From Alkalihalophilus pseudofirmus (GTDB taxonomy: Bacteria; Bacillota; Bacilli; Bacillales; Bacillaceae_D): a stretch of 64,000 bases of DNA. Below the pieces are notes generated by a model that searched no databases, was not told the DNA's origin, and was given only the letters and a program-made list of their open reading frames with translations. The stretch covers positions 3,824,001 through 3,888,000 of the forward strand of contig NZ_CP117835.1 in the NCBI RefSeq assembly GCF_029094545.1. The letters are read 5' to 3'. Position 1 is the first letter of the stretch, and the number at the start of each line of letters is the position of its first letter. The translations under genes and the position numbers were made by a program. This document shows positions 1 through 64,000 of this stretch, piece by piece.

Positions 1-385
1 CAACTTGCACATTAGCTGCTTTGTCTTCGTGCGCCGCCTTAATTTCTTCGGCAAAGCTCTCAGCAAGAGCTTCGACTCGCTCTTCTTCGACACCCTCATC
101 TAGCATAAGAGAGCCGACTGCTGTGTCTCCATCTACAAATACTTGCGCGCCGAGTACTCCTGCCTCCTGCTCAATATTTGCTGTAATCGGCGCTCCGTCT
201 TCAATGTAGTCCGCGCTGTCTACCGGCTCCCCTTCAGCAAAATCTTCTCCTGCTTCTGTTTCTTCTATCTCTTGTTCCTCGTTTGTTTCTTCAGTTTCTT
301 CCGTTACATCCGTTTGCTCTTCGCCTTCAGAACAGCCTGCTAAAAGCATTGCGCCCGCTGTTGCTGCGATTAAAAATTTCTTCAT
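1..385 (-). CDS. acidic lipoprotein, 3' end outside window
   Basis: Probable membrane-anchored lipoprotein; function not recognised. It starts at ATG 385 with a good AGGAGG ribosome site about 10 bases upstream, and reads a lysine-containing hydrophobic signal (MKKFLIAAT...) ending in the lipobox LLAGC, so Cys21-Cys22 would be lipidated. The first ~30 mature residues are a Glu/Thr/Gln-rich acidic linker, followed by what looks like the beginning of a folded domain (about residues 60-128). The C-terminus runs off the left edge, so the family cannot be judged. It has the same style of signal and acidic linker as the small lipoprotein at 7041-7295. Confidence 0.75.
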   Translation of the reverse strand, partial: MKKFLIAATAGAMLLAGCSEGEEQTDVTEETEETNEEQEIEETEAGEDFAEGEPVDSADYIEDGAPITANIEQEAGVLGAQVFVDGDTAVGSLMLDEGVEEERVEALAESFAEEIKAAHEDKAANVQV

Positions 386-750
386 ATGATGTGTACCTCC
401 TATGACAAGCTGTTTCTATTTTACTATAAAAGGTTGCTCGTATGTAAGACTAATAGGAAGAATACGAAACCATCTCTCATCCCCAAACTGTAGCTCAGTC
501 TGCATAAAAATTGGATGAAAGCTGGTGTGTACGGGACGCTTGATCAGGCCATTAATCATAGATAATAGACAGATTTAGACAAGTCTTTAGTCTCATTTCT
601 CTGGGATATTTGTCTTTTATTGTCGAAATCATGGAAAGAGCAGTAATTACGGCTTATGATTAGATGTGTTTGTTACCAGTTTCATGGAAAAATAGAGATA
701 TAATGAAGCTCGGTTTTCACTTTATTTCATTATAAAAGGAGAGATTGCCA
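386..750. other. divergent intergenic region
   Basis: This gap separates the minus-strand lipoprotein from the plus-strand TcaA-like gene, so it must hold both promoters. A TATAAT hexamer lies at 699-704, but no convincing -35 box lies at 16-18 bp from it. I see no repeat array, RNA gene or small gene here. Confidence 0.4.
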
Positions 751-2532
751 GTGGTATGTAAAAATTGCGGAGCTGCTCTAAAGCAAGATGCAACGGTATG
801 TCCATCATGCGGCACGGAGGTGGATGAGACAGCAGCAGCTGTAGCACTAGAATATGAGGAACCGGAACACCGCACCCCTAGTGAAAATGCACCGCCTAAG
901 AAATCCAAAAAGAAAGCCATTATCATTACTTCTGCTGTAGCCGTACTATTAATGGGATTTGCTGCGCTTGCGTTTGGAATGGGCTTATTTATGAGTGATA
1001 AGCAGCGTTTCTTGTATGCTGAATACAAAACGTTTGAACAGCTTTCAGAAGAATTCCAGAATAAATACGGAGAGGATTTAGCGTTTAACGAATTAACTGT
1101 ATCGAACCCTTCACGTTCTGAAGTAACTCTTAGCGGAATGCTGAATATGGATGCAGCTACATATGACCCCGATCTTGATATGATCCAAACCATTCTAAAT
1201 TCCTCATCTATTACGATGACCCAAGAAATGGACCCTGCTGTGAACCAGGCGTTTTATGAACTTGGTTTAAACATTCAACAAACAGATGCGCTTACAATAG
1301 AAATGATTCAATCGAATGAACAAATGGGATTAAAGGTTCCCTTCCTTTATGATGAGTACTTCTATATCAACCTTGACCAATACGGCGATTTCATGCGTAT
1401 GTTTGACCCATTTTATGATGGTATAGAAAGCCTGGAATCTGCGCAGTACAGCTTAGAAGACTATAAGCTCTCAGAAGCAGAACAAGAGGCTCTTCAATCT
1501 AGATACTCAACCTTCTTTATGGATTCATTGAAAGATGAGTACTTTACTGATAACGGCAAGGTCGATTACGAGCACAGCGATACAACGCTGAGCTTACGTG
1601 AATTGGTCTTGGAGCTGTCTCCTGAAGAAGCTTCAGCATTTTCAAATGAATTTTTCGAGTTTGTTGCAGCTGATGATGAACTTCACCAGTTAATTGCAGA
1701 ACGAATTGTCATGACTGGTGATGCCGAAGCATTTGACCAGGTTATGGACCTAGAAGAATTTAATGTTGAAACCATTCAAGCAGAGATAAGAGACGTATTT
1801 GAAGATTTAAAAGCAGATGCAGCGGATCTTCAGTTCCCGAATGGCTTCACATCGACGATCCTTGTTGATAACAGCAATATTGTTGTGAACCGTCAAATCA
1901 ATACAGCCATTTCAACGGAAAACACAAATGAAGCTGGCAGCCTTATCGTTGAAACGAGAAATGTTGAGCTTGATACGAACGAAATCGACCGTGCAGCCGT
2001 CATTACATTTGCACCTGAAGGACAGCAAGATTCTGAGCTTAATTTGGCGTATACCAACTTAATTGGTGCAGGCGACGGCTCTAGAACAGAAGATATGAAC
2101 CTCAATGTTTCGATACAGGAATTCGGCACAACATCTGAGCCTTTCAGCCTGTCAATGCAGTCTGAGTTCTTTGGGCTCGGGACAGGAGAACAGCAAGTTG
2201 AACGTACATTTGCTGTTATGTCAAACGACATCTCAAGTATGGAGCCGCTTCTAACAGGAACGTTGAATCAAGAGAAAGATGTTAATTTAAAAGATGAAAC
2301 AGCTTCTTATAAATACGATTTTACCATTGACCTTAACGACCAGTTTGAGAATGGCTCGCTTTCTGTCGTAGTTGAGTCAAATTCTACGACCATTGAAGAG
2401 GTTTCACTCCCAACCCTTGATGGGGATGAAGGAATTAACATAGTGGAATTAACGCAAATGGATATGATGCAGATTACTCAAGATATTGAAATGCGCCTTG
2501 GTCAGCTGATGTATGAGCTTGGCTTGTTCTAG
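751..2532 (+). CDS. TcaA/YvbJ-like zinc-ribbon membrane protein
   Basis: Single-pass membrane protein with a cytoplasmic zinc ribbon (C3-x2-C6 ... C17-x2-C20), a charged linker, one transmembrane segment at about residues 55-80 and a ~510-residue extracellular part. This is the layout of the TcaA/YvbJ family, which in staphylococci is linked to glycopeptide response and wall polymers. A TTG at 745 is in frame, but the AAAGGAGAG site (735-743) touches it; GTG 751 sits at normal spacing and starts right before the zinc ribbon, so I chose 751. It is the first gene of a tight cluster with an ABC exporter (9-bp gap to the next gene), suggesting a joint envelope role. The family call is from layout, not from a search. 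Confidence 0.7.
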   Translation: MVCKNCGAALKQDATVCPSCGTEVDETAAAVALEYEEPEHRTPSENAPPKKSKKKAIIITSAVAVLLMGFAALAFGMGLFMSDKQRFLYAEYKTFEQLSEEFQNKYGEDLAFNELTVSNPSRSEVTLSGMLNMDAATYDPDLDMIQTILNSSSITMTQEMDPAVNQAFYELGLNIQQTDALTIEMIQSNEQMGLKVPFLYDEYFYINLDQYGDFMRMFDPFYDGIESLESAQYSLEDYKLSEAEQEALQSRYSTFFMDSLKDEYFTDNGKVDYEHSDTTLSLRELVLELSPEEASAFSNEFFEFVAADDELHQLIAERIVMTGDAEAFDQVMDLEEFNVETIQAEIRDVFEDLKADAADLQFPNGFTSTILVDNSNIVVNRQINTAISTENTNEAGSLIVETRNVELDTNEIDRAAVITFAPEGQQDSELNLAYTNLIGAGDGSRTEDMNLNVSIQEFGTTSEPFSLSMQSEFFGLGTGEQQVERTFAVMSNDISSMEPLLTGTLNQEKDVNLKDETASYKYDFTIDLNDQFENGSLSVVVESNSTTIEEVSLPTLDGDEGINIVELTQMDMMQITQDIEMRLGQLMYELGLF

Positions 2533-2541
2533 GAGAGCAGC

Positions 2542-3741
2542 ATGAACCATATTGCCGCTTTACTCACTATTCAATTTCATATGTGGATTAAGCAGTGGAA
2601 GCTTGGAGTAACAGTTATTGTTACTCCTCTTCTTCTTTTTACAGCGATTGGACTCATCGTCACTCACCAGCTCACACCAAGTGATACGATTGATAAAATG
2701 TCAGTCGGCGTGGTTGATTTAGATCAGACCTTTGAAACGAAACAAGCAATCGGCCAAATGTTTGATAACGAGGATGTTGAACAGGTCATCGAGGCGATTG
2801 ATACAACTGAAGCACTAGGGGCAGAAATGCTAGCCTCAGGTGAGCTTGATGCGTTGGTGGTCATTCCTGAAGGCTTTAGCGAGGATCTTCGCTACGGAAT
2901 AAACTCCCCTATCACCGTTATTGGCCAAAGCAGTCAGCCGCTGCAATCAGCACTGATCCTTCAGCTCCTAACCGCCGCCAGTCATTATGTCTCAGCTGCA
3001 CAAAGCGGTGTGAATGCCGTGCATCATTTTTTGGCGGAACAAGATGTCTCGGCAGATGTACGGCAAGCTGAGCTGCAGAGAAATATCGTGACATTTTCGC
3101 TGGATGCCTTAGGTAGACTTGATATATTTGAAGAGGTGTTAGTCAGCGGGCTATTTCAAGAAAATCTCGTTCTGTACTATATCGCATCTTTTCTTGTTTT
3201 AGCTGTGATGACGTGGAGCTTTTTTATCGTTCATATCCTGCGCCAAGCATTCGATGCAGCAACCTTTGATCGTTTACGTACACGCGGGATCAATGATTGG
3301 CATTTTGCCGGAGCCACCTTGATTAATGCCTCAGCAATCGTTTTTTTAACCGGGTCCGTAGTTGGTTTGCCAGCTATTTATGCAGCAGAAGGTAATGCCT
3401 CCCTATTTTTAATAGCAGTGGGAATGATTCTTCTCGCGCTTTTATTTAGCAGCTTATTTTATGGAATTTCTTTATGGATAAAATCCGAGCAAGGTGTGCA
3501 GATCGTAAGCTGGCTGTTCATTTTAACTGGAGCAGCAGCAGGCGGGCATTTTGTTCCTGCCCTTTACTTTCCCGATTGGCTGCAAACTTTAAGTGATTGG
3601 ACGATAAACAAGTGGGCTCTTGATGCGGCTATCGGCCTTCTTCAAGGAACGGCTGCAAGCCTCCAGCCATTAGCCTTGTTCGTTATCGGGTCCATGATGT
3701 TCGCTGCAGCCGGCATATGGGTTCAGAAAGGAGCAAGATAG
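2542..3741 (+). CDS. ABC-2 type exporter permease
   Basis: Membrane subunit of an ABC exporter. One N-terminal transmembrane helix (about residues 22-43) is followed by a ~150-residue extracytoplasmic domain and then about five helices from residue ~210 to the end, the standard ABC-2 permease layout. ATG 2542 follows AGGAGAG at proper spacing. It is followed 2 bp later by a second permease of the same design and then by the ATPase, so the transporter is probably a heterodimer of the two permeases. The order resembles lipid or antibiotic exporters such as LnrLMN; the substrate cannot be told from sequence. Confidence 0.8.
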   Translation: MNHIAALLTIQFHMWIKQWKLGVTVIVTPLLLFTAIGLIVTHQLTPSDTIDKMSVGVVDLDQTFETKQAIGQMFDNEDVEQVIEAIDTTEALGAEMLASGELDALVVIPEGFSEDLRYGINSPITVIGQSSQPLQSALILQLLTAASHYVSAAQSGVNAVHHFLAEQDVSADVRQAELQRNIVTFSLDALGRLDIFEEVLVSGLFQENLVLYYIASFLVLAVMTWSFFIVHILRQAFDAATFDRLRTRGINDWHFAGATLINASAIVFLTGSVVGLPAIYAAEGNASLFLIAVGMILLALLFSSLFYGISLWIKSEQGVQIVSWLFILTGAAAGGHFVPALYFPDWLQTLSDWTINKWALDAAIGLLQGTAASLQPLALFVIGSMMFAAAGIWVQKGAR

Positions 3742-3743
3742 TC

Positions 3744-4907
3744 ATGAAGCTTTTGCGTATGGTTCTTTCCAGACTTTTTTATAAGCCGGCTGTCTTGCTG
3801 CTCCTTTTCTTGGTACCTATAGGCGGGATGCTGCTGTTTGGCACTCTCCTTGAAAAAGGTCAACAAGAAATCGCTATTCCCATTGCTGTTGTAGATGAGG
3901 ACAACGAGGTCTTTTCACGATTGGTTGTTACACACCTTTCCAGCCAAGACCGGATCTCTGTGATTACAACCACCAGGGAAGATGCCCGGGAAATGCTTTT
4001 GAGACATGAAGTCGATTCAGTTTATGTGATTAAGGAGAACTTTGAAGCCGCGTTAAAACAGGGAAACAGGCAAGAGATGATTGAGGTGTGGACCTCACCT
4101 CAGTCTTTAACGACCGGGATTATAAATGAGGTCATCGCTAGTATGGCAGTGAGACTGTCAAGCAGTGTGAATGCTGCTGACCGCGTCCTCGTTTTATCTG
4201 CTTTATTAGAGCTTCCGCTTGATGCGGAAGAAAATGTGGTGTGGCAGAGGACATTTGAATACAGCGAAAGCCAATGGGATCCTGAACCTCTGCTTACGAT
4301 CGAGTATAAAGATGTTTCAAGTGACGATGCGGTCAGTGACGTTCAGAGGCAGTGGTTAAACCCGTATTTAGGGATGTGGACCTTTTTCACACTGTTGATT
4401 GGCGTTGTTCTATCAGATTGGGTGCTTCGGGAAAAACAGGTGATCTTTCCGCGGATTCGCTCTACGTCTGCTGGATTACGAAACTATTTATTCGTTCAGT
4501 TTATTGTATATGTCAGTTTCTTTATTCTGCAGTGTTTAGCTTCGTATTTTATTTTACTATCGTTACACAAAGCTGCGCCTAGTCTGAGCTTATTCTTTAG
4601 CATGATGCTGTTTGTATGTGTAAGTATGGCCCTTTCTTTTATGCTCGCTGCCTGGAGCAAGAACCTTGTTAGTTATTATACCCTTGGCATGATGGTGGTC
4701 GTCGGCTTAAGCCTTTTAGGGGGAAGTTTCATACCTGTCCATGAACTAGCTGAGGTCCTGCGAGCGGTCTCAACGTATCTTCCACATTATGCGGTGATGC
4801 ATGTGGATTCCGTTTCACTCTTATCCTTGACTGTGAATGGTATTGCCGCTTGTGTCATGCTTACGTTAGCGATTAAACGATTGGAGGGAATTGATTGGGT
4901 GAAGTAA
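3744..4907 (+). CDS. ABC-2 type exporter permease, second subunit
   Basis: Second permease of the exporter, with the same architecture as its neighbour: an N-terminal helix (about residues 10-30), an external domain to residue ~200, then about five helices. An upstream in-frame ATG at 3717 lies inside the preceding gene; ATG 3744 has AAAGGAG at 3727-3733 with about 10 bp spacing, so 3744 is the likely start. Its last 13 bases overlap the ATPase gene, indicating translational coupling. Confidence 0.8.
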   Translation: MKLLRMVLSRLFYKPAVLLLLFLVPIGGMLLFGTLLEKGQQEIAIPIAVVDEDNEVFSRLVVTHLSSQDRISVITTTREDAREMLLRHEVDSVYVIKENFEAALKQGNRQEMIEVWTSPQSLTTGIINEVIASMAVRLSSSVNAADRVLVLSALLELPLDAEENVVWQRTFEYSESQWDPEPLLTIEYKDVSSDDAVSDVQRQWLNPYLGMWTFFTLLIGVVLSDWVLREKQVIFPRIRSTSAGLRNYLFVQFIVYVSFFILQCLASYFILLSLHKAAPSLSLFFSMMLFVCVSMALSFMLAAWSKNLVSYYTLGMMVVVGLSLLGGSFIPVHELAEVLRAVSTYLPHYAVMHVDSVSLLSLTVNGIAACVMLTLAIKRLEGIDWVK

Positions 4908-5644
4908 ATCAAATCATTGAAGTAAGAGATGTTTCGAAATTGTACGGGAAAAAGATATCCCTCGACCGCCTATCATTATCCGTAAAAAGAGGCCAAGTCT
5001 ACGGTCTTCTTGGCGCAAATGGGTCTGGGAAATCAACCCTCCTTAAATTGTTAGCGACGGTCATGGAGCCTTCTAGAGGAGACATCACCATCGCGGGTTA
5101 TGATATAAAAAAGCAAACAAAGCCAATTCGTGAGCTGATCGGCTATGTACCTCAAGAGTTATCGATTTGGGAGGAAGCAACCGTGCTTGAGAATGCTCAG
5201 TACTGGAGTGCATTTTCCAATAAAAAGCTCACTAAGTCAGCATTGATTAACCATTTAGAGAGGATTGGGCTTGGCGATCGTGCTCATGATAAAGTCAAAA
5301 CGTTATCTGGTGGAATGAAGCGAAAGTTAAACATTGTGATCGCCCTCCTCCATGACCCAGAAATCCTCTTAATGGATGAGCCAACTGTCGGGATTGACTT
5401 CCAATCAAGATTTGAAATCAATCAATTGATCAAACAGCTAGCACAAGATGGCAAGACCATTTTATATACGACACATGATGTAGTTGAAGTTCTTTTCTTA
5501 TGTGATGAAATAGGTGTGTTAAAAGCAGGACAGCTGTACTTCTCTGGCACGCTTCAGAAGGCACGAGAAAAGGCCGGAACCGCAGCAAGTACGTTGACGG
5601 ATGAGGAAGTATTGTACCGTTTAGTGAATGGAGAGTTGTTTTAA
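4895..5644 (+). CDS. ABC transporter ATP-binding protein
   Basis: Nucleotide-binding subunit that would power the two preceding permeases. Walker A GANGSGKST is at residues 40-48, the signature LSGGMKRKL is near residue 137, Walker B ILLMDEPT follows about 22 residues later, and the H-loop is in YTTHD. The start is TTG 4895, since GGAGGG at 4883-4888 is at the right distance and no ATG precedes the conserved region. The gene overlaps the second permease by 13 bp. Length (249 aa) is normal for a small ABC-2 ATPase. Confidence 0.88.
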   Translation: MGEVNQIIEVRDVSKLYGKKISLDRLSLSVKRGQVYGLLGANGSGKSTLLKLLATVMEPSRGDITIAGYDIKKQTKPIRELIGYVPQELSIWEEATVLENAQYWSAFSNKKLTKSALINHLERIGLGDRAHDKVKTLSGGMKRKLNIVIALLHDPEILLMDEPTVGIDFQSRFEINQLIKQLAQDGKTILYTTHDVVEVLFLCDEIGVLKAGQLYFSGTLQKAREKAGTAASTLTDEEVLYRLVNGELF

Positions 5645-5714
5645 CAGGCGACGTCCATTTCCATCACCAGCCGTTTTCCTATATAATGAAGAACAACCTA
5701 TACGGAGGGCAGGA

Positions 5715-6641
5715 ATGTCGATGAAACGAGTCTTACTAGTAATTGCAGCTGTCGTTCTTCTTTCAATAACAGGATATGGGGTCTATTTGTGGGCTTCGGT
5801 AAATGAGACCGCTCAGGATATGTATGAGCCGATCGAGCGTGAGGAAGAGAAATCAGAAAAACGCGAGGTCAAAGTTGATGTTGAAAACCAAGAGCCCCTC
5901 TCCTTTTTAATCTCTGGCGTGGATTCATCGGGAGAAGAGCTTAAAGGGCGTTCGGATACGATGATTGTGCTCACCGTCAACCCGCAAAAGGAATCGATTA
6001 AAATGCTCAGCATTCCGCGTGATACCAGAACAGAAATCATCGGGCGCGGAACCGTTGAAAAGATTAATCACGCCTACGCATGGGGCGGGGTTGAAATGGC
6101 GATTGACACCGTTGAGAACTTCTTAGATATTCCGATTGACCATTATGTGAGCATTAATATGGAAGGCTTCGTTGGTATTGTCGATGCTCTTGGCGGGGTG
6201 ACGGTTGATAATGACTTTGAGTTCAGCCAAAGCGGCTACCGGTTCCCAGTTGGTGAGCAGAAGCTTAGCGGCGAGGAAGCTCTTGCCTATTCGCGTATGA
6301 GAAAAGAAGATTCGCGGGGAGATTTTGGCCGGAATGACCGGCAGCGTGAAATTGTTGAAGCGGTGATTCTAGAAGCTGCAGATATCTCATCCATTGCACG
6401 AGCTGGAGACATACTAGATGCTGTTGGTAAATCAGTACGGACGGATTTAACGTTAAGTGAAATGTGGACGATCCAATCAAACTACCGCGGGGCAAGACAT
6501 CAGGTAGAGCAGCTAGCGCTAGAAGGCGAAAACGAACGGATTGACGGACTTTATTATGTGATTGTTTCGGATGAAGACCGTAAAGAAATTTCTAATGAGC
6601 TAAGAGAGCATCTCGAACTGCCAATTGGATCAAACGATTAA
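5715..6641 (+). CDS. LytR-CpsA-Psr (LCP) family wall-polymer ligase
   Basis: LCP enzymes move undecaprenyl-linked glycopolymers (teichoic acids and similar) onto peptidoglycan. The protein has one N-terminal membrane helix (about residues 5-25) and the LCP domain, recognisable from SDTMIVLTVNP, the SIPRDTR arginine motif, the HAYAWGG segment, and a late segment with SRMRKEDSRGDFGRNDRQ, which carries conserved Asp/Arg residues. ATG 5715 follows GGAGGGCAGG; an upstream in-frame extension overlaps the ABC gene and has no ribosome site. It lies 70 bp after the exporter genes and ends in a strong terminator, so it may share their transcript. Confidence 0.88.
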   Translation: MSMKRVLLVIAAVVLLSITGYGVYLWASVNETAQDMYEPIEREEEKSEKREVKVDVENQEPLSFLISGVDSSGEELKGRSDTMIVLTVNPQKESIKMLSIPRDTRTEIIGRGTVEKINHAYAWGGVEMAIDTVENFLDIPIDHYVSINMEGFVGIVDALGGVTVDNDFEFSQSGYRFPVGEQKLSGEEALAYSRMRKEDSRGDFGRNDRQREIVEAVILEAADISSIARAGDILDAVGKSVRTDLTLSEMWTIQSNYRGARHQVEQLALEGENERIDGLYYVIVSDEDRKEISNELREHLELPIGSND

Positions 6642-6675
6642 AAGGTGATGACAGCAACTAGTCATCACCTTTTTT
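6642..6675 (+). terminator. Rho-independent terminator of the LCP gene
   Basis: Perfect 11-bp stem AAGGTGATGAC / GTCATCACCTT with an 8-base loop, followed by a T run. It begins directly after the LCP stop codon. Confidence 0.92.
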
Positions 6676-6825
6676 GTTTGTCTTAAATGGACAAAAACAT
6701 GAAATCTGTTCAAATAATAGTGGTATTCCCATGGAAAATCCAGTAGAATAGGAAATAACTACTAATAAGTATACTTATATTTTTGAAGAGAACGGCTAAA
6801 AAATCAACCATAACGGGTGAATACT

Positions 6826-6984
6826 ATGAATAAAGAGAGCTTGCTTTTAGTGATCGAATCCAAACGTGAAGAGCTGCATGTCTCAGCACTCAGGTTCGGG
6901 ATGAACTCAAAAGAAGTATTGCAGATAAGTGAGGAGTTAGATAAGCTGATTTTCACCTACCAGACCCTGAAACCATGTTCGTAA
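6826..6984 (+). CDS. Spo0E-like sporulation phosphatase (52 aa)
   Basis: Small protein of the Spo0E/YnzD aspartyl-phosphatase family, which dephosphorylates Spo0A~P and delays sporulation. The second half contains the family signature SEELDKLI (S35...D39), followed by an aromatic residue (Y45), preceded by a predicted amphipathic helix (residues 4-20); the two-helix hairpin length matches the short members. ATG 6826 has a weak GGGTGA site 7 bases upstream. It stands alone between two terminators. Spo0F, the phosphorelay intermediate, is encoded at 59971-60333 in the same window. Confidence 0.75.
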   Translation: MNKESLLLVIESKREELHVSALRFGMNSKEVLQISEELDKLIFTYQTLKPCS

Positions 6985-6994
6985 CCACAGAAAA

Positions 6995-7016
6995 AAACCC
7001 CGCCTAAGCGGGGTTT
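6995..7016. terminator. bidirectional terminator
   Basis: Stem AAACCCCGC / GCGGGGTTT with loop CTAA and A/T runs on both sides. It lies between the convergent Spo0E-like gene and the acidic lipoprotein and can serve both. Confidence 0.9.
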
Positions 7017-7040
7017 TTGTATTGTAGAATCAGACTAGAA

Positions 7041-7295
7041 TTAGTTAGTAGCTTCTTCGTCTTCTTCTTCGATATCCATTTCTTCATCTTCAGCTGGCTC
7101 TTCATCTAGAGCTGGCTCTTCTTCCATTGGCTCTTCGTCAGCTGGCTCATCCATAGCAGGCTCTTCAGCAGGCTCATCCATTGCTGGATCTTCTACTGGC
7201 TCGTCTACTGCCGGCTCATCTGCTGGCTCTCCACATGCTGCTAATACACTTAAAGATAATACAGCTGCTGCTGTTGTCATCATAAATTTTTTCAT
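7041..7295 (-). CDS. small acidic repeat lipoprotein
   Basis: Eighty-four residues: a signal peptide with lipobox LAAC (Cys21), then a wholly acidic low-complexity tail built of repeats of the type EPAMDEPAEEPAMDEP, almost only Glu, Asp, Pro, Ala and Met. Nothing suggests an enzyme; it is probably a surface-exposed, unstructured, strongly negative lipoprotein. ATG 7295 is preceded by GGGGG. Acidic surface proteins are common in alkaliphiles, which is an inference from context. No family recognised. Confidence 0.75.
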   Translation of the reverse strand: MKKFMMTTAAAVLSLSVLAACGEPADEPAVDEPVEDPAMDEPAEEPAMDEPADEEPMEEEPALDEEPAEDEEMDIEEEDEEATN

Positions 7296-7642
7296 TGATA
7301 ATACCCCCTGATTATTTATCTGACTAACGTATTGGGTTTATGAGTGCGTGACTCATTTGCCTTGCTGTTAGTCTGTGTACATCCTACCAAGCTTATGCGC
7401 AATCGTCTATAGGTTGCAGGTTTTTTTGGTAAGATCTAGGCATCTTCCCAAGGTGTCACACAGTTTATCACAAACTAGGATTATGTCGAATCCTATTCAA
7501 ATGCTTATGTACCAAGGGTTACAGGACTGTTTTTGTTTTGCCGGCTTCATCCCGGTTATTTATGCGGCAAGCAAGCCGTTCGGCCGATTGGAGATTGTGT
7601 GCGTTGCTATGTATGTGTTCGGCCGGCCTTTACAGAAGAGGT
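7296..7642. other. intergenic region between fabZ and the acidic lipoprotein
   Basis: It should contain the promoter of the lipoprotein and the 3' end of the fabZ transcript. A 9-bp direct repeat GTTCGGCCG occurs twice between about 7578 and 7625. Single sequences resembling one unit of the 21-bp arrays occur near 7393 and 7561, but with no periodic series. Nothing else is evident. Confidence 0.35.
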
Positions 7643-8077
7643 TTAGGCATTTTTGATGGCAAACATTATGTCTGTTTCAACTGCAACCTCGCCGTTTACT
7701 GTGGCAATTGCGTGTCCTTTGCCGATTGGTCCTTTAAGGCGTGTGATTTCTACTTCTAGTTTCAATTGATCGCCTGGTACGACTTGACGCTTAAAGCGGC
7801 AGTTATCAATACCTGCGAAAAATGCGAGTTTGCCGCGATTTTCTTCTTTTTTAAGCATGGCTACTGCACCGACTTGTGCAAGAGCTTCAATAATGAGAAC
7901 ACCAGGCATAACCGGGTAGTCAGGGAAATGTCCGTTAAAGTATTCTTCGTTCGCTGTAACGTTCTTGAGTCCTACTGCTCGTTCGCCTTCAGTGATTTCA
8001 AGAATACGGTCGATCAGCAAAAATGGATAGCGGTGCGGAATAATCTCTTTGATTTCTTCAATTGTTAATTCGCTCAT
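7643..8077 (-). CDS. fabZ: 3-hydroxyacyl-ACP dehydratase
   Basis: FabZ dehydrates (3R)-hydroxyacyl-ACP to trans-2-enoyl-ACP in cytoplasmic type II fatty acid synthesis. The hot-dog fold active-site segment [21 protein letters not shown]-like is present (in the middle of the 144-aa protein), carrying the catalytic His and Glu; [13 protein letters not shown] near the N-terminus is also typical. ATG 8077 has AAAGGAAG upstream. Its position on the flhP side of the mbl-flhO-flhP cluster matches B. subtilis. Confidence 0.96.
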
Positions 8078-8171
8078 GGTTAGACTTCCTTTCAGTGGTG
8101 GGATTTGGATGAGTTTATTATAGCATATGAGAGGTTCGTGGGCATGAGGCGGATAGGTGGGCTGGGGAGGA

Positions 8172-8358
8172 ATTGCGTCGGTTAGAGTGGTTATTTGACT
8201 AGTTGCTTGGGTAATTGTGCGGGTTCAGACTGTAATTGCGTCGGCCCGCGGTGGTATTGCGCCTATTGCTGCTAATAGCGTCAGTCTCATGCTCGATTGC
8301 GCCGGTTGACCAGACTATTGTATTGACTCCTGCTATAATTGCGCCGATTCTCCTGCCC
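8172..8358 (+). repeat. phased nine-unit array A (WWTGCGYCRSTT, 21-bp period)
   Basis: Nine units start at 8172, 8193, 8214, 8235, 8256, 8275, 8296, 8317 and 8338. The step is 21 bp except 19 bp between units 5 and 6. Five of nine units keep exact TGCG; units 2, 3, 6 and 8 are degenerate but stay in phase. The 9-bp spacers are unrelated. The array lies between the fabZ start and the stop of the NERD gene, 22 bp from that stop, with no terminator between, so it would be transcribed as the NERD gene's 3' UTR. Confidence 0.85.
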
Positions 8359-8379
8359 TCATGCCATCCCCTCTACCGT

Positions 8380-9354
8380 TTACTTCAATCCAATTCTCTC
8401 TAAGCTGTAAGAGGTCCCTTTTGTCATACCGTTTCGTTTTAGCGTAAGCTGTCTTAAGATTTTGTTTGCAATGTTTCGTGTCGGCACGCCGAGAAATCGC
8501 CTGAGCTCTTTATTTGTGATGGATTCATTAATGAGCAGACGGTAGTCGGTGAGTGCATCGACAAACGGCGTACGCGAGTGATAATTGCAGTATGCGCATA
8601 ACCAGCCTCCATATACCTTTCGCATCGGAAGCGCGTTGCAGTGAGCGCAGTGAATGCCTGTTAAAAGCTCGTTCGGATGAAGTTTAAAGTAGCTTAAAAT
8701 ATTTGGTGTGTAGGAAGTGTGCTGACTCATCAGCTGGTTAATGAGGTGTTCACAGTGCTTATCGGATAATTTTGATGGCGAGCCTTTTTGAAGAAGTTCG
8801 GAGAGGACATACGGCACTTTGGCTAGGTGGAGTATCTTTAAGCGTTGCTCACGCGTTCCGCCGCTTACTTCGATTTTAGAATTTGGATTGGCTACAAGGA
8901 TGAGTGAATAGATAGGAATATCAGGGAAAGCTTGCTGCTTCAGCCATTCTGTGAGGAACTGCTCTTGCCTTGCTACTTGCAGGATGGGGTCTGGAAATAC
9001 TTCTTCTTTTCCTTGAATGGAACGGAGCAGCTGGTTGTATTCGAGGTCAAAATGCAGCGTGCCGGATAGATTTTTCACCTCAAGAATGAGAATAAATGTT
9101 GGAGCAATGATTATAGAATCCATTTGAAAATGTTGGCCGTTCAAAGGAAGCCTTATGTCATGCAGCACGGAATATTGATCGCTGTTAAACGGGTCGAGGA
9201 AGTAATCGAGGGATTGTTCACCTTTTAAACCGGCTTGGTACTTGTACAGCTCTTCTTCTATTGCGTTCTTTTTGGAATGGTGAGGGGCTAGTCTTCTATG
9301 AAGGGCTTCAATTTGGAGCAGATGAATCGGGGTTTCGCGCTGTTTTCGGATCAT
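8380..9354 (-). CDS. NERD-domain protein with C-terminal zinc ribbon
   Basis: The N-terminal half (about residues 35-170) fits the NERD (nuclease-related) domain: GLKGEQSLDYFL, an internal Asp in QMDSIIIAP, and the ILEVKN core, which together resemble a PD-(D/E)xK nuclease active site. A zinc ribbon follows near residue 237 (C-x2-C ... C-x2-C around CAHCNALP and CAYCNYHS). DNA handling is plausible but not shown. ATG 9354 follows AGGAGG. The gene is monocistronic and uniquely flanked on both sides by nine-unit phased arrays. Confidence 0.75.
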   Translation of the reverse strand: MIRKQRETPIHLLQIEALHRRLAPHHSKKNAIEEELYKYQAGLKGEQSLDYFLDPFNSDQYSVLHDIRLPLNGQHFQMDSIIIAPTFILILEVKNLSGTLHFDLEYNQLLRSIQGKEEVFPDPILQVARQEQFLTEWLKQQAFPDIPIYSLILVANPNSKIEVSGGTREQRLKILHLAKVPYVLSELLQKGSPSKLSDKHCEHLINQLMSQHTSYTPNILSYFKLHPNELLTGIHCAHCNALPMRKVYGGWLCAYCNYHSRTPFVDALTDYRLLINESITNKELRRFLGVPTRNIANKILRQLTLKRNGMTKGTSYSLERIGLK

Positions 9355-9492
9355 ATGCCAGGCCTCCTGATTATTAGTAAAGTTAGTTATTCGACTAAGG
9401 TCGGGAAAACCCTTTATTTTGTGACAAATTTTTTTTGAGGCGGTTTGTGCGGAGGAACGGCCGGGTTGATACGAGGAATAGGTGCAGGGAGA

Positions 9493-9679
9493 ATTGCGCA
9501 GGTTCAGAGGCTTATTGCGCGGGTGTATTAGGCTATTGCGCCTGTCTATCGGGTTATTGCGTGGGTATGATTGGTAATTGCGTCAGTCGGCTGTTTATGC
9601 GTCGGTTGGAGACGGTAATGCGTCGGTATTAGATGGAATTGTATCTAGTTGAGGGATAATTGCGCCTGTTGACCTCACT
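9493..9679 (+). repeat. phased nine-unit array B
   Basis: Units start at 9493, 9514, 9535, 9556, 9577, 9596, 9617, 9638 and 9659: 21-bp steps with a single 19-bp step between units 5 and 6. Eight of nine units keep exact TGCG; unit 8 reads ATTGTATC. It lies 138 bp upstream of the NERD start and just beyond the terminator of the EpuA-like gene. Because 21 is a multiple of three, an open frame with a 7-residue pattern runs through part of it; this is not a gene. Confidence 0.9.
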
Positions 9680-9694
9680 CTAACATCAGTCCAA

Positions 9695-9722
9695 ACAAAA
9701 AAACCACCTCAAAAGGTGGTTT
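9695..9722 (-). terminator. terminator of the flhO-flhP-epuA transcript
   Basis: Stem AAACCACCT / AGGTGGTTT with a four-base loop and an A run at 9695-9700 (T run on the minus strand). It lies 8 bp past the stop of the EpuA-like gene. Confidence 0.9.
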
Positions 9723-9729
9723 TCACTCA

Positions 9730-10047
9730 CTAATTCCCTTGCATCATATCAAGAATATGGTACCAGGTTTCTGGCTTTAGGGCGTCAGATACGTCGCCGT
9801 CGCCAATCACCCCGTAGCCAATGATGATTCCAAGAAGAAGACTGCCGCCGACAAGAACGGTTACGATAATAAGACGGAGCCAAATTGGAATCAGACGGAT
9901 GCGCTCTTTTTTTGGTCCTTTTTTGCGCATACCGAAGCGTCTCTTTTTCGGTTCTTCCTCCTCACCTGCTGCAACAGGAGTTTCTTCCGCTTCTGCCTTA
10001 GCAGCTTCTTGTTCAGTTGTCGTTGGGTGTCTCTCTTGTTCAGTCAT
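9730..10047 (-). CDS. EpuA-like small membrane protein (PF11772 type)
   Basis: 105 residues: a Glu/Thr-rich N-terminus, a very basic stretch (about residues 34-50), one membrane helix (IIVTVLVGGSLLLGIIIGYGVI, about 58-79) and a short external tail ending in WYHILDMMQGN. This is the layout of the family often labelled EpuA or 'RNA polymerase subunit beta', a label without functional basis here. ATG 10047 follows GAGGAG. It is 35 bp behind flhP in a conserved position. Confidence 0.75.
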   Translation of the reverse strand: MTEQERHPTTTEQEAAKAEAEETPVAAGEEEEPKKRRFGMRKKGPKKERIRLIPIWLRLIIVTVLVGGSLLLGIIIGYGVIGDGDVSDALKPETWYHILDMMQGN

Positions 10048-10082
10048 CTTCTTCTCCTCATTTGCACAAACGCTGATTTCAA

Positions 10083-10925
10083 TTAACGGCGGATCCCGTT
10101 AATTAAACCGTTCATTTCATCTGCCATTGAAAGGGCACGTGCATTGAATTGATAGTGTCGCTGGGTATTAACTAACTCGGTCATCTCTTGGCCGATATTT
10201 ACATTTGATGTTTCTAGTGAAGATTGAATTAATCTCCCCTCATCACCTGCAACTTGCTCAAACACATCAGCTTCAGCAAATCCTAGTCCAGCAAGGTCAG
10301 GGATTTTAAACCCTGAGTCTCCTGCTGCTTCAAGTAAATGCGGCTTTAACACACGAATCAGCTGTAACTGACCTAGATCTTGGGTTGTGCCGTCATTTAA
10401 TATCGCTTCAAGCTCACCAGTTGCTGAGAGTTTAATTTCTGAGAAGTTCATCGGGAGGGTAAACCGGTTGCCTCCCCCGTCTAGTAAAAAGTCTCCTTTT
10501 GCATTCACAATTGTTAACGCATTAGGATTTTGTGGATCTTCACTTAAGTAAAAAGACCCATCGCGTGTTAGATACGAGGTAGCTTGTCCATTTTCCACAG
10601 ACTCTACTTCAAAAAAGTGATCACGTTCAGCAATCGCAAAATCAAGCTCTCGTCCTGTTTGCATAATCGCTCCCTGCTCCATCCGAAGAGCGGTCTGGGC
10701 AATCTTTGCTCCTGCACCGACGCGGATTCCGTTTGGCGTCAGCCTGCCGGTTTCATAGCGTGTGTCCGTGTTGTTATTAACCTGCTGAAATAACAGGTCT
10801 GAAAACGTTGCTTCACGGCGCTTGAAGCCTGTTGTGTTGCTGTTGGCCATGTTATGTGAGAGGGTGTCCATTTTACGCTGCAGCTGCCCCATGGTTACAG
10901 AAGCTGATATCATTGAAAGATTCAT
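10083..10925 (-). CDS. flhP: flagellar rod protein FlhP
   Basis: Flagellar basal-body rod/hook family protein (FlgF/FlgG type), exported by the flagellar type III system and assembled into the rod. The N-terminal heptad region contains the family signature ...MANSNTTGFKRREATFSDLL..., and the C-terminus has the matching helix with MTELVNTQRHYQFNARA. ATG 10925 has a GAGGATG site. It follows flhO by 28 bp, as in B. subtilis. Confidence 0.92.
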   Translation of the reverse strand: MNLSMISASVTMGQLQRKMDTLSHNMANSNTTGFKRREATFSDLLFQQVNNNTDTRYETGRLTPNGIRVGAGAKIAQTALRMEQGAIMQTGRELDFAIAERDHFFEVESVENGQATSYLTRDGSFYLSEDPQNPNALTIVNAKGDFLLDGGGNRFTLPMNFSEIKLSATGELEAILNDGTTQDLGQLQLIRVLKPHLLEAAGDSGFKIPDLAGLGFAEADVFEQVAGDEGRLIQSSLETSNVNIGQEMTELVNTQRHYQFNARALSMADEMNGLINGIRR

Positions 10926-10953
10926 CGTTTCATCCTCACTCTCTGCTCAGCCA

Positions 10954-11772
10954 TTAGCCTAACCGCCCGACTTCATTTACGGCTTTATCCAAGCTTTGAT
11001 CATAAGCTTGAAGAATACGCTGGTTCGCTTCAAAGGATCGGTATGCACTCATCATTTCCGTCATTGTCTGTGAGGCGTCAACGTTTGAACGTTCAATAAA
11101 ACCTTGCTGGAGCTGATAGTTGATCTCGGCATTTCCAATTGCAGTCGGCAGCTCACCTTCTTCTGTATAACGAAGCAGGCCGTCTCCTTCTTTCACAAGC
11201 AACATTGGGTCTTCTGCGTAAGCCAAGTTAATTTGGCCAATCACTGCACCATCTGATGACGTTATTGTACCATTTGGGTCAAGCGTGAAATTCTCATCAC
11301 CGACTTGAAGCGGCTCGCCGTTCGTGCCAAGAACATACTGCCCTTCCGTCGTTGTCAGAAATCCAGCCCCGTCTATTGTAAAGTTTCCGTTACGGCTGTA
11401 TAGGATCTCATCATTAGATTGAATCGTATAAAATAAAGCACCCGGACGCCCTGACTCGCCTTCAGGCAGTACACCTTGAAGCAGTGCAATATCGGTTGAA
11501 TTGCCTGTTTCATTGATGTCTCCTTGACGAAAGTTCGGCATGCGTTCTTGCAAATAGACACCCGTTGTCAGCTCTCCGATAATCGGTGCTTGAGCGCCTT
11601 TTGGTCCTTGCGTGTCCATTGCTTTGATCAGCATGTTTGGAAACGCACGCAGTGATGCTTGGTCGGCTTTGTATCCTGGAGTATTCGCATTGGCTAGGTT
11701 GTTGGTCAGCATTTCTTGGCGCTGTTGCTGGGCAATCATCCCTGCTGCTGCGCCGTACAATCCTCTAAGCAT
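10954..11772 (-). CDS. flhO: flagellar rod protein FlhO
   Basis: Second rod protein of the FlgF/FlgG family, partner of FlhP in the rod between MS ring and hook. It starts MLRGLYGAAAGM and contains the signature LANANTPGYKADQ, with the conserved C-terminal helix (MTEMMSAYRSFEANQRILQ). ATG 11772 with AAGGAGG six bases upstream is preferred over the longer in-frame extension to 11847, which lacks a ribosome site and family similarity. It lies about 100 bp after mbl. Confidence 0.92.
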   Translation of the reverse strand: MLRGLYGAAAGMIAQQQRQEMLTNNLANANTPGYKADQASLRAFPNMLIKAMDTQGPKGAQAPIIGELTTGVYLQERMPNFRQGDINETGNSTDIALLQGVLPEGESGRPGALFYTIQSNDEILYSRNGNFTIDGAGFLTTTEGQYVLGTNGEPLQVGDENFTLDPNGTITSSDGAVIGQINLAYAEDPMLLVKEGDGLLRYTEEGELPTAIGNAEINYQLQQGFIERSNVDASQTMTEMMSAYRSFEANQRILQAYDQSLDKAVNEVGRLG

Positions 11773-11871
11773 CGTGTTCCTCCTTGGTTCACTGTTTATA
11801 TTATTAAGCACGAAAACATGCGGCATGGATTCGTCCCTATGCCACATGTATCGGTATGTTTTAGGTTCTTG

Positions 11872-12873
11872 TTAAATTTTAACTTTCTTTGACATGCGGT
11901 CTAGGTTCTCAAGCATGATGCCTGTTCCTTTTGCCACACAATGCATTGGATCTTCTGCAACAAGCACTGGAAGCTTCAATTCTTCTGCTAGAAGCTGATC
12001 GATACCGTGGAGAAGTGCTCCGCCGCCTGTTAAGATAACCCCGCGGTCAATAATGTCTGCTGACAGCTCTGGAGGCGTTTGCTCAAGGACTTGCTTAGCA
12101 GCTTGTACAATATATGAAACTGATTCAAGCAACGCTTCCTCTATTTCCTTTGAGTGTACCGTAATTGTCTTAGGAAGTCCACTTACCATATCGCGTCCGC
12201 GAATCTCCATTTCCTCTTCACGCGCACCCGGAAATACTGTTGCGACTTGCATCTTAATGTTCTCAGCTGTACGTTCTCCGATAAGAAGTTTATACCTCTT
12301 TTTGATGTAAGTTAAGATGTCAGAATCGAATCTGTCACCAGCTACTTTGATGGAAGAGGCGGTGACGATATCACCCATTGAAAGAACAGCAACATCTGTT
12401 GTCCCACCGCCTATGTCGACTACCATGTTACCGCTTGGCTGGAAAATATCCATTCCGGCTCCGATTGCAGCAACTTTCGGTTCCTCTTCCAAATACACGT
12501 TCTTCCCGCCGCTCTTCTCAGCTGCTTCGCGAATCGCTTTTTGCTCAACGGATGTAATATTTGTCGGGCAGCAAATTAAAATGCGCGGCTTTGAAAACAT
12601 GCTTTTGACATTGATCTTGCCAAGAAAATGCTTCAGCATCGATTCTGTCATTTCAAAGTTTGCGATGACGCCGTCCTTCATTGGGCGCATGGCAACAATA
12701 TTTCCTGGTGTGCGTCCAACCATGCGGAACGCTTCTTCTCCGACAGCTAGAACTCTCTTTGACTGTGTATCGACTGCAACTACTGAGGGCTCATCTAAGA
12801 CAATACCGCTACCTTTTACATAGACTAGGACGTTCGCAGTACCTAAATCAATTCCAATATCTCTACCAAACAT
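11872..12873 (-). CDS. mbl: MreB-like actin homologue Mbl
   Basis: Bacterial actin that forms membrane-associated filaments guiding lateral wall synthesis. The actin-fold phosphate motif IGIDLGTANVLVYVKG is at the N-terminus, the second phosphate motif VDIGGGTTDVAVLS near residue 160 and the adenosine motif GVILTGGGALLHG near residue 285. 333 aa is the normal length. ATG 12873 has GGGAGG upstream. The spoIIID-mbl-flhO-flhP order identifies it as Mbl rather than MreB or MreBH. Confidence 0.94.
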   Translation of the reverse strand: MFGRDIGIDLGTANVLVYVKGSGIVLDEPSVVAVDTQSKRVLAVGEEAFRMVGRTPGNIVAMRPMKDGVIANFEMTESMLKHFLGKINVKSMFSKPRILICCPTNITSVEQKAIREAAEKSGGKNVYLEEEPKVAAIGAGMDIFQPSGNMVVDIGGGTTDVAVLSMGDIVTASSIKVAGDRFDSDILTYIKKRYKLLIGERTAENIKMQVATVFPGAREEEMEIRGRDMVSGLPKTITVHSKEIEEALLESVSYIVQAAKQVLEQTPPELSADIIDRGVILTGGGALLHGIDQLLAEELKLPVLVAEDPMHCVAKGTGIMLENLDRMSKKVKI

Positions 12874-12984
12874 GATTCTTTTTCCTCCCTGTTTTACCGA
12901 ACATGATCGTATCTACTGATTACGATATACCTAATTGTAAATTTTATCACAGATTGTTCAGACAGGGATAATAATTTCTGCAAA

Positions 12985-13272
12985 TTATTGTCGACTTTTT
13001 ACAATTTGCTGTACAGGCTCTTCTTGTGTCTTCTTGTATTTCACTTTCGTCGCTTCGCCGCCCCGAAGATGACGAATAGATTTGTGATATTCAAGAATTT
13101 CTTTTACTTCATTTGCGAGCTCTGGGTTGATCTCTGGCAAGCGTTCTGTTAAGTCTTTATGAACGGTACTTTTGGATACCCCAAACTCCTTTGCAATGGT
13201 CCGCACCGTTTTTCTCGTCTCGACGATATACTTGCCAATCTTGATCGTTCGCTCTTTGATGTAATCGTGCAC
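12985..13272 (-). CDS. spoIIID: sporulation transcription factor SpoIIID
   Basis: Small DNA-binding regulator of mother-cell genes (sigma-E and sigma-K regulons). It is nearly identical to known SpoIIID: YIKERTIKIGKYIVETRKT, then the helix-turn-helix VRTIAKEFGVSKSTVHKDL (about residues 23-42) and a basic C-terminal helix. The start is GTG 13272, with GGGAGG eight bases upstream; the open frame extends to 13344, but that part has no family similarity. It precedes mbl as in B. subtilis. Confidence 0.96.
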   Translation of the reverse strand: MHDYIKERTIKIGKYIVETRKTVRTIAKEFGVSKSTVHKDLTERLPEINPELANEVKEILEYHKSIRHLRGGEATKVKYKKTQEEPVQQIVKSRQ

Positions 13273-13449
13273 ACGTCTCGCCTCCCTAATTCTGTGTTGG
13301 TGATTGGTACAGTTTATTAGGGAGATTAAGCAGATATACCACATTTTAAAGAGGACGAGGGCTATTTTCAGACTTTTTTTACATATTTGGGTGATCGGAG
13401 AGTATTTTTCGGGGTTGCAGAGTAGTGCGGGAAGTTTTTGGCGAGGGGG

Positions 13450-13636
13450 ATTGCGCCGGTTCAGGCTCTTTATGCGTTGCTCTCGGCCGAGATTGCGCGG
13501 CTTGATGAAGTATATGCGTCGGTGTGTGCTGTTATTGCGCCGATCGGTCCTTATTGCGCCTGTCTCCTGGCTTATTGCGCCCCTCCGGCCGGCTTATGCA
13601 TCGATTGAGGCTGGAATTGCGTCACTCTCCTCGCCG
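13450..13636 (+). repeat. phased nine-unit array C
   Basis: Units start at 13450, 13471, 13492, 13513, 13534, 13553, 13574, 13595 and 13616 (steps 21x4, 19, 21x3). Eight of nine have exact TGCG; unit 8 is TATGCATCGATT. It lies upstream of spoIIID and just beyond the exonuclease terminator. Confidence 0.9.
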
Positions 13637-13678
13637 CATCACCACTGCTACAGCCGCCTAAACACCGCATCAAACAAA

Positions 13679-13702
13679 GAAACGCGGCCTCGGCCGCGTT
13701 TC
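13679..13702 (-). terminator. terminator of the symporter/exonuclease operon
   Basis: 11-bp stem GAAACGCGGCC / GGCCGCGTTTC, two-base loop (in practice a larger loop), with an A-rich stretch on the left side giving U residues in the minus-strand RNA. It lies 12 bp past the exonuclease stop. Confidence 0.85.
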
Positions 13703-13713
13703 TCCTCCTCTTA

Positions 13714-14376
13714 TTAAAACACTACACCCTTTGTTGTGGAGCTGCCGATCTCCATAAGATCAGCAAGCGTCGTCTTGCCTCGGTCTTCTAGATGACGCAT
13801 CAGCTCACAGAATAGATGGGCGGTGGTCATCGCATCTCCTAGCGCTTGATGGCGCTCATAGACGAGGGTGCCGAATTGCAGCGCGTATACCTCAAGGTCG
13901 CGCATGTCACGTGACGGGTTGAGATAGCCGATTAAATCGAGCGTATCGACGACTAGCGGGGTGTCGTATGTGTATTTATGTCGCTGCAGCTCTTTTTTGA
14001 CGACCATCATATCAAAGCTGACATAATGACCGACCCAAAGATTGCTGTCAATGTCTTCATTGAATTGAAAGAACCGCTCAAGAGCTTCGAGTGAGGACGG
14101 GGCATCTTTCACCTTTTCCCCGGAAATACCGGTCAGGCTCGTAATCTTTTCTGGGATTTCTCGATCTGGATTGACGAACGTTTGGAAGGTCTGCTCCTGA
14201 ACCTCCAAACCAGCCACCCGGACCCCGGCAATTTCAATCATCCGATCAGCCCCGTTAATGGCGAATCCTGTCGTTTCTGTATCAAATATTGTAAAGGTTA
14301 AATCACGAATATGCGTGTTTAACGGGACTTCTGATTGTAACTGGTAATTAAGCTTTTGCTTTTTCCAAAACATCAT
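13714..14376 (-). CDS. DnaQ-like 3'-5' exonuclease
   Basis: DEDDh-type exonuclease domain resembling DNA polymerase III epsilon: ExoI FTIFDTETTG (about residue 30), ExoII near GHYVSFDMMVV, ExoIII HQALGDAMTTAHL with the active-site His and Asp. About 220 aa, a stand-alone exonuclease. ATG 14376 is favoured because GTG 14385 overlaps the AGGAGG ribosome site. It is last in the symporter operon; linkage of a cNMP/CBS/DUF294 protein and such an exonuclease to VC_2705-type symporters is a recurring arrangement I know from other genomes, although the exonuclease's role there is unclear. Confidence 0.85.
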   Translation of the reverse strand: MMFWKKQKLNYQLQSEVPLNTHIRDLTFTIFDTETTGFAINGADRMIEIAGVRVAGLEVQEQTFQTFVNPDREIPEKITSLTGISGEKVKDAPSSLEALERFFQFNEDIDSNLWVGHYVSFDMMVVKKELQRHKYTYDTPLVVDTLDLIGYLNPSRDMRDLEVYALQFGTLVYERHQALGDAMTTAHLFCELMRHLEDRGKTTLADLMEIGSSTTKGVVF

Positions 14377-14410
14377 GACACACACCTCCTAGTCGTCGCG
14401 TAATGCTCAT

Positions 14411-16339
14411 TTAATACATGCCAAATGCGCCCAATGTTTGATTTTGCAAACTGCGAATCGTTCTTAAAGCAATCATCAGCTCTTCTTTGTCTTTTGTACG
14501 CAAATGGGCAAAATGAATTTTGCTCGTTCTCTCTGTGTCAGATTGATAGCTTTGCCATGCTTGATCAACACGGATTGATAGAACAACCTCATAGGCAAAG
14601 CGGATTTCATCAGCTGTTTTCTCGTCAAATACATCAATCTCTACTAAACGATCGAGCCGCTCTAGCGGTGTTCCTTCAAATATACCGTGATGAGCTGATA
14701 ACAGCTGCAAACAATGATGGAGCGGGAAGAGGGCGTGCATCTTAATATCAATTGATTCCCGCTTCATACGGAACAACGCGCGAATCGGGTGATCCAGCGT
14801 TGGTACTGGGTGCTCTTTCTCCTGCTCTGCCATCCGATATAAGAAGATTTTCGACTTCGTTAAAATCTCTTCTACGACACCGACAAATTGATCATGGAGC
14901 TCAGGGTCACCGTAAAGAAGACGATAGGACAAGAAATTATGGCCGAGCAGAATATTGTCATTCGTCGAGCGCAGACTCCAGCCCCGCAGACGCTCTTCCC
15001 ATTTCTTCATTGACCCGCGCCATTGTGACTCGCTTGCCATCATGAGCCCCTTACAGCGTTTATACCCTGCTTGCTCAAGATGACGCACAATTTCTGTGCC
15101 GAGTTCCGCAAAATAGGTCTCTACTTGCTCGCGTTTTTCATCTCCGACATCTTCATAGACGAGGAAGTGATCCTGATCCGTTAACATAAACTGCTCCGCT
15201 CGCCCCCCGCTCCCCATCATGTACCAGTTGAACCTGACAGGCGGAGCTCCGAATCCACGGTCTTCTACCGCACGAACAGCGAGCCAAACCGCATGCTTCA
15301 CGAGGCGGTCGTACAGCTTCGTAATGACATTTAACAGATGAGTCGTTGGAATGCGGTCTTGAATTAAATTACTGAGCACATCATAGATTGCTGGTTTCAT
15401 TGCATCAATTGTCTTAAAATCAGATTCTTCTATTGTATGAAGAATCTCCATCGTGCCGCGGTTTTTCTTTCTAAGCAGGTCAGATAACGTACACATACCG
15501 ACGACACGTCCGCGCCTCATCACGGGCAGATGCTTAATCCCGTTCATAAGAAAGCTCGACATTGCTTCATAATAGAAGGCATCATCAGCGATTATAAATG
15601 GATTAGCGGTCATCACTTCTTTAGCCACAATCCCCGGTCCGCCTCCATTTGCAACCACTCGGGCGACCAGATCTTTTTCAGTGATAATTCCGATTAGTTG
15701 ATCCCCGTCATTTAACACGACGACCGAGCTTGTGCCGCGCTCTACCATTGTGGCTGCGACATCTTGCACATCATCATCCTGATCGACAACAATCACCGGT
15801 TCGGTCATCACGTCATGAATTCGGCGGATAAACGGTTCACTTTCGCCAAAATGACTCGCTTGTTTCATTTGTTCTGCGAGAGATTGATAGATATCACGCA
15901 ATCTGATCGATGCTTGGCGAAGCATAAAGTCACGAACAGTGTCATCATGCCAACGCGCTTCAATGACTGGGTACGGGATATGCAGGCAAATGGCCTCCTC
16001 TACTGCCCGGACCTCGACTGCATATTGATCGGGATTCTCGCTCTTTTCGCCGAGAAAATCAGCAAGACTTGAGAAGCCGATCATATCGCCTTTTTGCAGC
16101 ACCTCTAATACCTCTTCTGAATTTGAGTCCCTGCCACTGACAAAAACTTCTGCCACCCCTTTTAGGATAAGCAGAAGTCCTTCGCGCGGTGTCTTGGAGT
16201 AAAGTACTTTTTGAGATTTTCCGTAGTGTTTGAGTTCACATGTTTCTAAGAGATCCCGCAATTCGTCGGCTGTAGTGCCGACAAATAGCGGGTGAGTGTG
16301 TATGTCTTGAATAATTTGATTATCTGCCTGAGGATTCAT
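14411..16339 (-). CDS. cNMP-binding/CBS/DUF294 regulatory protein
   Basis: Cytoplasmic regulator with a cyclic-nucleotide-binding-like domain (about residues 15-130), two CBS domains (about 170-290, with MTEPVIVV and VMTANPFII), a DUF294 nucleotidyltransferase-like domain (GSGGRAEQFMLTDQDH, near 375) and its C-terminal helical partner. The GSGGR...DQD pattern suggests nucleotidyl transfer, perhaps onto a protein, which is unproven here. It overlaps the symporter gene by 20 bp, so the two are coupled and it probably controls the transporter in response to adenine nucleotides. ATG 16339 has GGAGAGG upstream. Confidence 0.85.
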   Translation of the reverse strand: MNPQADNQIIQDIHTHPLFVGTTADELRDLLETCELKHYGKSQKVLYSKTPREGLLLILKGVAEVFVSGRDSNSEEVLEVLQKGDMIGFSSLADFLGEKSENPDQYAVEVRAVEEAICLHIPYPVIEARWHDDTVRDFMLRQASIRLRDIYQSLAEQMKQASHFGESEPFIRRIHDVMTEPVIVVDQDDDVQDVAATMVERGTSSVVVLNDGDQLIGIITEKDLVARVVANGGGPGIVAKEVMTANPFIIADDAFYYEAMSSFLMNGIKHLPVMRRGRVVGMCTLSDLLRKKNRGTMEILHTIEESDFKTIDAMKPAIYDVLSNLIQDRIPTTHLLNVITKLYDRLVKHAVWLAVRAVEDRGFGAPPVRFNWYMMGSGGRAEQFMLTDQDHFLVYEDVGDEKREQVETYFAELGTEIVRHLEQAGYKRCKGLMMASESQWRGSMKKWEERLRGWSLRSTNDNILLGHNFLSYRLLYGDPELHDQFVGVVEEILTKSKIFLYRMAEQEKEHPVPTLDHPIRALFRMKRESIDIKMHALFPLHHCLQLLSAHHGIFEGTPLERLDRLVEIDVFDEKTADEIRFAYEVVLSIRVDQAWQSYQSDTERTSKIHFAHLRTKDKEELMIALRTIRSLQNQTLGAFGMY

Positions 16340-17981
16340 CCATCCATACCTCTCCGTCTTTATACGTCATTTGTTCAGGATAACGTAAATCTACGACTTC
16401 ATCTTGAAGTTTTTGAGATGGCGCTGCCGTCATTTTCGATACAAGAATTGTAACGATGAAGTTAATCGGCACCCCAATCAGACCGGCTCCAGTATCTTGA
16501 ATACCGAAGAGCGTAATGCCGCTGCGTGCTAGTAAAATATATGTGAGTGTAACGGATAATCCTACGAGCATCCCTGCAATCGCACCTTTTGCGTTGGCAC
16601 GTTTCCACCATACCCCGAGTAGGAGAACAGGGAAGAAGGTACCGCCGGCAAGCGCGAAGGCCCAGGCAACGATTTGCGTGATAACCCCTGGCGGATTAAG
16701 CGCAACAACTCCAGCTACAATCGTTGCAAGCACGATCGCCCAACGACCTGCAGCAAGACGCTTCTTATCACTTGCATTTGGATTCACAAGACGATAATAA
16801 ATATCATGAGCAAATGATGATGAAATGGTGATTAATAGACCACCAGCAGTCGATAAGGCTGCGGCCATCGCACCGGCTGCGACTAGTCCGATAACAAAGA
16901 CGCCAAGGTTTGCGATCTCTGGTGTCGCCATTACGACGATATCATTTGAAATGACAATCTCTTCCCATTGCAGGATTCCATCACCGTTTTGGTCGGCTAC
17001 TTGTAAGAGTCCTGTGTTAACCCATGTTGTTGTCCAAGCTGGCAGCTCATCAATCGGCTGGCCTGCAACACGCGTCATTAAGATGAAACGAGAGAAGGCA
17101 GCGTATGCTGGTGCTGATAAGTAAAGTAATGCGATAAAAACAAGCGCCCACGCACCACTCCAACGTGCTGCTTTCATCGTTGTTACCGTATAGAAACGTA
17201 CGATAACGTGAGGAAGCGCTGCTGTACCAACCATTAAGGTAAACATCAGGGCAATAAACTGTGATTTTTCACTTTCAGCAAACGGAGCAAAGTACTCCGA
17301 GATCCCGAGCTCTCGGTCAAGCTCACCTAGCTGCGTGACAATGTTTCCATATGTAAGCCATGGTAATGGATTACTTGTAATTTGAAGTGACATAAAGACG
17401 ATCGGAATAATGTAGGCAATGATTAAGATAATATACTGCGCTACCTGTGTCCAAGTGATCCCTTTCATCCCGCCAAGAGTCGCATAGATCGCAATAACAA
17501 CGACCCCGATCATCGTTCCATACATTGCCGGGATATTTAAAATACGTCCAATAACAACCCCGGAACCAGACAATTGTCCGATAATGTAGGTAAAACTGAT
17601 GATAATCGTTGCAATCGCTGCGATTAAGCGTGCTGTGTTACTGCCAAAACGGTCACCGATAAATTCTGGCACAGTGTAACGGCCGTATTTACGAAGCTGT
17701 GGTGCTAGTAAGAAGGTTAAGAATAAATAACCGCCAGTCCAACCCATGATGTAGGCAAGACCGTCATACCCAAGGATCATAACCGTACCGGCCATCCCGA
17801 TAAAGGATGCAGCACTCATCCAGTCCCCGCCAATCGCCATACCATTCCAGAATGGCGGTACGCCGCGGCTTGCTACATAGAAGTCAGAAGTTGCTTTTGC
17901 TCGATTATACACGGAAATCCCGATATAAAGTCCAAACGTTGCCATAATCATTAATAACGATACTAACGTCTGTTGGTCCAC
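16320..17981 (-). CDS. sodium:solute symporter, VC_2705/ActP-like large subunit
   Basis: SSS-family transporter with about 13 membrane helices, 553 aa. Family features include the N-terminal FYVASRGVPPFWNGMAIGGDWMS stretch and the loop VPEFIGDRFG. Together with a DUF4212 small subunit upstream and a CBS/DUF294 partner downstream it fits the VC_2705 subfamily; relatives carry acetate or other short monocarboxylates, but the substrate is not proven by sequence. The start is GTG 17981, with AAGGGGG eight bases upstream. A cre site in the operon leader supports a carbon-nutrition role. Confidence 0.88.
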   Translation of the reverse strand: MDQQTLVSLLMIMATFGLYIGISVYNRAKATSDFYVASRGVPPFWNGMAIGGDWMSAASFIGMAGTVMILGYDGLAYIMGWTGGYLFLTFLLAPQLRKYGRYTVPEFIGDRFGSNTARLIAAIATIIISFTYIIGQLSGSGVVIGRILNIPAMYGTMIGVVVIAIYATLGGMKGITWTQVAQYIILIIAYIIPIVFMSLQITSNPLPWLTYGNIVTQLGELDRELGISEYFAPFAESEKSQFIALMFTLMVGTAALPHVIVRFYTVTTMKAARWSGAWALVFIALLYLSAPAYAAFSRFILMTRVAGQPIDELPAWTTTWVNTGLLQVADQNGDGILQWEEIVISNDIVVMATPEIANLGVFVIGLVAAGAMAAALSTAGGLLITISSSFAHDIYYRLVNPNASDKKRLAAGRWAIVLATIVAGVVALNPPGVITQIVAWAFALAGGTFFPVLLLGVWWKRANAKGAIAGMLVGLSVTLTYILLARSGITLFGIQDTGAGLIGVPINFIVTILVSKMTAAPSQKLQDEVVDLRYPEQMTYKDGEVWMDESSGR

Positions 17982-18012
17982 AATGATGTCCCCCTTTTAC
18001 TCTTCTCTTTTT

Positions 18013-18315
18013 TTAGTGATCTAGTGCTTTCCCTGCACTTGCTCTAACATTTTCTTCTTCATTGATTCCAAATTTCTTATCAATCCGATCACTTATGATA
18101 GCGTTTCCAAAAAGTAAGAGTACGAAGGTTACGACAGCTCCCTGTGCCCCCATAAAGTAGTTAGCAGGCATTCCCATGATGTTAAAAGTAACAAAGAACT
18201 CGGCAAAGGCAACAACGCCAAATGAGACAAGGCCTCCAATAATTAAACAGACAATGACAAGAGTCGTTCTCGCGCGAAAATAGGCATCGGCTACTTTCTT
18301 ATCAATCTTCTTCAA
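18013..18315 (-). CDS. sodium:solute symporter small subunit (DUF4212)
   Basis: 100-aa protein with two membrane helices; the N-terminal motif ADAYFRARTTLVI and the middle segment PANYFMGAQGA are typical of the small subunit found next to VC_2705-type symporters. It probably assembles with the large subunit encoded 31 bp downstream. The start is TTG 18315 (AGGAGG nine bases upstream); there is no better start. Confidence 0.85.
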   Translation of the reverse strand: MKKIDKKVADAYFRARTTLVIVCLIIGGLVSFGVVAFAEFFVTFNIMGMPANYFMGAQGAVVTFVLLLFGNAIISDRIDKKFGINEEENVRASAGKALDH

Positions 18316-18351
18316 GTGTTAACGCCTCCTTGGTTTTGGTTTTTTGGGTGG

Positions 18352-18480
18352 TTGAGTGATTGGCTGGTTAGGTGGCTGGGTGGTTAGTATTTAGTTGGTT
18401 AGGAAAGACTTTAATCTTTTCCTAATACCTAACCAACTTCCCAACCTTTTTCCTTTCCAACTAACTAACTGACTGCTTAT
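18352..18480. repeat. GGTT-rich 8-bp-period inverted structure
   Basis: On the plus strand 18350-18402 is about seven degenerate octamers of the type TGGTTAGG; 18415-18475 is rich in the complement (CCTAACCAA, CCAACTAAC). The inner arms TTGGTTAGGAAAGA and TCTTTTCCTAA...TAACCAAC pair around a short loop at 18409-18414. It could be a large imperfect hairpin in the symporter transcript, between the zinc-ribbon gene and the DUF4212 ribosome site. Confidence 0.65.
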
Positions 18481-18512
18481 TTCATCGCCTCCTTATTAGA
18501 GTAAAATGTTCA

Positions 18513-18803
18513 TTAGGCTTGGTGTGTGAGCTGTTGTGGGGTCATGATGTGGTGGCAGTTTGTGCAGCGTCTAAGAGGTGTTTTCTTTTTAGCAGATTTG
18601 AAATTCATCCAAGCTATAATTGGAATAAACGCTAGAAAAATTGGATGAACCACAAAAGTTAAGACAATAGCCACAATAAAAGGCAGGATACTGAGCATGA
18701 AAAAGTATTGCCCAGTCTGGATATAGGTGAGTGAGTCTTGATGACATTTCGTACAGTGTTCAGCATTTAGCTGTGTCACTTGCGTTTTCTTTCGTTTCGG
18801 CAT
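18513..18803 (-). CDS. small zinc-ribbon membrane protein
   Basis: 96 residues with two CxxC pairs (CTKC near residue 17 and CTNC near residue 80) around a hydrophobic central region of two membrane helices (about residues 32-68). The pairs could form one zinc site on the cytoplasmic side, with both ends inside. No known family recognised. ATG 18803 has GGGAGG upstream. It lies between the 58-aa protein and the symporter subunits, presumably on the same transcript. Confidence 0.7.
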   Translation of the reverse strand: MPKRKKTQVTQLNAEHCTKCHQDSLTYIQTGQYFFMLSILPFIVAIVLTFVVHPIFLAFIPIIAWMNFKSAKKKTPLRRCTNCHHIMTPQQLTHQA

Positions 18804-18813
18804 AGCTTCCTCC

Positions 18814-18990
18814 CTATCTTAGATCAAAGATAAACCGGACGGTCTCAAAAAAGCCCAGCGGCACCATGGCGATTTGAACGACAAAGTACACGAGAATCGC
18901 TGCAAATGGAACAGATAACATCAGCGGCTTTTTCATTTTAAAAGCAAAGAAGATCGATAAGGCCGTGATGAGCAAGAATACATATAACAT
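18814..18990 (-). CDS. 58-aa membrane protein
   Basis: Short gene with a strong ribosome site (AAGGAGGG) eight bases before ATG 18990 and stop TAG at 18814. It starts MLYVFLLITALSIFF, has two hydrophobic segments (about residues 1-16 and 20-45) separated by KMKK, and ends in a short charged tail. Its end lies 10 bp before the next start, so translation of the two is probably linked. It is first in the symporter transcript. No family recognised; it may be an accessory membrane subunit. Confidence 0.65.
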   Translation of the reverse strand: MLYVFLLITALSIFFAFKMKKPLMLSVPFAAILVYFVVQIAMVPLGFFETVRFIFDLR

Positions 18991-19084
18991 GCGTGCCCTC
19001 CTTTTAGGTAGTATATTTTTGATGTCGTTTGCTCAGACCGGATAGTCAGTCTCGAGTAGTACTAATACAGATAATACGAGCCAT

Positions 19085-19099
19085 ATGTAAGCGTTATCA
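19085..19099 (+). promoter_or_regulatory. cre site (CcpA operator), leader of symporter operon
   Basis: ATGTAAGCGTTATCA matches the cre consensus WTGNAANCGNWNNCW at every defined position. It lies about 70-85 bp downstream of the predicted transcription start and 95 bp before the first start codon, where CcpA acts as a roadblock or repressor. CcpA control is inferred from the match. Confidence 0.75.
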
Positions 19100-19174
19100 T
19101 TATTTTGTTAAATATAGTGGAACATCCAAGCAGATTTTCTTGCGGTGTTCCATAACAGTCTTTTCATAAGCATT

Positions 19175-19203
19175 ATTATTTCAAATATTCTGAAATATGT
19201 CAA
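19175..19203 (-). promoter_or_regulatory. sigma-A type promoter of the symporter operon
   Basis: Minus strand TTGACA (19198-19203), 17-bp spacer, AATAAT (19175-19180). The spacer contains a TTTCA/TGAAA inverted repeat that could be an operator. A further inverted repeat TGGAACA / TGTTCCA (19118-19152) lies in the leader between promoter and cre site. The stretch 19204-19378 up to the spoIIQ stop shows nothing else. Confidence 0.6.
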
Positions 19204-19378
19204 GAGAGAGGACAAATGTCTTTTTATTTTTTGTAGACAAACTACGACTATCGGGAATGTGCGGACGACCGGGCGGCTTTGCAGATTATCGGGCAACCCT
19301 GTGGAGAATAAGGCGAATGAGCTCCCAACCCACCAAAAAAACGACCCACGCTTGATGCGTGAGCCGTTTACTTAAACA

Positions 19379-20284
19379 TTATCCAATATTATTTTCTTCT
19401 TCATCAGACTCTTCGGCACCGTCTTCGTCTTCAGCTGGTGCTTCTGTTTCATCTTCATCACCAAGCGCATCTGCATTTTCATCAGCTGGCTTGTCTTCTT
19501 TTTCACCTTCTGCAGGCTCAGTGCCTTCTGCTGGTGCTTCCTTTTCTGCATTAGCCGTTTCTTGCTGCTTTTTCACAGCATCGCCAATTGAATCAATCGG
19601 CTGCTCAAATACATCAGATGGATTGACAGCAACTCCGTCTTGACGGATCGCAAAGTGAACATGTACGCCTGCTTCTTGATTATATAAGTTGCGCGCTGCT
19701 TGTCCGATAACGTCACCTTGTCTTACTACTTGACCTTCTTCAAGCTCCACACCATCTAAGCTGTGGTAATGCGTAACGATTCCATTATCGTGACTAACTT
19801 CTACAACATATCCAAGAAGTGCATCTTTCTCTGACTTTACAACCGTTCCACTTAGAGCGGCAGCTACATCAAAGCTTTCGTTTTCAACGTGACCAAAATC
19901 AATTCCTTTATTTTGACGATATTCATTATTGTAGTATACCAAAGCGAGTTCTTTTTCTTCAGCAGATGCTGACTCATCAAAATAATGGACAACCACTTCA
20001 ATTCCTTCTTCTTCTGCAACTGGCTTTTTGATGACTTCATTTGCAGCAGTAACTTCTACTGCTTCTTCACCATACATACCTTCTTGCGACGGATCTTCCA
20101 CTTCGACTCCTTCGCCCGGTAGAGCTGATTCGTCTCCACCTTGCATAAAGAACACGGCACTCAATACACCAGCGGCTGCGACTAAATAGACTGCGGGAAC
20201 TACCCAGCGCTTCTTTAAGAAGCTTTGTAGATCAAATGAATTTTCCTCATTTTTAGAAGAGCGTTTATTTTCTTCTTCTCTCAT
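19379..20284 (-). CDS. spoIIQ: stage II sporulation protein Q (LytM-like)
   Basis: Forespore membrane protein that pairs with SpoIIIAH across the intermembrane space during engulfment. One helix lies at about residues 30-50, followed by an M23/LytM-like domain (about 135-240, ending in the HVHF pair). The residue four before the metal-binding Asp (NESFD) is Asn rather than His, so zinc hydrolase activity is probably lost, as in B. subtilis SpoIIQ. An unusual ~55-residue acidic Glu/Asp/Ala/Pro tail closes the protein. ATG 20284 follows GAGGTGAT. Confidence 0.88.
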   Translation of the reverse strand: MREEENKRSSKNEENSFDLQSFLKKRWVVPAVYLVAAAGVLSAVFFMQGGDESALPGEGVEVEDPSQEGMYGEEAVEVTAANEVIKKPVAEEEGIEVVVHYFDESASAEEKELALVYYNNEYRQNKGIDFGHVENESFDVAAALSGTVVKSEKDALLGYVVEVSHDNGIVTHYHSLDGVELEEGQVVRQGDVIGQAARNLYNQEAGVHVHFAIRQDGVAVNPSDVFEQPIDSIGDAVKKQQETANAEKEAPAEGTEPAEGEKEDKPADENADALGDEDETEAPAEDEDGAEESDEEENNIG

Positions 20285-20470
20285 TTCTCATCACCTCAGC
20301 AACCAGTTTGAGCCGATTCCTGGAAATATATACATTCAACCGAAAAAATTTTTTAGATTAGTTTTCGACAAAGGTATGCGTATTATGCGTAATTTGTAAA
20401 AAAAGATTTCACCTTCTTCCATTTAATGTTAGGCTAAAACTCTATGAGAAATGATGTAAGGAGTTATTGT

Positions 20471-21130
20471 ATGAAATTATTTAATGCTTTTATTTTATGT
20501 GTACTAACCTTTTTCGCCATTCTATATGCCAGCTTTACGATAATTGATTATGGGTCCCTGCTCGCTCAACACGTTAGTTTATTTGAACCGTTAGCTGACT
20601 TTTTTTCAAAAGCATTATTTGTACTGGGATTTTTGATGTTTCCTCTCTTATTAATACCTGTTTTTCCGCTAATCGGATTGTTTATTTTATTCCTGTGCTC
20701 TGTTGTCATAGCTGCTTATTCAAAAGACTGGTCACGGCTCGGGGGGTTATTGGTTGGGGCGTTAATTGGAATTTTCGTCTTAAAGCTTGTGGACATTGTT
20801 CTTATGATAGGGAGACATAGTTTGGAGGTTGCTTATTTCCTTCCCTACGTTTACAGTTCATATATTGGTATCATCCCCCTTTTCTTCATGATAGCCGGCT
20901 TGATCTGGTTTAAGCACATAATGAAATGGATTCACCTTGGCGGGATAACCCTAGGTGCTACGATCAGCTTCTTTGCAGGATTCTTAACGTTAATGGTATT
21001 CGGCGAGTTTCTTCAGCCAAGCGCAGTTCATGCTCTCCTTCTACTCGTTTTTGTTGCATCAGGGATGATCCTCGGAAACTGGTTAGGGCTCAAAAAAGAA
21101 GCACGCTCGAAAGAAGACCCTTCCAATTGA
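20471..21130 (+). CDS. polytopic membrane protein of unknown function
   Basis: 219 residues with about six hydrophobic helices spread over the whole length and few charged loops; no domain recognised. ATG 20471 follows AAGGAG at seven bases and begins MKLFNAFILCVLTFF; an upstream in-frame ATG at 20444 lacks a ribosome site. It stands alone, divergent from spoIIQ and convergent with spoIID, so coexpression with sporulation genes is possible but not shown. Confidence 0.7.
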   Translation: MKLFNAFILCVLTFFAILYASFTIIDYGSLLAQHVSLFEPLADFFSKALFVLGFLMFPLLLIPVFPLIGLFILFLCSVVIAAYSKDWSRLGGLLVGALIGIFVLKLVDIVLMIGRHSLEVAYFLPYVYSSYIGIIPLFFMIAGLIWFKHIMKWIHLGGITLGATISFFAGFLTLMVFGEFLQPSAVHALLLLVFVASGMILGNWLGLKKEARSKEDPSN

Positions 21131-21143
21131 GGGTCTTCTTATT
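21111..21143. terminator. terminator between convergent genes
   Basis: 11-bp stem AAGAAGACCCT / AGGGTCTTCTT, overlapping the last codons of the plus-strand gene, with a short T-rich tail. It may serve both it and spoIID. Confidence 0.8.
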
Positions 21144-21153
21144 TGTGTTGATA

Positions 21154-22176
21154 TTACTCCGCTCTCGCCGTCAGCTTTGCTTCATACGATTCCATCGACT
21201 GGATACTCACCCCTTGATAGTAGTGATGAACAATCTCCTCGTAGTTCTTTCCTTCTTTGGCCATACCGTCCGCTCCGTACTGACTCATGCCAACCCCATG
21301 ACCCCATCCTCTTGTTTTTATGACCACTTGATCCCCTTGACGCTGCCAGTCAAAGTCTGATGAATTAAGCTCTAATTTATCACGAATTTCACGTCCGCTG
21401 AATTCTTTTCCTCCCACACTAACTGTCGCTACACGTCCTCCATCGGTACGTGCTGTAATAGAGCCGACTGTCCCATCGCCCGGAAGGCTTACTCCAAGCT
21501 TTTGCTCGACCTCAGCTTTTGTGAGTACTTTTTCTGATGTGAATTCTGGAGAGCGTTCGTCCCATGGGCTTTCTACACTTCTTAAGTATGGAATGGGATT
21601 TGGCCAGTAATCTTCGGAGTTCTCTGTAAAGCCGTTGCTTGTTGAGAAAAAGGCAGCTGTGATCGGCTCCCCTTCATATGTTAGTACTTGTCCTTGCGTT
21701 TGTAAGACAGCCTCTTTAATTCGTGCATAGTTTTGCTCAAAGTCGCCCCCCCAGCGAGACTTTAACTCCTCTTTTCCTTGATACACTTGATGCATCACCG
21801 TATCTGTAACCATTGCGTCACCAGGCAGCTCGACATCTCCCGGTTCAAGCATCTGTCTTAAAATGTACGTTCGCGCCGTTAGTGCTTGTGCTTTTAATGC
21901 TTCCATTTCAAATGTAGCAGGCATTTCAGAAGCGACGACCCCAACTACATACTCTTCTAAGGGAACTTCCTCCACTTGCTCTGTGCTGCTCCTAAACACT
22001 TGGATCGATACATCTGCTTGTGGCTCATAGGTGACTTGATTCGAGACGGCCGGCTTTTGATTCGTCGGTTCTAACGTCGTAGTCTGCGTAGATCGATCCC
22101 CGATTAGCACCATCATTGTAGGAATGATCAGTACAACTGTACACAGGATTGTTGCGATAATGAGTAACCGTTTCAT
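21154..22176 (-). CDS. spoIID: stage II sporulation protein D
   Basis: Lytic transglycosylase of the DMP engulfment machinery, cutting peptidoglycan at the septum with SpoIIP. It has an N-terminal membrane anchor (about residues 4-24) and the SpoIID domain: the VGVVASEMPATFEMEALKAQA segment with the catalytic Glu, YQG, and the C-terminal GWGHGVGMSQYGADGMA motif. ATG 22176 is preferred to TTG 22182 because GGAGG lies seven bases before the former and one before the latter. Confidence 0.95.
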   Translation of the reverse strand: MKRLLIIATILCTVVLIIPTMMVLIGDRSTQTTTLEPTNQKPAVSNQVTYEPQADVSIQVFRSSTEQVEEVPLEEYVVGVVASEMPATFEMEALKAQALTARTYILRQMLEPGDVELPGDAMVTDTVMHQVYQGKEELKSRWGGDFEQNYARIKEAVLQTQGQVLTYEGEPITAAFFSTSNGFTENSEDYWPNPIPYLRSVESPWDERSPEFTSEKVLTKAEVEQKLGVSLPGDGTVGSITARTDGGRVATVSVGGKEFSGREIRDKLELNSSDFDWQRQGDQVVIKTRGWGHGVGMSQYGADGMAKEGKNYEEIVHHYYQGVSIQSMESYEAKLTARAE

Positions 22177-22314
22177 ATTCAAGCCTCCATTATGTCTTTG
22201 ATCTCTCTATCATTTTATGTGGGAAGCCCCTCTAATAGAACAAGTTCTTCTTACTGTGATAAATGCGTACATGCCGGAATAGGATCAATTGAGGAATCTT
22301 AAGGAGGGTCGTCT

Positions 22315-22779
22315 ATGCTGCGTAGAAGAAATCCACTTCAACCGCTTATGTTGCCAACCATCGTCATTATTGGACTCTTCTTTCTCATCGTTTTTTTCTT
22401 CATTCCGTCTGAGGCAAGACAAGTGAAAAAGGTAGTTGATGACTTTTACTCTCTTGAGCAGGAAGCCAAGTTCTCTTCTTCATGGGAGCTGTTTCACTCA
22501 TCTATGCAAAGCCACTTCTCACGGGATCGCTATATAAGTGATCGGCCTCATACATTTATGAATCATTTTGGCGTAGATACGTTTGAGTTTGAAATGAGCC
22601 GTCCGAAAAAATTAAAGAATTGGAAGCTCTATGAAGACTCAGAAAAAATGGAAGCTTATGAAGTAGTCGTGACCAAAACATACCGCGGAACATATGGCCA
22701 CTTTCAATTTATTCAATATGTATATGTTGCAAATGAAGAAGGAGACTGGCGGCTGCTTTGGGATTATAAAGAGAAGTAA
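22315..22779 (+). CDS. membrane-anchored protein of unknown function
   Basis: 154 residues: an N-terminal membrane helix (about 14-34), then an extracellular domain of mixed helix and strand whose C-terminus (YVYVANEEGDWRLLWDYKEK) resembles NTF2-like or DUF4829-type folds; that is a guess from pattern. ATG 22315 has AAGGAGGG. It is a single gene ending in a terminator. Confidence 0.7.
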   Translation: MLRRRNPLQPLMLPTIVIIGLFFLIVFFFIPSEARQVKKVVDDFYSLEQEAKFSSSWELFHSSMQSHFSRDRYISDRPHTFMNHFGVDTFEFEMSRPKKLKNWKLYEDSEKMEAYEVVVTKTYRGTYGHFQFIQYVYVANEEGDWRLLWDYKEK

Positions 22780-22795
22780 GAAGCTTCTCTTTTTA
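22768..22795 (+). terminator. terminator
   Basis: Stem AAAGAGAAG / CTTCTCTTT around a seven-base loop containing the stop codon, followed by Ts. Confidence 0.85.
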
Positions 22796-22800
22796 ACAGT

Positions 22801-22967
22801 TGTGGACAAGTTGTTGATAACTTATTTGTATAGAACCTTTATAGAAAATATGACTTATTTTTAAAAAAGAGGCATAAAGGCGGTAATATTCAGAATATAA
22901 GAATAAAAAGAGTGTATGTTGGATAGAGTGAATGGTACAGAACACTTGTGTACAATGCTGTGGATAA
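22801..22967. promoter_or_regulatory. DnaA-box-like cluster
   Basis: TGTGGACAA at 22801-22809 (complement of TTGTCCACA, one mismatch) is followed by TGTTGATAA (about 22812-22820, one mismatch to the box complement); TGTGGATAA at 22959-22967 is a perfect complement of TTATCCACA and is followed by a poorer TGTGGAATA. The cluster ends right where array D starts. Binding is inferred from match only. Confidence 0.45.
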
Positions 22968-22980
22968 GTTGTGGAATAGA

Positions 22981-23167
22981 TATGCGTCGTTTGGAGCCGT
23001 TTATGTGTGGATCTCAGGCGCGATTGCGCGGGTTGCTTGAGGAATTGCGCTGCTTGAGAGAACTTATGCGTCCATTGAAAATAATTGCGCGGATTCAGCT
23101 GGTTATTGCGTGTATTGATGTAGGAATTGCGTCGAACTAAATGTTAATTGCGCCAGTTCCACCCGCA
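22981..23167 (+). repeat. phased nine-unit array D
   Basis: Units start at 22981, 23002, 23023, 23044, 23065, 23084, 23105, 23126 and 23147 (steps 21x4, 19, 21x3). Eight of nine units have exact TGCG. It lies between convergent genes: a plus-strand gene ending at 22779 and murAA, whose terminator follows at 23219. A further TGCGCC at 23169 is one base out of phase and is not counted. Confidence 0.9.
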
Positions 23168-23218
23168 CTGCGCCTAAGCTGCACCTGAACTCTATTTCCA
23201 AAAACCGCAAAATAAAAA

Positions 23219-23236
23219 AGCCCTTCGAAAAGGGCT
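23219..23236 (-). terminator. terminator of murAA
   Basis: Stem AGCCCTT / AAGGGCT with a CGAA tetraloop and an A tract at 23209-23218 giving the U tract on the minus strand. Confidence 0.9.
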
Positions 23237-23241
23237 CTTGA

Positions 23242-24558
23242 TTAAAGGTTTGTGTTTACACGTAATGGAGCGTCTTCAGTTGTCGTTTCTTCTTCAACTT
23301 GCTCTTTTACGCGTTCAACGTCAGCGCCTAGTGCTTGTAGCTTGCCAGCAAGATCTACATAGCCGCGGTCGATGTGCTTAAGTTCAGTTACACGTGTCAT
23401 ACCATCTGCTACAAGGCCAGCTATTACAAGAGCTGCACCAGCACGAAGATCTGTTGATGCTACTTCTGCACCTTGAAGGTTGTTAGGACCTGAGATAATC
23501 GCTGAACGTCCTTCGATTTTAATGTTAGAGTTCATGCGGCGGAATTCTTCCACATGCATGAAGCGGTTTTCAAATACAGTCTCAGTGATCACACTTGTGC
23601 CTTTTGCTTTTAAAAGAAGTGCCATCATTTGAGCCTGCATATCCGTCGGGAATCCTGGATGAGGCATTGTTTTAATGTCAATCGCCTTTAGTGTTTCAGG
23701 CCCAATGACACGTAAACCATTTTCCTCTTCTTTGATTTCAACTCCCATTTCACGCATTTTCGCGATTAATGGACGAAGATGCTCTGCTACTGCTCCTTCA
23801 ACTAACACATTTCCGCCAGTAATAGCAGCCGCCACCATAAACGTACCAGCTTCAATACGATCGCCGATCACTGTGTGTTGAGCGCCGTTAAGCTCTTCTA
23901 CACCTTCGATACGAATGATACCAGTACCAGCTCCGCGAACTTTTGCACCCATACCATTTAAATAATTCGCAAGACAAACGATTTCAGGCTCTTCTGCTAC
24001 GTTTTCGATGATTGTTGTTCCTTCAGCAAGGACCGCAGCCATCATAATGTTTTCAGTAGCACCTACACTTGGGAAGTCAAGGTAGATTTTTGTTCCTTGA
24101 AGCTTGCCGTCAATGCGCGCTTCGATGAAACCATTTCCGATCTCAACTGTCGCACCCATTGCTTCAAACCCTTTTAAATGCTGATCAATTGGACGTGATC
24201 CGATTGCACAGCCTCCAGGAAGAGCGATACGAGCTTTACCTACGCGCGCAAGTAATGGCCCCATCACTAAGAAAGACGCTCTCATCTTGCGAACATATTC
24301 AAATGGTGCCTCTGTTTTTAATGTTTTCTCGGCATTTACAGTAAATGTGTTGTTTGCATACTCCACATCAATATTTAAATTACGTAATACTTCTCTCATT
24401 GTGTATACATCAGCAAGCTCTGGCACATCATAAAGTTTGCTTGTGCCCTTTCCAGCTAAAATCGATGCAGCAATTACGGGTAGCACAGCATTTTTAGCAC
24501 CTTCTACTTTAACAGTGCCTTCTAGCTTATTGCCACCACGGACAATAATTTTTTCCAA
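23242..24558 (-). CDS. murAA: UDP-GlcNAc 1-carboxyvinyltransferase MurAA
   Basis: Transfers enolpyruvate from PEP to UDP-GlcNAc, the first committed step of peptidoglycan synthesis (fosfomycin target). The N-terminal [15 protein letters not shown] region and the loop [14 protein letters not shown] carrying the PEP-binding Cys are present; 438 aa is slightly longer than usual because of a Glu/Thr tail. TTG 24558 is the start, with GGAGGGG upstream. The ywmB-murAA-spoIID order matches B. subtilis. A paralogue is at 56523-57812. Confidence 0.94.
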
Positions 24559-24602
24559 CGTATTCCCCTCCGCGTCTAGAAATTATAGTCTCTTCTATAT
24601 CA

Positions 24603-25373
24603 TCAATATTCAGTCGTAATAATAGGCGTTCCTATTGTCACGGTTGTACCGGAGCCCATTGTCTCTCCGCTTCTTAAGGCAACTTGCAGGTTCATCTTGT
24701 GACCATTTGTAACGATGGCATCTGTCCATACATCATTGTATGCAGAAACCGAGACAAACGTTTCTTCATTCAGTGATTCAATCTCTGTTGCACCGAGCTT
24801 TTCTACGAAATCTCTTGCTTGGTCTCCCAGAGAAGGTTGCACATATTCAGAATCTTCCGGTCGTACTGCTCTTACTTGAGAGTAAACAGGCGAGTCTTGC
24901 AGGGAAAATGATTCTTTTCTCTCTTCAAGTAATTCGTGTAATTCTCTCTCACCAAGCGCTTTGGTTGATGTTCCATTCAGTTCATAAGTGTGGATGATTT
25001 CATAGGATCCATGTTGTTCGTATGCATAGATACTCAGTCTTTCTTGGCTGTCTCCCAAAACGCTGGGACGAGTTGCCTCGATCGACCAATCTGTCTCAGA
25101 CATGTGTACGTCGCTCACATTCCAACCTGTGAATTGGCTGTTCAAATTATGTACATACTGCTTAAACGACTCAAGATCGCTAACTTGACCTTGTCCTGCT
25201 CTCATACGCAGCTGCCACCCTTGAACATGTAATTCTTCTTGTTGTGCTAAGTCTAAAATGGATTCAATTTCACGTAAATTGTTGTTATGTGCGTGACTTG
25301 TTGTTGCCTGCATATAACTGTACCCTGCTAATAGAAATATGAAACCAAAAAATAGTATTCGTACCATGCCCAT
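24603..25373 (-). CDS. ywmB: YwmB family protein
   Basis: Exported protein of the YwmB family (TATA-box-binding-like fold, DUF1779), usually next to murAA and spoIID; function unknown. An N-terminal hydrophobic anchor is at residues 3-20, followed by a ~235-residue external part. ATG 25373 is preferred over GTG 25382, which is only one base from GGGGG. It lies 44 bp upstream of murAA and is probably co-transcribed. Confidence 0.8.
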   Translation of the reverse strand: MGMVRILFFGFIFLLAGYSYMQATTSHAHNNNLREIESILDLAQQEELHVQGWQLRMRAGQGQVSDLESFKQYVHNLNSQFTGWNVSDVHMSETDWSIEATRPSVLGDSQERLSIYAYEQHGSYEIIHTYELNGTSTKALGERELHELLEERKESFSLQDSPVYSQVRAVRPEDSEYVQPSLGDQARDFVEKLGATEIESLNEETFVSVSAYNDVWTDAIVTNGHKMNLQVALRSGETMGSGTTVTIGTPIITTEY

Positions 25374-25471
25374 AAGACTCACTCCCCCAAATAAAGCTGA
25401 TTAGTACCATTTTTACCTTGAGGAGTAAAAGCATACATGGAAGTTGTAGTCATTACTCGACAACAGCCACC

Positions 25472-25705
25472 TTACCACAAATACCGTAACATCGTTGAAG
25501 CATTGTAATAATCAAGAAAAAAGCTACTTACTAACTGGGCTACGGCGATGGTGACAAGAATCATCAGCGCTTTTGCCTTAGGGCTATTCGGTTCTTTGAC
25601 AAATAGATCAAACTTAAAAGCTTGCAGTGCCCACCAAGTGATTGCTAAAAACATCACATTCACAAATACGTGGATCAAAGCTTGCTGGCCTATGCCTTCA
25701 AACAA
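25472..25705 (-). CDS. ywzB: DUF1146 small membrane protein YwzB
   Basis: 77 residues, two membrane helices, with the family start GQQALIHVFVNVMF and the WWALQA helix. The open frame reaches TTG 25726, but TTG 25705 with GGGGG seven bases upstream gives a protein starting MFEGIGQQ, which aligns with B. subtilis YwzB. It normally sits between atpC and ywmB, as here. Confidence 0.8.
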   Translation of the reverse strand: MFEGIGQQALIHVFVNVMFLAITWWALQAFKFDLFVKEPNSPKAKALMILVTIAVAQLVSSFFLDYYNASTMLRYLW

Positions 25706-26065
25706 CGTTTTAACCCCCAGTCCCAATCCTTCTCTCGTGTTACTGTAAGTAGAAATTTGTCGATTGACTTCGAAAAATAAAAGTCAAGGACAAAGCAATC
25801 CATTTTTCATCTTAACGGATTTTAACAAAAAAATCTATAGCGAATTACCATCATTTTTATAGTTGTACGGACCTATCTTTTGTCATGTTTGTCATCTAAT
25901 CCATGACTTATGACACAGCTTTATCTATACCTCCTAATCATACGATACATAGCATGGATAATATTCACATGAAATCGTGAAATAAAGTCAAATTGGTGAC
26001 GGTTTGAAGAGAAGCAAAGCTAAGAAGCTAGTGTGACATCAGTAATACGCTCAAAAAATGAACTA

Positions 26066-26151
26066 TATAAACGAAATGAACTACTTAATAAACGAAGCAA
26101 CAATTTTATAAACGAAATTTCAATTTTATTAAACAACCGGAGCAAATAATT
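26066..26151 (+). repeat. AT-rich phased repeats (ATAAACGAA, about 21-bp period)
   Basis: AAACGAA cores start at 26069, 26090 and 26110, and a diverged AAACAAC at 26131 (steps 21, 20, 21). The first two units also share AATGAACTA. The array is different in sequence from the GC-rich nine-unit arrays but similar in spacing and in position, just beyond the atp operon terminator. The rest of the 505-bp gap (25706-26210) is AT-rich, without a recognisable gene. Confidence 0.6.
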
Positions 26152-26182
26152 GGAAACAAAGCACTTCACCCACAAAAAAACA

Positions 26183-26203
26183 GGATGAGCTGAGTGCTCA
26201 TCC
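26183..26203 (-). terminator. terminator of the atp operon
   Basis: Stem GGATGAGC / GCTCATCC with a five-base loop and a seven-A run at 26174-26180 (U run on the minus strand), eight bp past the atpC stop. Confidence 0.92.
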
Positions 26204-26210
26204 CGCTTTC

Positions 26211-26636
<426 letters not shown>

Positions 26637-26712
26637 TCACGGGGTTAGTTTGCATAAACAGGTGCGCAACAAGCTTAGCTGCGCCCCCGCTTTAGTTTAT
26701 GCGATGCGTGAA

Positions 26713-28140
<1,428 letters not shown>

Positions 28141-28193
28141 CTAATGGCTCCTAGCCAATTTTTTCAGGGTATTTGTAGTAGTTAAAATAATAT

Positions 28194-29141
<948 letters not shown>

Positions 29142-29190
29142 CTAGAAAAGTACGCAGCCGCCCCCCCTTGCTAATTACCAGCCACTAGCC

Positions 29191-30717
<1,527 letters not shown>

Positions 30718-30720
30718 CTA

Positions 30721-31269
30721 CTAACGTGTACCGGCAATCAGCTGACGCTCTAAGCGGTCTAGCTGTGATTTAACACTGCCGTCATAAATGCGGTCTCCGA
30801 TACGAATCTTGAGTCCGCCAAGAAGGTCTTTATTCACTACATTGGTTACTAGAAGCTTCGCTTTGTTCACCTTTTTAGCAAAGATCACAGCGATTTGCGC
30901 TTGCTCTTCGCTAGTAAGCGGCTTAGCTGAATACACAACAGCCTCAGCCATATCTTGTGCCTCGTAAGACATTTCTTTAAACGAATCAATCATATCCACA
31001 AGACTTTCAATACGCTTGTTTTCTACTAATAGAAGCAGTGTATGAAGGCTTGTTTCACTTAGAGAATCTTTGAAGCTGTTTTCAATGAAAGCACGCTTCT
31101 TCTCTGCTGTTACTTTCGGGTGCGAAAGAAGCTGTAAAAATTCAGGCGTTGTATTCACAACTTCCTTTACAAGCTCCATCTCCTGCACAACTTGAGATAA
31201 AATGCTTTTTTCTTCAGCAAGCTGAAAAAGGGCATATGCATAACGATTGGCTACTGCTTGGTTGCTCAT
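30721..31269 (-). CDS. atpH: ATP synthase delta subunit
   Basis: Peripheral-stalk subunit that fixes the b dimer to F1. N-terminal helical bundle beginning ANRYAYALFQLAEE, and C-terminal beta domain ending GGLKIRIGDRIYDGSVKSQLDRL. It overlaps atpF by four bases (ATGA), the usual coupling. Confidence 0.96.
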   Translation of the reverse strand: MSNQAVANRYAYALFQLAEEKSILSQVVQEMELVKEVVNTTPEFLQLLSHPKVTAEKKRAFIENSFKDSLSETSLHTLLLLVENKRIESLVDMIDSFKEMSYEAQDMAEAVVYSAKPLTSEEQAQIAVIFAKKVNKAKLLVTNVVNKDLLGGLKIRIGDRIYDGSVKSQLDRLERQLIAGTR

Positions 31270-31760
31270 AGCTCCTCGCCTACCTCTTTAAGATACTCTT
31301 GTACAAGCTTCTCTTGTTCTGCTTCATTAAGTTCTTTTTCAATCACTTTAGTAGCAATAAGAACAGATAGACCCGCAACTTGCTCACGAAGGGCAGCTAC
31401 TGCTTGTTCCTTCTCGCGTTGGATCTCAGCTACTGCTGATTCCTTAATACGCTCAGCATCGTCACGTGCTGCTTTTACAATATCTTGACCTTGCTGTTCA
31501 CTAAGTTTTTTCGCATTTTGAATAATTCCATTAGCTTCAGTCCGCGCACGCTCTAGCTCTGCACGCTGCTCAGCGATAAACGCCTCAGCTTCTTTACGAT
31601 TTTTCTCTGCAGAATCAATTTGATCATTGATGATCTGCTCACGCTTCTCCATAATCCCCATAAGAGGCTTAAGAGCAAACTTACTTACTAAGAATAAAAG
31701 CGTTGAGAATGCGATAAGTTGATAAAGGGCTGAGCCCCAGTTAATGCTATCGAAACCCAC
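31266..31760 (-). CDS. atpF: ATP synthase b subunit
   Basis: Peripheral-stalk subunit with one N-terminal membrane helix (about residues 9-28) and a long charged coiled coil to the C-terminus (KREQIINDQIDSAEKNRKEAE and on). 164 aa. The preceding 173-bp gap after atpE carries two hairpins that may tune its expression. Confidence 0.96.
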   Translation of the reverse strand: MGFDSINWGSALYQLIAFSTLLFLVSKFALKPLMGIMEKREQIINDQIDSAEKNRKEAEAFIAEQRAELERARTEANGIIQNAKKLSEQQGQDIVKAARDDAERIKESAVAEIQREKEQAVAALREQVAGLSVLIATKVIEKELNEAEQEKLVQEYLKEVGEEL

Positions 31761-31813
31761 GTGGATTCACTCCTTTCTTGGACGTGAAAAATAAGTAACC
31801 TAACGTATTTCGG

Positions 31814-31898
31814 CACCCTTTTATCGGGTGGATAATTCTAATCGGTTAGTCGTACATAAGGAATGGCGCAGGTTCAAACAGAACACTGTCGCCATTTT
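31814..31898 (-). promoter_or_regulatory. hairpins in the atpE-atpF gap
   Basis: Two inverted repeats: CACCC / GGGTG at 31814-31830, and AATGGCG / CGCCATT with a long loop at 31863-31898. Neither is followed by a U run on the minus strand, so they are more likely RNA processing or stability elements than terminators. The c subunit is needed in many copies, which fits a structured 3' boundary of the atpE part. Confidence 0.45.
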
Positions 31899-31933
31899 TA
31901 TGCACAATGAAAAGACTGTTCGTGCGTATCTTA

Positions 31934-32185
<252 letters not shown>

Positions 32186-32240
32186 TTAATTGCCTTGTCC
32201 AACCTATAAACCTAGCCTGACCAAAGCGTTGTTACTAAGA

Positions 32241-33355
<1,115 letters not shown>

Positions 33356-33363
<8 letters not shown>

Positions 33364-33580
33364 CGTCTCCTAAGAACGGTTCAATCGTCTTCATTACGCC
33401 ATAAAAACCTACACCCAAACCAATGAGGATAGATACTATGAGGAACACCGGTTTAGCACCAAGTCGATTCCCAAGCCATAACCCGGTAAAAACACCTGCC
33501 ACCACTCCCCCTACAACATAGGATGAGATGACTGAAACAAGCGCCATCGCGCGCCATGGGTTGCGTTTCCCGTTAGACAT
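33356..33580 (-). CDS. atpZ: AtpZ/AtpQ membrane protein
   Basis: 74 residues with two membrane helices (SVISSYVVGGVVAGVFTGLWLG and FLIVSILIGLGVGFYGVM), the AtpZ (PF09527) layout. In B. pseudofirmus OF4, AtpZ and AtpI are linked to Mg2+ uptake. ATG 33580 has GGGGAG nine bases upstream; the open frame to 33598 begins inside the ribosome site. It is the first gene of the atp operon. Confidence 0.88.
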
Positions 33581-33663
33581 GAACACCGCTCCCCTCAAGC
33601 TTTTCCAGAGCTTTCGAACCTTTTCACTTTTCGTATGTAAACCTTATCATCATATCCTTTGTA

Positions 33664-33692
33664 ATCGTACAATAGCGAAAACTTTGTGTCAA
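33664..33692 (-). promoter_or_regulatory. probable atp operon promoter
   Basis: Minus strand TTGACA (33687-33692), 17-bp spacer, TACGAT (33664-33669), about 84 bp before the atpZ start. The -10 has two mismatches. The stretch from here to array E (33693-33956) is T/G-rich on the plus strand and shows no gene. Confidence 0.55.
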
Positions 33693-33956
33693 TGTGTTTT
33701 CCGACTAAAAAAAAAGAGATTTGTCGATATCTTCCTTTGTTCACACTTCTGTCATATTCCACATTTTTATAGGGTTTTATACATGTTTGTGAGAAATTAT
33801 TGTCAAGGATTTATGTCATGGGTATATATGGGTTGCGTGCGTTATATTGGAGTTTGTGTAGGAGTGTGTCGAAGGGTGGGTGTGTTAGTGTGGTTTGTCG
33901 AATGGAGCATCTAGGCCTCGTTCAGAGCAGACGGCTTAATAAGAGCAGACGGCCGG

Positions 33957-34143
33957 ATTGCGTCTATCCCCCCTCTTATTGCGCTGGTTGCTCTCACAAT
34001 CGCGTCGCTTCCACTTTCTTATGCCTCAGTCTCAGCCTTAATTGCGCCGATTCGACCTTATTGCGTCACTTTACACATGATATGCGCAGCTCTCAGGCAT
34101 TATTCTATCTACTTTGACATTAATTGCGCCGGTTCACACGACG
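33957..34143 (+). repeat. phased nine-unit array E
   Basis: Units start at 33957, 33978, 33999, 34020, 34041, 34060, 34081, 34102 and 34123 (steps 21x4, 19, 21x3). Six of nine have exact TGCG. Unit 8 (ATTCTATCTACT) is badly decayed yet occupies its exact slot. It lies between the atp promoter region and the terminator of the vpr-like gene. Confidence 0.88.
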
Positions 34144-34172
34144 CACCACTCCCCTACTCCCAAACCCAACAA

Positions 34173-34198
34173 AAAAGAGCGCATCCACGCGCTCTTTT
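34173..34198 (-). terminator. terminator of the vpr-like gene
   Basis: 10-bp stem AAAAGAGCGC / GCGCTCTTTT with a six-base loop, nine bp past the protease stop; it can act in both directions. Confidence 0.92.
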
Positions 34199-34206
34199 GC
34201 ACTCCC

Positions 34207-36477
34207 CTACTCGAGTCCTTGACTCCTCGGAGGGAGTTCTTCTCCAATTGTAACCCATGCTTCAATTGTATCTTCCTGTCCGTCGTTCACAGCATAAATC
34301 AGCGCTTTATAGACGCCGTCTTCTAAGTCAACATCTGTTAACGTACCTTCTACCATCCCTCGGCCTATATCTTCTTTGCTGTCGAGGAAGGTGACAAATT
34401 CAAAGGTGTCTGGATCATATAAAACGATGCCAAACTCTTCCGCTCCACCAGGTAAGTACAATTCATATCGATACGTATCTGCCGTATCACCTTGTCCGAA
34501 GTTAAAGGCCATCAGCCTCGGGTAATTCGGCTCCTCAATAAAGAAAACATACGGTACCGTAATCGTCTCGCGTCCGCCTTCAATGAGGATGTCCCCATGA
34601 TGGATGCCTTCAGCTAAAACAGAAGGCAGCATATCGAGCTGGAGTTTGACCTCGCGCTTCTCACCTGGTTTAAGCGTCGTGGCAAACGGCACATCCCACT
34701 GTAGTCCATCCGGCGCTTCAAATGGCGGCGTGATGTGATAAGTCCGCGGCAGATTATCATGATTCTCAATCGTAAAAGTTACTTCCCGCTTCTCACGCGG
34801 ATCTTCTTTTGTCCATTTCCCAAAGGTGACAGCACCCGGATAGACGAGCGTCTTTAACTCTAATGCATCATCCACCTGCAGTCTGCCTGCCCCTTGTTCA
34901 TGCGGGAGATACCTCTCCCCTTCTGGTGACGTCAGCTTTTTAGCCGAGTTCATCAATGCTGCTTTAATTTGCTCAGGCGACCAGTCAGGATGCGCCTGCT
35001 TCACGAGGGCTGCAGCTCCTGCCACATGCGGGGCTGACATACTTGTTCCGTTTAATGCTAAATACCCTCTTGGAACCGTGCTGTCGATCGAGACACCAGG
35101 AGCGACTAGATCCGGCTTCACTTCCCACGTTTGCGTCACCGGTCCCCGTGAGGAAAACGGGGCAATAAAATCTTCTTCTTCCCGGTAAATCGTGCGGATC
35201 GTCAGCTCTTTGTGTGCTTCCTCTAGTTTATCGAGCAAATATTCTCCGTCCTCTTTTGTGACACTGACAACAGGCAGCTTCACACCGCCTTCTACAACGC
35301 CGACAAATGCCCCCGGCAGATTGTTGTAAATAATCATTGCCTTAGCTCCAGCTTTTTTGGCATTATGAGCCTTTTCAGTAAACGGGATCAAGCCGCGTTT
35401 TACCAAAAGAACACTTCCTTCTACCTCAAGCTCATCTAAATCCTCTTCCGTGCCGAGGCCTCCGTCAACAAGCGGAAAATCTCGCTTTAACGCCCACGGC
35501 ATTGTTCCACCCATCGGAAACAGGGTCAGTTCTGCATCATCACCGAATACAGTGGCGTAAGGTGTTTTTATCGGCGGGGCTGAAGCACCTACGGATATTG
35601 CTTTTGTCGAGGTGCCGGGAGAGCCGACCGTCCACATTTTAGGTCCGCTGTTTCCGTTCGAAGTGACAGCAACGACCCCCTCCTCTACTGCTTTATCAAG
35701 CGCAACACTTGTCGGCCAGTCGGGTCCATTCACTGTATTTCCAAGTGATAAATTAAGCACGTCTACTCCGTCAGCAACTGCTTTTTCAATTGCTTCAATC
35801 ACTTGTTCTGTAGTCCCCTGTCCTCCTGGTCCGAGAGCACGATACGCATAAATATCTGCTTCAGGTGCCACTCCTTTTACTTGACCATTGGCCGCAATAA
35901 TTCCCGCAACATGCGTTCCGTGCAAGGTCGGCACCCCTTGAGTGCTTTGTGTCTCCATCGGATCATGATCATAATCGACGACATCATAGCCGCCTTTATA
36001 ATTCGCTTGGAGATCAGGATGTCTATAATCAATGCCCGTATCAATCACAGCCACTTTCACACCTTTACCGGTTAAACGCTCCCCGTCACGGCTGAACATT
36101 CCTCTGACATGGTCGCCACCGATAAAGGGTACACTGCCGTCGAGGTTTGCTTCATATTGTGCTATTTGATCAACACGTTCTACAGATTGAACATTTTTTA
36201 ATACATCAAGATCTCCCTTTTCTAGCTCGAGGGAAAATCCATTATATAAACGATTAAACGTTTTTCTCACTTTACTTGAAGGCAGGACAGCCATCACTTC
36301 CGCTACTGCATCGTCTACCGTACCTTTTACAGTCACTATAACGACTGTTTTTTCATTCTCTTCAAGATTTCTTTCAGTAATTTGCGGTCGTTCCGGAAAC
36401 ACTGCATTTGTAGCATATGCCGGTGAAACCACTGATAGTAACAGCACACAGCAGCATAGCCAGACTATTTGACGCAA
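34207..36477 (-). CDS. vpr: Vpr-type subtilisin-like serine protease
   Basis: Secreted S8 protease, 756 aa. Order: signal peptide (about 1-22, ending AYA), inhibitor I9 propeptide (about 45-110), catalytic domain with Asp in VAVIDTGIDYRHPD, His in HGTHVAGIIAANG and Ser in GTSMSAPHVAGAA, a PA domain inserted between His and Ser (with KRGLIPFTEKAHNAKKAGA), then Fn3-like C-terminal domains. TTG 36477 has GGAGGAG six bases upstream. The domain order is that of minor extracellular protease Vpr; the catalytic triad is intact. Confidence 0.88.
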   Translation of the reverse strand: MRQIVWLCCCVLLLSVVSPAYATNAVFPERPQITERNLEENEKTVVIVTVKGTVDDAVAEVMAVLPSSKVRKTFNRLYNGFSLELEKGDLDVLKNVQSVERVDQIAQYEANLDGSVPFIGGDHVRGMFSRDGERLTGKGVKVAVIDTGIDYRHPDLQANYKGGYDVVDYDHDPMETQSTQGVPTLHGTHVAGIIAANGQVKGVAPEADIYAYRALGPGGQGTTEQVIEAIEKAVADGVDVLNLSLGNTVNGPDWPTSVALDKAVEEGVVAVTSNGNSGPKMWTVGSPGTSTKAISVGASAPPIKTPYATVFGDDAELTLFPMGGTMPWALKRDFPLVDGGLGTEEDLDELEVEGSVLLVKRGLIPFTEKAHNAKKAGAKAMIIYNNLPGAFVGVVEGGVKLPVVSVTKEDGEYLLDKLEEAHKELTIRTIYREEEDFIAPFSSRGPVTQTWEVKPDLVAPGVSIDSTVPRGYLALNGTSMSAPHVAGAAALVKQAHPDWSPEQIKAALMNSAKKLTSPEGERYLPHEQGAGRLQVDDALELKTLVYPGAVTFGKWTKEDPREKREVTFTIENHDNLPRTYHITPPFEAPDGLQWDVPFATTLKPGEKREVKLQLDMLPSVLAEGIHHGDILIEGGRETITVPYVFFIEEPNYPRLMAFNFGQGDTADTYRYELYLPGGAEEFGIVLYDPDTFEFVTFLDSKEDIGRGMVEGTLTDVDLEDGVYKALIYAVNDGQEDTIEAWVTIGEELPPRSQGLE

Positions 36478-36549
36478 ATCAATCTCCTCCCAACTTTTTT
36501 GCGTATATGTAGTATGGGTAATTAAGAAGAAATCATGTATGAAGCAGAC

Positions 36550-36581
36550 AAAAAAGACCTAACTACAAGAGTAGTTAGGTC
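36550..36581 (-). terminator. terminator of mnaA
   Basis: Perfect 11-bp stem GACCTAACTAC / GTAGTTAGGTC with an AAGA loop and an A run at 36550-36555 for the minus-strand U tract. Confidence 0.92.
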
Positions 36582-36600
36582 GATTGTACGAGATATTTAA

Positions 36601-37758
36601 TTATTCGGCTGAAAGCGGCTTGAATGGCTCAGGACGCTCTTTTGTTTGTGTAAAATGATAAAGAAGGGCTTGAACGATGCGGGCAGATGCTTCTCCGTCC
36701 CCATAAGGGTTCGACGCTTTTGCCATGCGATCATATTCTTCTTTATTTCTAAGCAGTTCATCTGTAAGACGATATACATCATCTTCATCTGTTCCAGCTA
36801 ACTTCAGTGTACCTGCCTCAATACCTTCAGGACGCTCTGTCGTATCACGCAGGACAAGAACCGGCGTTCCAAGCGACGGCGCTTCTTCCTGCACACCGCC
36901 AGAATCCGTTAAAATAATTTCAGCACGATTAGCAAAGTTATGGAAATCAAGCACACCAAGAGGTTCAATCAAGTGAATACGGTCATGATCACCTAAAATA
37001 TCGCCAGCAATCTCGCGCACGGCTGGATTTAAATGCACAGGATAAACAACATGGGCATCCGGATGCTCATCTGCAATGCGACGGACTGCACGGAAAATAT
37101 TTCGCATTGGATCGCCTAAATTTTCACGACGATGCGCCGTTAATAAGATTAGACGGCCATCACCAATTTTATCTAATACCTCATGCTGATAGCTGTCATT
37201 GACCGTAGTCTTTAGGGCATCGATGGCTGTATTTCCCGTAATAAAGATCGATTCATCTTTCTTATTTTCATCAATCAAATGTTTGTGCGCCTGCTCTGTC
37301 GGGGCGAAGTGCAGATCAGTTAATACGCCTGTCAGCATACGGTTCGCTTCTTCCGGAAACGGAGAGTACTTATTGAACGTTCGAAGACCTGCTTCAACAT
37401 GACCAATAGCTACTTGATTGTAAAAAGCTGCAAGACTTGCTACAAACGTTGTTGTGGTATCACCATGCACAAGCACAATGTCAGGCTCAACTTCTTTAAT
37501 GACTCCATCTAACCCTTGGAGCGCATTGGTTGTTACATCAGCAAGCGTTTGACGTTCTTTCATAATATTCAAGTCAAAATCCGGCTTCACATCAAATAAC
37601 TGAAGCACTTGATCAAGCATTTCACGATGCTGGCCTGTTACAGCTACAAACGATTGAATAGTATCTTGATGCTTGTTCAGCTCAAGCACTAAAGGCGACA
37701 TTTTAATCGCTTCAGGTCTTGTCCCAAACACCGTTAAGACTTTCAACTTTGAACTCAT
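36601..37758 (-). CDS. mnaA: UDP-N-acetylglucosamine 2-epimerase
   Basis: Non-hydrolysing epimerase interconverting UDP-GlcNAc and UDP-ManNAc for teichoic acid linkage units or surface polysaccharide. Motifs: FGTRPEAIKMSPLV at the N-terminus, HVEAGLRT, TAHRRENLG and LTDSGGVQEEAPSLG. 385 aa. It lies 52 bp behind upp, an order seen in several bacilli. Confidence 0.94.
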   Translation of the reverse strand: MSSKLKVLTVFGTRPEAIKMSPLVLELNKHQDTIQSFVAVTGQHREMLDQVLQLFDVKPDFDLNIMKERQTLADVTTNALQGLDGVIKEVEPDIVLVHGDTTTTFVASLAAFYNQVAIGHVEAGLRTFNKYSPFPEEANRMLTGVLTDLHFAPTEQAHKHLIDENKKDESIFITGNTAIDALKTTVNDSYQHEVLDKIGDGRLILLTAHRRENLGDPMRNIFRAVRRIADEHPDAHVVYPVHLNPAVREIAGDILGDHDRIHLIEPLGVLDFHNFANRAEIILTDSGGVQEEAPSLGTPVLVLRDTTERPEGIEAGTLKLAGTDEDDVYRLTDELLRNKEEYDRMAKASNPYGDGEASARIVQALLYHFTQTKERPEPFKPLSAE

Positions 37759-37810
37759 CGGCTTAGCCTCTTTTCTACGTTACTTATTTCATTCTTTACT
37801 TATTATCTAT

Positions 37811-38440
37811 TTATTTCGTTCCAAATAAACGGTCACCCGCGTCACCTAAACCAGGGACGATGTAACCTTTTTCGTTTAACTTCTCATCAAGGGCTGCAAG
37901 ATAAATATCTACATCAGGGTGCTCATCTTTCACCACTTCAACACCTTCTGGGGCAGCAACTAAACACATCAGCTTGATCGTTTTCGCACCGCGCTTTTTA
38001 AGGCTGTTGATTGCTTCTACTGCAGAACCGCCTGTCGCAAGCATTGGGTCAATAACGATGAATTCACGCTCGTTTACATCAGTTGGAAGCTTTACGTAGT
38101 ATTCTACCGGCTTTAATGTTTCAGGATCACGGTATAAGCCGACATGCCCTACTTTTGCAGCTGGAATCATTTGAAGAATTCCATCAACCATTCCAAGACC
38201 TGCACGTAAAATAGGCACAAGACCTAACTTTTTCCCTGCGATTGTTTTTGAATTTGCTGGCCCAACCGGCGTTTCAATTTCCACATCTTTTAAAGGTAAG
38301 TCACGTGTAATTTCGAATGCCATAAGCGCTGCTACTTCATCTACAAGCTCACGGAATTCCTTCGTTCCTGTATTCTTGTCACGAATATACGTTAATTTGT
38401 GTTGAATTAATGGGTGATCAAATACAAACACCTTACTCAT
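37811..38440 (-). CDS. upp: uracil phosphoribosyltransferase
   Basis: Salvages uracil to UMP with PRPP. The PRPP loop [15 protein letters not shown] and the uracil-binding C-terminus [16 protein letters not shown] are intact. 209 aa, standard. It follows glyA with a 247-bp gap that contains the glyA terminator. Confidence 0.97.
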
Positions 38441-38646
38441 CAGCCTCGACTCCTTTTTTATGCGAACTAAAGGGAAATTAGCGCAGCTCCCTTATGTCGA
38501 TTAATATCCTTTAATAGCTCCTTGAAAATTCTACCCAAAAAGTGAAGCGATCTCAACCCTGTACGATAGATTTCATTGATTTTGTACAATTTGTTTTTTA
38601 AAGTTCACTAAAATGTGCTGATATGAGAGGCTTTTATAAAATAAAA

Positions 38647-38672
38647 GCCCTCCCCGGCCGAGCCGGAAGAGG
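38647..38672 (-). terminator. probable glyA terminator
   Basis: GC-rich imperfect hairpin CCCTCCCCGGC / GCCGGAAGAGGG followed on the minus strand by a U-rich stretch (TTTTATTTTATAAAAG). It lies 16 bp past the glyA stop. Confidence 0.75.
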
Positions 38673-38687
38673 GTTGATGTTTGTTTA

Positions 38688-39935
38688 TTACATTTTAAGC
38701 TCAGGGTACATAGGGAATTTAGCCGTAAGAGCTGCAACACGCTCACGAACTTCGTTAAGCTTGTCTTCGTTCTCGACATTTTTAAGTGTTAGTGCAATCA
38801 ACGCACCAATTTCATCCATTGCCTCTAAGTCTAAACCGCGTGATGTTACAGCAGCTGTTCCGATACGGATACCGCTTGTTACAAACGGGCTTTCAGGGTC
38901 AAATGGAATGGTATTTTTATTCGTTGTAATCCCTACTTCATCTAGTGCTTTTTCTGCGACTTTTCCAGTTAGGTTTAATGAACGCAAGTCAAGAAGCAGC
39001 AAGTGATTATCTGTTCCGCCTGAAACAAGGTTCACGCCTTCTGAAACAAGCTTTTCACCTAGACGTTTCGCATTTGCAATAACTGCCTCGCCGTATTGTT
39101 TGAAATCTGGAGATAGTGCTTCGCCAAACGCTACTGCTTTTGCAGAAATAACGTGCATAAGCGGTCCGCCTTGAATTCCAGGGAAGATTGATTTATCAAT
39201 CTTTTTACCGAATTCTTCTTTACAAAGGATCATTCCGCCGCGAGGTCCGCGTAATGTTTTATGTGTTGTTGTTGTTACAAAATGAGCGTGAGGAACTGGG
39301 TTTGGATGTAAGCCTGTTGCAACAAGACCTGCAATATGAGCCATATCCACCATTAGATAAGCGCCTACTTCATCAGCGATTTCACGGAATTTCTCAAAAT
39401 CAAGCTCACGAGGGTATGCACTTGCACCCGCAACGATTAATTTCGGCTTATGTTCTTTAGCTAGTTCACGTACCACATCATAATCAACACGCTGAGTTTC
39501 CTCATCAACACCGTACTCAACAAAGTTGTATTGAACACCACTGAAGTTAACAGGGCTTCCGTGCGTTAAGTGACCGCCGTGTGAAAGGTTCATACCAAGA
39601 ACTGTATCGCCTTGTTCTAAGATTGTGAAGTATACAGCCATGTTCGCTTGTGCACCTGAGTGAGGCTGCACGTTTACATATTCTGCACCAAAGATCTCTT
39701 TTGCACGATCTCGCGCGATATCTTCTACAATATCAACATACTCACAACCCCCATAATAGCGGCGGCCTGGGTAGCCTTCTGCATATTTGTTTGTTAGCAC
39801 TGAACCTTGAGCTTCCATTACAGCTTCACTAACAAAATTCTCAGATGCAATTAATTCAATTTTGTCACGTTGACGACCTAATTCTAACTTAATCGCCTCA
39901 TATACTTTTTCGTCTTGTTTCTTTAATGTCTCCAT
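38688..39935 (-). CDS. glyA: serine hydroxymethyltransferase
   Basis: PLP enzyme converting serine and tetrahydrofolate to glycine and methylene-THF. The PLP lysine is in [11 protein letters not shown] (near residue 227), with [12 protein letters not shown] and the active-site YPGRRYYGG near the N-terminus. 415 aa. ATG 39935 with a GGGG/AAGG region upstream. Confidence 0.97.
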
Positions 39936-40052
39936 CCTTATTCCCCTTTCAGTTCCTACACATTCGGTTTTTAGGTATCAAACATTAGATTCAACTACAT
40001 TCTAACATAAGAATTAACTAAAATCCGTACTATTTATCAAAAACAGGTCTGA

Positions 40053-40619
40053 TTATTCATGTTCTTCGGTACGCGAATAATTTGCTCGGATTCCTCCGAT
40101 CAGCTTCGGACGAGTTTTAGCGATTGTTACATGCGCATGACCGATTTCTTTAATTTGACTGCGAATCGGTACAGCTACTTCTTTTAAATGCATGCCAATA
40201 AACGTATCACCGATATCAATTCCAGCATCCGCTTTAATCGATTCAACAAGAACAGGATTATCCATTCGTGAAAAAGCATGCGTTGCCATCGCCCCGCCGG
40301 CCGCTCGAATCGGAATCGCCGAAACAGCATCATATCCGCGTTCACGTGCCGTTGATCCCTCAATGACTAATGCCCGGTTTAAGTGCTCGCAGCATTGAAA
40401 AGCAAGCTTCACTCCAGTCTCATCTTGAAAACGGCTGAGTGCATCATAAATCGCCGCAGCAATGTCCCGTGATCCGTTTGACCCAATATGTTCACCTGCC
40501 ACTTCACTCGTGCTTGTCCCAATAACAAGAAGATGATCATGAGTAAGAGGCATCATTGCCTGTAAGTCATGTAATACTTGCGTAAGCTGAGCATTTATTT
40601 CTTCTTTTACAACCGCCAT
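40053..40619 (-). CDS. ywlG: YwlG family protein (UPF0340/DUF436)
   Basis: Conserved Firmicutes protein of unknown function, 188 aa, normally between rpiB and glyA. It contains the family segments LVIGTSTSEVAGEHIGSNGS and FQCCEHLNRALV, with conserved paired cysteines. No enzyme class can be assigned from sequence. It follows rpiB by 16 bp and is probably in the same transcript. Confidence 0.88.
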   Translation of the reverse strand: MAVVKEEINAQLTQVLHDLQAMMPLTHDHLLVIGTSTSEVAGEHIGSNGSRDIAAAIYDALSRFQDETGVKLAFQCCEHLNRALVIEGSTARERGYDAVSAIPIRAAGGAMATHAFSRMDNPVLVESIKADAGIDIGDTFIGMHLKEVAVPIRSQIKEIGHAHVTIAKTRPKLIGGIRANYSRTEEHE

Positions 40620-40635
40620 AACGGGGCCACTCCTT

Positions 40636-41073
40636 TTATGCTTCGTATTCAGTAATCTTACTTACACGGCGCTCGTGACGTCCACCTTCATACTCTGTTT
40701 CAAGCCAGATTTTCGCTATTTCCCGGGCAAGTCCAGCTCCAATAACGCGCTCACCCATTGCTAGGACGTTACTGTTATTATGTTCGCGAGTAGCTTTCGC
40801 ACTGAATGTATCATGTACAAGGGCGCAGCGGATGCCTTTGACTTTATTAGCAGCAATCGACATACCGATACCTGTCCCACATACTAGAATGCCGCGGTCC
40901 ACTTCGCCTTTTGCTACCTTCTCAGCAACAGGAATCGCATAATCAGGATAGTCGACAGATGTATCGCATTCGCATCCTACATCCTCAAACTCGATGCCCA
41001 TTTCTTCCATCTGTTGCTTAATTTCTTCTTTAATATTTACTCCACCGTGATCTGAACCAATTGCTACTTTCAT
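40636..41073 (-). CDS. rpiB: ribose-5-phosphate isomerase B
   Basis: RpiB/LacAB-family sugar-phosphate isomerase (YwlF position), interconverting ribose-5-P and ribulose-5-P. The catalytic Cys is in LVCGTGIGMSIAANK; GSDHGGVNIKE starts the protein and NNSNVLAMGERVIG binds phosphate. 145 aa. Confidence 0.92.
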   Translation of the reverse strand: MKVAIGSDHGGVNIKEEIKQQMEEMGIEFEDVGCECDTSVDYPDYAIPVAEKVAKGEVDRGILVCGTGIGMSIAANKVKGIRCALVHDTFSAKATREHNNSNVLAMGERVIGAGLAREIAKIWLETEYEGGRHERRVSKITEYEA

Positions 41074-41175
41074 CTGTACAGCCTCCTAAATGGTTTTAAG
41101 AAAAGCTCAAGCACCCGCTCTTCTATGAGCAGGCACTGGAGCTTTCCGGTTTCTTCGTTATGACAATCTTATCTT

Positions 41176-42471
41176 CTAAATTGTAAACCTTTCGATCGTT
41201 GCTTTCAATTGGTTTGCGTGAGTTGATAAAATTTGCGCTGTTTTAGACATATCTTGTATCGTTTCAGCCTGTTGCTCTGCCATTGCTGTAACCTCAGTGG
41301 ACCCAGCTGATGTTTCTTCTGCAATTGCCGCAACCTCTTGTGATTGCTGGGAGGTCTCTTGAATTGATTCCATTTGCTGCTTCGTCATTTTCGAAATATC
41401 TGTAATGACCGTTGCTACATCGTGAACGGACCTTTCCATTAAGGCGATCGTTTCGTTCGTTTGACTTCCTCGTTCTGCCTGATGAATCGCAGCATTTACC
41501 TGCTCATCAATTTGATAGACAACAGTCTGCACTTCTTCTTGCATTTTATGAATCAAGCTTGAGATCCCCTGAACAGCTTGTGCACTTTGGTCAGCAAGCT
41601 TTCTTACTTCATCGGCTACAACCGCAAATCCTCGGCCATGCTCCCCTGCACGCGCCGCTTCAATCGATGCATTGAGGGCAAGCAGATTTGTTTGAGCCGC
41701 AATATCACCGACTAGGCTGATAATTTCTCCTACCTCCCTTGCCTGATCTTCAAGGCGACCGACTGCTGCGCGTGATTCTTTATTATCAGTAGCGAGCTGA
41801 TGAATCCCTTTAACAAGCTCATCAATGGCCGTCCGGCTCTCCGTTAAAGCTTGTACCATTTGCTTAGAGGAAGCCGTTGACTGCACCGCTCTTTCCTCTA
41901 CATTTACCGCAAGTTTCGTCACTTCTTCCATCGCTTCTGCAGTGTGCTGCACTGCATACGCAGAGCTTTCCGCACCTTGAGCGATTTCATCCATCGTTTT
42001 ACCGATATCAACTGCTTTTGTCGCCGCAAATTCAGATGAAGCATTCATTTCATTAACGACATCATTTGTTTTATGGAAGTTTTCATCAATGTCTCTTACC
42101 ATTTGACGCAGACTGTCGAGCATTTCATTGTAAGCGAGTCCTAAGGCACGAAGTTCGTCATCTGATTTTGAAACAGCCACATCGTGCTTGATGTCACCTG
42201 CTGCAGCACGTCTTGCGGCCTCTTCTAGCTCATGCAAAGGCTTTGTAATAAGCGGCGCACAAACAAACCCTAACACCCCGCTCCAAAACACACCTTTAAT
42301 CAGCGTAAAAATTATGACTGATTCCCGGTTTAATCCAAAGTAGCTTTCAAAGAAATCTCCTAAAATAAAAATAAAAATAGCACTGAATCCAAATGTAACA
42401 ACCGCGAGTCCGCTAATCCCTATAACGAGCTTTTTACGAATGCTCGCCCGATATTTTTTCCGTTCCCCCAC
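41176..42471 (-). CDS. methyl-accepting chemotaxis protein without sensor domain
   Basis: Two closely spaced membrane helices (about residues 15-35 and 45-65) with only a short external loop, then HAMP (to about 120) and a full MCP signalling domain with the hairpin tip [21 protein letters not shown]. Lacking a periplasmic ligand domain, it probably senses membrane state or an intracellular cue, or works with a partner; the signal is unknown. GTG 42471 has GAGGTGG eight bases upstream. It is placed between ywlE and rpiB; I do not recall a receptor at this position in B. subtilis. Confidence 0.88.
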
Positions 42472-42519
42472 CGCAATGCGCCACCTCTCGTGTTAAATCG
42501 AACTGCTATAGATCAATGG

Positions 42520-42966
42520 TTACTTCAATTTTTTCTCTAATTCATCTAAGCACTCTTCAATATCATCGGCTGTTCGCACGTATTCTTCAATCGAACCACC
42601 GAATGGATCAGCAATATCGGCTGTAAGAGCATCAACCCCAACATATTCTTTTAAGGTATGTACCTTTTCTCTGTGTTCTGAAAATTGACTGCATACGAGC
42701 TGCTTATGACCGGCTGTCATTGTTAAAACGACATCTGCCCACTCAAGTAAGTCATTAGTCACAGGCTGGGATGTGTGATCATGATCAATCCCTTTATCAA
42801 GTAAAACTCTACTTGTACCCTCTGAAGCTTTGCTGCCAGGAAAAGCATGGACACCAGCAGATTTCACTTCAACTTTATCTCCCATTCGTTCTCTTAAAAG
42901 CGCTTCAGCAAGCGGGCTTCGGCATGTATTTCCTGTGCAGACAAATAAGATATGTTTCACTCCCAT
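42520..42966 (-). CDS. ywlE: protein arginine phosphatase YwlE
   Basis: Low-molecular-weight phosphatase family member. The P-loop is C10-TGNT14-C-R16-S; Thr in this place is the residue that gives B. subtilis YwlE its phosphoarginine specificity, opposing McsB. The general acid Asp is in ADIADPFGGS near residue 119. 148 aa. ATG 42966 has GAGGAGG upstream. Confidence 0.92.
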   Translation of the reverse strand: MGVKHILFVCTGNTCRSPLAEALLRERMGDKVEVKSAGVHAFPGSKASEGTSRVLLDKGIDHDHTSQPVTNDLLEWADVVLTMTAGHKQLVCSQFSEHREKVHTLKEYVGVDALTADIADPFGGSIEEYVRTADDIEECLDELEKKLK

Positions 42967-43123
42967 AATTCATCCTCCTCTCATGTATTGTCGTGTGGTT
43001 TCAGTTTTTATTATTTGTTATTGTCTCTATCTTCTTCCATCTTATCACAGCTTTTTTGAAAACTGTATCACTGTTCATGACGATTGAATGAATCGTTAGA
43101 CCTAAGCATAAATATACACTCAC

Positions 43124-43666
43124 CTACATCGGAATAATTAATTTAATGCCAAAACCTATTAATATACATCCGCCGATTAATTCACCGTACGAGCCAATAT
43201 ATTGTCCAAACTTCCTCCCCATTAAAAGGCCTGCCCATGAGAGCACCATACTCATTGCACCTATTACAGCCACAGTAAGCAGCGTTTTAGCACCAAGCAT
43301 CCCGAGTCCGAGTCCCGCTGAGAAGCTGTCTAAGCTGACACTGACCGCAAATAAAAAGAGCCCCCAGCCCATTGGTTTGACAAGTGAATCATCATCCGAC
43401 TTCAAAGCCGCAATCATCATTTGAATCCCGATAATAAGCAAAAGCGCCCCGCCAATATAGGTCGCGATCATTCCGAAATAATTAGACAACACCTTCCCTG
43501 TAACGATGCCCATCAGCGGCATGATGACATGAAACGCCCCAATCGTCACGCCAATTCTAAAAATCTGGCGAAGCCTAAGGCCAAGCATCCCCATTCCAAG
43601 CGCAACAGAAAAAGCATCCATCCCAAGCGCCCCCGCCATGATAATTAAAGTAACCACCTCATGCAT
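43124..43666 (-). CDS. mntP: manganese efflux pump MntP
   Basis: Six-helix LysE-type Mn2+ exporter (YwlD position). Two internally similar halves each carry an Asp motif: GMDAFSVALGMG (N-half) and SLDSFSAGLGLG (C-half). ATG 43666 (GGGGAG eight bases upstream) is preferred over GTG 43684, which precedes the ribosome site. 180 aa. Confidence 0.9.
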   Translation of the reverse strand: MHEVVTLIIMAGALGMDAFSVALGMGMLGLRLRQIFRIGVTIGAFHVIMPLMGIVTGKVLSNYFGMIATYIGGALLLIIGIQMMIAALKSDDDSLVKPMGWGLFLFAVSVSLDSFSAGLGLGMLGAKTLLTVAVIGAMSMVLSWAGLLMGRKFGQYIGSYGELIGGCILIGFGIKLIIPM

Positions 43667-43897
43667 ACACTTCACTCCCCACACATGCTACTAAAATGTA
43701 TGCAAGTCCAAAGGATAATAGGACAATAGAAAGGCGGAAGGGTTCGGTTAGGTATGAGTCGGGTGGAGCTTTGGCAATAAGAAGCGCTTTTTGCTTCGTT
43801 TGGCAAAGTGAAGCCGACGATTACCTGAACCCTGGAGCTAGACAGAGAAAGGCGGAGGCGACTGGTTTGCGTTCGATTTACCATTTAATGTATGCAT

Positions 43898-44004
43898 TTG
43901 TTCGAAAAAAATGGGTTTTTGTTCGAATTACTTGATAGTTTATTCGAAATATCTATTAACTTGTTTAAATAATGATTATTTATGTTCATATTACACATGC
44001 TGCA
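43898..44004 (+). repeat. AT-rich phased repeats (GTTCGAA, 21-bp period)
   Basis: Cores at 43900 (GTTCGAA), 43921 (GTTCGAA), 43942 (ATTCGAA), 43963 (GTTTAAA) and 43984 (GTTCATA), each exactly 21 bp apart, the last two decayed. It sits between the ywlC terminator and mntP, so its placement parallels the GC-rich arrays. The remainder of the 466-bp gap shows only a short imperfect hairpin. Confidence 0.6.
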
Positions 44005-44055
44005 CTCTCAACAAGTGCTTATCGACACAAAAAATTCATCTTATTTCAAAGCAAA

Positions 44056-44092
44056 GAGCCTTCATCAGAGAAATCTCTCCTCATAAAGGCTC
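44056..44092 (-). terminator. probable ywlC terminator
   Basis: Outer stem GAGCCTT / AAGGCTC with an inner GAGA/TCTC pairing, followed on the minus strand by TTTGCTTT. It lies 40 bp past the ywlC stop. Confidence 0.7.
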
Positions 44093-44132
44093 CATTAAGC
44101 TTCATTCCATCCATAATTCATTAAAATCCCAT

Positions 44133-45173
44133 TTAAATCACTCTTCCACCTGCTGCTTTTTCGAGGCGGTTCATGATTGCTGCCCCTACTCCTTCATTTG
44201 GGAACGTTTCGGAATAGATGACATCGACGTTTTCCTGGTCAAATTGGCGTAGCGCTTCATACAGTTTTGCGGCAACGGTCGCTAAATCTTCTCGCGCACC
44301 GCACGCAATCACTGTGTCAGCCTTGTATTCAGCTGCGCGCTCTTCTGTAGTCAGTACGCCGACTTTCTTCCTTTGTCCACTTGCCTCATCCAACAGCGCC
44401 TGGATTCGGGAAGCATCATGAACTAATGTTAAGCTGCCTTTAGGTGCGTAGTGGGTATATTTCATTCCTGGAGAGCGGGGCGCATCTTCTGTATTTTTTA
44501 GTGATGGATCCACGGCCACTTCCCCGACAACTTCCTTCAGCTCCTCAATCGTTACGCCGCCGGGACGATAGAGCATCGGCGGGTCCACAGAGCAGTCAAG
44601 AACGGTTGATTCAAGTCCTACCCCTGTGCTTCCCCCGTCAACGACACCAGCAATTCTACCTTGTAAGTCATGATACACATGAGCTGCGGTCGTTGGGCTT
44701 GGTTTTCCAGAAAGATTCGCACTTGGTGCGGCAACTGGTACATTTGCGGCTTTAATTAATTTTAATGCGAGCGGGTGGCTCGGCATGCGGATTGCTACCG
44801 TCTCGAGACCTGCAGTTACATTAGGTGCGATTGGACCTTTCTTTTTATAGATAATGGTCAACGGTCCTGGCCAGAATGCTTCCATAAGTTTTTCAGCAGC
44901 AGGCGTAATTTCTGTAACAAGCTCACTCAGCTGGTCCCTGTTTGCAATGTGGACAATCAGTGGATTATCACTTGGCCGCCCTTTTGCTTCAAATATTTTA
45001 GCAATCGCTTTCTCATCGAGTGCGTTCGCTCCAAGTCCATACACAGTCTCTGTGGGGAACGCAACAACTTCTCCCTCACTTATCCACATCGCGGCATCGC
45101 TTATATATTCACGCTTTTTATCTTCATCATTTATTTTATCCACATTAAATATTTTTGTCTGTTTATAACTCAT
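44133..45173 (-). CDS. ywlC: threonylcarbamoyl-AMP synthase (Sua5 type)
   Basis: Makes threonylcarbamoyl-AMP for the t6A37 modification of ANN-decoding tRNAs. The YrdC domain (about 20-205) has TETVYGLGANA, KGRPSDNPLIVHI and PSANLSGKPSPT, followed by the Sua5 C-terminal domain (about 225-346). 346 aa is the long Sua5 form. The gene starts beside a DnaA-box cluster. Confidence 0.94.
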   Translation of the reverse strand: MSYKQTKIFNVDKINDEDKKREYISDAAMWISEGEVVAFPTETVYGLGANALDEKAIAKIFEAKGRPSDNPLIVHIANRDQLSELVTEITPAAEKLMEAFWPGPLTIIYKKKGPIAPNVTAGLETVAIRMPSHPLALKLIKAANVPVAAPSANLSGKPSPTTAAHVYHDLQGRIAGVVDGGSTGVGLESTVLDCSVDPPMLYRPGGVTIEELKEVVGEVAVDPSLKNTEDAPRSPGMKYTHYAPKGSLTLVHDASRIQALLDEASGQRKKVGVLTTEERAAEYKADTVIACGAREDLATVAAKLYEALRQFDQENVDVIYSETFPNEGVGAAIMNRLEKAAGGRVI

Positions 45174-45336
45174 TGTACACCGCCCCTATCTCTTCTATTT
45201 TGCAAGGGTTGTCGTCTATTGTCAAACGAGGTGACAATAATCGACTATATCTCAGCTGCACCAAGGGTTTTCCATCATTTTCAGTTACCCCTTAGCCATG
45301 ATTCGACAAATGTATTCATACAAATCAAAAAACAAG

Positions 45337-45405
45337 TTATCCACTGCTGTGGACAACTTGTGTATAAGTGTCTGTTTTTACCCTTTTTCCGCGCAGTTAT
45401 TCACA
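45337..45405. promoter_or_regulatory. DnaA-box cluster near ywlC
   Basis: Four boxes in 69 bp: TTATCCACT (45337-45345, one mismatch), TGTGGACAA (45348-45356, complement, one mismatch), TGTGTATAA (45359-45367, complement of TTATACACA, exact to TTATNCACA) and TTATTCACA (45397-45405, exact). The first two also form an inverted repeat (ACAAGTTATCCAC / GTGGACAACTTGT). B. subtilis has one of its known DnaA-box clusters at ywlC, so position and content agree. Confidence 0.7.
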
Positions 45406-45420
45406 TGTTAATGCTTACAT

Positions 45421-45864
45421 TTAATCATCCAATTCACATGCCCATACTCTCACCGATTCATCCACCGTCTGTTGATAATGCGTGGATTGTTTCACCGCTT
45501 TTGGAATTCGCTCTTTTTTGACCTCTTTAAAATCGAGTTGGTAAAAAAGAGGCGAAGAAGACTTTGCGCACATATAAACGGTTCTAATATCTTGATCTTT
45601 AGCATAGGCTAGGGCCACCTGTAAAAACTCCAAGGTGAGAACACCCGTCCAAATCGGTGAATCTAGCACAAGTGAACGCATTAGTGCATTGTGTTCGTAC
45701 TGTTCAATCCCCACTGCCCCAATAATCTGCTCGTCCTCATTTTCTACAACAAGGAACTGAGCGACAGCATGTTCAATGCCTGCTGAACTTAATCCCGCTC
45801 TCGCCACTAATCTTTGGATCGGCAATATATCTTTTGTTGCAGCTCTTCTGACAACGATACTCAT
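45421..45864 (-). CDS. ywlB: GNAT acetyltransferase-like protein YwlB
   Basis: 147-aa GNAT-fold protein. Its position next to ywlC and the segments RRAATKDILPIQRLV and EQIIGAVGIEQYEHNALMRSL fit YwlB; the acetyl-CoA loop is weak, so activity is uncertain. ATG 45864 has GGAGGAG eight bases upstream; the longer frame to 45897 begins before the ribosome site. Confidence 0.82.
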   Translation of the reverse strand: MSIVVRRAATKDILPIQRLVARAGLSSAGIEHAVAQFLVVENEDEQIIGAVGIEQYEHNALMRSLVLDSPIWTGVLTLEFLQVALAYAKDQDIRTVYMCAKSSSPLFYQLDFKEVKKERIPKAVKQSTHYQQTVDESVRVWACELDD

Positions 45865-45959
45865 TCTATCCACTCCTCCGCCCGAATCAAGCTGCACGAT
45901 GTTTGAGCTTGTCTCACCCGTGCACCTTCTTACTCGATATCTATGCGGAACGCGAGTAA

Positions 45960-46598
45960 TTATGCCTGTTCCTTGCCAAAAAGACTTTCAACAATGTTTG
46001 AGAAGATTTCTACGACAAAGAATGTCACTTCAATTTCTTCCTCTGATTCAACTGCTGCGTTACCCTCAGCAGATGTTTCAACCGCTTCCCCGTTTGCCAT
46101 ATCTAAAAAGCATAATGGCGGGAATAATACGCACCACCAGTTTTCACCCATTCCCTCGCCTAATGTGATCAAAACCGCATCATAGATACCTGCTGGATAA
46201 ACGAGATTGCCGTATAACTTAGTAGGAAATTGAACTTCATCAAATGCTACAGTGAATTCCTGGTTCATTCCTTGCTTTTCAAGCTCCCTGGCCACAATTG
46301 CTTCAATTTCAGGAAGATGATTGCGGATTTCAGTTTTAGCATCCTCAAGATCAATTAATCCCGTCACCCATTCAGTAATTGCTGCATTGACCTCATCTCT
46401 AATTTCACGCTTTAAAATCTGATCGCTCACCGCATCACTGTTTGCTAAAATGCGAAGACGGATCGCTTCATCCTGACTGACTGTTTCGTGATGAACAGCT
46501 ACTGCTGCTGTTTGCTGAGATTCATAGCTTACTAGTAAAACGAATAAAGAGAATAATAGATAAATAATGACCTTATGATTCATATCTTTTGGATTCAT
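45960..46598 (-). CDS. spoIIR: stage II sporulation protein R
   Basis: Secreted forespore signal that triggers SpoIIGA to process pro-sigma-E. An N-terminal hydrophobic segment (about residues 10-28) is followed by the SpoIIR domain with EAIRLRILANSDAVSDQILKR and the segment ENWWCVLFPPLCFLD. ATG 46598 is chosen, with GGGCGG upstream; an in-frame extension to 46622 is possible. Length about 212 aa, with an acidic C-terminal linker. Confidence 0.92.
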   Translation of the reverse strand: MNPKDMNHKVIIYLLFSLFVLLVSYESQQTAAVAVHHETVSQDEAIRLRILANSDAVSDQILKREIRDEVNAAITEWVTGLIDLEDAKTEIRNHLPEIEAIVARELEKQGMNQEFTVAFDEVQFPTKLYGNLVYPAGIYDAVLITLGEGMGENWWCVLFPPLCFLDMANGEAVETSAEGNAAVESEEEIEVTFFVVEIFSNIVESLFGKEQA

Positions 46599-46685
46599 TT
46601 GATTGCACCGCCCTTTCATCACTCAGTATGATCAGGGCAGTGCATTGTTAAACATGAAAGTGTTCGACAAAATGAGTCTAGTATT

Positions 46686-47567
46686 TTAGTACATCTTCCC
46701 ATAGGCAAACACCATGCGGTCTTTCCCGTTTATATCTAATTTCACTTCGGTTTCGGCATTCGGGAACGCAGTCTCAAGCATCAATCGGACCGTCTCGCCT
46801 TGTCCTGCACCGACTTCAAAGGCGATGAGCCCTTTTTCTTTCATTACTTTTGGCAGCTCCGTCGTTAAACGGCGATACAGCTCATACCCGTCTTCCCCGC
46901 CAAATAAAGCAAGATGAGGCTCGTGTTCACGTACATGAACCGCTAATTCATCGTGCTCACCTAGTGGAATGTACGGTGGATTTGAGACAATGATGTCGAA
47001 TCTTTTTTCCATTTGGATAGGAGTAGAAAGAAGGTCACTTTCAAAAAAGGACATTTTAGCATCCAACGTTTCGGCATTTAATCTCGCTATTTCTAATGCC
47101 TCTTTTGATATATCAACAGCTTCGACCTTCATCTCCGCGCACTCAAGCGCAAGCGTAACGCCGATTGCGCCGCTTCCTGCCCCTACATCGAGTACATCAA
47201 CAGATGCATCTCCCCACAAGCTTTGTTTCAAATGAAGCACATGCTCGATCAGCTCTTCTGTTTCTGGGCGGGGAATTAACACATCTCCATTTACTTGAAA
47301 ACGCCTGCCGTAAAATTCTTGATAGCCCATCAAATGCTGGACAGGAACCCCGTTTGAATGAGTGAGAACGTCTTTTTTAAACGCCTCCCACACGCCTGAA
47401 TCAATCGGATCCTGAAACATCATAAACATCTTTGTCCGGTTGATATTCAGGTGATGCAATAAGAGCCACTCAGCAGCCGTTGCCTCACCGCCTGCCTCTT
47501 CTAAAAAAGAAGAAGCCCAACGGAGGGCTTCGTGTATGGTCTTAGGTGTTTGATTACTCTTCAGCAT
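46686..47567 (-). CDS. prmC: release factor glutamine methyltransferase
   Basis: Methylates the GGQ glutamine of release factors. SAM motif [18 protein letters not shown] and catalytic NPPY in [17 protein letters not shown]-terminal helical substrate-binding domain to about residue 85. It overlaps prfA, its substrate gene, by 14 bp. 293 aa. Confidence 0.94.
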
Positions 47568-48624
47568 TTTGCATCGCTTCTGCTTGCTCTTCTACAATCA
47601 AGGCATCAATGACTTCATCAAGCTTACCTTGCAAGATCTGCTCAAGCTTTTGAATCGTTAAACCGATGCGGTGATCTGTTACACGACTTTGCGGGAAGTT
47701 GTACGTACGAATACGCTCAGAACGGTCACCAGTACCAACAGCCAGCTTACGGTTTTGATCGTACTCTGCCTGCACCTCGCGTTGAACTTTATCATAGACA
47801 CGCGCACGAAGTACCTTCATCGCTTTTTCTTTGTTTTTAATTTGAGATTTTTCATCTTGACATGATACAACCGTACCTGTTGGCAAGTGAGTTAAACGAA
47901 CGGCTGACATCGTTGTATTTACACTTTGTCCGCCTGGTCCGCTTGACGTAAATGTATCTACACGAATGTCTTTTTCGTGGATTTCTACTTCTACTTCTTC
48001 TGCTTCAGGAAGTACGGCAACAGTTGCTGTAGATGTATGGATACGGCCGCCAGACTCTGTTTGAGGAACACGCTGTACGCGGTGCGCTCCGTTTTCATAC
48101 TTTAATTTAGAATAAGCTCCTGCCCCGTTCACACTGAAAATAATCTCTTTGTATCCACCAAGCTCTGTGGATGTGGCTTCAATCACTTCTGTCTTCCATC
48201 CTTGTGCTTCAGCGAATCTTGAATACATTTTATAAAGGTCGCCAGCAAATAACTGCGCCTCATCTCCGCCTGCAGCTCCGCGAATCTCTACGATAACGTT
48301 CTTGTCATCGTTAGGATCCTTTGGAAGAAGAAGAATTTTAAGGCGTGCCTCAAGCTCTTCTTGACGAGTTGAAAGCTCATCCATTTCTTCTTTTACCATG
48401 GCATACATTTCATCATCCAGCTTATCTTCAAGCATTGCTTTTGCATCTTTATATTGCGATACAACCTCTTTATACTCGCGGTATGCTTGAACTGTTTCTT
48501 CGATGTCTGATTGTTCTTTTGAAAACTCACGTAATTTCTTTGAGTCACTAATTATATCCGGGTCACTTAATAATTCATTTAACCGATTGTAACGGTCTTC
48601 TACTGATTGTAATCGATCTAACAC
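47554..48624 (-). CDS. prfA: peptide chain release factor 1
   Basis: Terminates translation at UAA/UAG. The GGQ motif is in [18 protein letters not shown] (near residue 230), and the codon-recognition loop reads [12 protein letters not shown] 48624, preceded by GAGGTG, gives the 356-aa protein expected for Bacillus (start [12 protein letters not shown]); the open frame continues upstream to 48693 without similarity. Confidence 0.96.
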
Positions 48625-48756
48625 GGCTTTCACCTCATTAATATTTCCAGTGCATAACATTCTAATTATAGTATATCGATACAAAAGGGTCAATCAACCC
48701 TAAAACAGTTTTATGCGAGCATCTTCTGGGAATATTACTAGTATGAGGTGATGACG

Positions 48757-50073
48757 ATGAAATATGTAATTATCGGCGGAGATGCTGCCGGCATGAGTGC
48801 AGCAATGCAGATTGTGAGACGTAATAAGGATGCAGACGTTACAACACTCGAGATGGGTGAGTATTATTCCTACGCTCAGTGCGGCCTCCCATATGCCGTG
48901 GGGGGTTTAGTGAAAGGGGGACTTGATGATTTAGTGGCTCGTGATGTGGAAACGTTTCGCTCTAAATACGGGATCGACGCACGCGTTAATCATGAGGTAA
49001 CCCATGTCGATACGGAAAAGAAGCTCGTTTCAGGCAAAGATTTCAGCGTTCCATATGAGAAATTATTAATCGCGACAGGAGCTAGCCCGATCGTTCCTGA
49101 TTGGGACGGGGCTGACCTAGACGGTATTCATACGGTTAAAACGATTCCAGATACAGAAGCAGTCATAAAAGATATGCATAATGATACACATCATATTGCT
49201 GTCATTGGCGGCGGTTATATCGGCCTTGAAATGGCTGAAAACTTTGTTGAGCAAGGAAAGAAAGTAACGATGATTGAGCGCGGACCGCAGCTTGCTAAAA
49301 TTTTTGATCAAGAGATGGCGAACTTAATCCATGAGGAAGCTGAAAAGCACGGCGTGAAGCTGCTGTTTAATGAGGAAGTGAAAGGATTTAAAGGAGACAG
49401 CCGCGTCGAAGAAATTGTAACTGATAAGCAATCGTTCAAGGTAGATATGGTCATTGTAGCAATCGGTGTGAAACCTAACACTCACTTTTTAGAGGACTGC
49501 GGCGTGCACTTGCATGCAAATGGCGCGATCCAAGTAAATGGCTATATGGAAACAAATATCCCGGATGTCTATGCCGCTGGCGACTGTGCCACTCAATACC
49601 ACCGCATTAAAGAGCATGATGACTTTATCCCGCTTGGTACTCACGCAAATAAGCAAGGACGTATTGCCGGTTTGAATATGGCAGGAGCTTCAAGAACATT
49701 TAAAGGAATCGTCGGTACATCGATTATGAAATTCTTTTCGCTGACGCTTGGACGGACAGGCCTATCCCTGAGGGAAGCTGAAGAGCTTCGTATCCCAACC
49801 GAAATTGTGGATGCAGAGATACCACATCACGCTACATACTACCCCGGCTCAGAAATACTGACCATTCGTTTGATGTACCAGCGTCATACCGAGCAGCTGC
49901 TAGGCGCTCAAATTATCGGCAAAGAAGGTGTGGACAAACGGATTGATGTGCTTGCAACTGCCCTTTACCACAAAATGACGATGGAAGACCTCGAAAATCT
50001 TGACCTGGCTTATGCCCCTCCTTATAACGGTGTATGGGATCCCGTTCAGCAGGCATCGAGGCGCAGAGGGTAA
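48757..50073 (+). CDS. CoA-disulfide reductase/NADH oxidase-like flavoprotein
   Basis: Class I pyridine nucleotide-disulfide oxidoreductase with single active-site Cys42 in SYAQCGLPYAVGG, FAD motif IIGGDAAGMSAAM at residues 5-17, NAD(P)H motif IAVIGGGYIGLEMAE near 150 and a second FAD motif PDVYAAGDCA near 270. This matches CoA-disulfide reductases and water-forming NADH oxidases; the choice between them needs biochemistry. ATG 48757 is preferred, as GTG 48748 and ATG 48751 overlap or touch the GAGGTG site. Monocistronic, divergent from prfA. Confidence 0.88.
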   Translation: MKYVIIGGDAAGMSAAMQIVRRNKDADVTTLEMGEYYSYAQCGLPYAVGGLVKGGLDDLVARDVETFRSKYGIDARVNHEVTHVDTEKKLVSGKDFSVPYEKLLIATGASPIVPDWDGADLDGIHTVKTIPDTEAVIKDMHNDTHHIAVIGGGYIGLEMAENFVEQGKKVTMIERGPQLAKIFDQEMANLIHEEAEKHGVKLLFNEEVKGFKGDSRVEEIVTDKQSFKVDMVIVAIGVKPNTHFLEDCGVHLHANGAIQVNGYMETNIPDVYAAGDCATQYHRIKEHDDFIPLGTHANKQGRIAGLNMAGASRTFKGIVGTSIMKFFSLTLGRTGLSLREAEELRIPTEIVDAEIPHHATYYPGSEILTIRLMYQRHTEQLLGAQIIGKEGVDKRIDVLATALYHKMTMEDLENLDLAYAPPYNGVWDPVQQASRRRG

Positions 50074-50101
50074 GAGTCCTGAATAAGGGCTCTCTTTTTT
50101 T
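50074..50101 (+). terminator. terminator
   Basis: Stem GAGTCCT / AGGGCTC (one G-T pair), five-base loop, then CTCTTTTTTT. Confidence 0.88.
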
Positions 50102-50187
50102 GCGTTTATCTGTTTAACTTTTCTGAAAATAGTGCCGATATACTATATAATTAGTCCTGTAAAGGTTTACATAAGGGGGGTTTTATT

Positions 50188-51939
50188 GTGGTTAAATGGG
50201 TTAGGGATATGAATATTCGGCAAAAGCTCGTCATCATTACCTTACTGCTGCTCCTAGTTCCAAGCTTAATAATCGGCCTCACTAGCTACTTCACTTCAAA
50301 AACCAGCTTAGATGAGGTCGGAGCAACTAAAATTCAAAACAGTGTCTACATGACTGCCGAGCTTATTCGTATGGTGCAAACCGAGGTTGAAAGCGGGGCT
50401 CTAACGTTAGAAGAAGCGCAGGATCGAGTAAAGACCGCGATTCTTGGCGAGAGACAAGCTGATGGTACAAGGCCTGTCAATCCGAATATTGACCTTGGCG
50501 AGAACGGCTATATTATCGTGTATGACGAAGCCGGAACATTGGTTGCTCACCCTAATATAGAAGGTGAAAATTTATATAATGTTCAGGATGTGGAAGGGCA
50601 GTATTTCGCTCAAGAGGCGATAGAAGTCGCTCAAGCCGGCGGAGGCTTTACTCGTTATCAATGGGCAATGCCTAACGACCTTAATACAGTCGCACCGAAA
50701 ATTATGTACAACCTTTATGACCCGAACTGGGGCTGGGTGATTTCAGGCGGTTCATATATGAGTGACTTTAACGCAGAAGCTAATTCTATTTTACGTAATA
50801 TTTTAATTGTACTAAGCGTCTCCTTGCTCATTGGAGGACTCATTATCTATCTTTTTTCAAAGCTATTCTCAGAACGGATTATCCGGGTGGATCAGCAGGT
50901 GCAGAAGTTAGCAGATGGCCACCTAGAAAGGTATGACCAAGATCAAGGGTATAAAGATGAAATAGGTTCTTTATCTAAAAATGTTCACGTGATGACGAAC
51001 CGTTTCCGTGAGATGATCAGTCAAATTTCTGATGCTTCTACTCAAGTGGCAGCAACATCTGAACAATTAACAGCCAGCGCCGAAGAGACAAGCCGGGCTT
51101 CAGAACAAATTACCGATTCCATTCAGGAGGTAGCTTCTGCAGGAGACGAGCAAGCTGCAGCTGCGAAACAAGCTAGACATTCCACCGCAGCTATTTTAGA
51201 TAATATGAATCATATCTCGAGCAGTGTACAAGCAGTAAACGAGTCCGCTGCTGTAACGAGGGCAAAGTCAGAATCAGGTGGACAGGTTATTTTGCAGACA
51301 ATTAATCAAATGAAGGTCATTGATGATAAAACCGATGAGATCCAAGGAGTCGTACACAGGCTCGGAAGCAAATCAAATGAAATTGAGACGATCGTTTCAA
51401 TGATTACAGCCGTGTCACAACAAACAAATCTGCTTGCTCTAAATGCAGCCATTGAAGCTGCTCGCGCAGGTGAGCACGGCAGGGGGTTTGCTGTTGTGGC
51501 TGATGAGGTCCGAAAGCTCGCCGAACAGTCAAGCCAGTCTGCGAGCCAAATTAACCACCTAATATCAGATATCCAAAAAGACATTTCCCAATCGGTCATT
51601 TCTATGGAGGCGGGCAAAGCTGCCGTAAAAGATGGGAATGCTCTTGTAGATCAAGCAGGCACAGAGTTTAGCGATATTACCGCATCCATTAATGAGGTAA
51701 CATCCCAATTTACAGACGTTACAAATGCCATTGAAGACATTAAAACAGCGACCGAAGAAATGGCTCAGGCGATTGAAGCAGCTTCGCATATTGCAGCGAG
51801 TTCTTCTGATTACTCACAAAATGTAGCGGCCTCTGCCGAAGAACAAAATGCTACTATGCAAGAGATCAGTGCAGCTTCCAACGTGCTGTCAGATATGGCA
51901 GAATCACTACAGGAATCCATTAAACAATTCAGGCTTTAG
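50188..51939 (+). CDS. methyl-accepting chemotaxis protein with Cache domain
   Basis: Chemoreceptor, 583 aa: first helix about residues 14-36, external single-Cache domain (about 40-200, with [20 protein letters not shown] and the [14 protein letters not shown] end), second helix about 205-227, HAMP to about 280 and the MCP signalling domain with tip [21 protein letters not shown]. Such Cache domains bind small organic acids or similar ligands; the ligand is unknown. GTG 50188 follows AAGGGGGG. Confidence 0.92.
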
Positions 51940-51945
51940 AGAGAA

Positions 51946-51980
51946 AAACCGCCCAAAGCGCAAAAGGCCTTGGGCGGTTT
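51946..51980. terminator. bidirectional terminator
   Basis: 11-bp stem AAACCGCCCAA / TTGGGCGGTTT with A/T runs on both sides, between the convergent chemoreceptor and lipoprotein genes. Confidence 0.92.
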
Positions 51981-51983
51981 CCA

Positions 51984-52448
51984 TTAACTTTCGTTTATAT
52001 GCACTTGATATCTAGGTACTTCAAGTAAAAACGTACGCTTTAATTTATCAAGCTCTGACTGTTTCTCACTGTCGTTCAATCCTTTAGGTACGTGAACCGT
52101 CACCCAGGCATGATGACCAGCGATCATAACAGATCCAGGATTAAACGGTGATTCGTTTGCTACAACACGGCGCATTAATGATTGGTGATCTCCCAAGTCT
52201 TCATGATAATTATGAGCGGATCGGTAGCTGCTACCTGTTGTATTTAACTCTCCCATTTGATCAAATGTTTGAGATCTTCGAATCGAACCATAGTTAATCG
52301 GACCAGGACCCAAGAGACCGTATGTTACTCGCTCCGCGCTCGGATGCTGATTGTTGCTTTGTGCTTGAACTTCTGGCTCTTCAGGGTTGTTGCACCCTGT
52401 TACCAAAAACATTCCGGCCAAAACTCCCGCTAACCATTTTCTCTTCAT
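51984..52448 (-). CDS. lipoprotein, possibly YhcN/YlaJ-like
   Basis: 154 residues with a signal peptide and lipobox LVTGC (Cys19). The mature part contains PGSVMIAGHHAWVTVHVPKG followed by a predicted helix and a final strand, a pattern that recalls the YhcN/YlaJ sporulation lipoproteins, but this is only a resemblance. ATG 52448 has AGGAGGTG eight bases upstream; the longer frame to 52496 lacks a site. Confidence 0.68.
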   Translation of the reverse strand: MKRKWLAGVLAGMFLVTGCNNPEEPEVQAQSNNQHPSAERVTYGLLGPGPINYGSIRRSQTFDQMGELNTTGSSYRSAHNYHEDLGDHQSLMRRVVANESPFNPGSVMIAGHHAWVTVHVPKGLNDSEKQSELDKLKRTFLLEVPRYQVHINES

Positions 52449-52514
52449 GATGAGCACCTCCTGCAGCGAATCGCTGCATTTATAGGTTGCCCACATATCT
52501 TAAGTTACTCGTTG

Positions 52515-53135
52515 TTAGATTTGACCATGTTTCACAGCAGGGTCAGGTATGCGTGAAGGCTTATTTGGCACTTCATGACATGTACGGCAGCGAGGCTCGT
52601 ATGCTTCTGATGCCCCAACTAAGATAATTGGATCGGTGTAGGAAGCAGGATTGCCATCAATTAAACGCTGTGTTCTGCTTGCAGGCGTTCCGCAAACCGG
52701 GCAGACCGCTTGAAGCTTAGTAACTTCCTCTGCTAATGCCATCAGCGGCATAATCGGCCCAAACGGCTCTCCTCGAAAATCTTGATCAAGACCTGCGCAA
52801 ATCACGCGGATACCGCGGTTTGCCAGCTCATCTGCCACTGCCACAATTCCTTCATCAAAAAACTGTACTTCATCTACTGCTACTACCTGTGTCTCCGGCA
52901 GTACATGCTCAAGAATATCAACGGACATGCGCACTGGCATCGCACACACCTTTGTTCCATTATGGGAAACCACTTCTTCCTCACTGTAGCGGTTATCAAT
53001 CGCTGGTTTAAATACTTGTACTTTCAGCTTCCCAAAGCTCACTCTTCTTACCCGGCGAATAAGCTCTTCTGATTTTCCTGAGAACATACTTCCACAGATT
53101 ACTTCTAAACGGCCTTCATGCCCCGTCACACGCAT
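52515..53135 (-). CDS. tdk: thymidine kinase
   Basis: Type II thymidine kinase for thymidine salvage. P-loop [11 protein letters not shown] near residue 15, VAVDEVQFF Walker B-like motif near 90, and a lasso/zinc site with CPVC and CRTC pairs. 206 aa. ATG 53135 follows GGGGG. It neighbours rpmE2 and rho as in B. subtilis. Confidence 0.96.
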
Positions 53136-53284
53136 AGTTTTCCCCCACCTTACAACAAATAATCTTTAACCTGCTTGTCTAAAGATCAATTGATCCCTTG
53201 ATCATAGCATCTCAATTTATTTAAACATTCATTTTGACATGTAATGGATTTTCAATTTCATTTTTAGATATGCCGATTGAACGG

Positions 53285-53471
53285 ATTGCGCCGGTTCAGA
53301 CGATAATTGGGTTGGTTGAAGCGCTGTATGCGCCATTTATACTCGCTTTTGCGTTAATTGACCAGCTAATTGCATCACTCTGTGCTGATTGCGCCGGTTC
53401 ACGCTATTATTGCGTCGCTTCGCAATTGTTATGCGTCTATTCCGCTCATAATTACGCCCATTCAGTCCGCG
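53285..53471 (+). repeat. phased nine-unit array F
   Basis: Units start at 53285, 53306, 53327, 53348, 53369, 53388, 53409, 53430 and 53451 (steps 21x4, 19, 21x3). Six of nine have exact TGCG; unit 9 reads ATTACGCC in phase. It lies upstream of tdk and just beyond the rpmE2 terminator. Confidence 0.9.
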
Positions 53472-53505
53472 CAAATCCCGCTTTAGCCGCACCAGGTGCA
53501 AAAAA

Positions 53506-53534
53506 AACAGGCAAGTGCAGTGCGCTTGCCTGTT
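53506..53534 (-). terminator. terminator of rpmE2
   Basis: 10-bp stem AACAGGCAAG / CTTGCCTGTT with a nine-base loop and an A run at 53500-53507, 12 bp past the stop. Confidence 0.92.
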
Positions 53535-53546
53535 CGCATATCCAGT

Positions 53547-53792
53547 TTACTTCATGTTGTATTTCTTCTTGAAACGATCAACACGTCCACCAACATCGTT
53601 AAGCTTCTGCTTACCAGTGTAGAATGGGTGCGAATCTGAACTGATCTCAACTTTTAGAAGCGGGTATGTGTTACCATCTTCCCACTCAATTGTTTCAGCA
53701 GAACCTTTAGTAGAACCGCTTAGAAACTTAAAACCAGTACTTGTATCCATGAAAACCACTTTTTGATATCCTGGGTGAATACCTTGTTTCAT
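53547..53792 (-). CDS. rpmE2: 50S ribosomal protein L31, type B
   Basis: Ribosomal protein without the zinc-binding CxxC pairs, so the zinc-independent paralogue (B. subtilis YtiA type), which usually replaces the zinc form under zinc shortage. Core features: [25 protein letters not shown], and [10 protein letters not shown] at the end. ATG 53792 is nine bases from AAGGAG; the ATG at 53801 touches it. It is in the place next to rho and tdk where B. subtilis has rpmE, and I see no clear Zur box in front of it. Confidence 0.93.
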
Positions 53793-53969
53793 TGATTTCA
53801 TCTCCTTCCGCCCTGAATCTCTTCGAAACAGAGTTATCTAATCACACATGACGAAATTATATCAAGCCAAGCCTTGTTTTGCAACTGTATTTTCGATGAT
53901 TTTATACGTTGTTACGCACGATTCTTCATAAAACCGCATCATAGCAGTTTTCTGCATCATCCATTTACA

Positions 53970-55244
53970 TTATTTTCTTCGGCTCGCACCTGACATATCT
54001 TTTTCCATTTCACTGAAAAAGTCAGCATTCGTCTTCGTATCTTTCACCCGCTTAATGAATTGATCGACAAAATCATGCGAATCATTCATTGTCTTACGGA
54101 TCGCCCATAGCTTGTCTAACTGATCTTTTGGCATAAGAAGCTCTTCTTTTCTTGTACCCGAACGGCGGATATCGATTGATGGGAAGATACGGCGCTCAGC
54201 CAATTTACGATCAAGATGAAGCTCCATGTTCCCTGTTCCTTTAAACTCTTCATAAATGACATCATCCATGCGCGATCCTGTTTCTACAAGAGCTGTAGCA
54301 AGGATGGTTAAGCTTCCGCCTTCTTCAATATTACGCGCAGCACCGAAGAAACGTTTAGGACGATGGAACGCAGCCGGGTCAATACCACCGGATAACGTAC
54401 GTCCGCTTGGCGGGATGACTAAGTTATAGGCACGTGCAAGACGAGTGATGCTATCCATTAAAATGACAACATCTTTACGATGCTCAACCAAGCGCATCGC
54501 GCGCTCAAGCACAAGCTCAGCAACTTTAATATGATTTTCCGGAACCTCATCAAATGTTGAACTGACGACTTCGCCTTTTACCGAACGCTCAATATCGGTT
54601 ACTTCCTCAGGGCGTTCATCAATTAACAGTACGATCAATTCCACATCAGGGTGGTTCTCAGCAATACTGTTGGCTACTTCTTTCATAAGAGATGTTTTAC
54701 CAGCTTTAGGAGGTGCAACAATCAATCCACGCTGCCCGAAACCTACAGGAGAAATCATATTAATGATACGAGAAGATACTCGGCCTGGAGCTGTCTCAAG
54801 TTCAATTTTTTGTTCAGGGTATAAAGGTGTTAAGGCAGGGAAATGAGGACGTTCCTTCGATGTTTCAGGTGCATCACCGTTTACTGCTTCTACATGCAGA
54901 AGTCCGTGGTAACGTTCGTTTTCCTTTGGAGGTCTTACTTTACCGGATACCTTGTCTCCGTTACGCAAGTCGAACCTGCGAATTTGAGAGGCTGAGATAT
55001 AAATATCTTCAGAACTTGGCATGTAATTAATTGGTCTTAAAAATCCAAAGCCTTCAGATTGAATGATCTCAAGGACACCTTCCATAAACATCAAACCATC
55101 TTTTTCAGCTTGGCCTTTTAAAATCGCAAAAATAAGTTCACGTTTAGTAAGTTTACTATAATAAGAGACTTTGTATTGCTTAGCTAACTCATAAAGCTCT
55201 TTTAGCTTCATTTTTTCTAAATCTGCAATATTGACACTGCTCAT
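53970..55244 (-). CDS. rho: transcription termination factor Rho
   Basis: Hexameric RNA helicase. N-terminal Rho-N helical domain (about 1-45), cold-shock-like RNA-binding domain (about 50-125, with [10 protein letters not shown]), ATPase domain with Walker [10 protein letters not shown] near 178 and Walker [17 protein letters not shown] near 260. 424 aa, no insertion domain. The 247-bp leader contains 15-bp tandem repeats. Confidence 0.97.
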
Positions 55245-55355
55245 TATTCCACCACACTCTAATCATAATAAAAAGTAAGATCCTTTTTAGTAGGTTGTAG
55301 TAGTATAAGTAAAAGATCCGTACTTTTTTTCGAACTAATAAAAATACTTTGTTCT

Positions 55356-55400
55356 ATTACATTAATATAAATTACATCAATATAAATTACATCAATATAA
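55356..55400 (+). repeat. 15-bp tandem repeat x3 in the rho leader
   Basis: ATTACATTAATATAA, ATTACATCAATATAA, ATTACATCAATATAA in direct tandem (one base differs in the first). It lies 112-156 bp upstream of the rho start in an AT-rich stretch, where the promoter is expected; each unit contains a TATAAT-like hexamer on the minus strand (TTATAT). Confidence 0.85.
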
Positions 55401-55490
55401 ATACTTGTATCATTGTACCCCATTAGATCAAATATATTCAAGGAACATTTTCCTAACAAATAGTCGGTAGGAAGCGTAGAGATAAAGAAT

Positions 55491-55516
55491 GAAAGCTAGA
55501 CATGCGTCTAGCTTTC
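55491..55516 (-). terminator. terminator of murAB-glpX
   Basis: Perfect 11-bp stem GAAAGCTAGAC / GTCTAGCTTTC with an ATGC loop, 10 bp past the glpX stop. Confidence 0.88.
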
Positions 55517-55526
55517 GTCACTATGT

Positions 55527-56492
55527 TTATTTAATAACAAGGCCTGGCTTCTTCTTCATACTGTGTGTCCCATCGACAAAACGGACTGTTCCGGACTTTG
55601 CACGCATAACGAGTGATTGTGTTGTTGCACGGCTTCCCTTATAGTAAACGCCTTTTAATAACTCGCCATCAGTTACACCTGTTGCAGCAAAAATACAATC
55701 GTCCCCTTTAACGAGGTCATCCATCAAAAGGACTTTGTTAAAGTTTTCAATTCCCATCTTTCTGCAGCGTTCTTCTTCTGCTTCATTTTGCGGGAGAAGG
55801 CGGCCTTGCAATTCGCCTCCAAGGCATTTTAAGCCTACTGCAGCAAGAACTCCTTCAGGTGCTCCTCCTGAACCAATCAATAAGTCTACACCTGTATCAT
55901 CAAAGGCTGTATTAACAGCAGCTGCAACATCACCATCCGGAAGCAGTTTAATACGGGCTCCTGCTTCGCGAATCTCATGAATGATTCTCGCGTGACGTTC
56001 ACGGTTTAGAATCGTTACAACGAGATCCTCAATATCTTTATTTTTGGCACGAGCAACAGCCTTTAAGTTATCGATAATCGGAGCGTCGATATCAATTTGG
56101 CCGACAGATTCCGGTCCGACTGCAATTTTATCCATGTACATATCAGGTGCATGCAGAAGGTTGCCATGATCAGCAACCGCAAGAACAGCTAGTGCGTTCC
56201 ATTGACCTGAAGCAACGATATTTGTACCTTCAAGCGGATCGACTGCTACATCCACACGCGGGCCATAGCCATTACCAAGCTTCTCCCCGATATAGAGCAT
56301 AGGAGCCTCATCCATCTCTCCTTCCCCAATGACCACTGTTCCTTTCATTGGGATTGTATCAAATACATCTCGCATTGCTTCTGTTGCTGCACGATCCGCT
56401 TCTTCTTTATTGCCAAGACCCATCCAGCGGCCTGAAGCAAGAGCCGCGGCTTCTGTGACGCGGACCAGCTCCATTGATAAACTTCTCTCCAT
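55527..56492 (-). CDS. glpX: fructose-1,6-bisphosphatase class II
   Basis: Gluconeogenic phosphatase of the GlpX family: [26 protein letters not shown] (metal-binding Asp/Glu) and [12 protein letters not shown]. 321 aa. It starts 30 bp after murAB and ends in a terminator, so the two form an operon. Confidence 0.95.
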
Positions 56493-56522
56493 CTCTACCC
56501 TCTCCCTTATTGCATCTTCCGT

Positions 56523-57812
56523 CTAGCTTTTTACTTGATCCATCTCATCTTCTGTTAACTTTTCACGCCATAGCTTTGCTCCTAAGCCGAGCAGCTTTTT
56601 CTCGAGGTTTTCATAGCCGCGGTCTACATGTTCAAGACCTGAGAGCTCTGTTACACCTTCAGCTGTGAGGCCTGCTACAACAAGAGCAGCGCCTGCGCGA
56701 AGATCACTTGCCCGCACTTTTGCGCCTTGAAGCGGCGTTTTCCCATTAATAATGGCTGAGCGTCCTTCTACTTTTACATTAGCTCCCATTCTTCTTAACT
56801 CATCAATATGCTTAAAACGGGCATTATAAATAGTATCAGTTACAATACTTGTTCCGCTTGCTTGAGTTAAAAGAGTGGTGAATGGCTGCTGCAGGTCAGT
56901 CGGAAAACCTGGGTAAACAAGCGTTTTTATATCAACGCCTTTTTTCTCCCCTGTGTTATGGATCAAAACTTGATCATCATTCGTTTCAACCGAAACACCC
57001 ATCTCGCGCAATTTTGCGATAAGAGAATCGACATGATAAGGAATAATGTTGTCAATGATCACCTTTTGTCCGATTGCTGCTGCGAGGATCATATACGTGC
57101 CTGCCTCAATTCGATCTGGAATAATCGAATGGCGGCATCCTTTTAGAGAATCGACTCCATCAATACGAATCACATTCGTTCCTGCACCTTTAATTTTAGC
57201 GCCCATGCTCGTAAGCAATGTCGCCACATCAATGATTTCAGGCTCTTTGGCAGCATTCTCAATGATCGTCTGTCCTTTTGCCCGTACGGCTGCCAGCATA
57301 ATATTAATTGTTGCTCCGACACTGACAACATCTAAATATATCCGTGCACCGCGAAGCTCGTCAGCCCTCAGATAAATGGCTCCCTGCTCATTGGTTACAC
57401 GTGCACCAAGTGCTTCAAACCCTTTAATATGCTGGTCAATCGGACGAGGCCCAAGGTTACATCCTCCAGGCAGGCCGATTACAGCTTTGTTAAATTTACC
57501 AAGCATAGCTCCCATTAAATAATAAGAGGCACGCAGCTTCTTCACTTTGCCGTTTGGAAGCGGCATGGCAATCATATTTGACGGATCAATTTTAATCTCT
57601 TGGTCCGCAAGCGAAAGCTCCACCTCTCCACCAATTTCACGCAGTAAATCCCCTAAAAGCTGGACATCTGAAATGCCAGGTAAATTATCAATGGTAACCG
57701 GCGTATCTGCTAAAATAGCCGCCGGGATTAACGCGACTGCACTGTTTTTTGCACCACTAATCTGTACGGTACCCTCAAGCGGATGACCGCCTTCAATCAT
57801 AAGTTTTTCCAT
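56523..57812 (-). CDS. murAB: UDP-GlcNAc 1-carboxyvinyltransferase, second copy
   Basis: Paralogue of MurAA with the same EPT fold. The PEP-binding Cys is in [13 protein letters not shown] and the substrate loop [15 protein letters not shown] is present. 429 aa from ATG 57812 (GGAAGGG upstream); nine further in-frame codons upstream lack a site. Genomic place between tal and glpX matches B. subtilis murAB (murZ). Confidence 0.94.
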
Positions 57813-57968
57813 AACCGCATCCCTTCCAACCATACTCACGATTACTAGATAGACGTATAGTTACGTTTGTATCCATTATACCCAAAGATAGGAAAAAGTA
57901 ACGAAGTGAGTTGTCACATTTTAACGATTTATACCGTTTGATGTCACGAAAATCAGGCCTGTTGTGAA

Positions 57969-58607
57969 TTAGCGATTATTCCAATCTGCTAAAAACTTTT
58001 CAATTCCTTGATCTGTTAACGGATGCTTTGTCAGCTGCTTGATCACATTAAAGGGAATTGTTGCAATATGCGCACCGCGCGCTGCCGCTTCTGTTACATG
58101 GACCGGATGGCGTACAGATGCTGCAATAATTTCTGTAGGAATATTATGAACATCAAATATATCAGCAATTTGAGAAATTAAGTTTAATCCGTCGTGTCCG
58201 ATATCATCAAGTCTTCCAAGGAAAGGAGATACATACGTCGCACCTGCTCTAGCAGCAAGCAATGCTTGAACAGCAGAGAAAACAAGTGTGACATTCGTTT
58301 TAATATTAAGCTCAGAGAAAGCATGAACAGCCTTCAGACCTTCTGTTGTCATTGGAACCTTCACTGTAATATTCGGTGCGATAGCAGCAAGTTCCTTCCC
58401 TTCTTTAATCATTCCTTCTGCATCTAGTGCAATCACTTCTGCACTTACTGAATCTGATACGATATCAGTAATTTCGCGAAGACGGTCGTGAAAGTCTACT
58501 CCTTCTTTAGCAACAAGTGACGGGTTTGTAGTCACACCTGCTAAAATACCAAGCTCTTTTGCTTCACGAATATCATCTATGTTTGCAGTATCAATAAAAA
58601 ATTTCAT
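57969..58607 (-). CDS. tal: transaldolase (small MipB/TalC type)
   Basis: Transfers dihydroxyacetone units in the pentose phosphate pathway; this short class includes fructose-6-phosphate aldolases. [16 protein letters not shown] at the N-terminus, and Schiff-base Lys in ITVKVPMT (near residue 86). 212 aa. ATG 58607 is six bases from GAGGTG; the GTG/ATG codons just upstream overlap the site. Confidence 0.94.
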
Positions 58608-58788
58608 GCTCATCACCTCAAGGAAAAAGTATATGCGCTCTATGTAAACGCTATTAGAATTACTTATCTGACTTGTAATCGCTTACTGATTATAGTAAAA
58701 AAATATCGAGTGATATATCGAGTAATACAACCGTTATTAGTTTAATAAAAATTTGACAGGTTTTGACGAAATTAGTCTTTAAAATGAC

Positions 58789-58820
58789 GTTAAAAGCAGC
58801 TCAAGTGAACTGCTTTTAAC
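58789..58820 (-). terminator. terminator of fba
   Basis: Perfect 11-bp stem GTTAAAAGCAG / CTGCTTTTAAC, 10-base loop, A/T-rich flank, 15 bp past the stop. Confidence 0.85.
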
Positions 58821-58835
58821 GACTGAACCTATTTA

Positions 58836-59699
58836 TTATGCTTTGTTTGAAGAACCAAACTCACGCATTTTGCCTTGAACTGTTTCTTTAATTGCTTCAC
58901 GAGCTGGTCCTAAGAATTTACGTGGATCGTACTCGTTTGGCTTAGCAGCTAGTGTTTCACGAACCGCTTTAGCAGAAGCAATTTGGCTTTCTGTATTTAC
59001 ATTGATTTTAGCATGTCCAAATTCAATTGCTTTTTGAACATCTTTTGTTGGGATACCTGTTCCGCCGTGAAGTACAAGCGGAATACCAACTAAACCATCG
59101 ATTTCTTTCATGTGATCGAAACCAAGGTTTGGCTCACCTTTATAAGGGCCGTGTACTGAACCTAGTGCTGGTGCAAAGCAGTCAACACCTGTTGCTTCAA
59201 CTAGCTCTTTACACTCAGATGGAATCGCATATGCTGCTTCAGCATCATCAACGATTAGGTCATCTTCTTGTCCACCAATGCGGCCAAGCTCAGCTTCAAC
59301 AGAAACTCCAAGAGCATGTGCAACATCAACTACACGCTTAGTAAGCGCGATGTTTTCTTCTAGTGGATAGTGAGAGCCATCAATCATTACAGATGTGAAT
59401 CCTGCATGGATCGCCTCAACACATTTTTCAAAGCTTGAACCGTGATCTAAGTGAATCGCTACAGGAACTGTCACATTGTACTCTTCCATAAGTGATTCAA
59501 CCATTTTCACAACAGTCTTGAAGCCGCCCATGTAACGTGCAGCACCTTCTGATACACCACAGATTACTGGAGAGTTCTCTTCTTGTGCAGCTTGCAGGAT
59601 CGCTTGAGTGAACTCAAGGTTGTTTAAGTTAAATTGGCCAACAGCGTAGCCTTCCGCCTTTGCTTTATTAAGCATGTCTTTCATTGAAACTAAAGGCAT
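58836..59699 (-). CDS. fba: fructose-bisphosphate aldolase class II
   Basis: Zinc-dependent glycolytic aldolase. [13 protein letters not shown] carries the catalytic Asp and a zinc His, [13 protein letters not shown] the second His, and LHGGTGIP the third His and phosphate loop. 287 aa from ATG 59699 (AAGGAGG upstream). A cre-like AAGTAAACGCTTCCT (one mismatch) lies in the 271-bp upstream gap near 59940, of uncertain meaning. Confidence 0.95.
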
Positions 59700-59970
59700 C
59701 GTACATCCTCCTTTATGTGTGAGCATTCATAGATATCTGTGTCCGTCTAAGCGAGCATACTACACCATATCCATTATCAAGATTCCCGAATACAACAATT
59801 ACTATCCAATTGAGCATGCACCCAATCGGGTATGTATATGAGATCTTGTTTTTTCCGCTCGTTTAGTTTGAACGTGTTCATTATAGCATACTCACCAGGA
59901 ATTACACCCTTTTGCAAAGGAGAATCGACAAGTTTTTATAAGTAAACGCTTCCTTTTATATAGAACTCTT

Positions 59971-60333
59971 TTATGAGGTAACTAAGTGGTCTTTAATCAC
60001 TTTTCTCACATCATCAATATCGAATGGTTTGGCAAAATGAGTAATCGCTCCAAGCTGCATCGCTTCATTAATTAAATTCAGCTCACCGTATGCTGTCATC
60101 ATGATCACTTGTACTTCCTCATGCTTTTCTTTAATACGGCGAAGAATCTCAAGCCCGTCCATGCCAGGGATCTTCATATCAAGCAGCACTAGATCAGGTG
60201 ACTCTTCTTCTACTACTTTTAGTGCTTGCACCCCATTTGCCGCTTGGTACAATTGGTACCCATCCTTTTGAAGGATCTCACTTAATAACACACGAATGCC
60301 ATACTGATCATCTACAACTAATACTTTATGCAT
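59971..60333 (-). CDS. spo0F: sporulation response regulator Spo0F
   Basis: Single-domain receiver that passes phosphate from sporulation kinases to Spo0B. Acidic pocket D8-D9, phosphorylation site D52 in LLDMKIPG, Thr80 and Lys102 (HFAKPF); no output domain. 120 aa. Position upstream of fba and divergent from ywjG is as in B. subtilis. Confidence 0.96.
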
Positions 60334-60613
60334 ACCCTGCCTCCTTAATTGTTATGTCCTCACGTCCGGACCGCCACAATAAAAGGACTCATTCTACCCA
60401 AAATGAGTCTCTCGTTTCTCTTATCTTACAATAAGTTCGGCTGCCTGTGCCTTAATTCCTGCAAAAGAGCTAACATCTTACAAAATATTATCCGACAAGA
60501 TCCTCGAACCATGTCGATTTAAGCGTTTTGATTCAAGCTTTTTTTCTCTTTCCTCATTGATTGGGGTACGCTATAATGCACGTAGACTTTAATGAGAAAA
60601 AGGAGTAACCAAG

Positions 60614-61132
60614 ATGATCCCTATTTTCACTACTCAATTAATGGGCCGAGTTAAGGCGGTTCGTGAAAAAGAAGAAGAATTTGAAGATGCTGCCCGCCTT
60701 TTAGCGCAAGCTTTAGTTGGCGAAGGTACTATATATGTATACGGATGCCGTGAACTTCGCGGTGTTACAGCAGAAGCAGAGTACGGCACAGACCGTGATG
60801 AAAGGATTAAGCCGCTTACTCAAGATAACTTAAGCGAGCTTACACCGGCTGACCGCGTTTTACTTTTCGCCCCTTTTACAAATGACGGTGAAGCATGCCG
60901 AATGGCGACAAAGCTTCATATCCAGGGCGTTCCATTTGCCTCTGTCTCTAATTTTCATGACGAGCAAGACGCATCTTTCTCTCTAGCTGATCTTCATATT
61001 GATTTTGAAAGTGATATCGGCTTAGTCCCTGATGAAGAAGGTAACCGCAGCGGCTACCCTACTTCAATTATCGGACTTTACACGTACTTCTGTATCATGC
61101 TTACAGTTAAGGAGATTATGAGCGAGTATTAA
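60614..61132 (+). CDS. ywjG: YwjG (DUF2529) protein
   Basis: 172-aa protein of unknown function found between spo0F and pyrG in bacilli. The central part (EGTIYVYGCRELRG ... RVLLFAPFTNDGEA) looks like a SIS-type sugar-phosphate-binding fold without catalytic residues. ATG 60614 has AAGGAG eight bases upstream. Divergent from spo0F, convergent with pyrG. Confidence 0.85.
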   Translation: MIPIFTTQLMGRVKAVREKEEEFEDAARLLAQALVGEGTIYVYGCRELRGVTAEAEYGTDRDERIKPLTQDNLSELTPADRVLLFAPFTNDGEACRMATKLHIQGVPFASVSNFHDEQDASFSLADLHIDFESDIGLVPDEEGNRSGYPTSIIGLYTYFCIMLTVKEIMSEY

Positions 61133-61170
61133 AAAGGTTCGTGCCGTTAGTGGTGAGGTGCGAAGGTGCG

Positions 61171-61357
61171 ATTGCGTCAGTTGAGGCGGTTATTGCGTCG
61201 GTTCTCGGTTCGATTGCGCCGGTTCGCTCTGGGTATGCGCCGCTTCCCGCTGTTATTGCGCGGGTTGACTATTAATGCATCACTCTGGCTCGTAATTGCG
61301 TCAATTCAATTATGAATTGCGTCGCTTCAGCCGATGATTGCGCCGGTTGCACAATGA
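61171..61357 (+). repeat. phased nine-unit array G
   Basis: Units start at 61171, 61192, 61213, 61234, 61255, 61274, 61295, 61316 and 61337 (steps 21x4, 19, 21x3). Eight of nine have exact TGCG; only unit 6 (AATGCATC) differs. It is the best-preserved copy. It lies between convergent ywjG and pyrG, just beyond the pyrG terminator. Confidence 0.93.
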
Positions 61358-61380
61358 TGCATAACCCAAAAAAGCATAAG

Positions 61381-61416
61381 AAAAAGGTTTGCCCAATCAG
61401 CGGGCAAACCTTTTTT
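61381..61416 (-). terminator. terminator of pyrG
   Basis: 14-bp stem AAAAAGGTTTGCCC / GGGCAAACCTTTTT with a seven-base loop; A/T runs on both sides allow it to work both ways. Confidence 0.93.
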
Positions 61417-61419
61417 GTA

Positions 61420-63130
<1,711 letters not shown>

Positions 63131-63158
63131 GGTTATAAAATATGCATTTGCTTTTAAT

Positions 63159-63201
63159 AAAGCCCAAAAATGATTCTACCTAGTTCAGGGACAGAAGTCA
63201 A
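63159..63201 (-). promoter_or_regulatory. pyrG promoter with GGGC start
   Basis: Minus strand TTGACT (63196-63201), 17-bp spacer, TAGAAT (63173-63178), then seven bases to GGGCTTT beginning at 63165. The GGGC start is the sequence that permits reiterative G addition when CTP is scarce in B. subtilis pyrG. Promoter and start assignment are from sequence only. Confidence 0.78.
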
Positions 63202-63229
63202 GCCTCTGTTAAAAAGACTGAAAATGCAA

Positions 63230-63733
63230 TTAACGTTCTTCGTCCTCTTCTACCTCTTCATCATCATCAAAGTCCGTATCGAGATCTTCTTTGTCAGTGA
63301 AGTCAGCATCTTCTTCATCGTCATCATCTGCATCTTCTTCATTAGAAATCTCATCTAGCTCGTCCTCTAAGTCTTCAAACTCATCGTCAAAAACTTCCAG
63401 GTCATCATCTAAATCCTCATCGTCACTCTTTGCTTTTTTACGAGGATTAACTGGTGAAGTAATCTCTTCTTCTGATTGCTCATGAGGATACCAGCTTTTA
63501 AGGCCCCAGTTGTTATCACCAAGCGTTAAAAAGCGGCCATCGATGTTTAAATCCGTATACAAAAATGACATACGCTGATTTACTTCAGCTTTTTTCATTC
63601 CCTTAATTTCTGAAATCTCTTTAACTAAATCAATGAAATAATAAGGCTGGCGCTTTTCTTTCATTAAAGCATAAGCGACTTCAACCATTGACAGCTCTTG
63701 GATCTCTTCCTTTTCCATCTCGCGTAGGTTCAA
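63230..63733 (-). CDS. rpoE: RNA polymerase delta subunit
   Basis: Firmicute-specific RNA polymerase subunit that raises transcription specificity and recycling. The N-terminal HARE-HTH domain (about 1-90: LSMVEVAYALMKEKRQPYYF ... NNWGLKSWYP) is followed by a ~75-residue unstructured Asp/Glu tail. TTG 63733 is ten bases from AAAGGA, while GTG 63742 is one base from it, so 63733 is favoured. It precedes pyrG as in B. subtilis. Confidence 0.93.
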   Translation of the reverse strand: MNLREMEKEEIQELSMVEVAYALMKEKRQPYYFIDLVKEISEIKGMKKAEVNQRMSFLYTDLNIDGRFLTLGDNNWGLKSWYPHEQSEEEITSPVNPRKKAKSDDEDLDDDLEVFDDEFEDLEDELDEISNEEDADDDDEEDADFTDKEDLDTDFDDDEEVEEDEER

Positions 63734-63884
63734 CGTAAGCACGTCCTTTCAGCATTTCTTGCATCTATTGCTTATTAAATATTGGCATAAAGTTCATACC
63801 TTTCATTATAAACACATTTCATATAAATATGCTAGATTGAAGACGAAAAAGTATGAGAGACATTTTAATAGAATGAAAATGAAC

Positions 63885-63911
63885 AAAAAGACAGTCTGCT
63901 GACTGCCTTTT
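63885..63911 (-). terminator. minus-strand terminator
   Basis: Minus strand GGCAGTC AGCA GACTGTC followed by TTTTTG. It would end a transcript entering from beyond the right edge of the window. Confidence 0.7.
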
Positions 63912-63974
63912 GGAGTGATTCGCCTTGTTGACTGAGCGCTTGCTATGAGGGCCGGCGCAAGGGCTGCTTGTTCA

Positions 63975-64000
63975 ATTGCAGCGATTGAGAGTATATATGC
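63975..64000 (+). repeat. start of array H (cut by window edge)
   Basis: ATTGCAGCGATT at 63975 and TATGC at 63996, exactly 21 bp apart, match the first two units of the nine-unit arrays. The rest lies outside. Unlike arrays B to G, a minus-strand terminator lies to its left. Confidence 0.55.

Follow-up and report, generated by a model that had tools for sequence, protein, structure and literature searches.

Seven intergenic stretches of the 64,000-nt DNA segment analysed here (the window) carry nine short sites each, at the same spacing. What holds this layout, and which protein might read it? The features that bear on these questions are as follows.

8172..8358, plus strand: A-type array 1, with nine units, lying 3′ of the NERD gene
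8380..9354, minus strand: NERD-A gene, 324 aa, proposed array-binding protein
9493..9679, plus strand: A-type array 2, with nine units, lying 5′ of the NERD gene
13450..13636, plus strand: A-type array 3
22981..23167, plus strand: A-type array 4
33957..34143, plus strand: A-type array 5
43877..43993, plus strand: N2-type array, box TTTACCA followed by five units resembling TGTTCGAATTA at 21 bp
53285..53471, plus strand: A-type array 6, adjoining rpmE
53506..53534, no strand assigned: hairpin resembling an intrinsic terminator, between array 6 and rpmE; also retained in congener G002, which lacks the array
61171..61357, plus strand: A-type array 7

Layout of the arrays in the window and across the genome

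The A-type unit is a direct 12-bp motif (pattern ATT GCG YCR STT) at 21-bp pitch. The earlier note had described seven nine-unit arrays with steps of 21, 21, 21, 21, 19, 21, 21 and 21 bp, and this was borne out at all seven starts; our recount likewise gave exact TGCG in 49 of 63 units and a pyrimidine at unit position 7 in every one. A rigid nine-unit profile, trained on the same seven arrays that it scores, gave 107.6–145.8 bits at their starts, against a best score of −49 bits in 20 dinucleotide-shuffled windows read on both strands. The 19-bp step fitted best at the fifth place, and no tenth unit was seen on either flank of the window arrays.

We then searched the whole genome (G000; contigs C1 and C2) with a sequence model built from the seven arrays and obtained 91 matches up to an E of 10. 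Of the 83 loci examined, 7 belong to the window and 76 lie outside it; of the remaining matches, five fall within examined loci and three weak ones (E above 0.1) were left out. The rigid layout exceeded 60 bits in 54 of the 76 outside loci (50/71 plus 4/5). Among nine places compared, the 19-bp step was best at step 5 in 53 of these 54, a count biased towards step 5 because the loci were selected by that layout. At the remaining 22 the array is partial, shifted or degenerate; L084, for instance, has eight units and a uniform step of 21 bp. The genome thus contains about sixty scattered arrays, and their layout is largely fixed. Five strong loci (L001/L002, L003/L004, L005/L006, L007 and L008) were scored for layout only and are absent from the context, consensus, spacer-identity, pairing, flank, terminator and ortholog-pair counts below.

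All matches are chromosomal and their distribution is very uneven, strong matches being missing from about 2.38 to 3.33 Mb and C2 having no match. Closely similar copies are few. Spacers, previously called unrelated, are nearly so between arrays (mean identity 34% in 57 arrays), yet a separate consensus can be read for every one of the nine units, such as ATTGTAT at unit 8.

A NERD-domain gene between arrays 1 and 2

Arrays 1 and 2 flank a gene (8380–9354) that the earlier note left unremarked. Its product, NERD-A, belongs to the NERD-domain proteins (PF08378 at residues 42–153, 75.4 bits against a Pfam gathering score of 22.1), and this is its only Pfam domain. Four conserved cysteines (C236, C239, C253 and C256) are read as a zinc ribbon, and the C-terminal region is HTH-like. 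In an alignment of 20 NERD proteins, G45, E46, D79, K94, Q126 and the four cysteines are invariant and E92 nearly so; the 20 are clean open frames picked from 45 loci, L351 (where the frame extracted is repeat-encoded and is not the NERD gene) and the short L325, L330 and L362 being outside. We take E46, D79, K94 and E92 to belong to a PD-(D/E)XK nuclease core, and NERD-A accordingly appears to have the conserved acidic/lysine core of such a nuclease, with putative catalytic residues. A single-sequence AlphaFold model was unusable for fold search (mean pLDDT 36.5), and the best hit of a NERD profile search against solved structures had an E of 0.08.

Between the sister species G000 and G001, the gene differs by 1.7% at codon positions 1 and 2 against 12.9% at fourfold sites, which indicates that its sequence is constrained. 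At the same place G002 has only a 299-aa relative, 30% identical and devoid of the GE motif; a window-type array was likewise absent from G002 at E 1e-9. According to the available part of a 2022 paper on SmdA, NERD function in bacteria was unstudied before, to the knowledge of its authors (PMC9040797). No earlier report linking NERD to repeats was found in the literature searched.

NERD genes usually adjoin arrays with private motifs in other genomes

By blastp, array loci of other genera had no recurrent partner as a shared neighbour gene; the lead to NERD came from one B. fonticola locus among them. A best autocorrelation lag of 20–22 within 700 bp was observed at 39 of 45 NERD loci, where chance would give about 13; this set includes orthologs and paralogues, 20 of its loci were picked by hand in genomes rich in arrays or paralogues, and the periodicity is weak at several of the 39 (best match 0.45–0.51). 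By sides, the count was 53 of 90 versus 31 of 199 random 700-bp windows (Fisher p 3e-13). Among the six loci lacking such a lag, L319 and L333 have a best lag of 40 and L317 has an array about 1.4 kb off; at L334, L364 and L366 neither lag 20–22, lag 40 nor a displaced array was found. NERD genes of the NERD-A kind thus usually adjoin an array of 20–22-bp pitch, and the pitch of about two helical turns, already emphasized for the window, recurs next to the NERD genes of further genera within the order.

Four motifs read beside NERD genes were searched as pairs of units 21 bp apart. The G002 motif matched 112 times in G002 and never in G000 or G001; the G030 motif 46 times in G030 and the G069 motif 115 times in G069, each with no match in 7 other genomes. 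The motif of the second NERD gene of G000 was found 28 times in G000, 16 in G001 and 13 in G046, and not in G002. Backward-pattern controls gave no match, except one in G046. All four motifs hence recur in their own genome and none in the genomes searched outside its lineage (2 for the G002 motif, 7 each for those of G030 and G069, and 1 for that of the second G000 NERD). G002 carries an array family of its own, which matches the G002 NERD.

Two array types can also coexist in one genome, each flanking its own NERD. The array at 43877..43993 matches the second NERD gene (C1:3811804-3812757), and N2 matches are confined to about eight places, of which seven lie within 3.72–3.87 Mb. The arrays flanking NERD-A have the same orientation; by their leader, those of N2 and of the G002 NERD-B are inverted, and other NERD loci are mixed, many being one-sided. 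Some other families have short palindromic cores, which the 6-mer orientation test misjudges (L320), so that the leader gives orientation there. In many NERD-bearing genomes no array was detectable with the window model, as expected if motifs differ. G029 showed one array-like stretch and no NERD match at E 1e-10.

Descent, insertion and selection

Recent copying had been dismissed as an explanation of the shared layout. That copying plays no part is not supported, in view of three observations: the unit-specific consensus, the existence of similar arrays with unrelated flanking sequence, and the shorter gaps, without arrays, at the corresponding sites of the syntenic congener G002. Because unit positions carry their own consensus, the layout is partly a matter of common descent, and together the three observations suggest most simply that the arrays descend by insertion from one element. 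They look like old insertions, apparently gained in one lineage. Neither target-site duplications nor terminal inverted repeats were visible in aligned copies or empty sites, whose boundaries are eroded. Two families that differ in motif share a flank signature, G-rich on the left and C-rich on the right. L068 and L072, a similar pair, are situated near a duplicated region, and their likeness may be due to gene conversion.

The earlier claim that the layout seems selected is supported by the divergence of 34 G000/G001 ortholog pairs, in which the motif differs by 7.1%, spacers by 18.0% and fourfold sites by 14.0%. Taken together, the A-family copies are thus selected to keep the motif. In the window alone spacers diverge by 19.4% against 8.3% at fourfold sites; hypermutation of arrays was considered on this ground and rejected, the 34 pairs giving only 18.0% against 14.0%.

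Proposed explanation and alternatives

The best explanation of the whole, and in our view a probable one, is that the NERD protein encoded at 8380–9354 binds the arrays as its cognate sites, in a plan resembling that of REPtrons. Binding and mobilization of the arrays by NERD are what we infer from the sequences. NERD subunits would bind one site after the next along a single helix face, assembling into a filament or cluster, in the A family with five then four bound sites and the 19-bp joint between. The putative nuclease centre may nick or cut at or beside the array, and repair would then place array copies at new intergenic positions beyond the ends of genes. Copies would be kept by the host because bound arrays are useful, most likely as barriers or insulators at gene ends.

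A possible though doubtful alternative is that such bound gene-end sites serve host architecture or insulation (nucleoid organization, roadblock or supercoil sink), NERD being merely a binder or regulator and copying having occurred once, long ago, by another route. The setting fits: among 64 scored loci, 27 arrays lie between convergent, 32 between tandem and 5 between divergent genes, a terminator separates array from facing gene in 33 of 46 cases, for many arrays G001 has an ortholog at the same site, and the motif is selected. This alone, however, leaves unexplained the turnover of motif families with the NERD gene and the invariant putative nuclease residues, and it accords poorly with the very uneven spread, which leaves out C2 and, for strong matches, the region from about 2.38 to 3.33 Mb. 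We hold it unlikely that the arrays are a purely selfish family, mobilized by NERD with no host benefit: apparent single-lineage gains, empty sites in G002, similar copies in unrelated flanks and divergent NERD genes would suit it, but closely similar copies are few and the motif was kept after insertion (7.1% versus 18.0% in spacers), a lasting selection unlike that predicted for a purely selfish repeat.

Somewhat less likely still, arrays might hold or guide the NERD nuclease on the host chromosome as self-marks, array-less DNA being attacked. NERD proteins resemble the defence proteins MAD6 and PglW weakly, below cutoff, and the code turns over between congeners; against this, a Pfam scan of 20 window proteins revealed no defence-gene neighbourhood, and arrays are unevenly spread. 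An iteron, centromere or replication-control array of a plasmid-like element, suggested by two-turn spacing and multi-site direct repeats as in iterons and par sites, is very improbable given dozens of copies, every one chromosomal and none on C2, and a NERD partner with one weak match in 72,556 plasmid records. The 20 window proteins scanned contained no Rep, ParR or TubR domain. Equally hard to credit is a structured or regulatory RNA with nine repeats. Some arrays do trail a plus-strand gene with no intervening terminator, yet no Rfam match was found at arrays, helical 21-bp spacing is a DNA feature, and an RNA or DNA hairpin was rejected because left and right flanks or halves belonging to one array showed no better pairing than swapped controls. 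A coding repeat (the pattern as a heptad) was also rejected because of in-frame stops (50/1995 codons, first half, frame 0) and of the 19-bp step, which breaks the frame.

The NERD-binding reading extends, tentatively and at rather less than even chances, to a new repeat system across the order (probably Bacillales), in which filament-forming, sequence-specific NERD nucleases seed private 20–21-bp iteron codes across their host chromosomes. Protein change would then replace the old code by a new one, congeners would therefore differ in genome-wide site sets, and strand-specific nicking at the arrays would have left the shared G-rich left and C-rich right borders as scars.

Comparison with known systems and significance

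Iterons and partition centromeres have direct repeats at about two helical turns. NERD arrays share this spacing and differ in their dozens of dispersed chromosomal copies and NERD partner, so the nearest analogy offered earlier is a resemblance only: as partner, the findings point to a NERD-domain protein of the chromosome. Like MITEs and other short interspersed elements, the arrays are intergenic insertions of about 200 bp with empty sites in a relative; unlike in MITEs, no terminal inverted repeats or target duplications were seen at their eroded boundaries, and their internal phased sites are selected.

REPtrons (RAYT/TnpAREP with REP/BIME) come closer. As described in the accessible parts of two reports, a nuclease-type gene lies beside repeats with dispersed intergenic copies, the repeat code tracks gene type, and the gene is rare in plasmid and phage collections (PMC2817692, PMC8266576). 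The NERD system is similar in its gene-side and dispersed intergenic repeats, in a code that follows gene type (4/4 motif tests) and in the rarity of its gene in plasmid and phage collections. The array-associated protein is, however, a NERD and no HUH/Y1 tyrosine transposase; its arrays are phased double-stranded sites instead of palindromic hairpins with a GTAG-type tetranucleotide, and flanking arrays are sometimes one-sided and not always inverted. NERD protein and arrays are unrelated to RAYT and REP despite the REPtron-like plan.

Arrays and NERD protein together point to an undescribed repeat system; no earlier description of such arrays was found in the open-access literature searched. 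If true, the REPtron plan would have a second solution, unrelated to the first. For NERD, a widespread domain with no tested bacterial DNA function in the literature searched (PMC9040797, available part), it provides a testable target and a readable code, since the gene-side motif predicted same-genome sites in four cases of four. The many protein-motif pairs would offer material on specificity change in a putatively nuclease-linked DNA-binding protein, and the fixed layout becomes a measurable assembly problem: 5+4 sites, one helix face and a 19-bp joint.

A separate scan of named genomes returned at least 120 stretches; among the first 80, which were screened, 13 gave chains, two of these with unrelated spacers. 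In viral contigs, 14 stretches fit the five-unit pattern.

Layout of the arrays in the window and across the genome

All seven arrays described in the earlier note, which start at 8172, 9493, 13450, 22981, 33957, 53285 and 61171, were present exactly, with the same nine units and steps of 21-21-21-21-19-21-21-21 bp. TGCG was indeed found in 49 of the 63 units and a pyrimidine at place 7 in all 63. The information content of the units reflected A/T at places 1–2, a core TGCGY preceded by T, a C at place 8 and, towards the end of the unit, a T. The rigid layout also stood out from shuffled sequence: with a profile trained on the same seven arrays that it scores, the lowest window array reached 107.6 bits and the best of 20 dinucleotide-shuffled windows −49. 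In this profile the 19-bp step fitted place 5 in the seven arrays, and a tenth unit, looked for at both of their ends, was not found.

When the 4.24-Mb genome was searched with a sequence-only model built from the window arrays, 91 matches were obtained at E up to 10. Of the 83 loci that we examined, 7 lie in the window and 76 outside it; five more matches lay inside these loci and three weak ones outside the set. The fixed layout was largely kept genome-wide: 54 of the 76 outside loci exceeded 60 bits (50/71 and 4/5 in two scoring rounds), while the remaining 22 were partial, shifted or decayed. Step 5 was the best place for the 19-bp step in 53 of these 54 arrays, a preference partly favoured because they were picked by the step-5 layout. 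Units above 3 bits, counted in 50 arrays, numbered nine in 13, eight in 17, seven in 14 and five or six in 6; a deviant example, L084, has eight units with every step 21. Along the chromosome, which begins at dnaA, the distribution was uneven, with no strong match at about 2.38–3.33 Mb, and the sequence-model search found no array of this type (A-type) on the second contig. With 64 candidates scored per genome, A-type matches amounted to 62 in the own genome G000, 64 in G046 (same species) and 63 in the congener G001. In the syntenic congener G002 no match reached E 1e-9, and a single weak one was seen at E 0.0016.

Descent, gain and selection of A-type arrays

Each unit position carries its own consensus among 57 arrays (ATTGTAT for unit 8, TATGCG at the start of units 2 and 7). 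Most simply, therefore, the A-type arrays would descend from one nine-unit ancestor, and common descent accounts for part of the identical layout, for which the earlier note had discounted recent copying. Spacers were 58–76% identical between several copies, while their flanks differed. The similar arrays L068 (C1:39616) and L072 (C1:15960), with 76% spacer identity, are weaker evidence for copying, because both lie near a duplicated region by the origin; gene conversion may link them.

The window is syntenic with G002, where the intergenic gap was shorter at five array sites (by 237, 231, 348, 214 and 225 bp). Arrays 8172 and 9493, together with the diverged NERD gene between them, form one interval, 460 bp shorter overall in G002. 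At the rpmE site the gap was shorter also in G003, from another genus. These shorter gaps point, most simply, to array gains in the G000/G001/G046 lineage. At sites 22981, 53285 and 61171, G002 retains the terminator that adjoins the array.

Divergence between G000 and G001 was 7.1% at motif places, 18.0% in spacers, 14.0% at fourfold sites and 11.7% in near flanks (34 of 49 paired loci passed filters; a parallel count dropped one array for low alignment coverage). By this comparison the A-type copies, taken together, are under purifying selection. In the window, divergence from G001 and G046 was raised at array flanks, about −80 to +40, and dropped beyond.

Arrays beside NERD genes

Two features of the window are considered here:

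8380-9354, minus strand: NERD-domain (PF08378) gene NERD-A, 324 aa, bracketed by arrays 8172 and 9493
43877-43993: N2-type array, eighth in the window, five units resembling TGTTCGAATTA after a TTTACCA box; matches the second NERD gene of G000 (C1:3811804-3812757)

By blastp of array neighbours, an array of B. fonticola adjoins a relative of NERD-A. A search of 60 genomes found such relatives in 37; a single genome gave as many as ten matches, of which some were fragments. We then considered 45 NERD loci, 25 returned by search and 20 hand-picked (19 from genomes rich in arrays or paralogues, plus the second NERD of G000). Autocorrelation over lags 12–40 within 700 bp of the gene gave a best lag of 20–22 on at least one side in 39/45 loci, some of them weak, against about 13/45 expected at the random rate. 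By sides the figure was 53/90, versus 31/199 random 700-bp windows (p 3e-13) drawn from G002 and G046, genomes themselves holding dispersed arrays. Cores differed between NERD genes, for example GACCGATAGAAC, TTGGACAGTAAAA, TGTTCGAA and TTCGCGCGAA. At least three window-type matches were present in 7/40 genomes, all with NERD relatives, and in 0/16 genomes without a NERD hit (Fisher p 0.03, the cut of three being set after the counts were known and the genomes being related). Array type and NERD type go together.

Private motifs and unit number in other families

The searches for four NERD-adjacent motifs required two units spaced by 21 bp and tolerated 1 to 3 mismatches. Counting unit pairs rather than arrays, and with palindromic cores possibly counted on both strands, the G002 motif gave 112 hits in G002 and 0 in G000 and G001; the G030 motif 46 in G030 and the G069 motif 115 in G069, each with 0 in seven other genomes; and the motif of G000's second NERD 28 in G000, 16 in G001, 13 in G046 and 0 in G002. 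Backward-pattern controls gave 0 hits, bar one in G046. The motif code was private in these four cases. G002, which lacks the window arrays, thus has its own dispersed array family. N2 is the least dispersed of the four, since its hits in G000 cluster at only about eight places, seven inside 3.72–3.87 Mb.

At the syntenic place of NERD-A, G002 carries only a 299-aa relative, 30% identical and without the GE motif. This gene is degenerate (L303, about 2767-3666; G002:C1 about 2792766-2793665). The other NERD of G002 is 59% identical to G000's second NERD, yet has a different core.

In the G002 family the leader TTTCCATtTt.TTgctGCaT stands before unit 1. Among 19 leader-anchored hits in the stretches fetched, of which L388 minus is probably spurious, a fifth unit was found in 17 and a sixth in none. 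Most N2 loci read show a similar box and then five units; the G002-type leader was found in 0/57 A-type arrays. Two families thus show a fixed number of units, five in that of G002 and five plus four in the A-type. Several other genera have longer arrays with homogenised spacers.

The NERD protein and a possible mechanism

Invariant places in 20 aligned NERD proteins include G45, E46, D79, K94, Q126 and cysteines 236, 239, 253 and 256; E92 is nearly invariant. We interpret the protein as a putative PD-(D/E)XK core with a zinc ribbon and an HTH-like C-terminus. A search of solved structures for NERD-A relatives gave no convincing one. The gene is constrained between G000 and G001. Its rate of change at codon positions 1+2, measured against G001, exceeds that of each of ten other window genes; against G046, three of the same ten are faster. 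Plasmid and phage collections almost lack the gene, with one weak hit each.

NERD very probably binds the arrays, and would do so along one helix face. Whether it also drives their copying, which its putative nuclease centre would start, we consider an even question. A host role, with bound arrays acting at gene ends, is a more tentative proposal that we hold somewhat doubtful.

The overall plan is that of REPtrons, a transposase-like gene plus dispersed repeats, as described in PMC2817692 and PMC8266576; their repeats, however, are hairpins and their enzyme is unrelated to NERD. We do not class the present system as a REPtron because two defining features of REPtrons, the HUH transposase and palindromic repeats, were looked for in NERD-A and the A-type arrays and not found. 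PMC9040797 calls bacterial NERD function unstudied before 2022, and PMC12802215 also treats a NERD gene. Searches of an open-access library, judged by title and abstract start, found no account of the arrays and no NERD–repeat link.

Genomic surroundings

With ORF-based gene calls and arrays above 20 bits, 64 of 78 loci were scored for orientation: 27 convergent, 32 tandem and 5 divergent. The gene facing the right end was on the opposite strand at 49/64. Among 46 convergent or minus-minus cases, 33 had an intrinsic-terminator-like hairpin between facing gene and array (shuffled control 0/60). Left flanks were G-rich and right flanks C-rich, independently of gene orientation, and this border skew, opposite on the two sides of an array, was also present in the G002 family. 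Own left and right flanks paired no better than swapped ones.

Four non-coding stretches (18580-18684, 26006-26178, 39879-39994 and 42978-43087) also had a best lag of 20–22 and matched no family. At the corresponding syntenic position, G002 lacks five genes present at 745-6641, among them two for ABC-2 permeases and one for a zinc-ribbon protein. The window genes include sporulation genes, which together with the named relatives suggest the order Bacillales for these genomes, and an L31-Firmicutes ribosomal protein leader lies at 53802-53833, upstream of rpmE.
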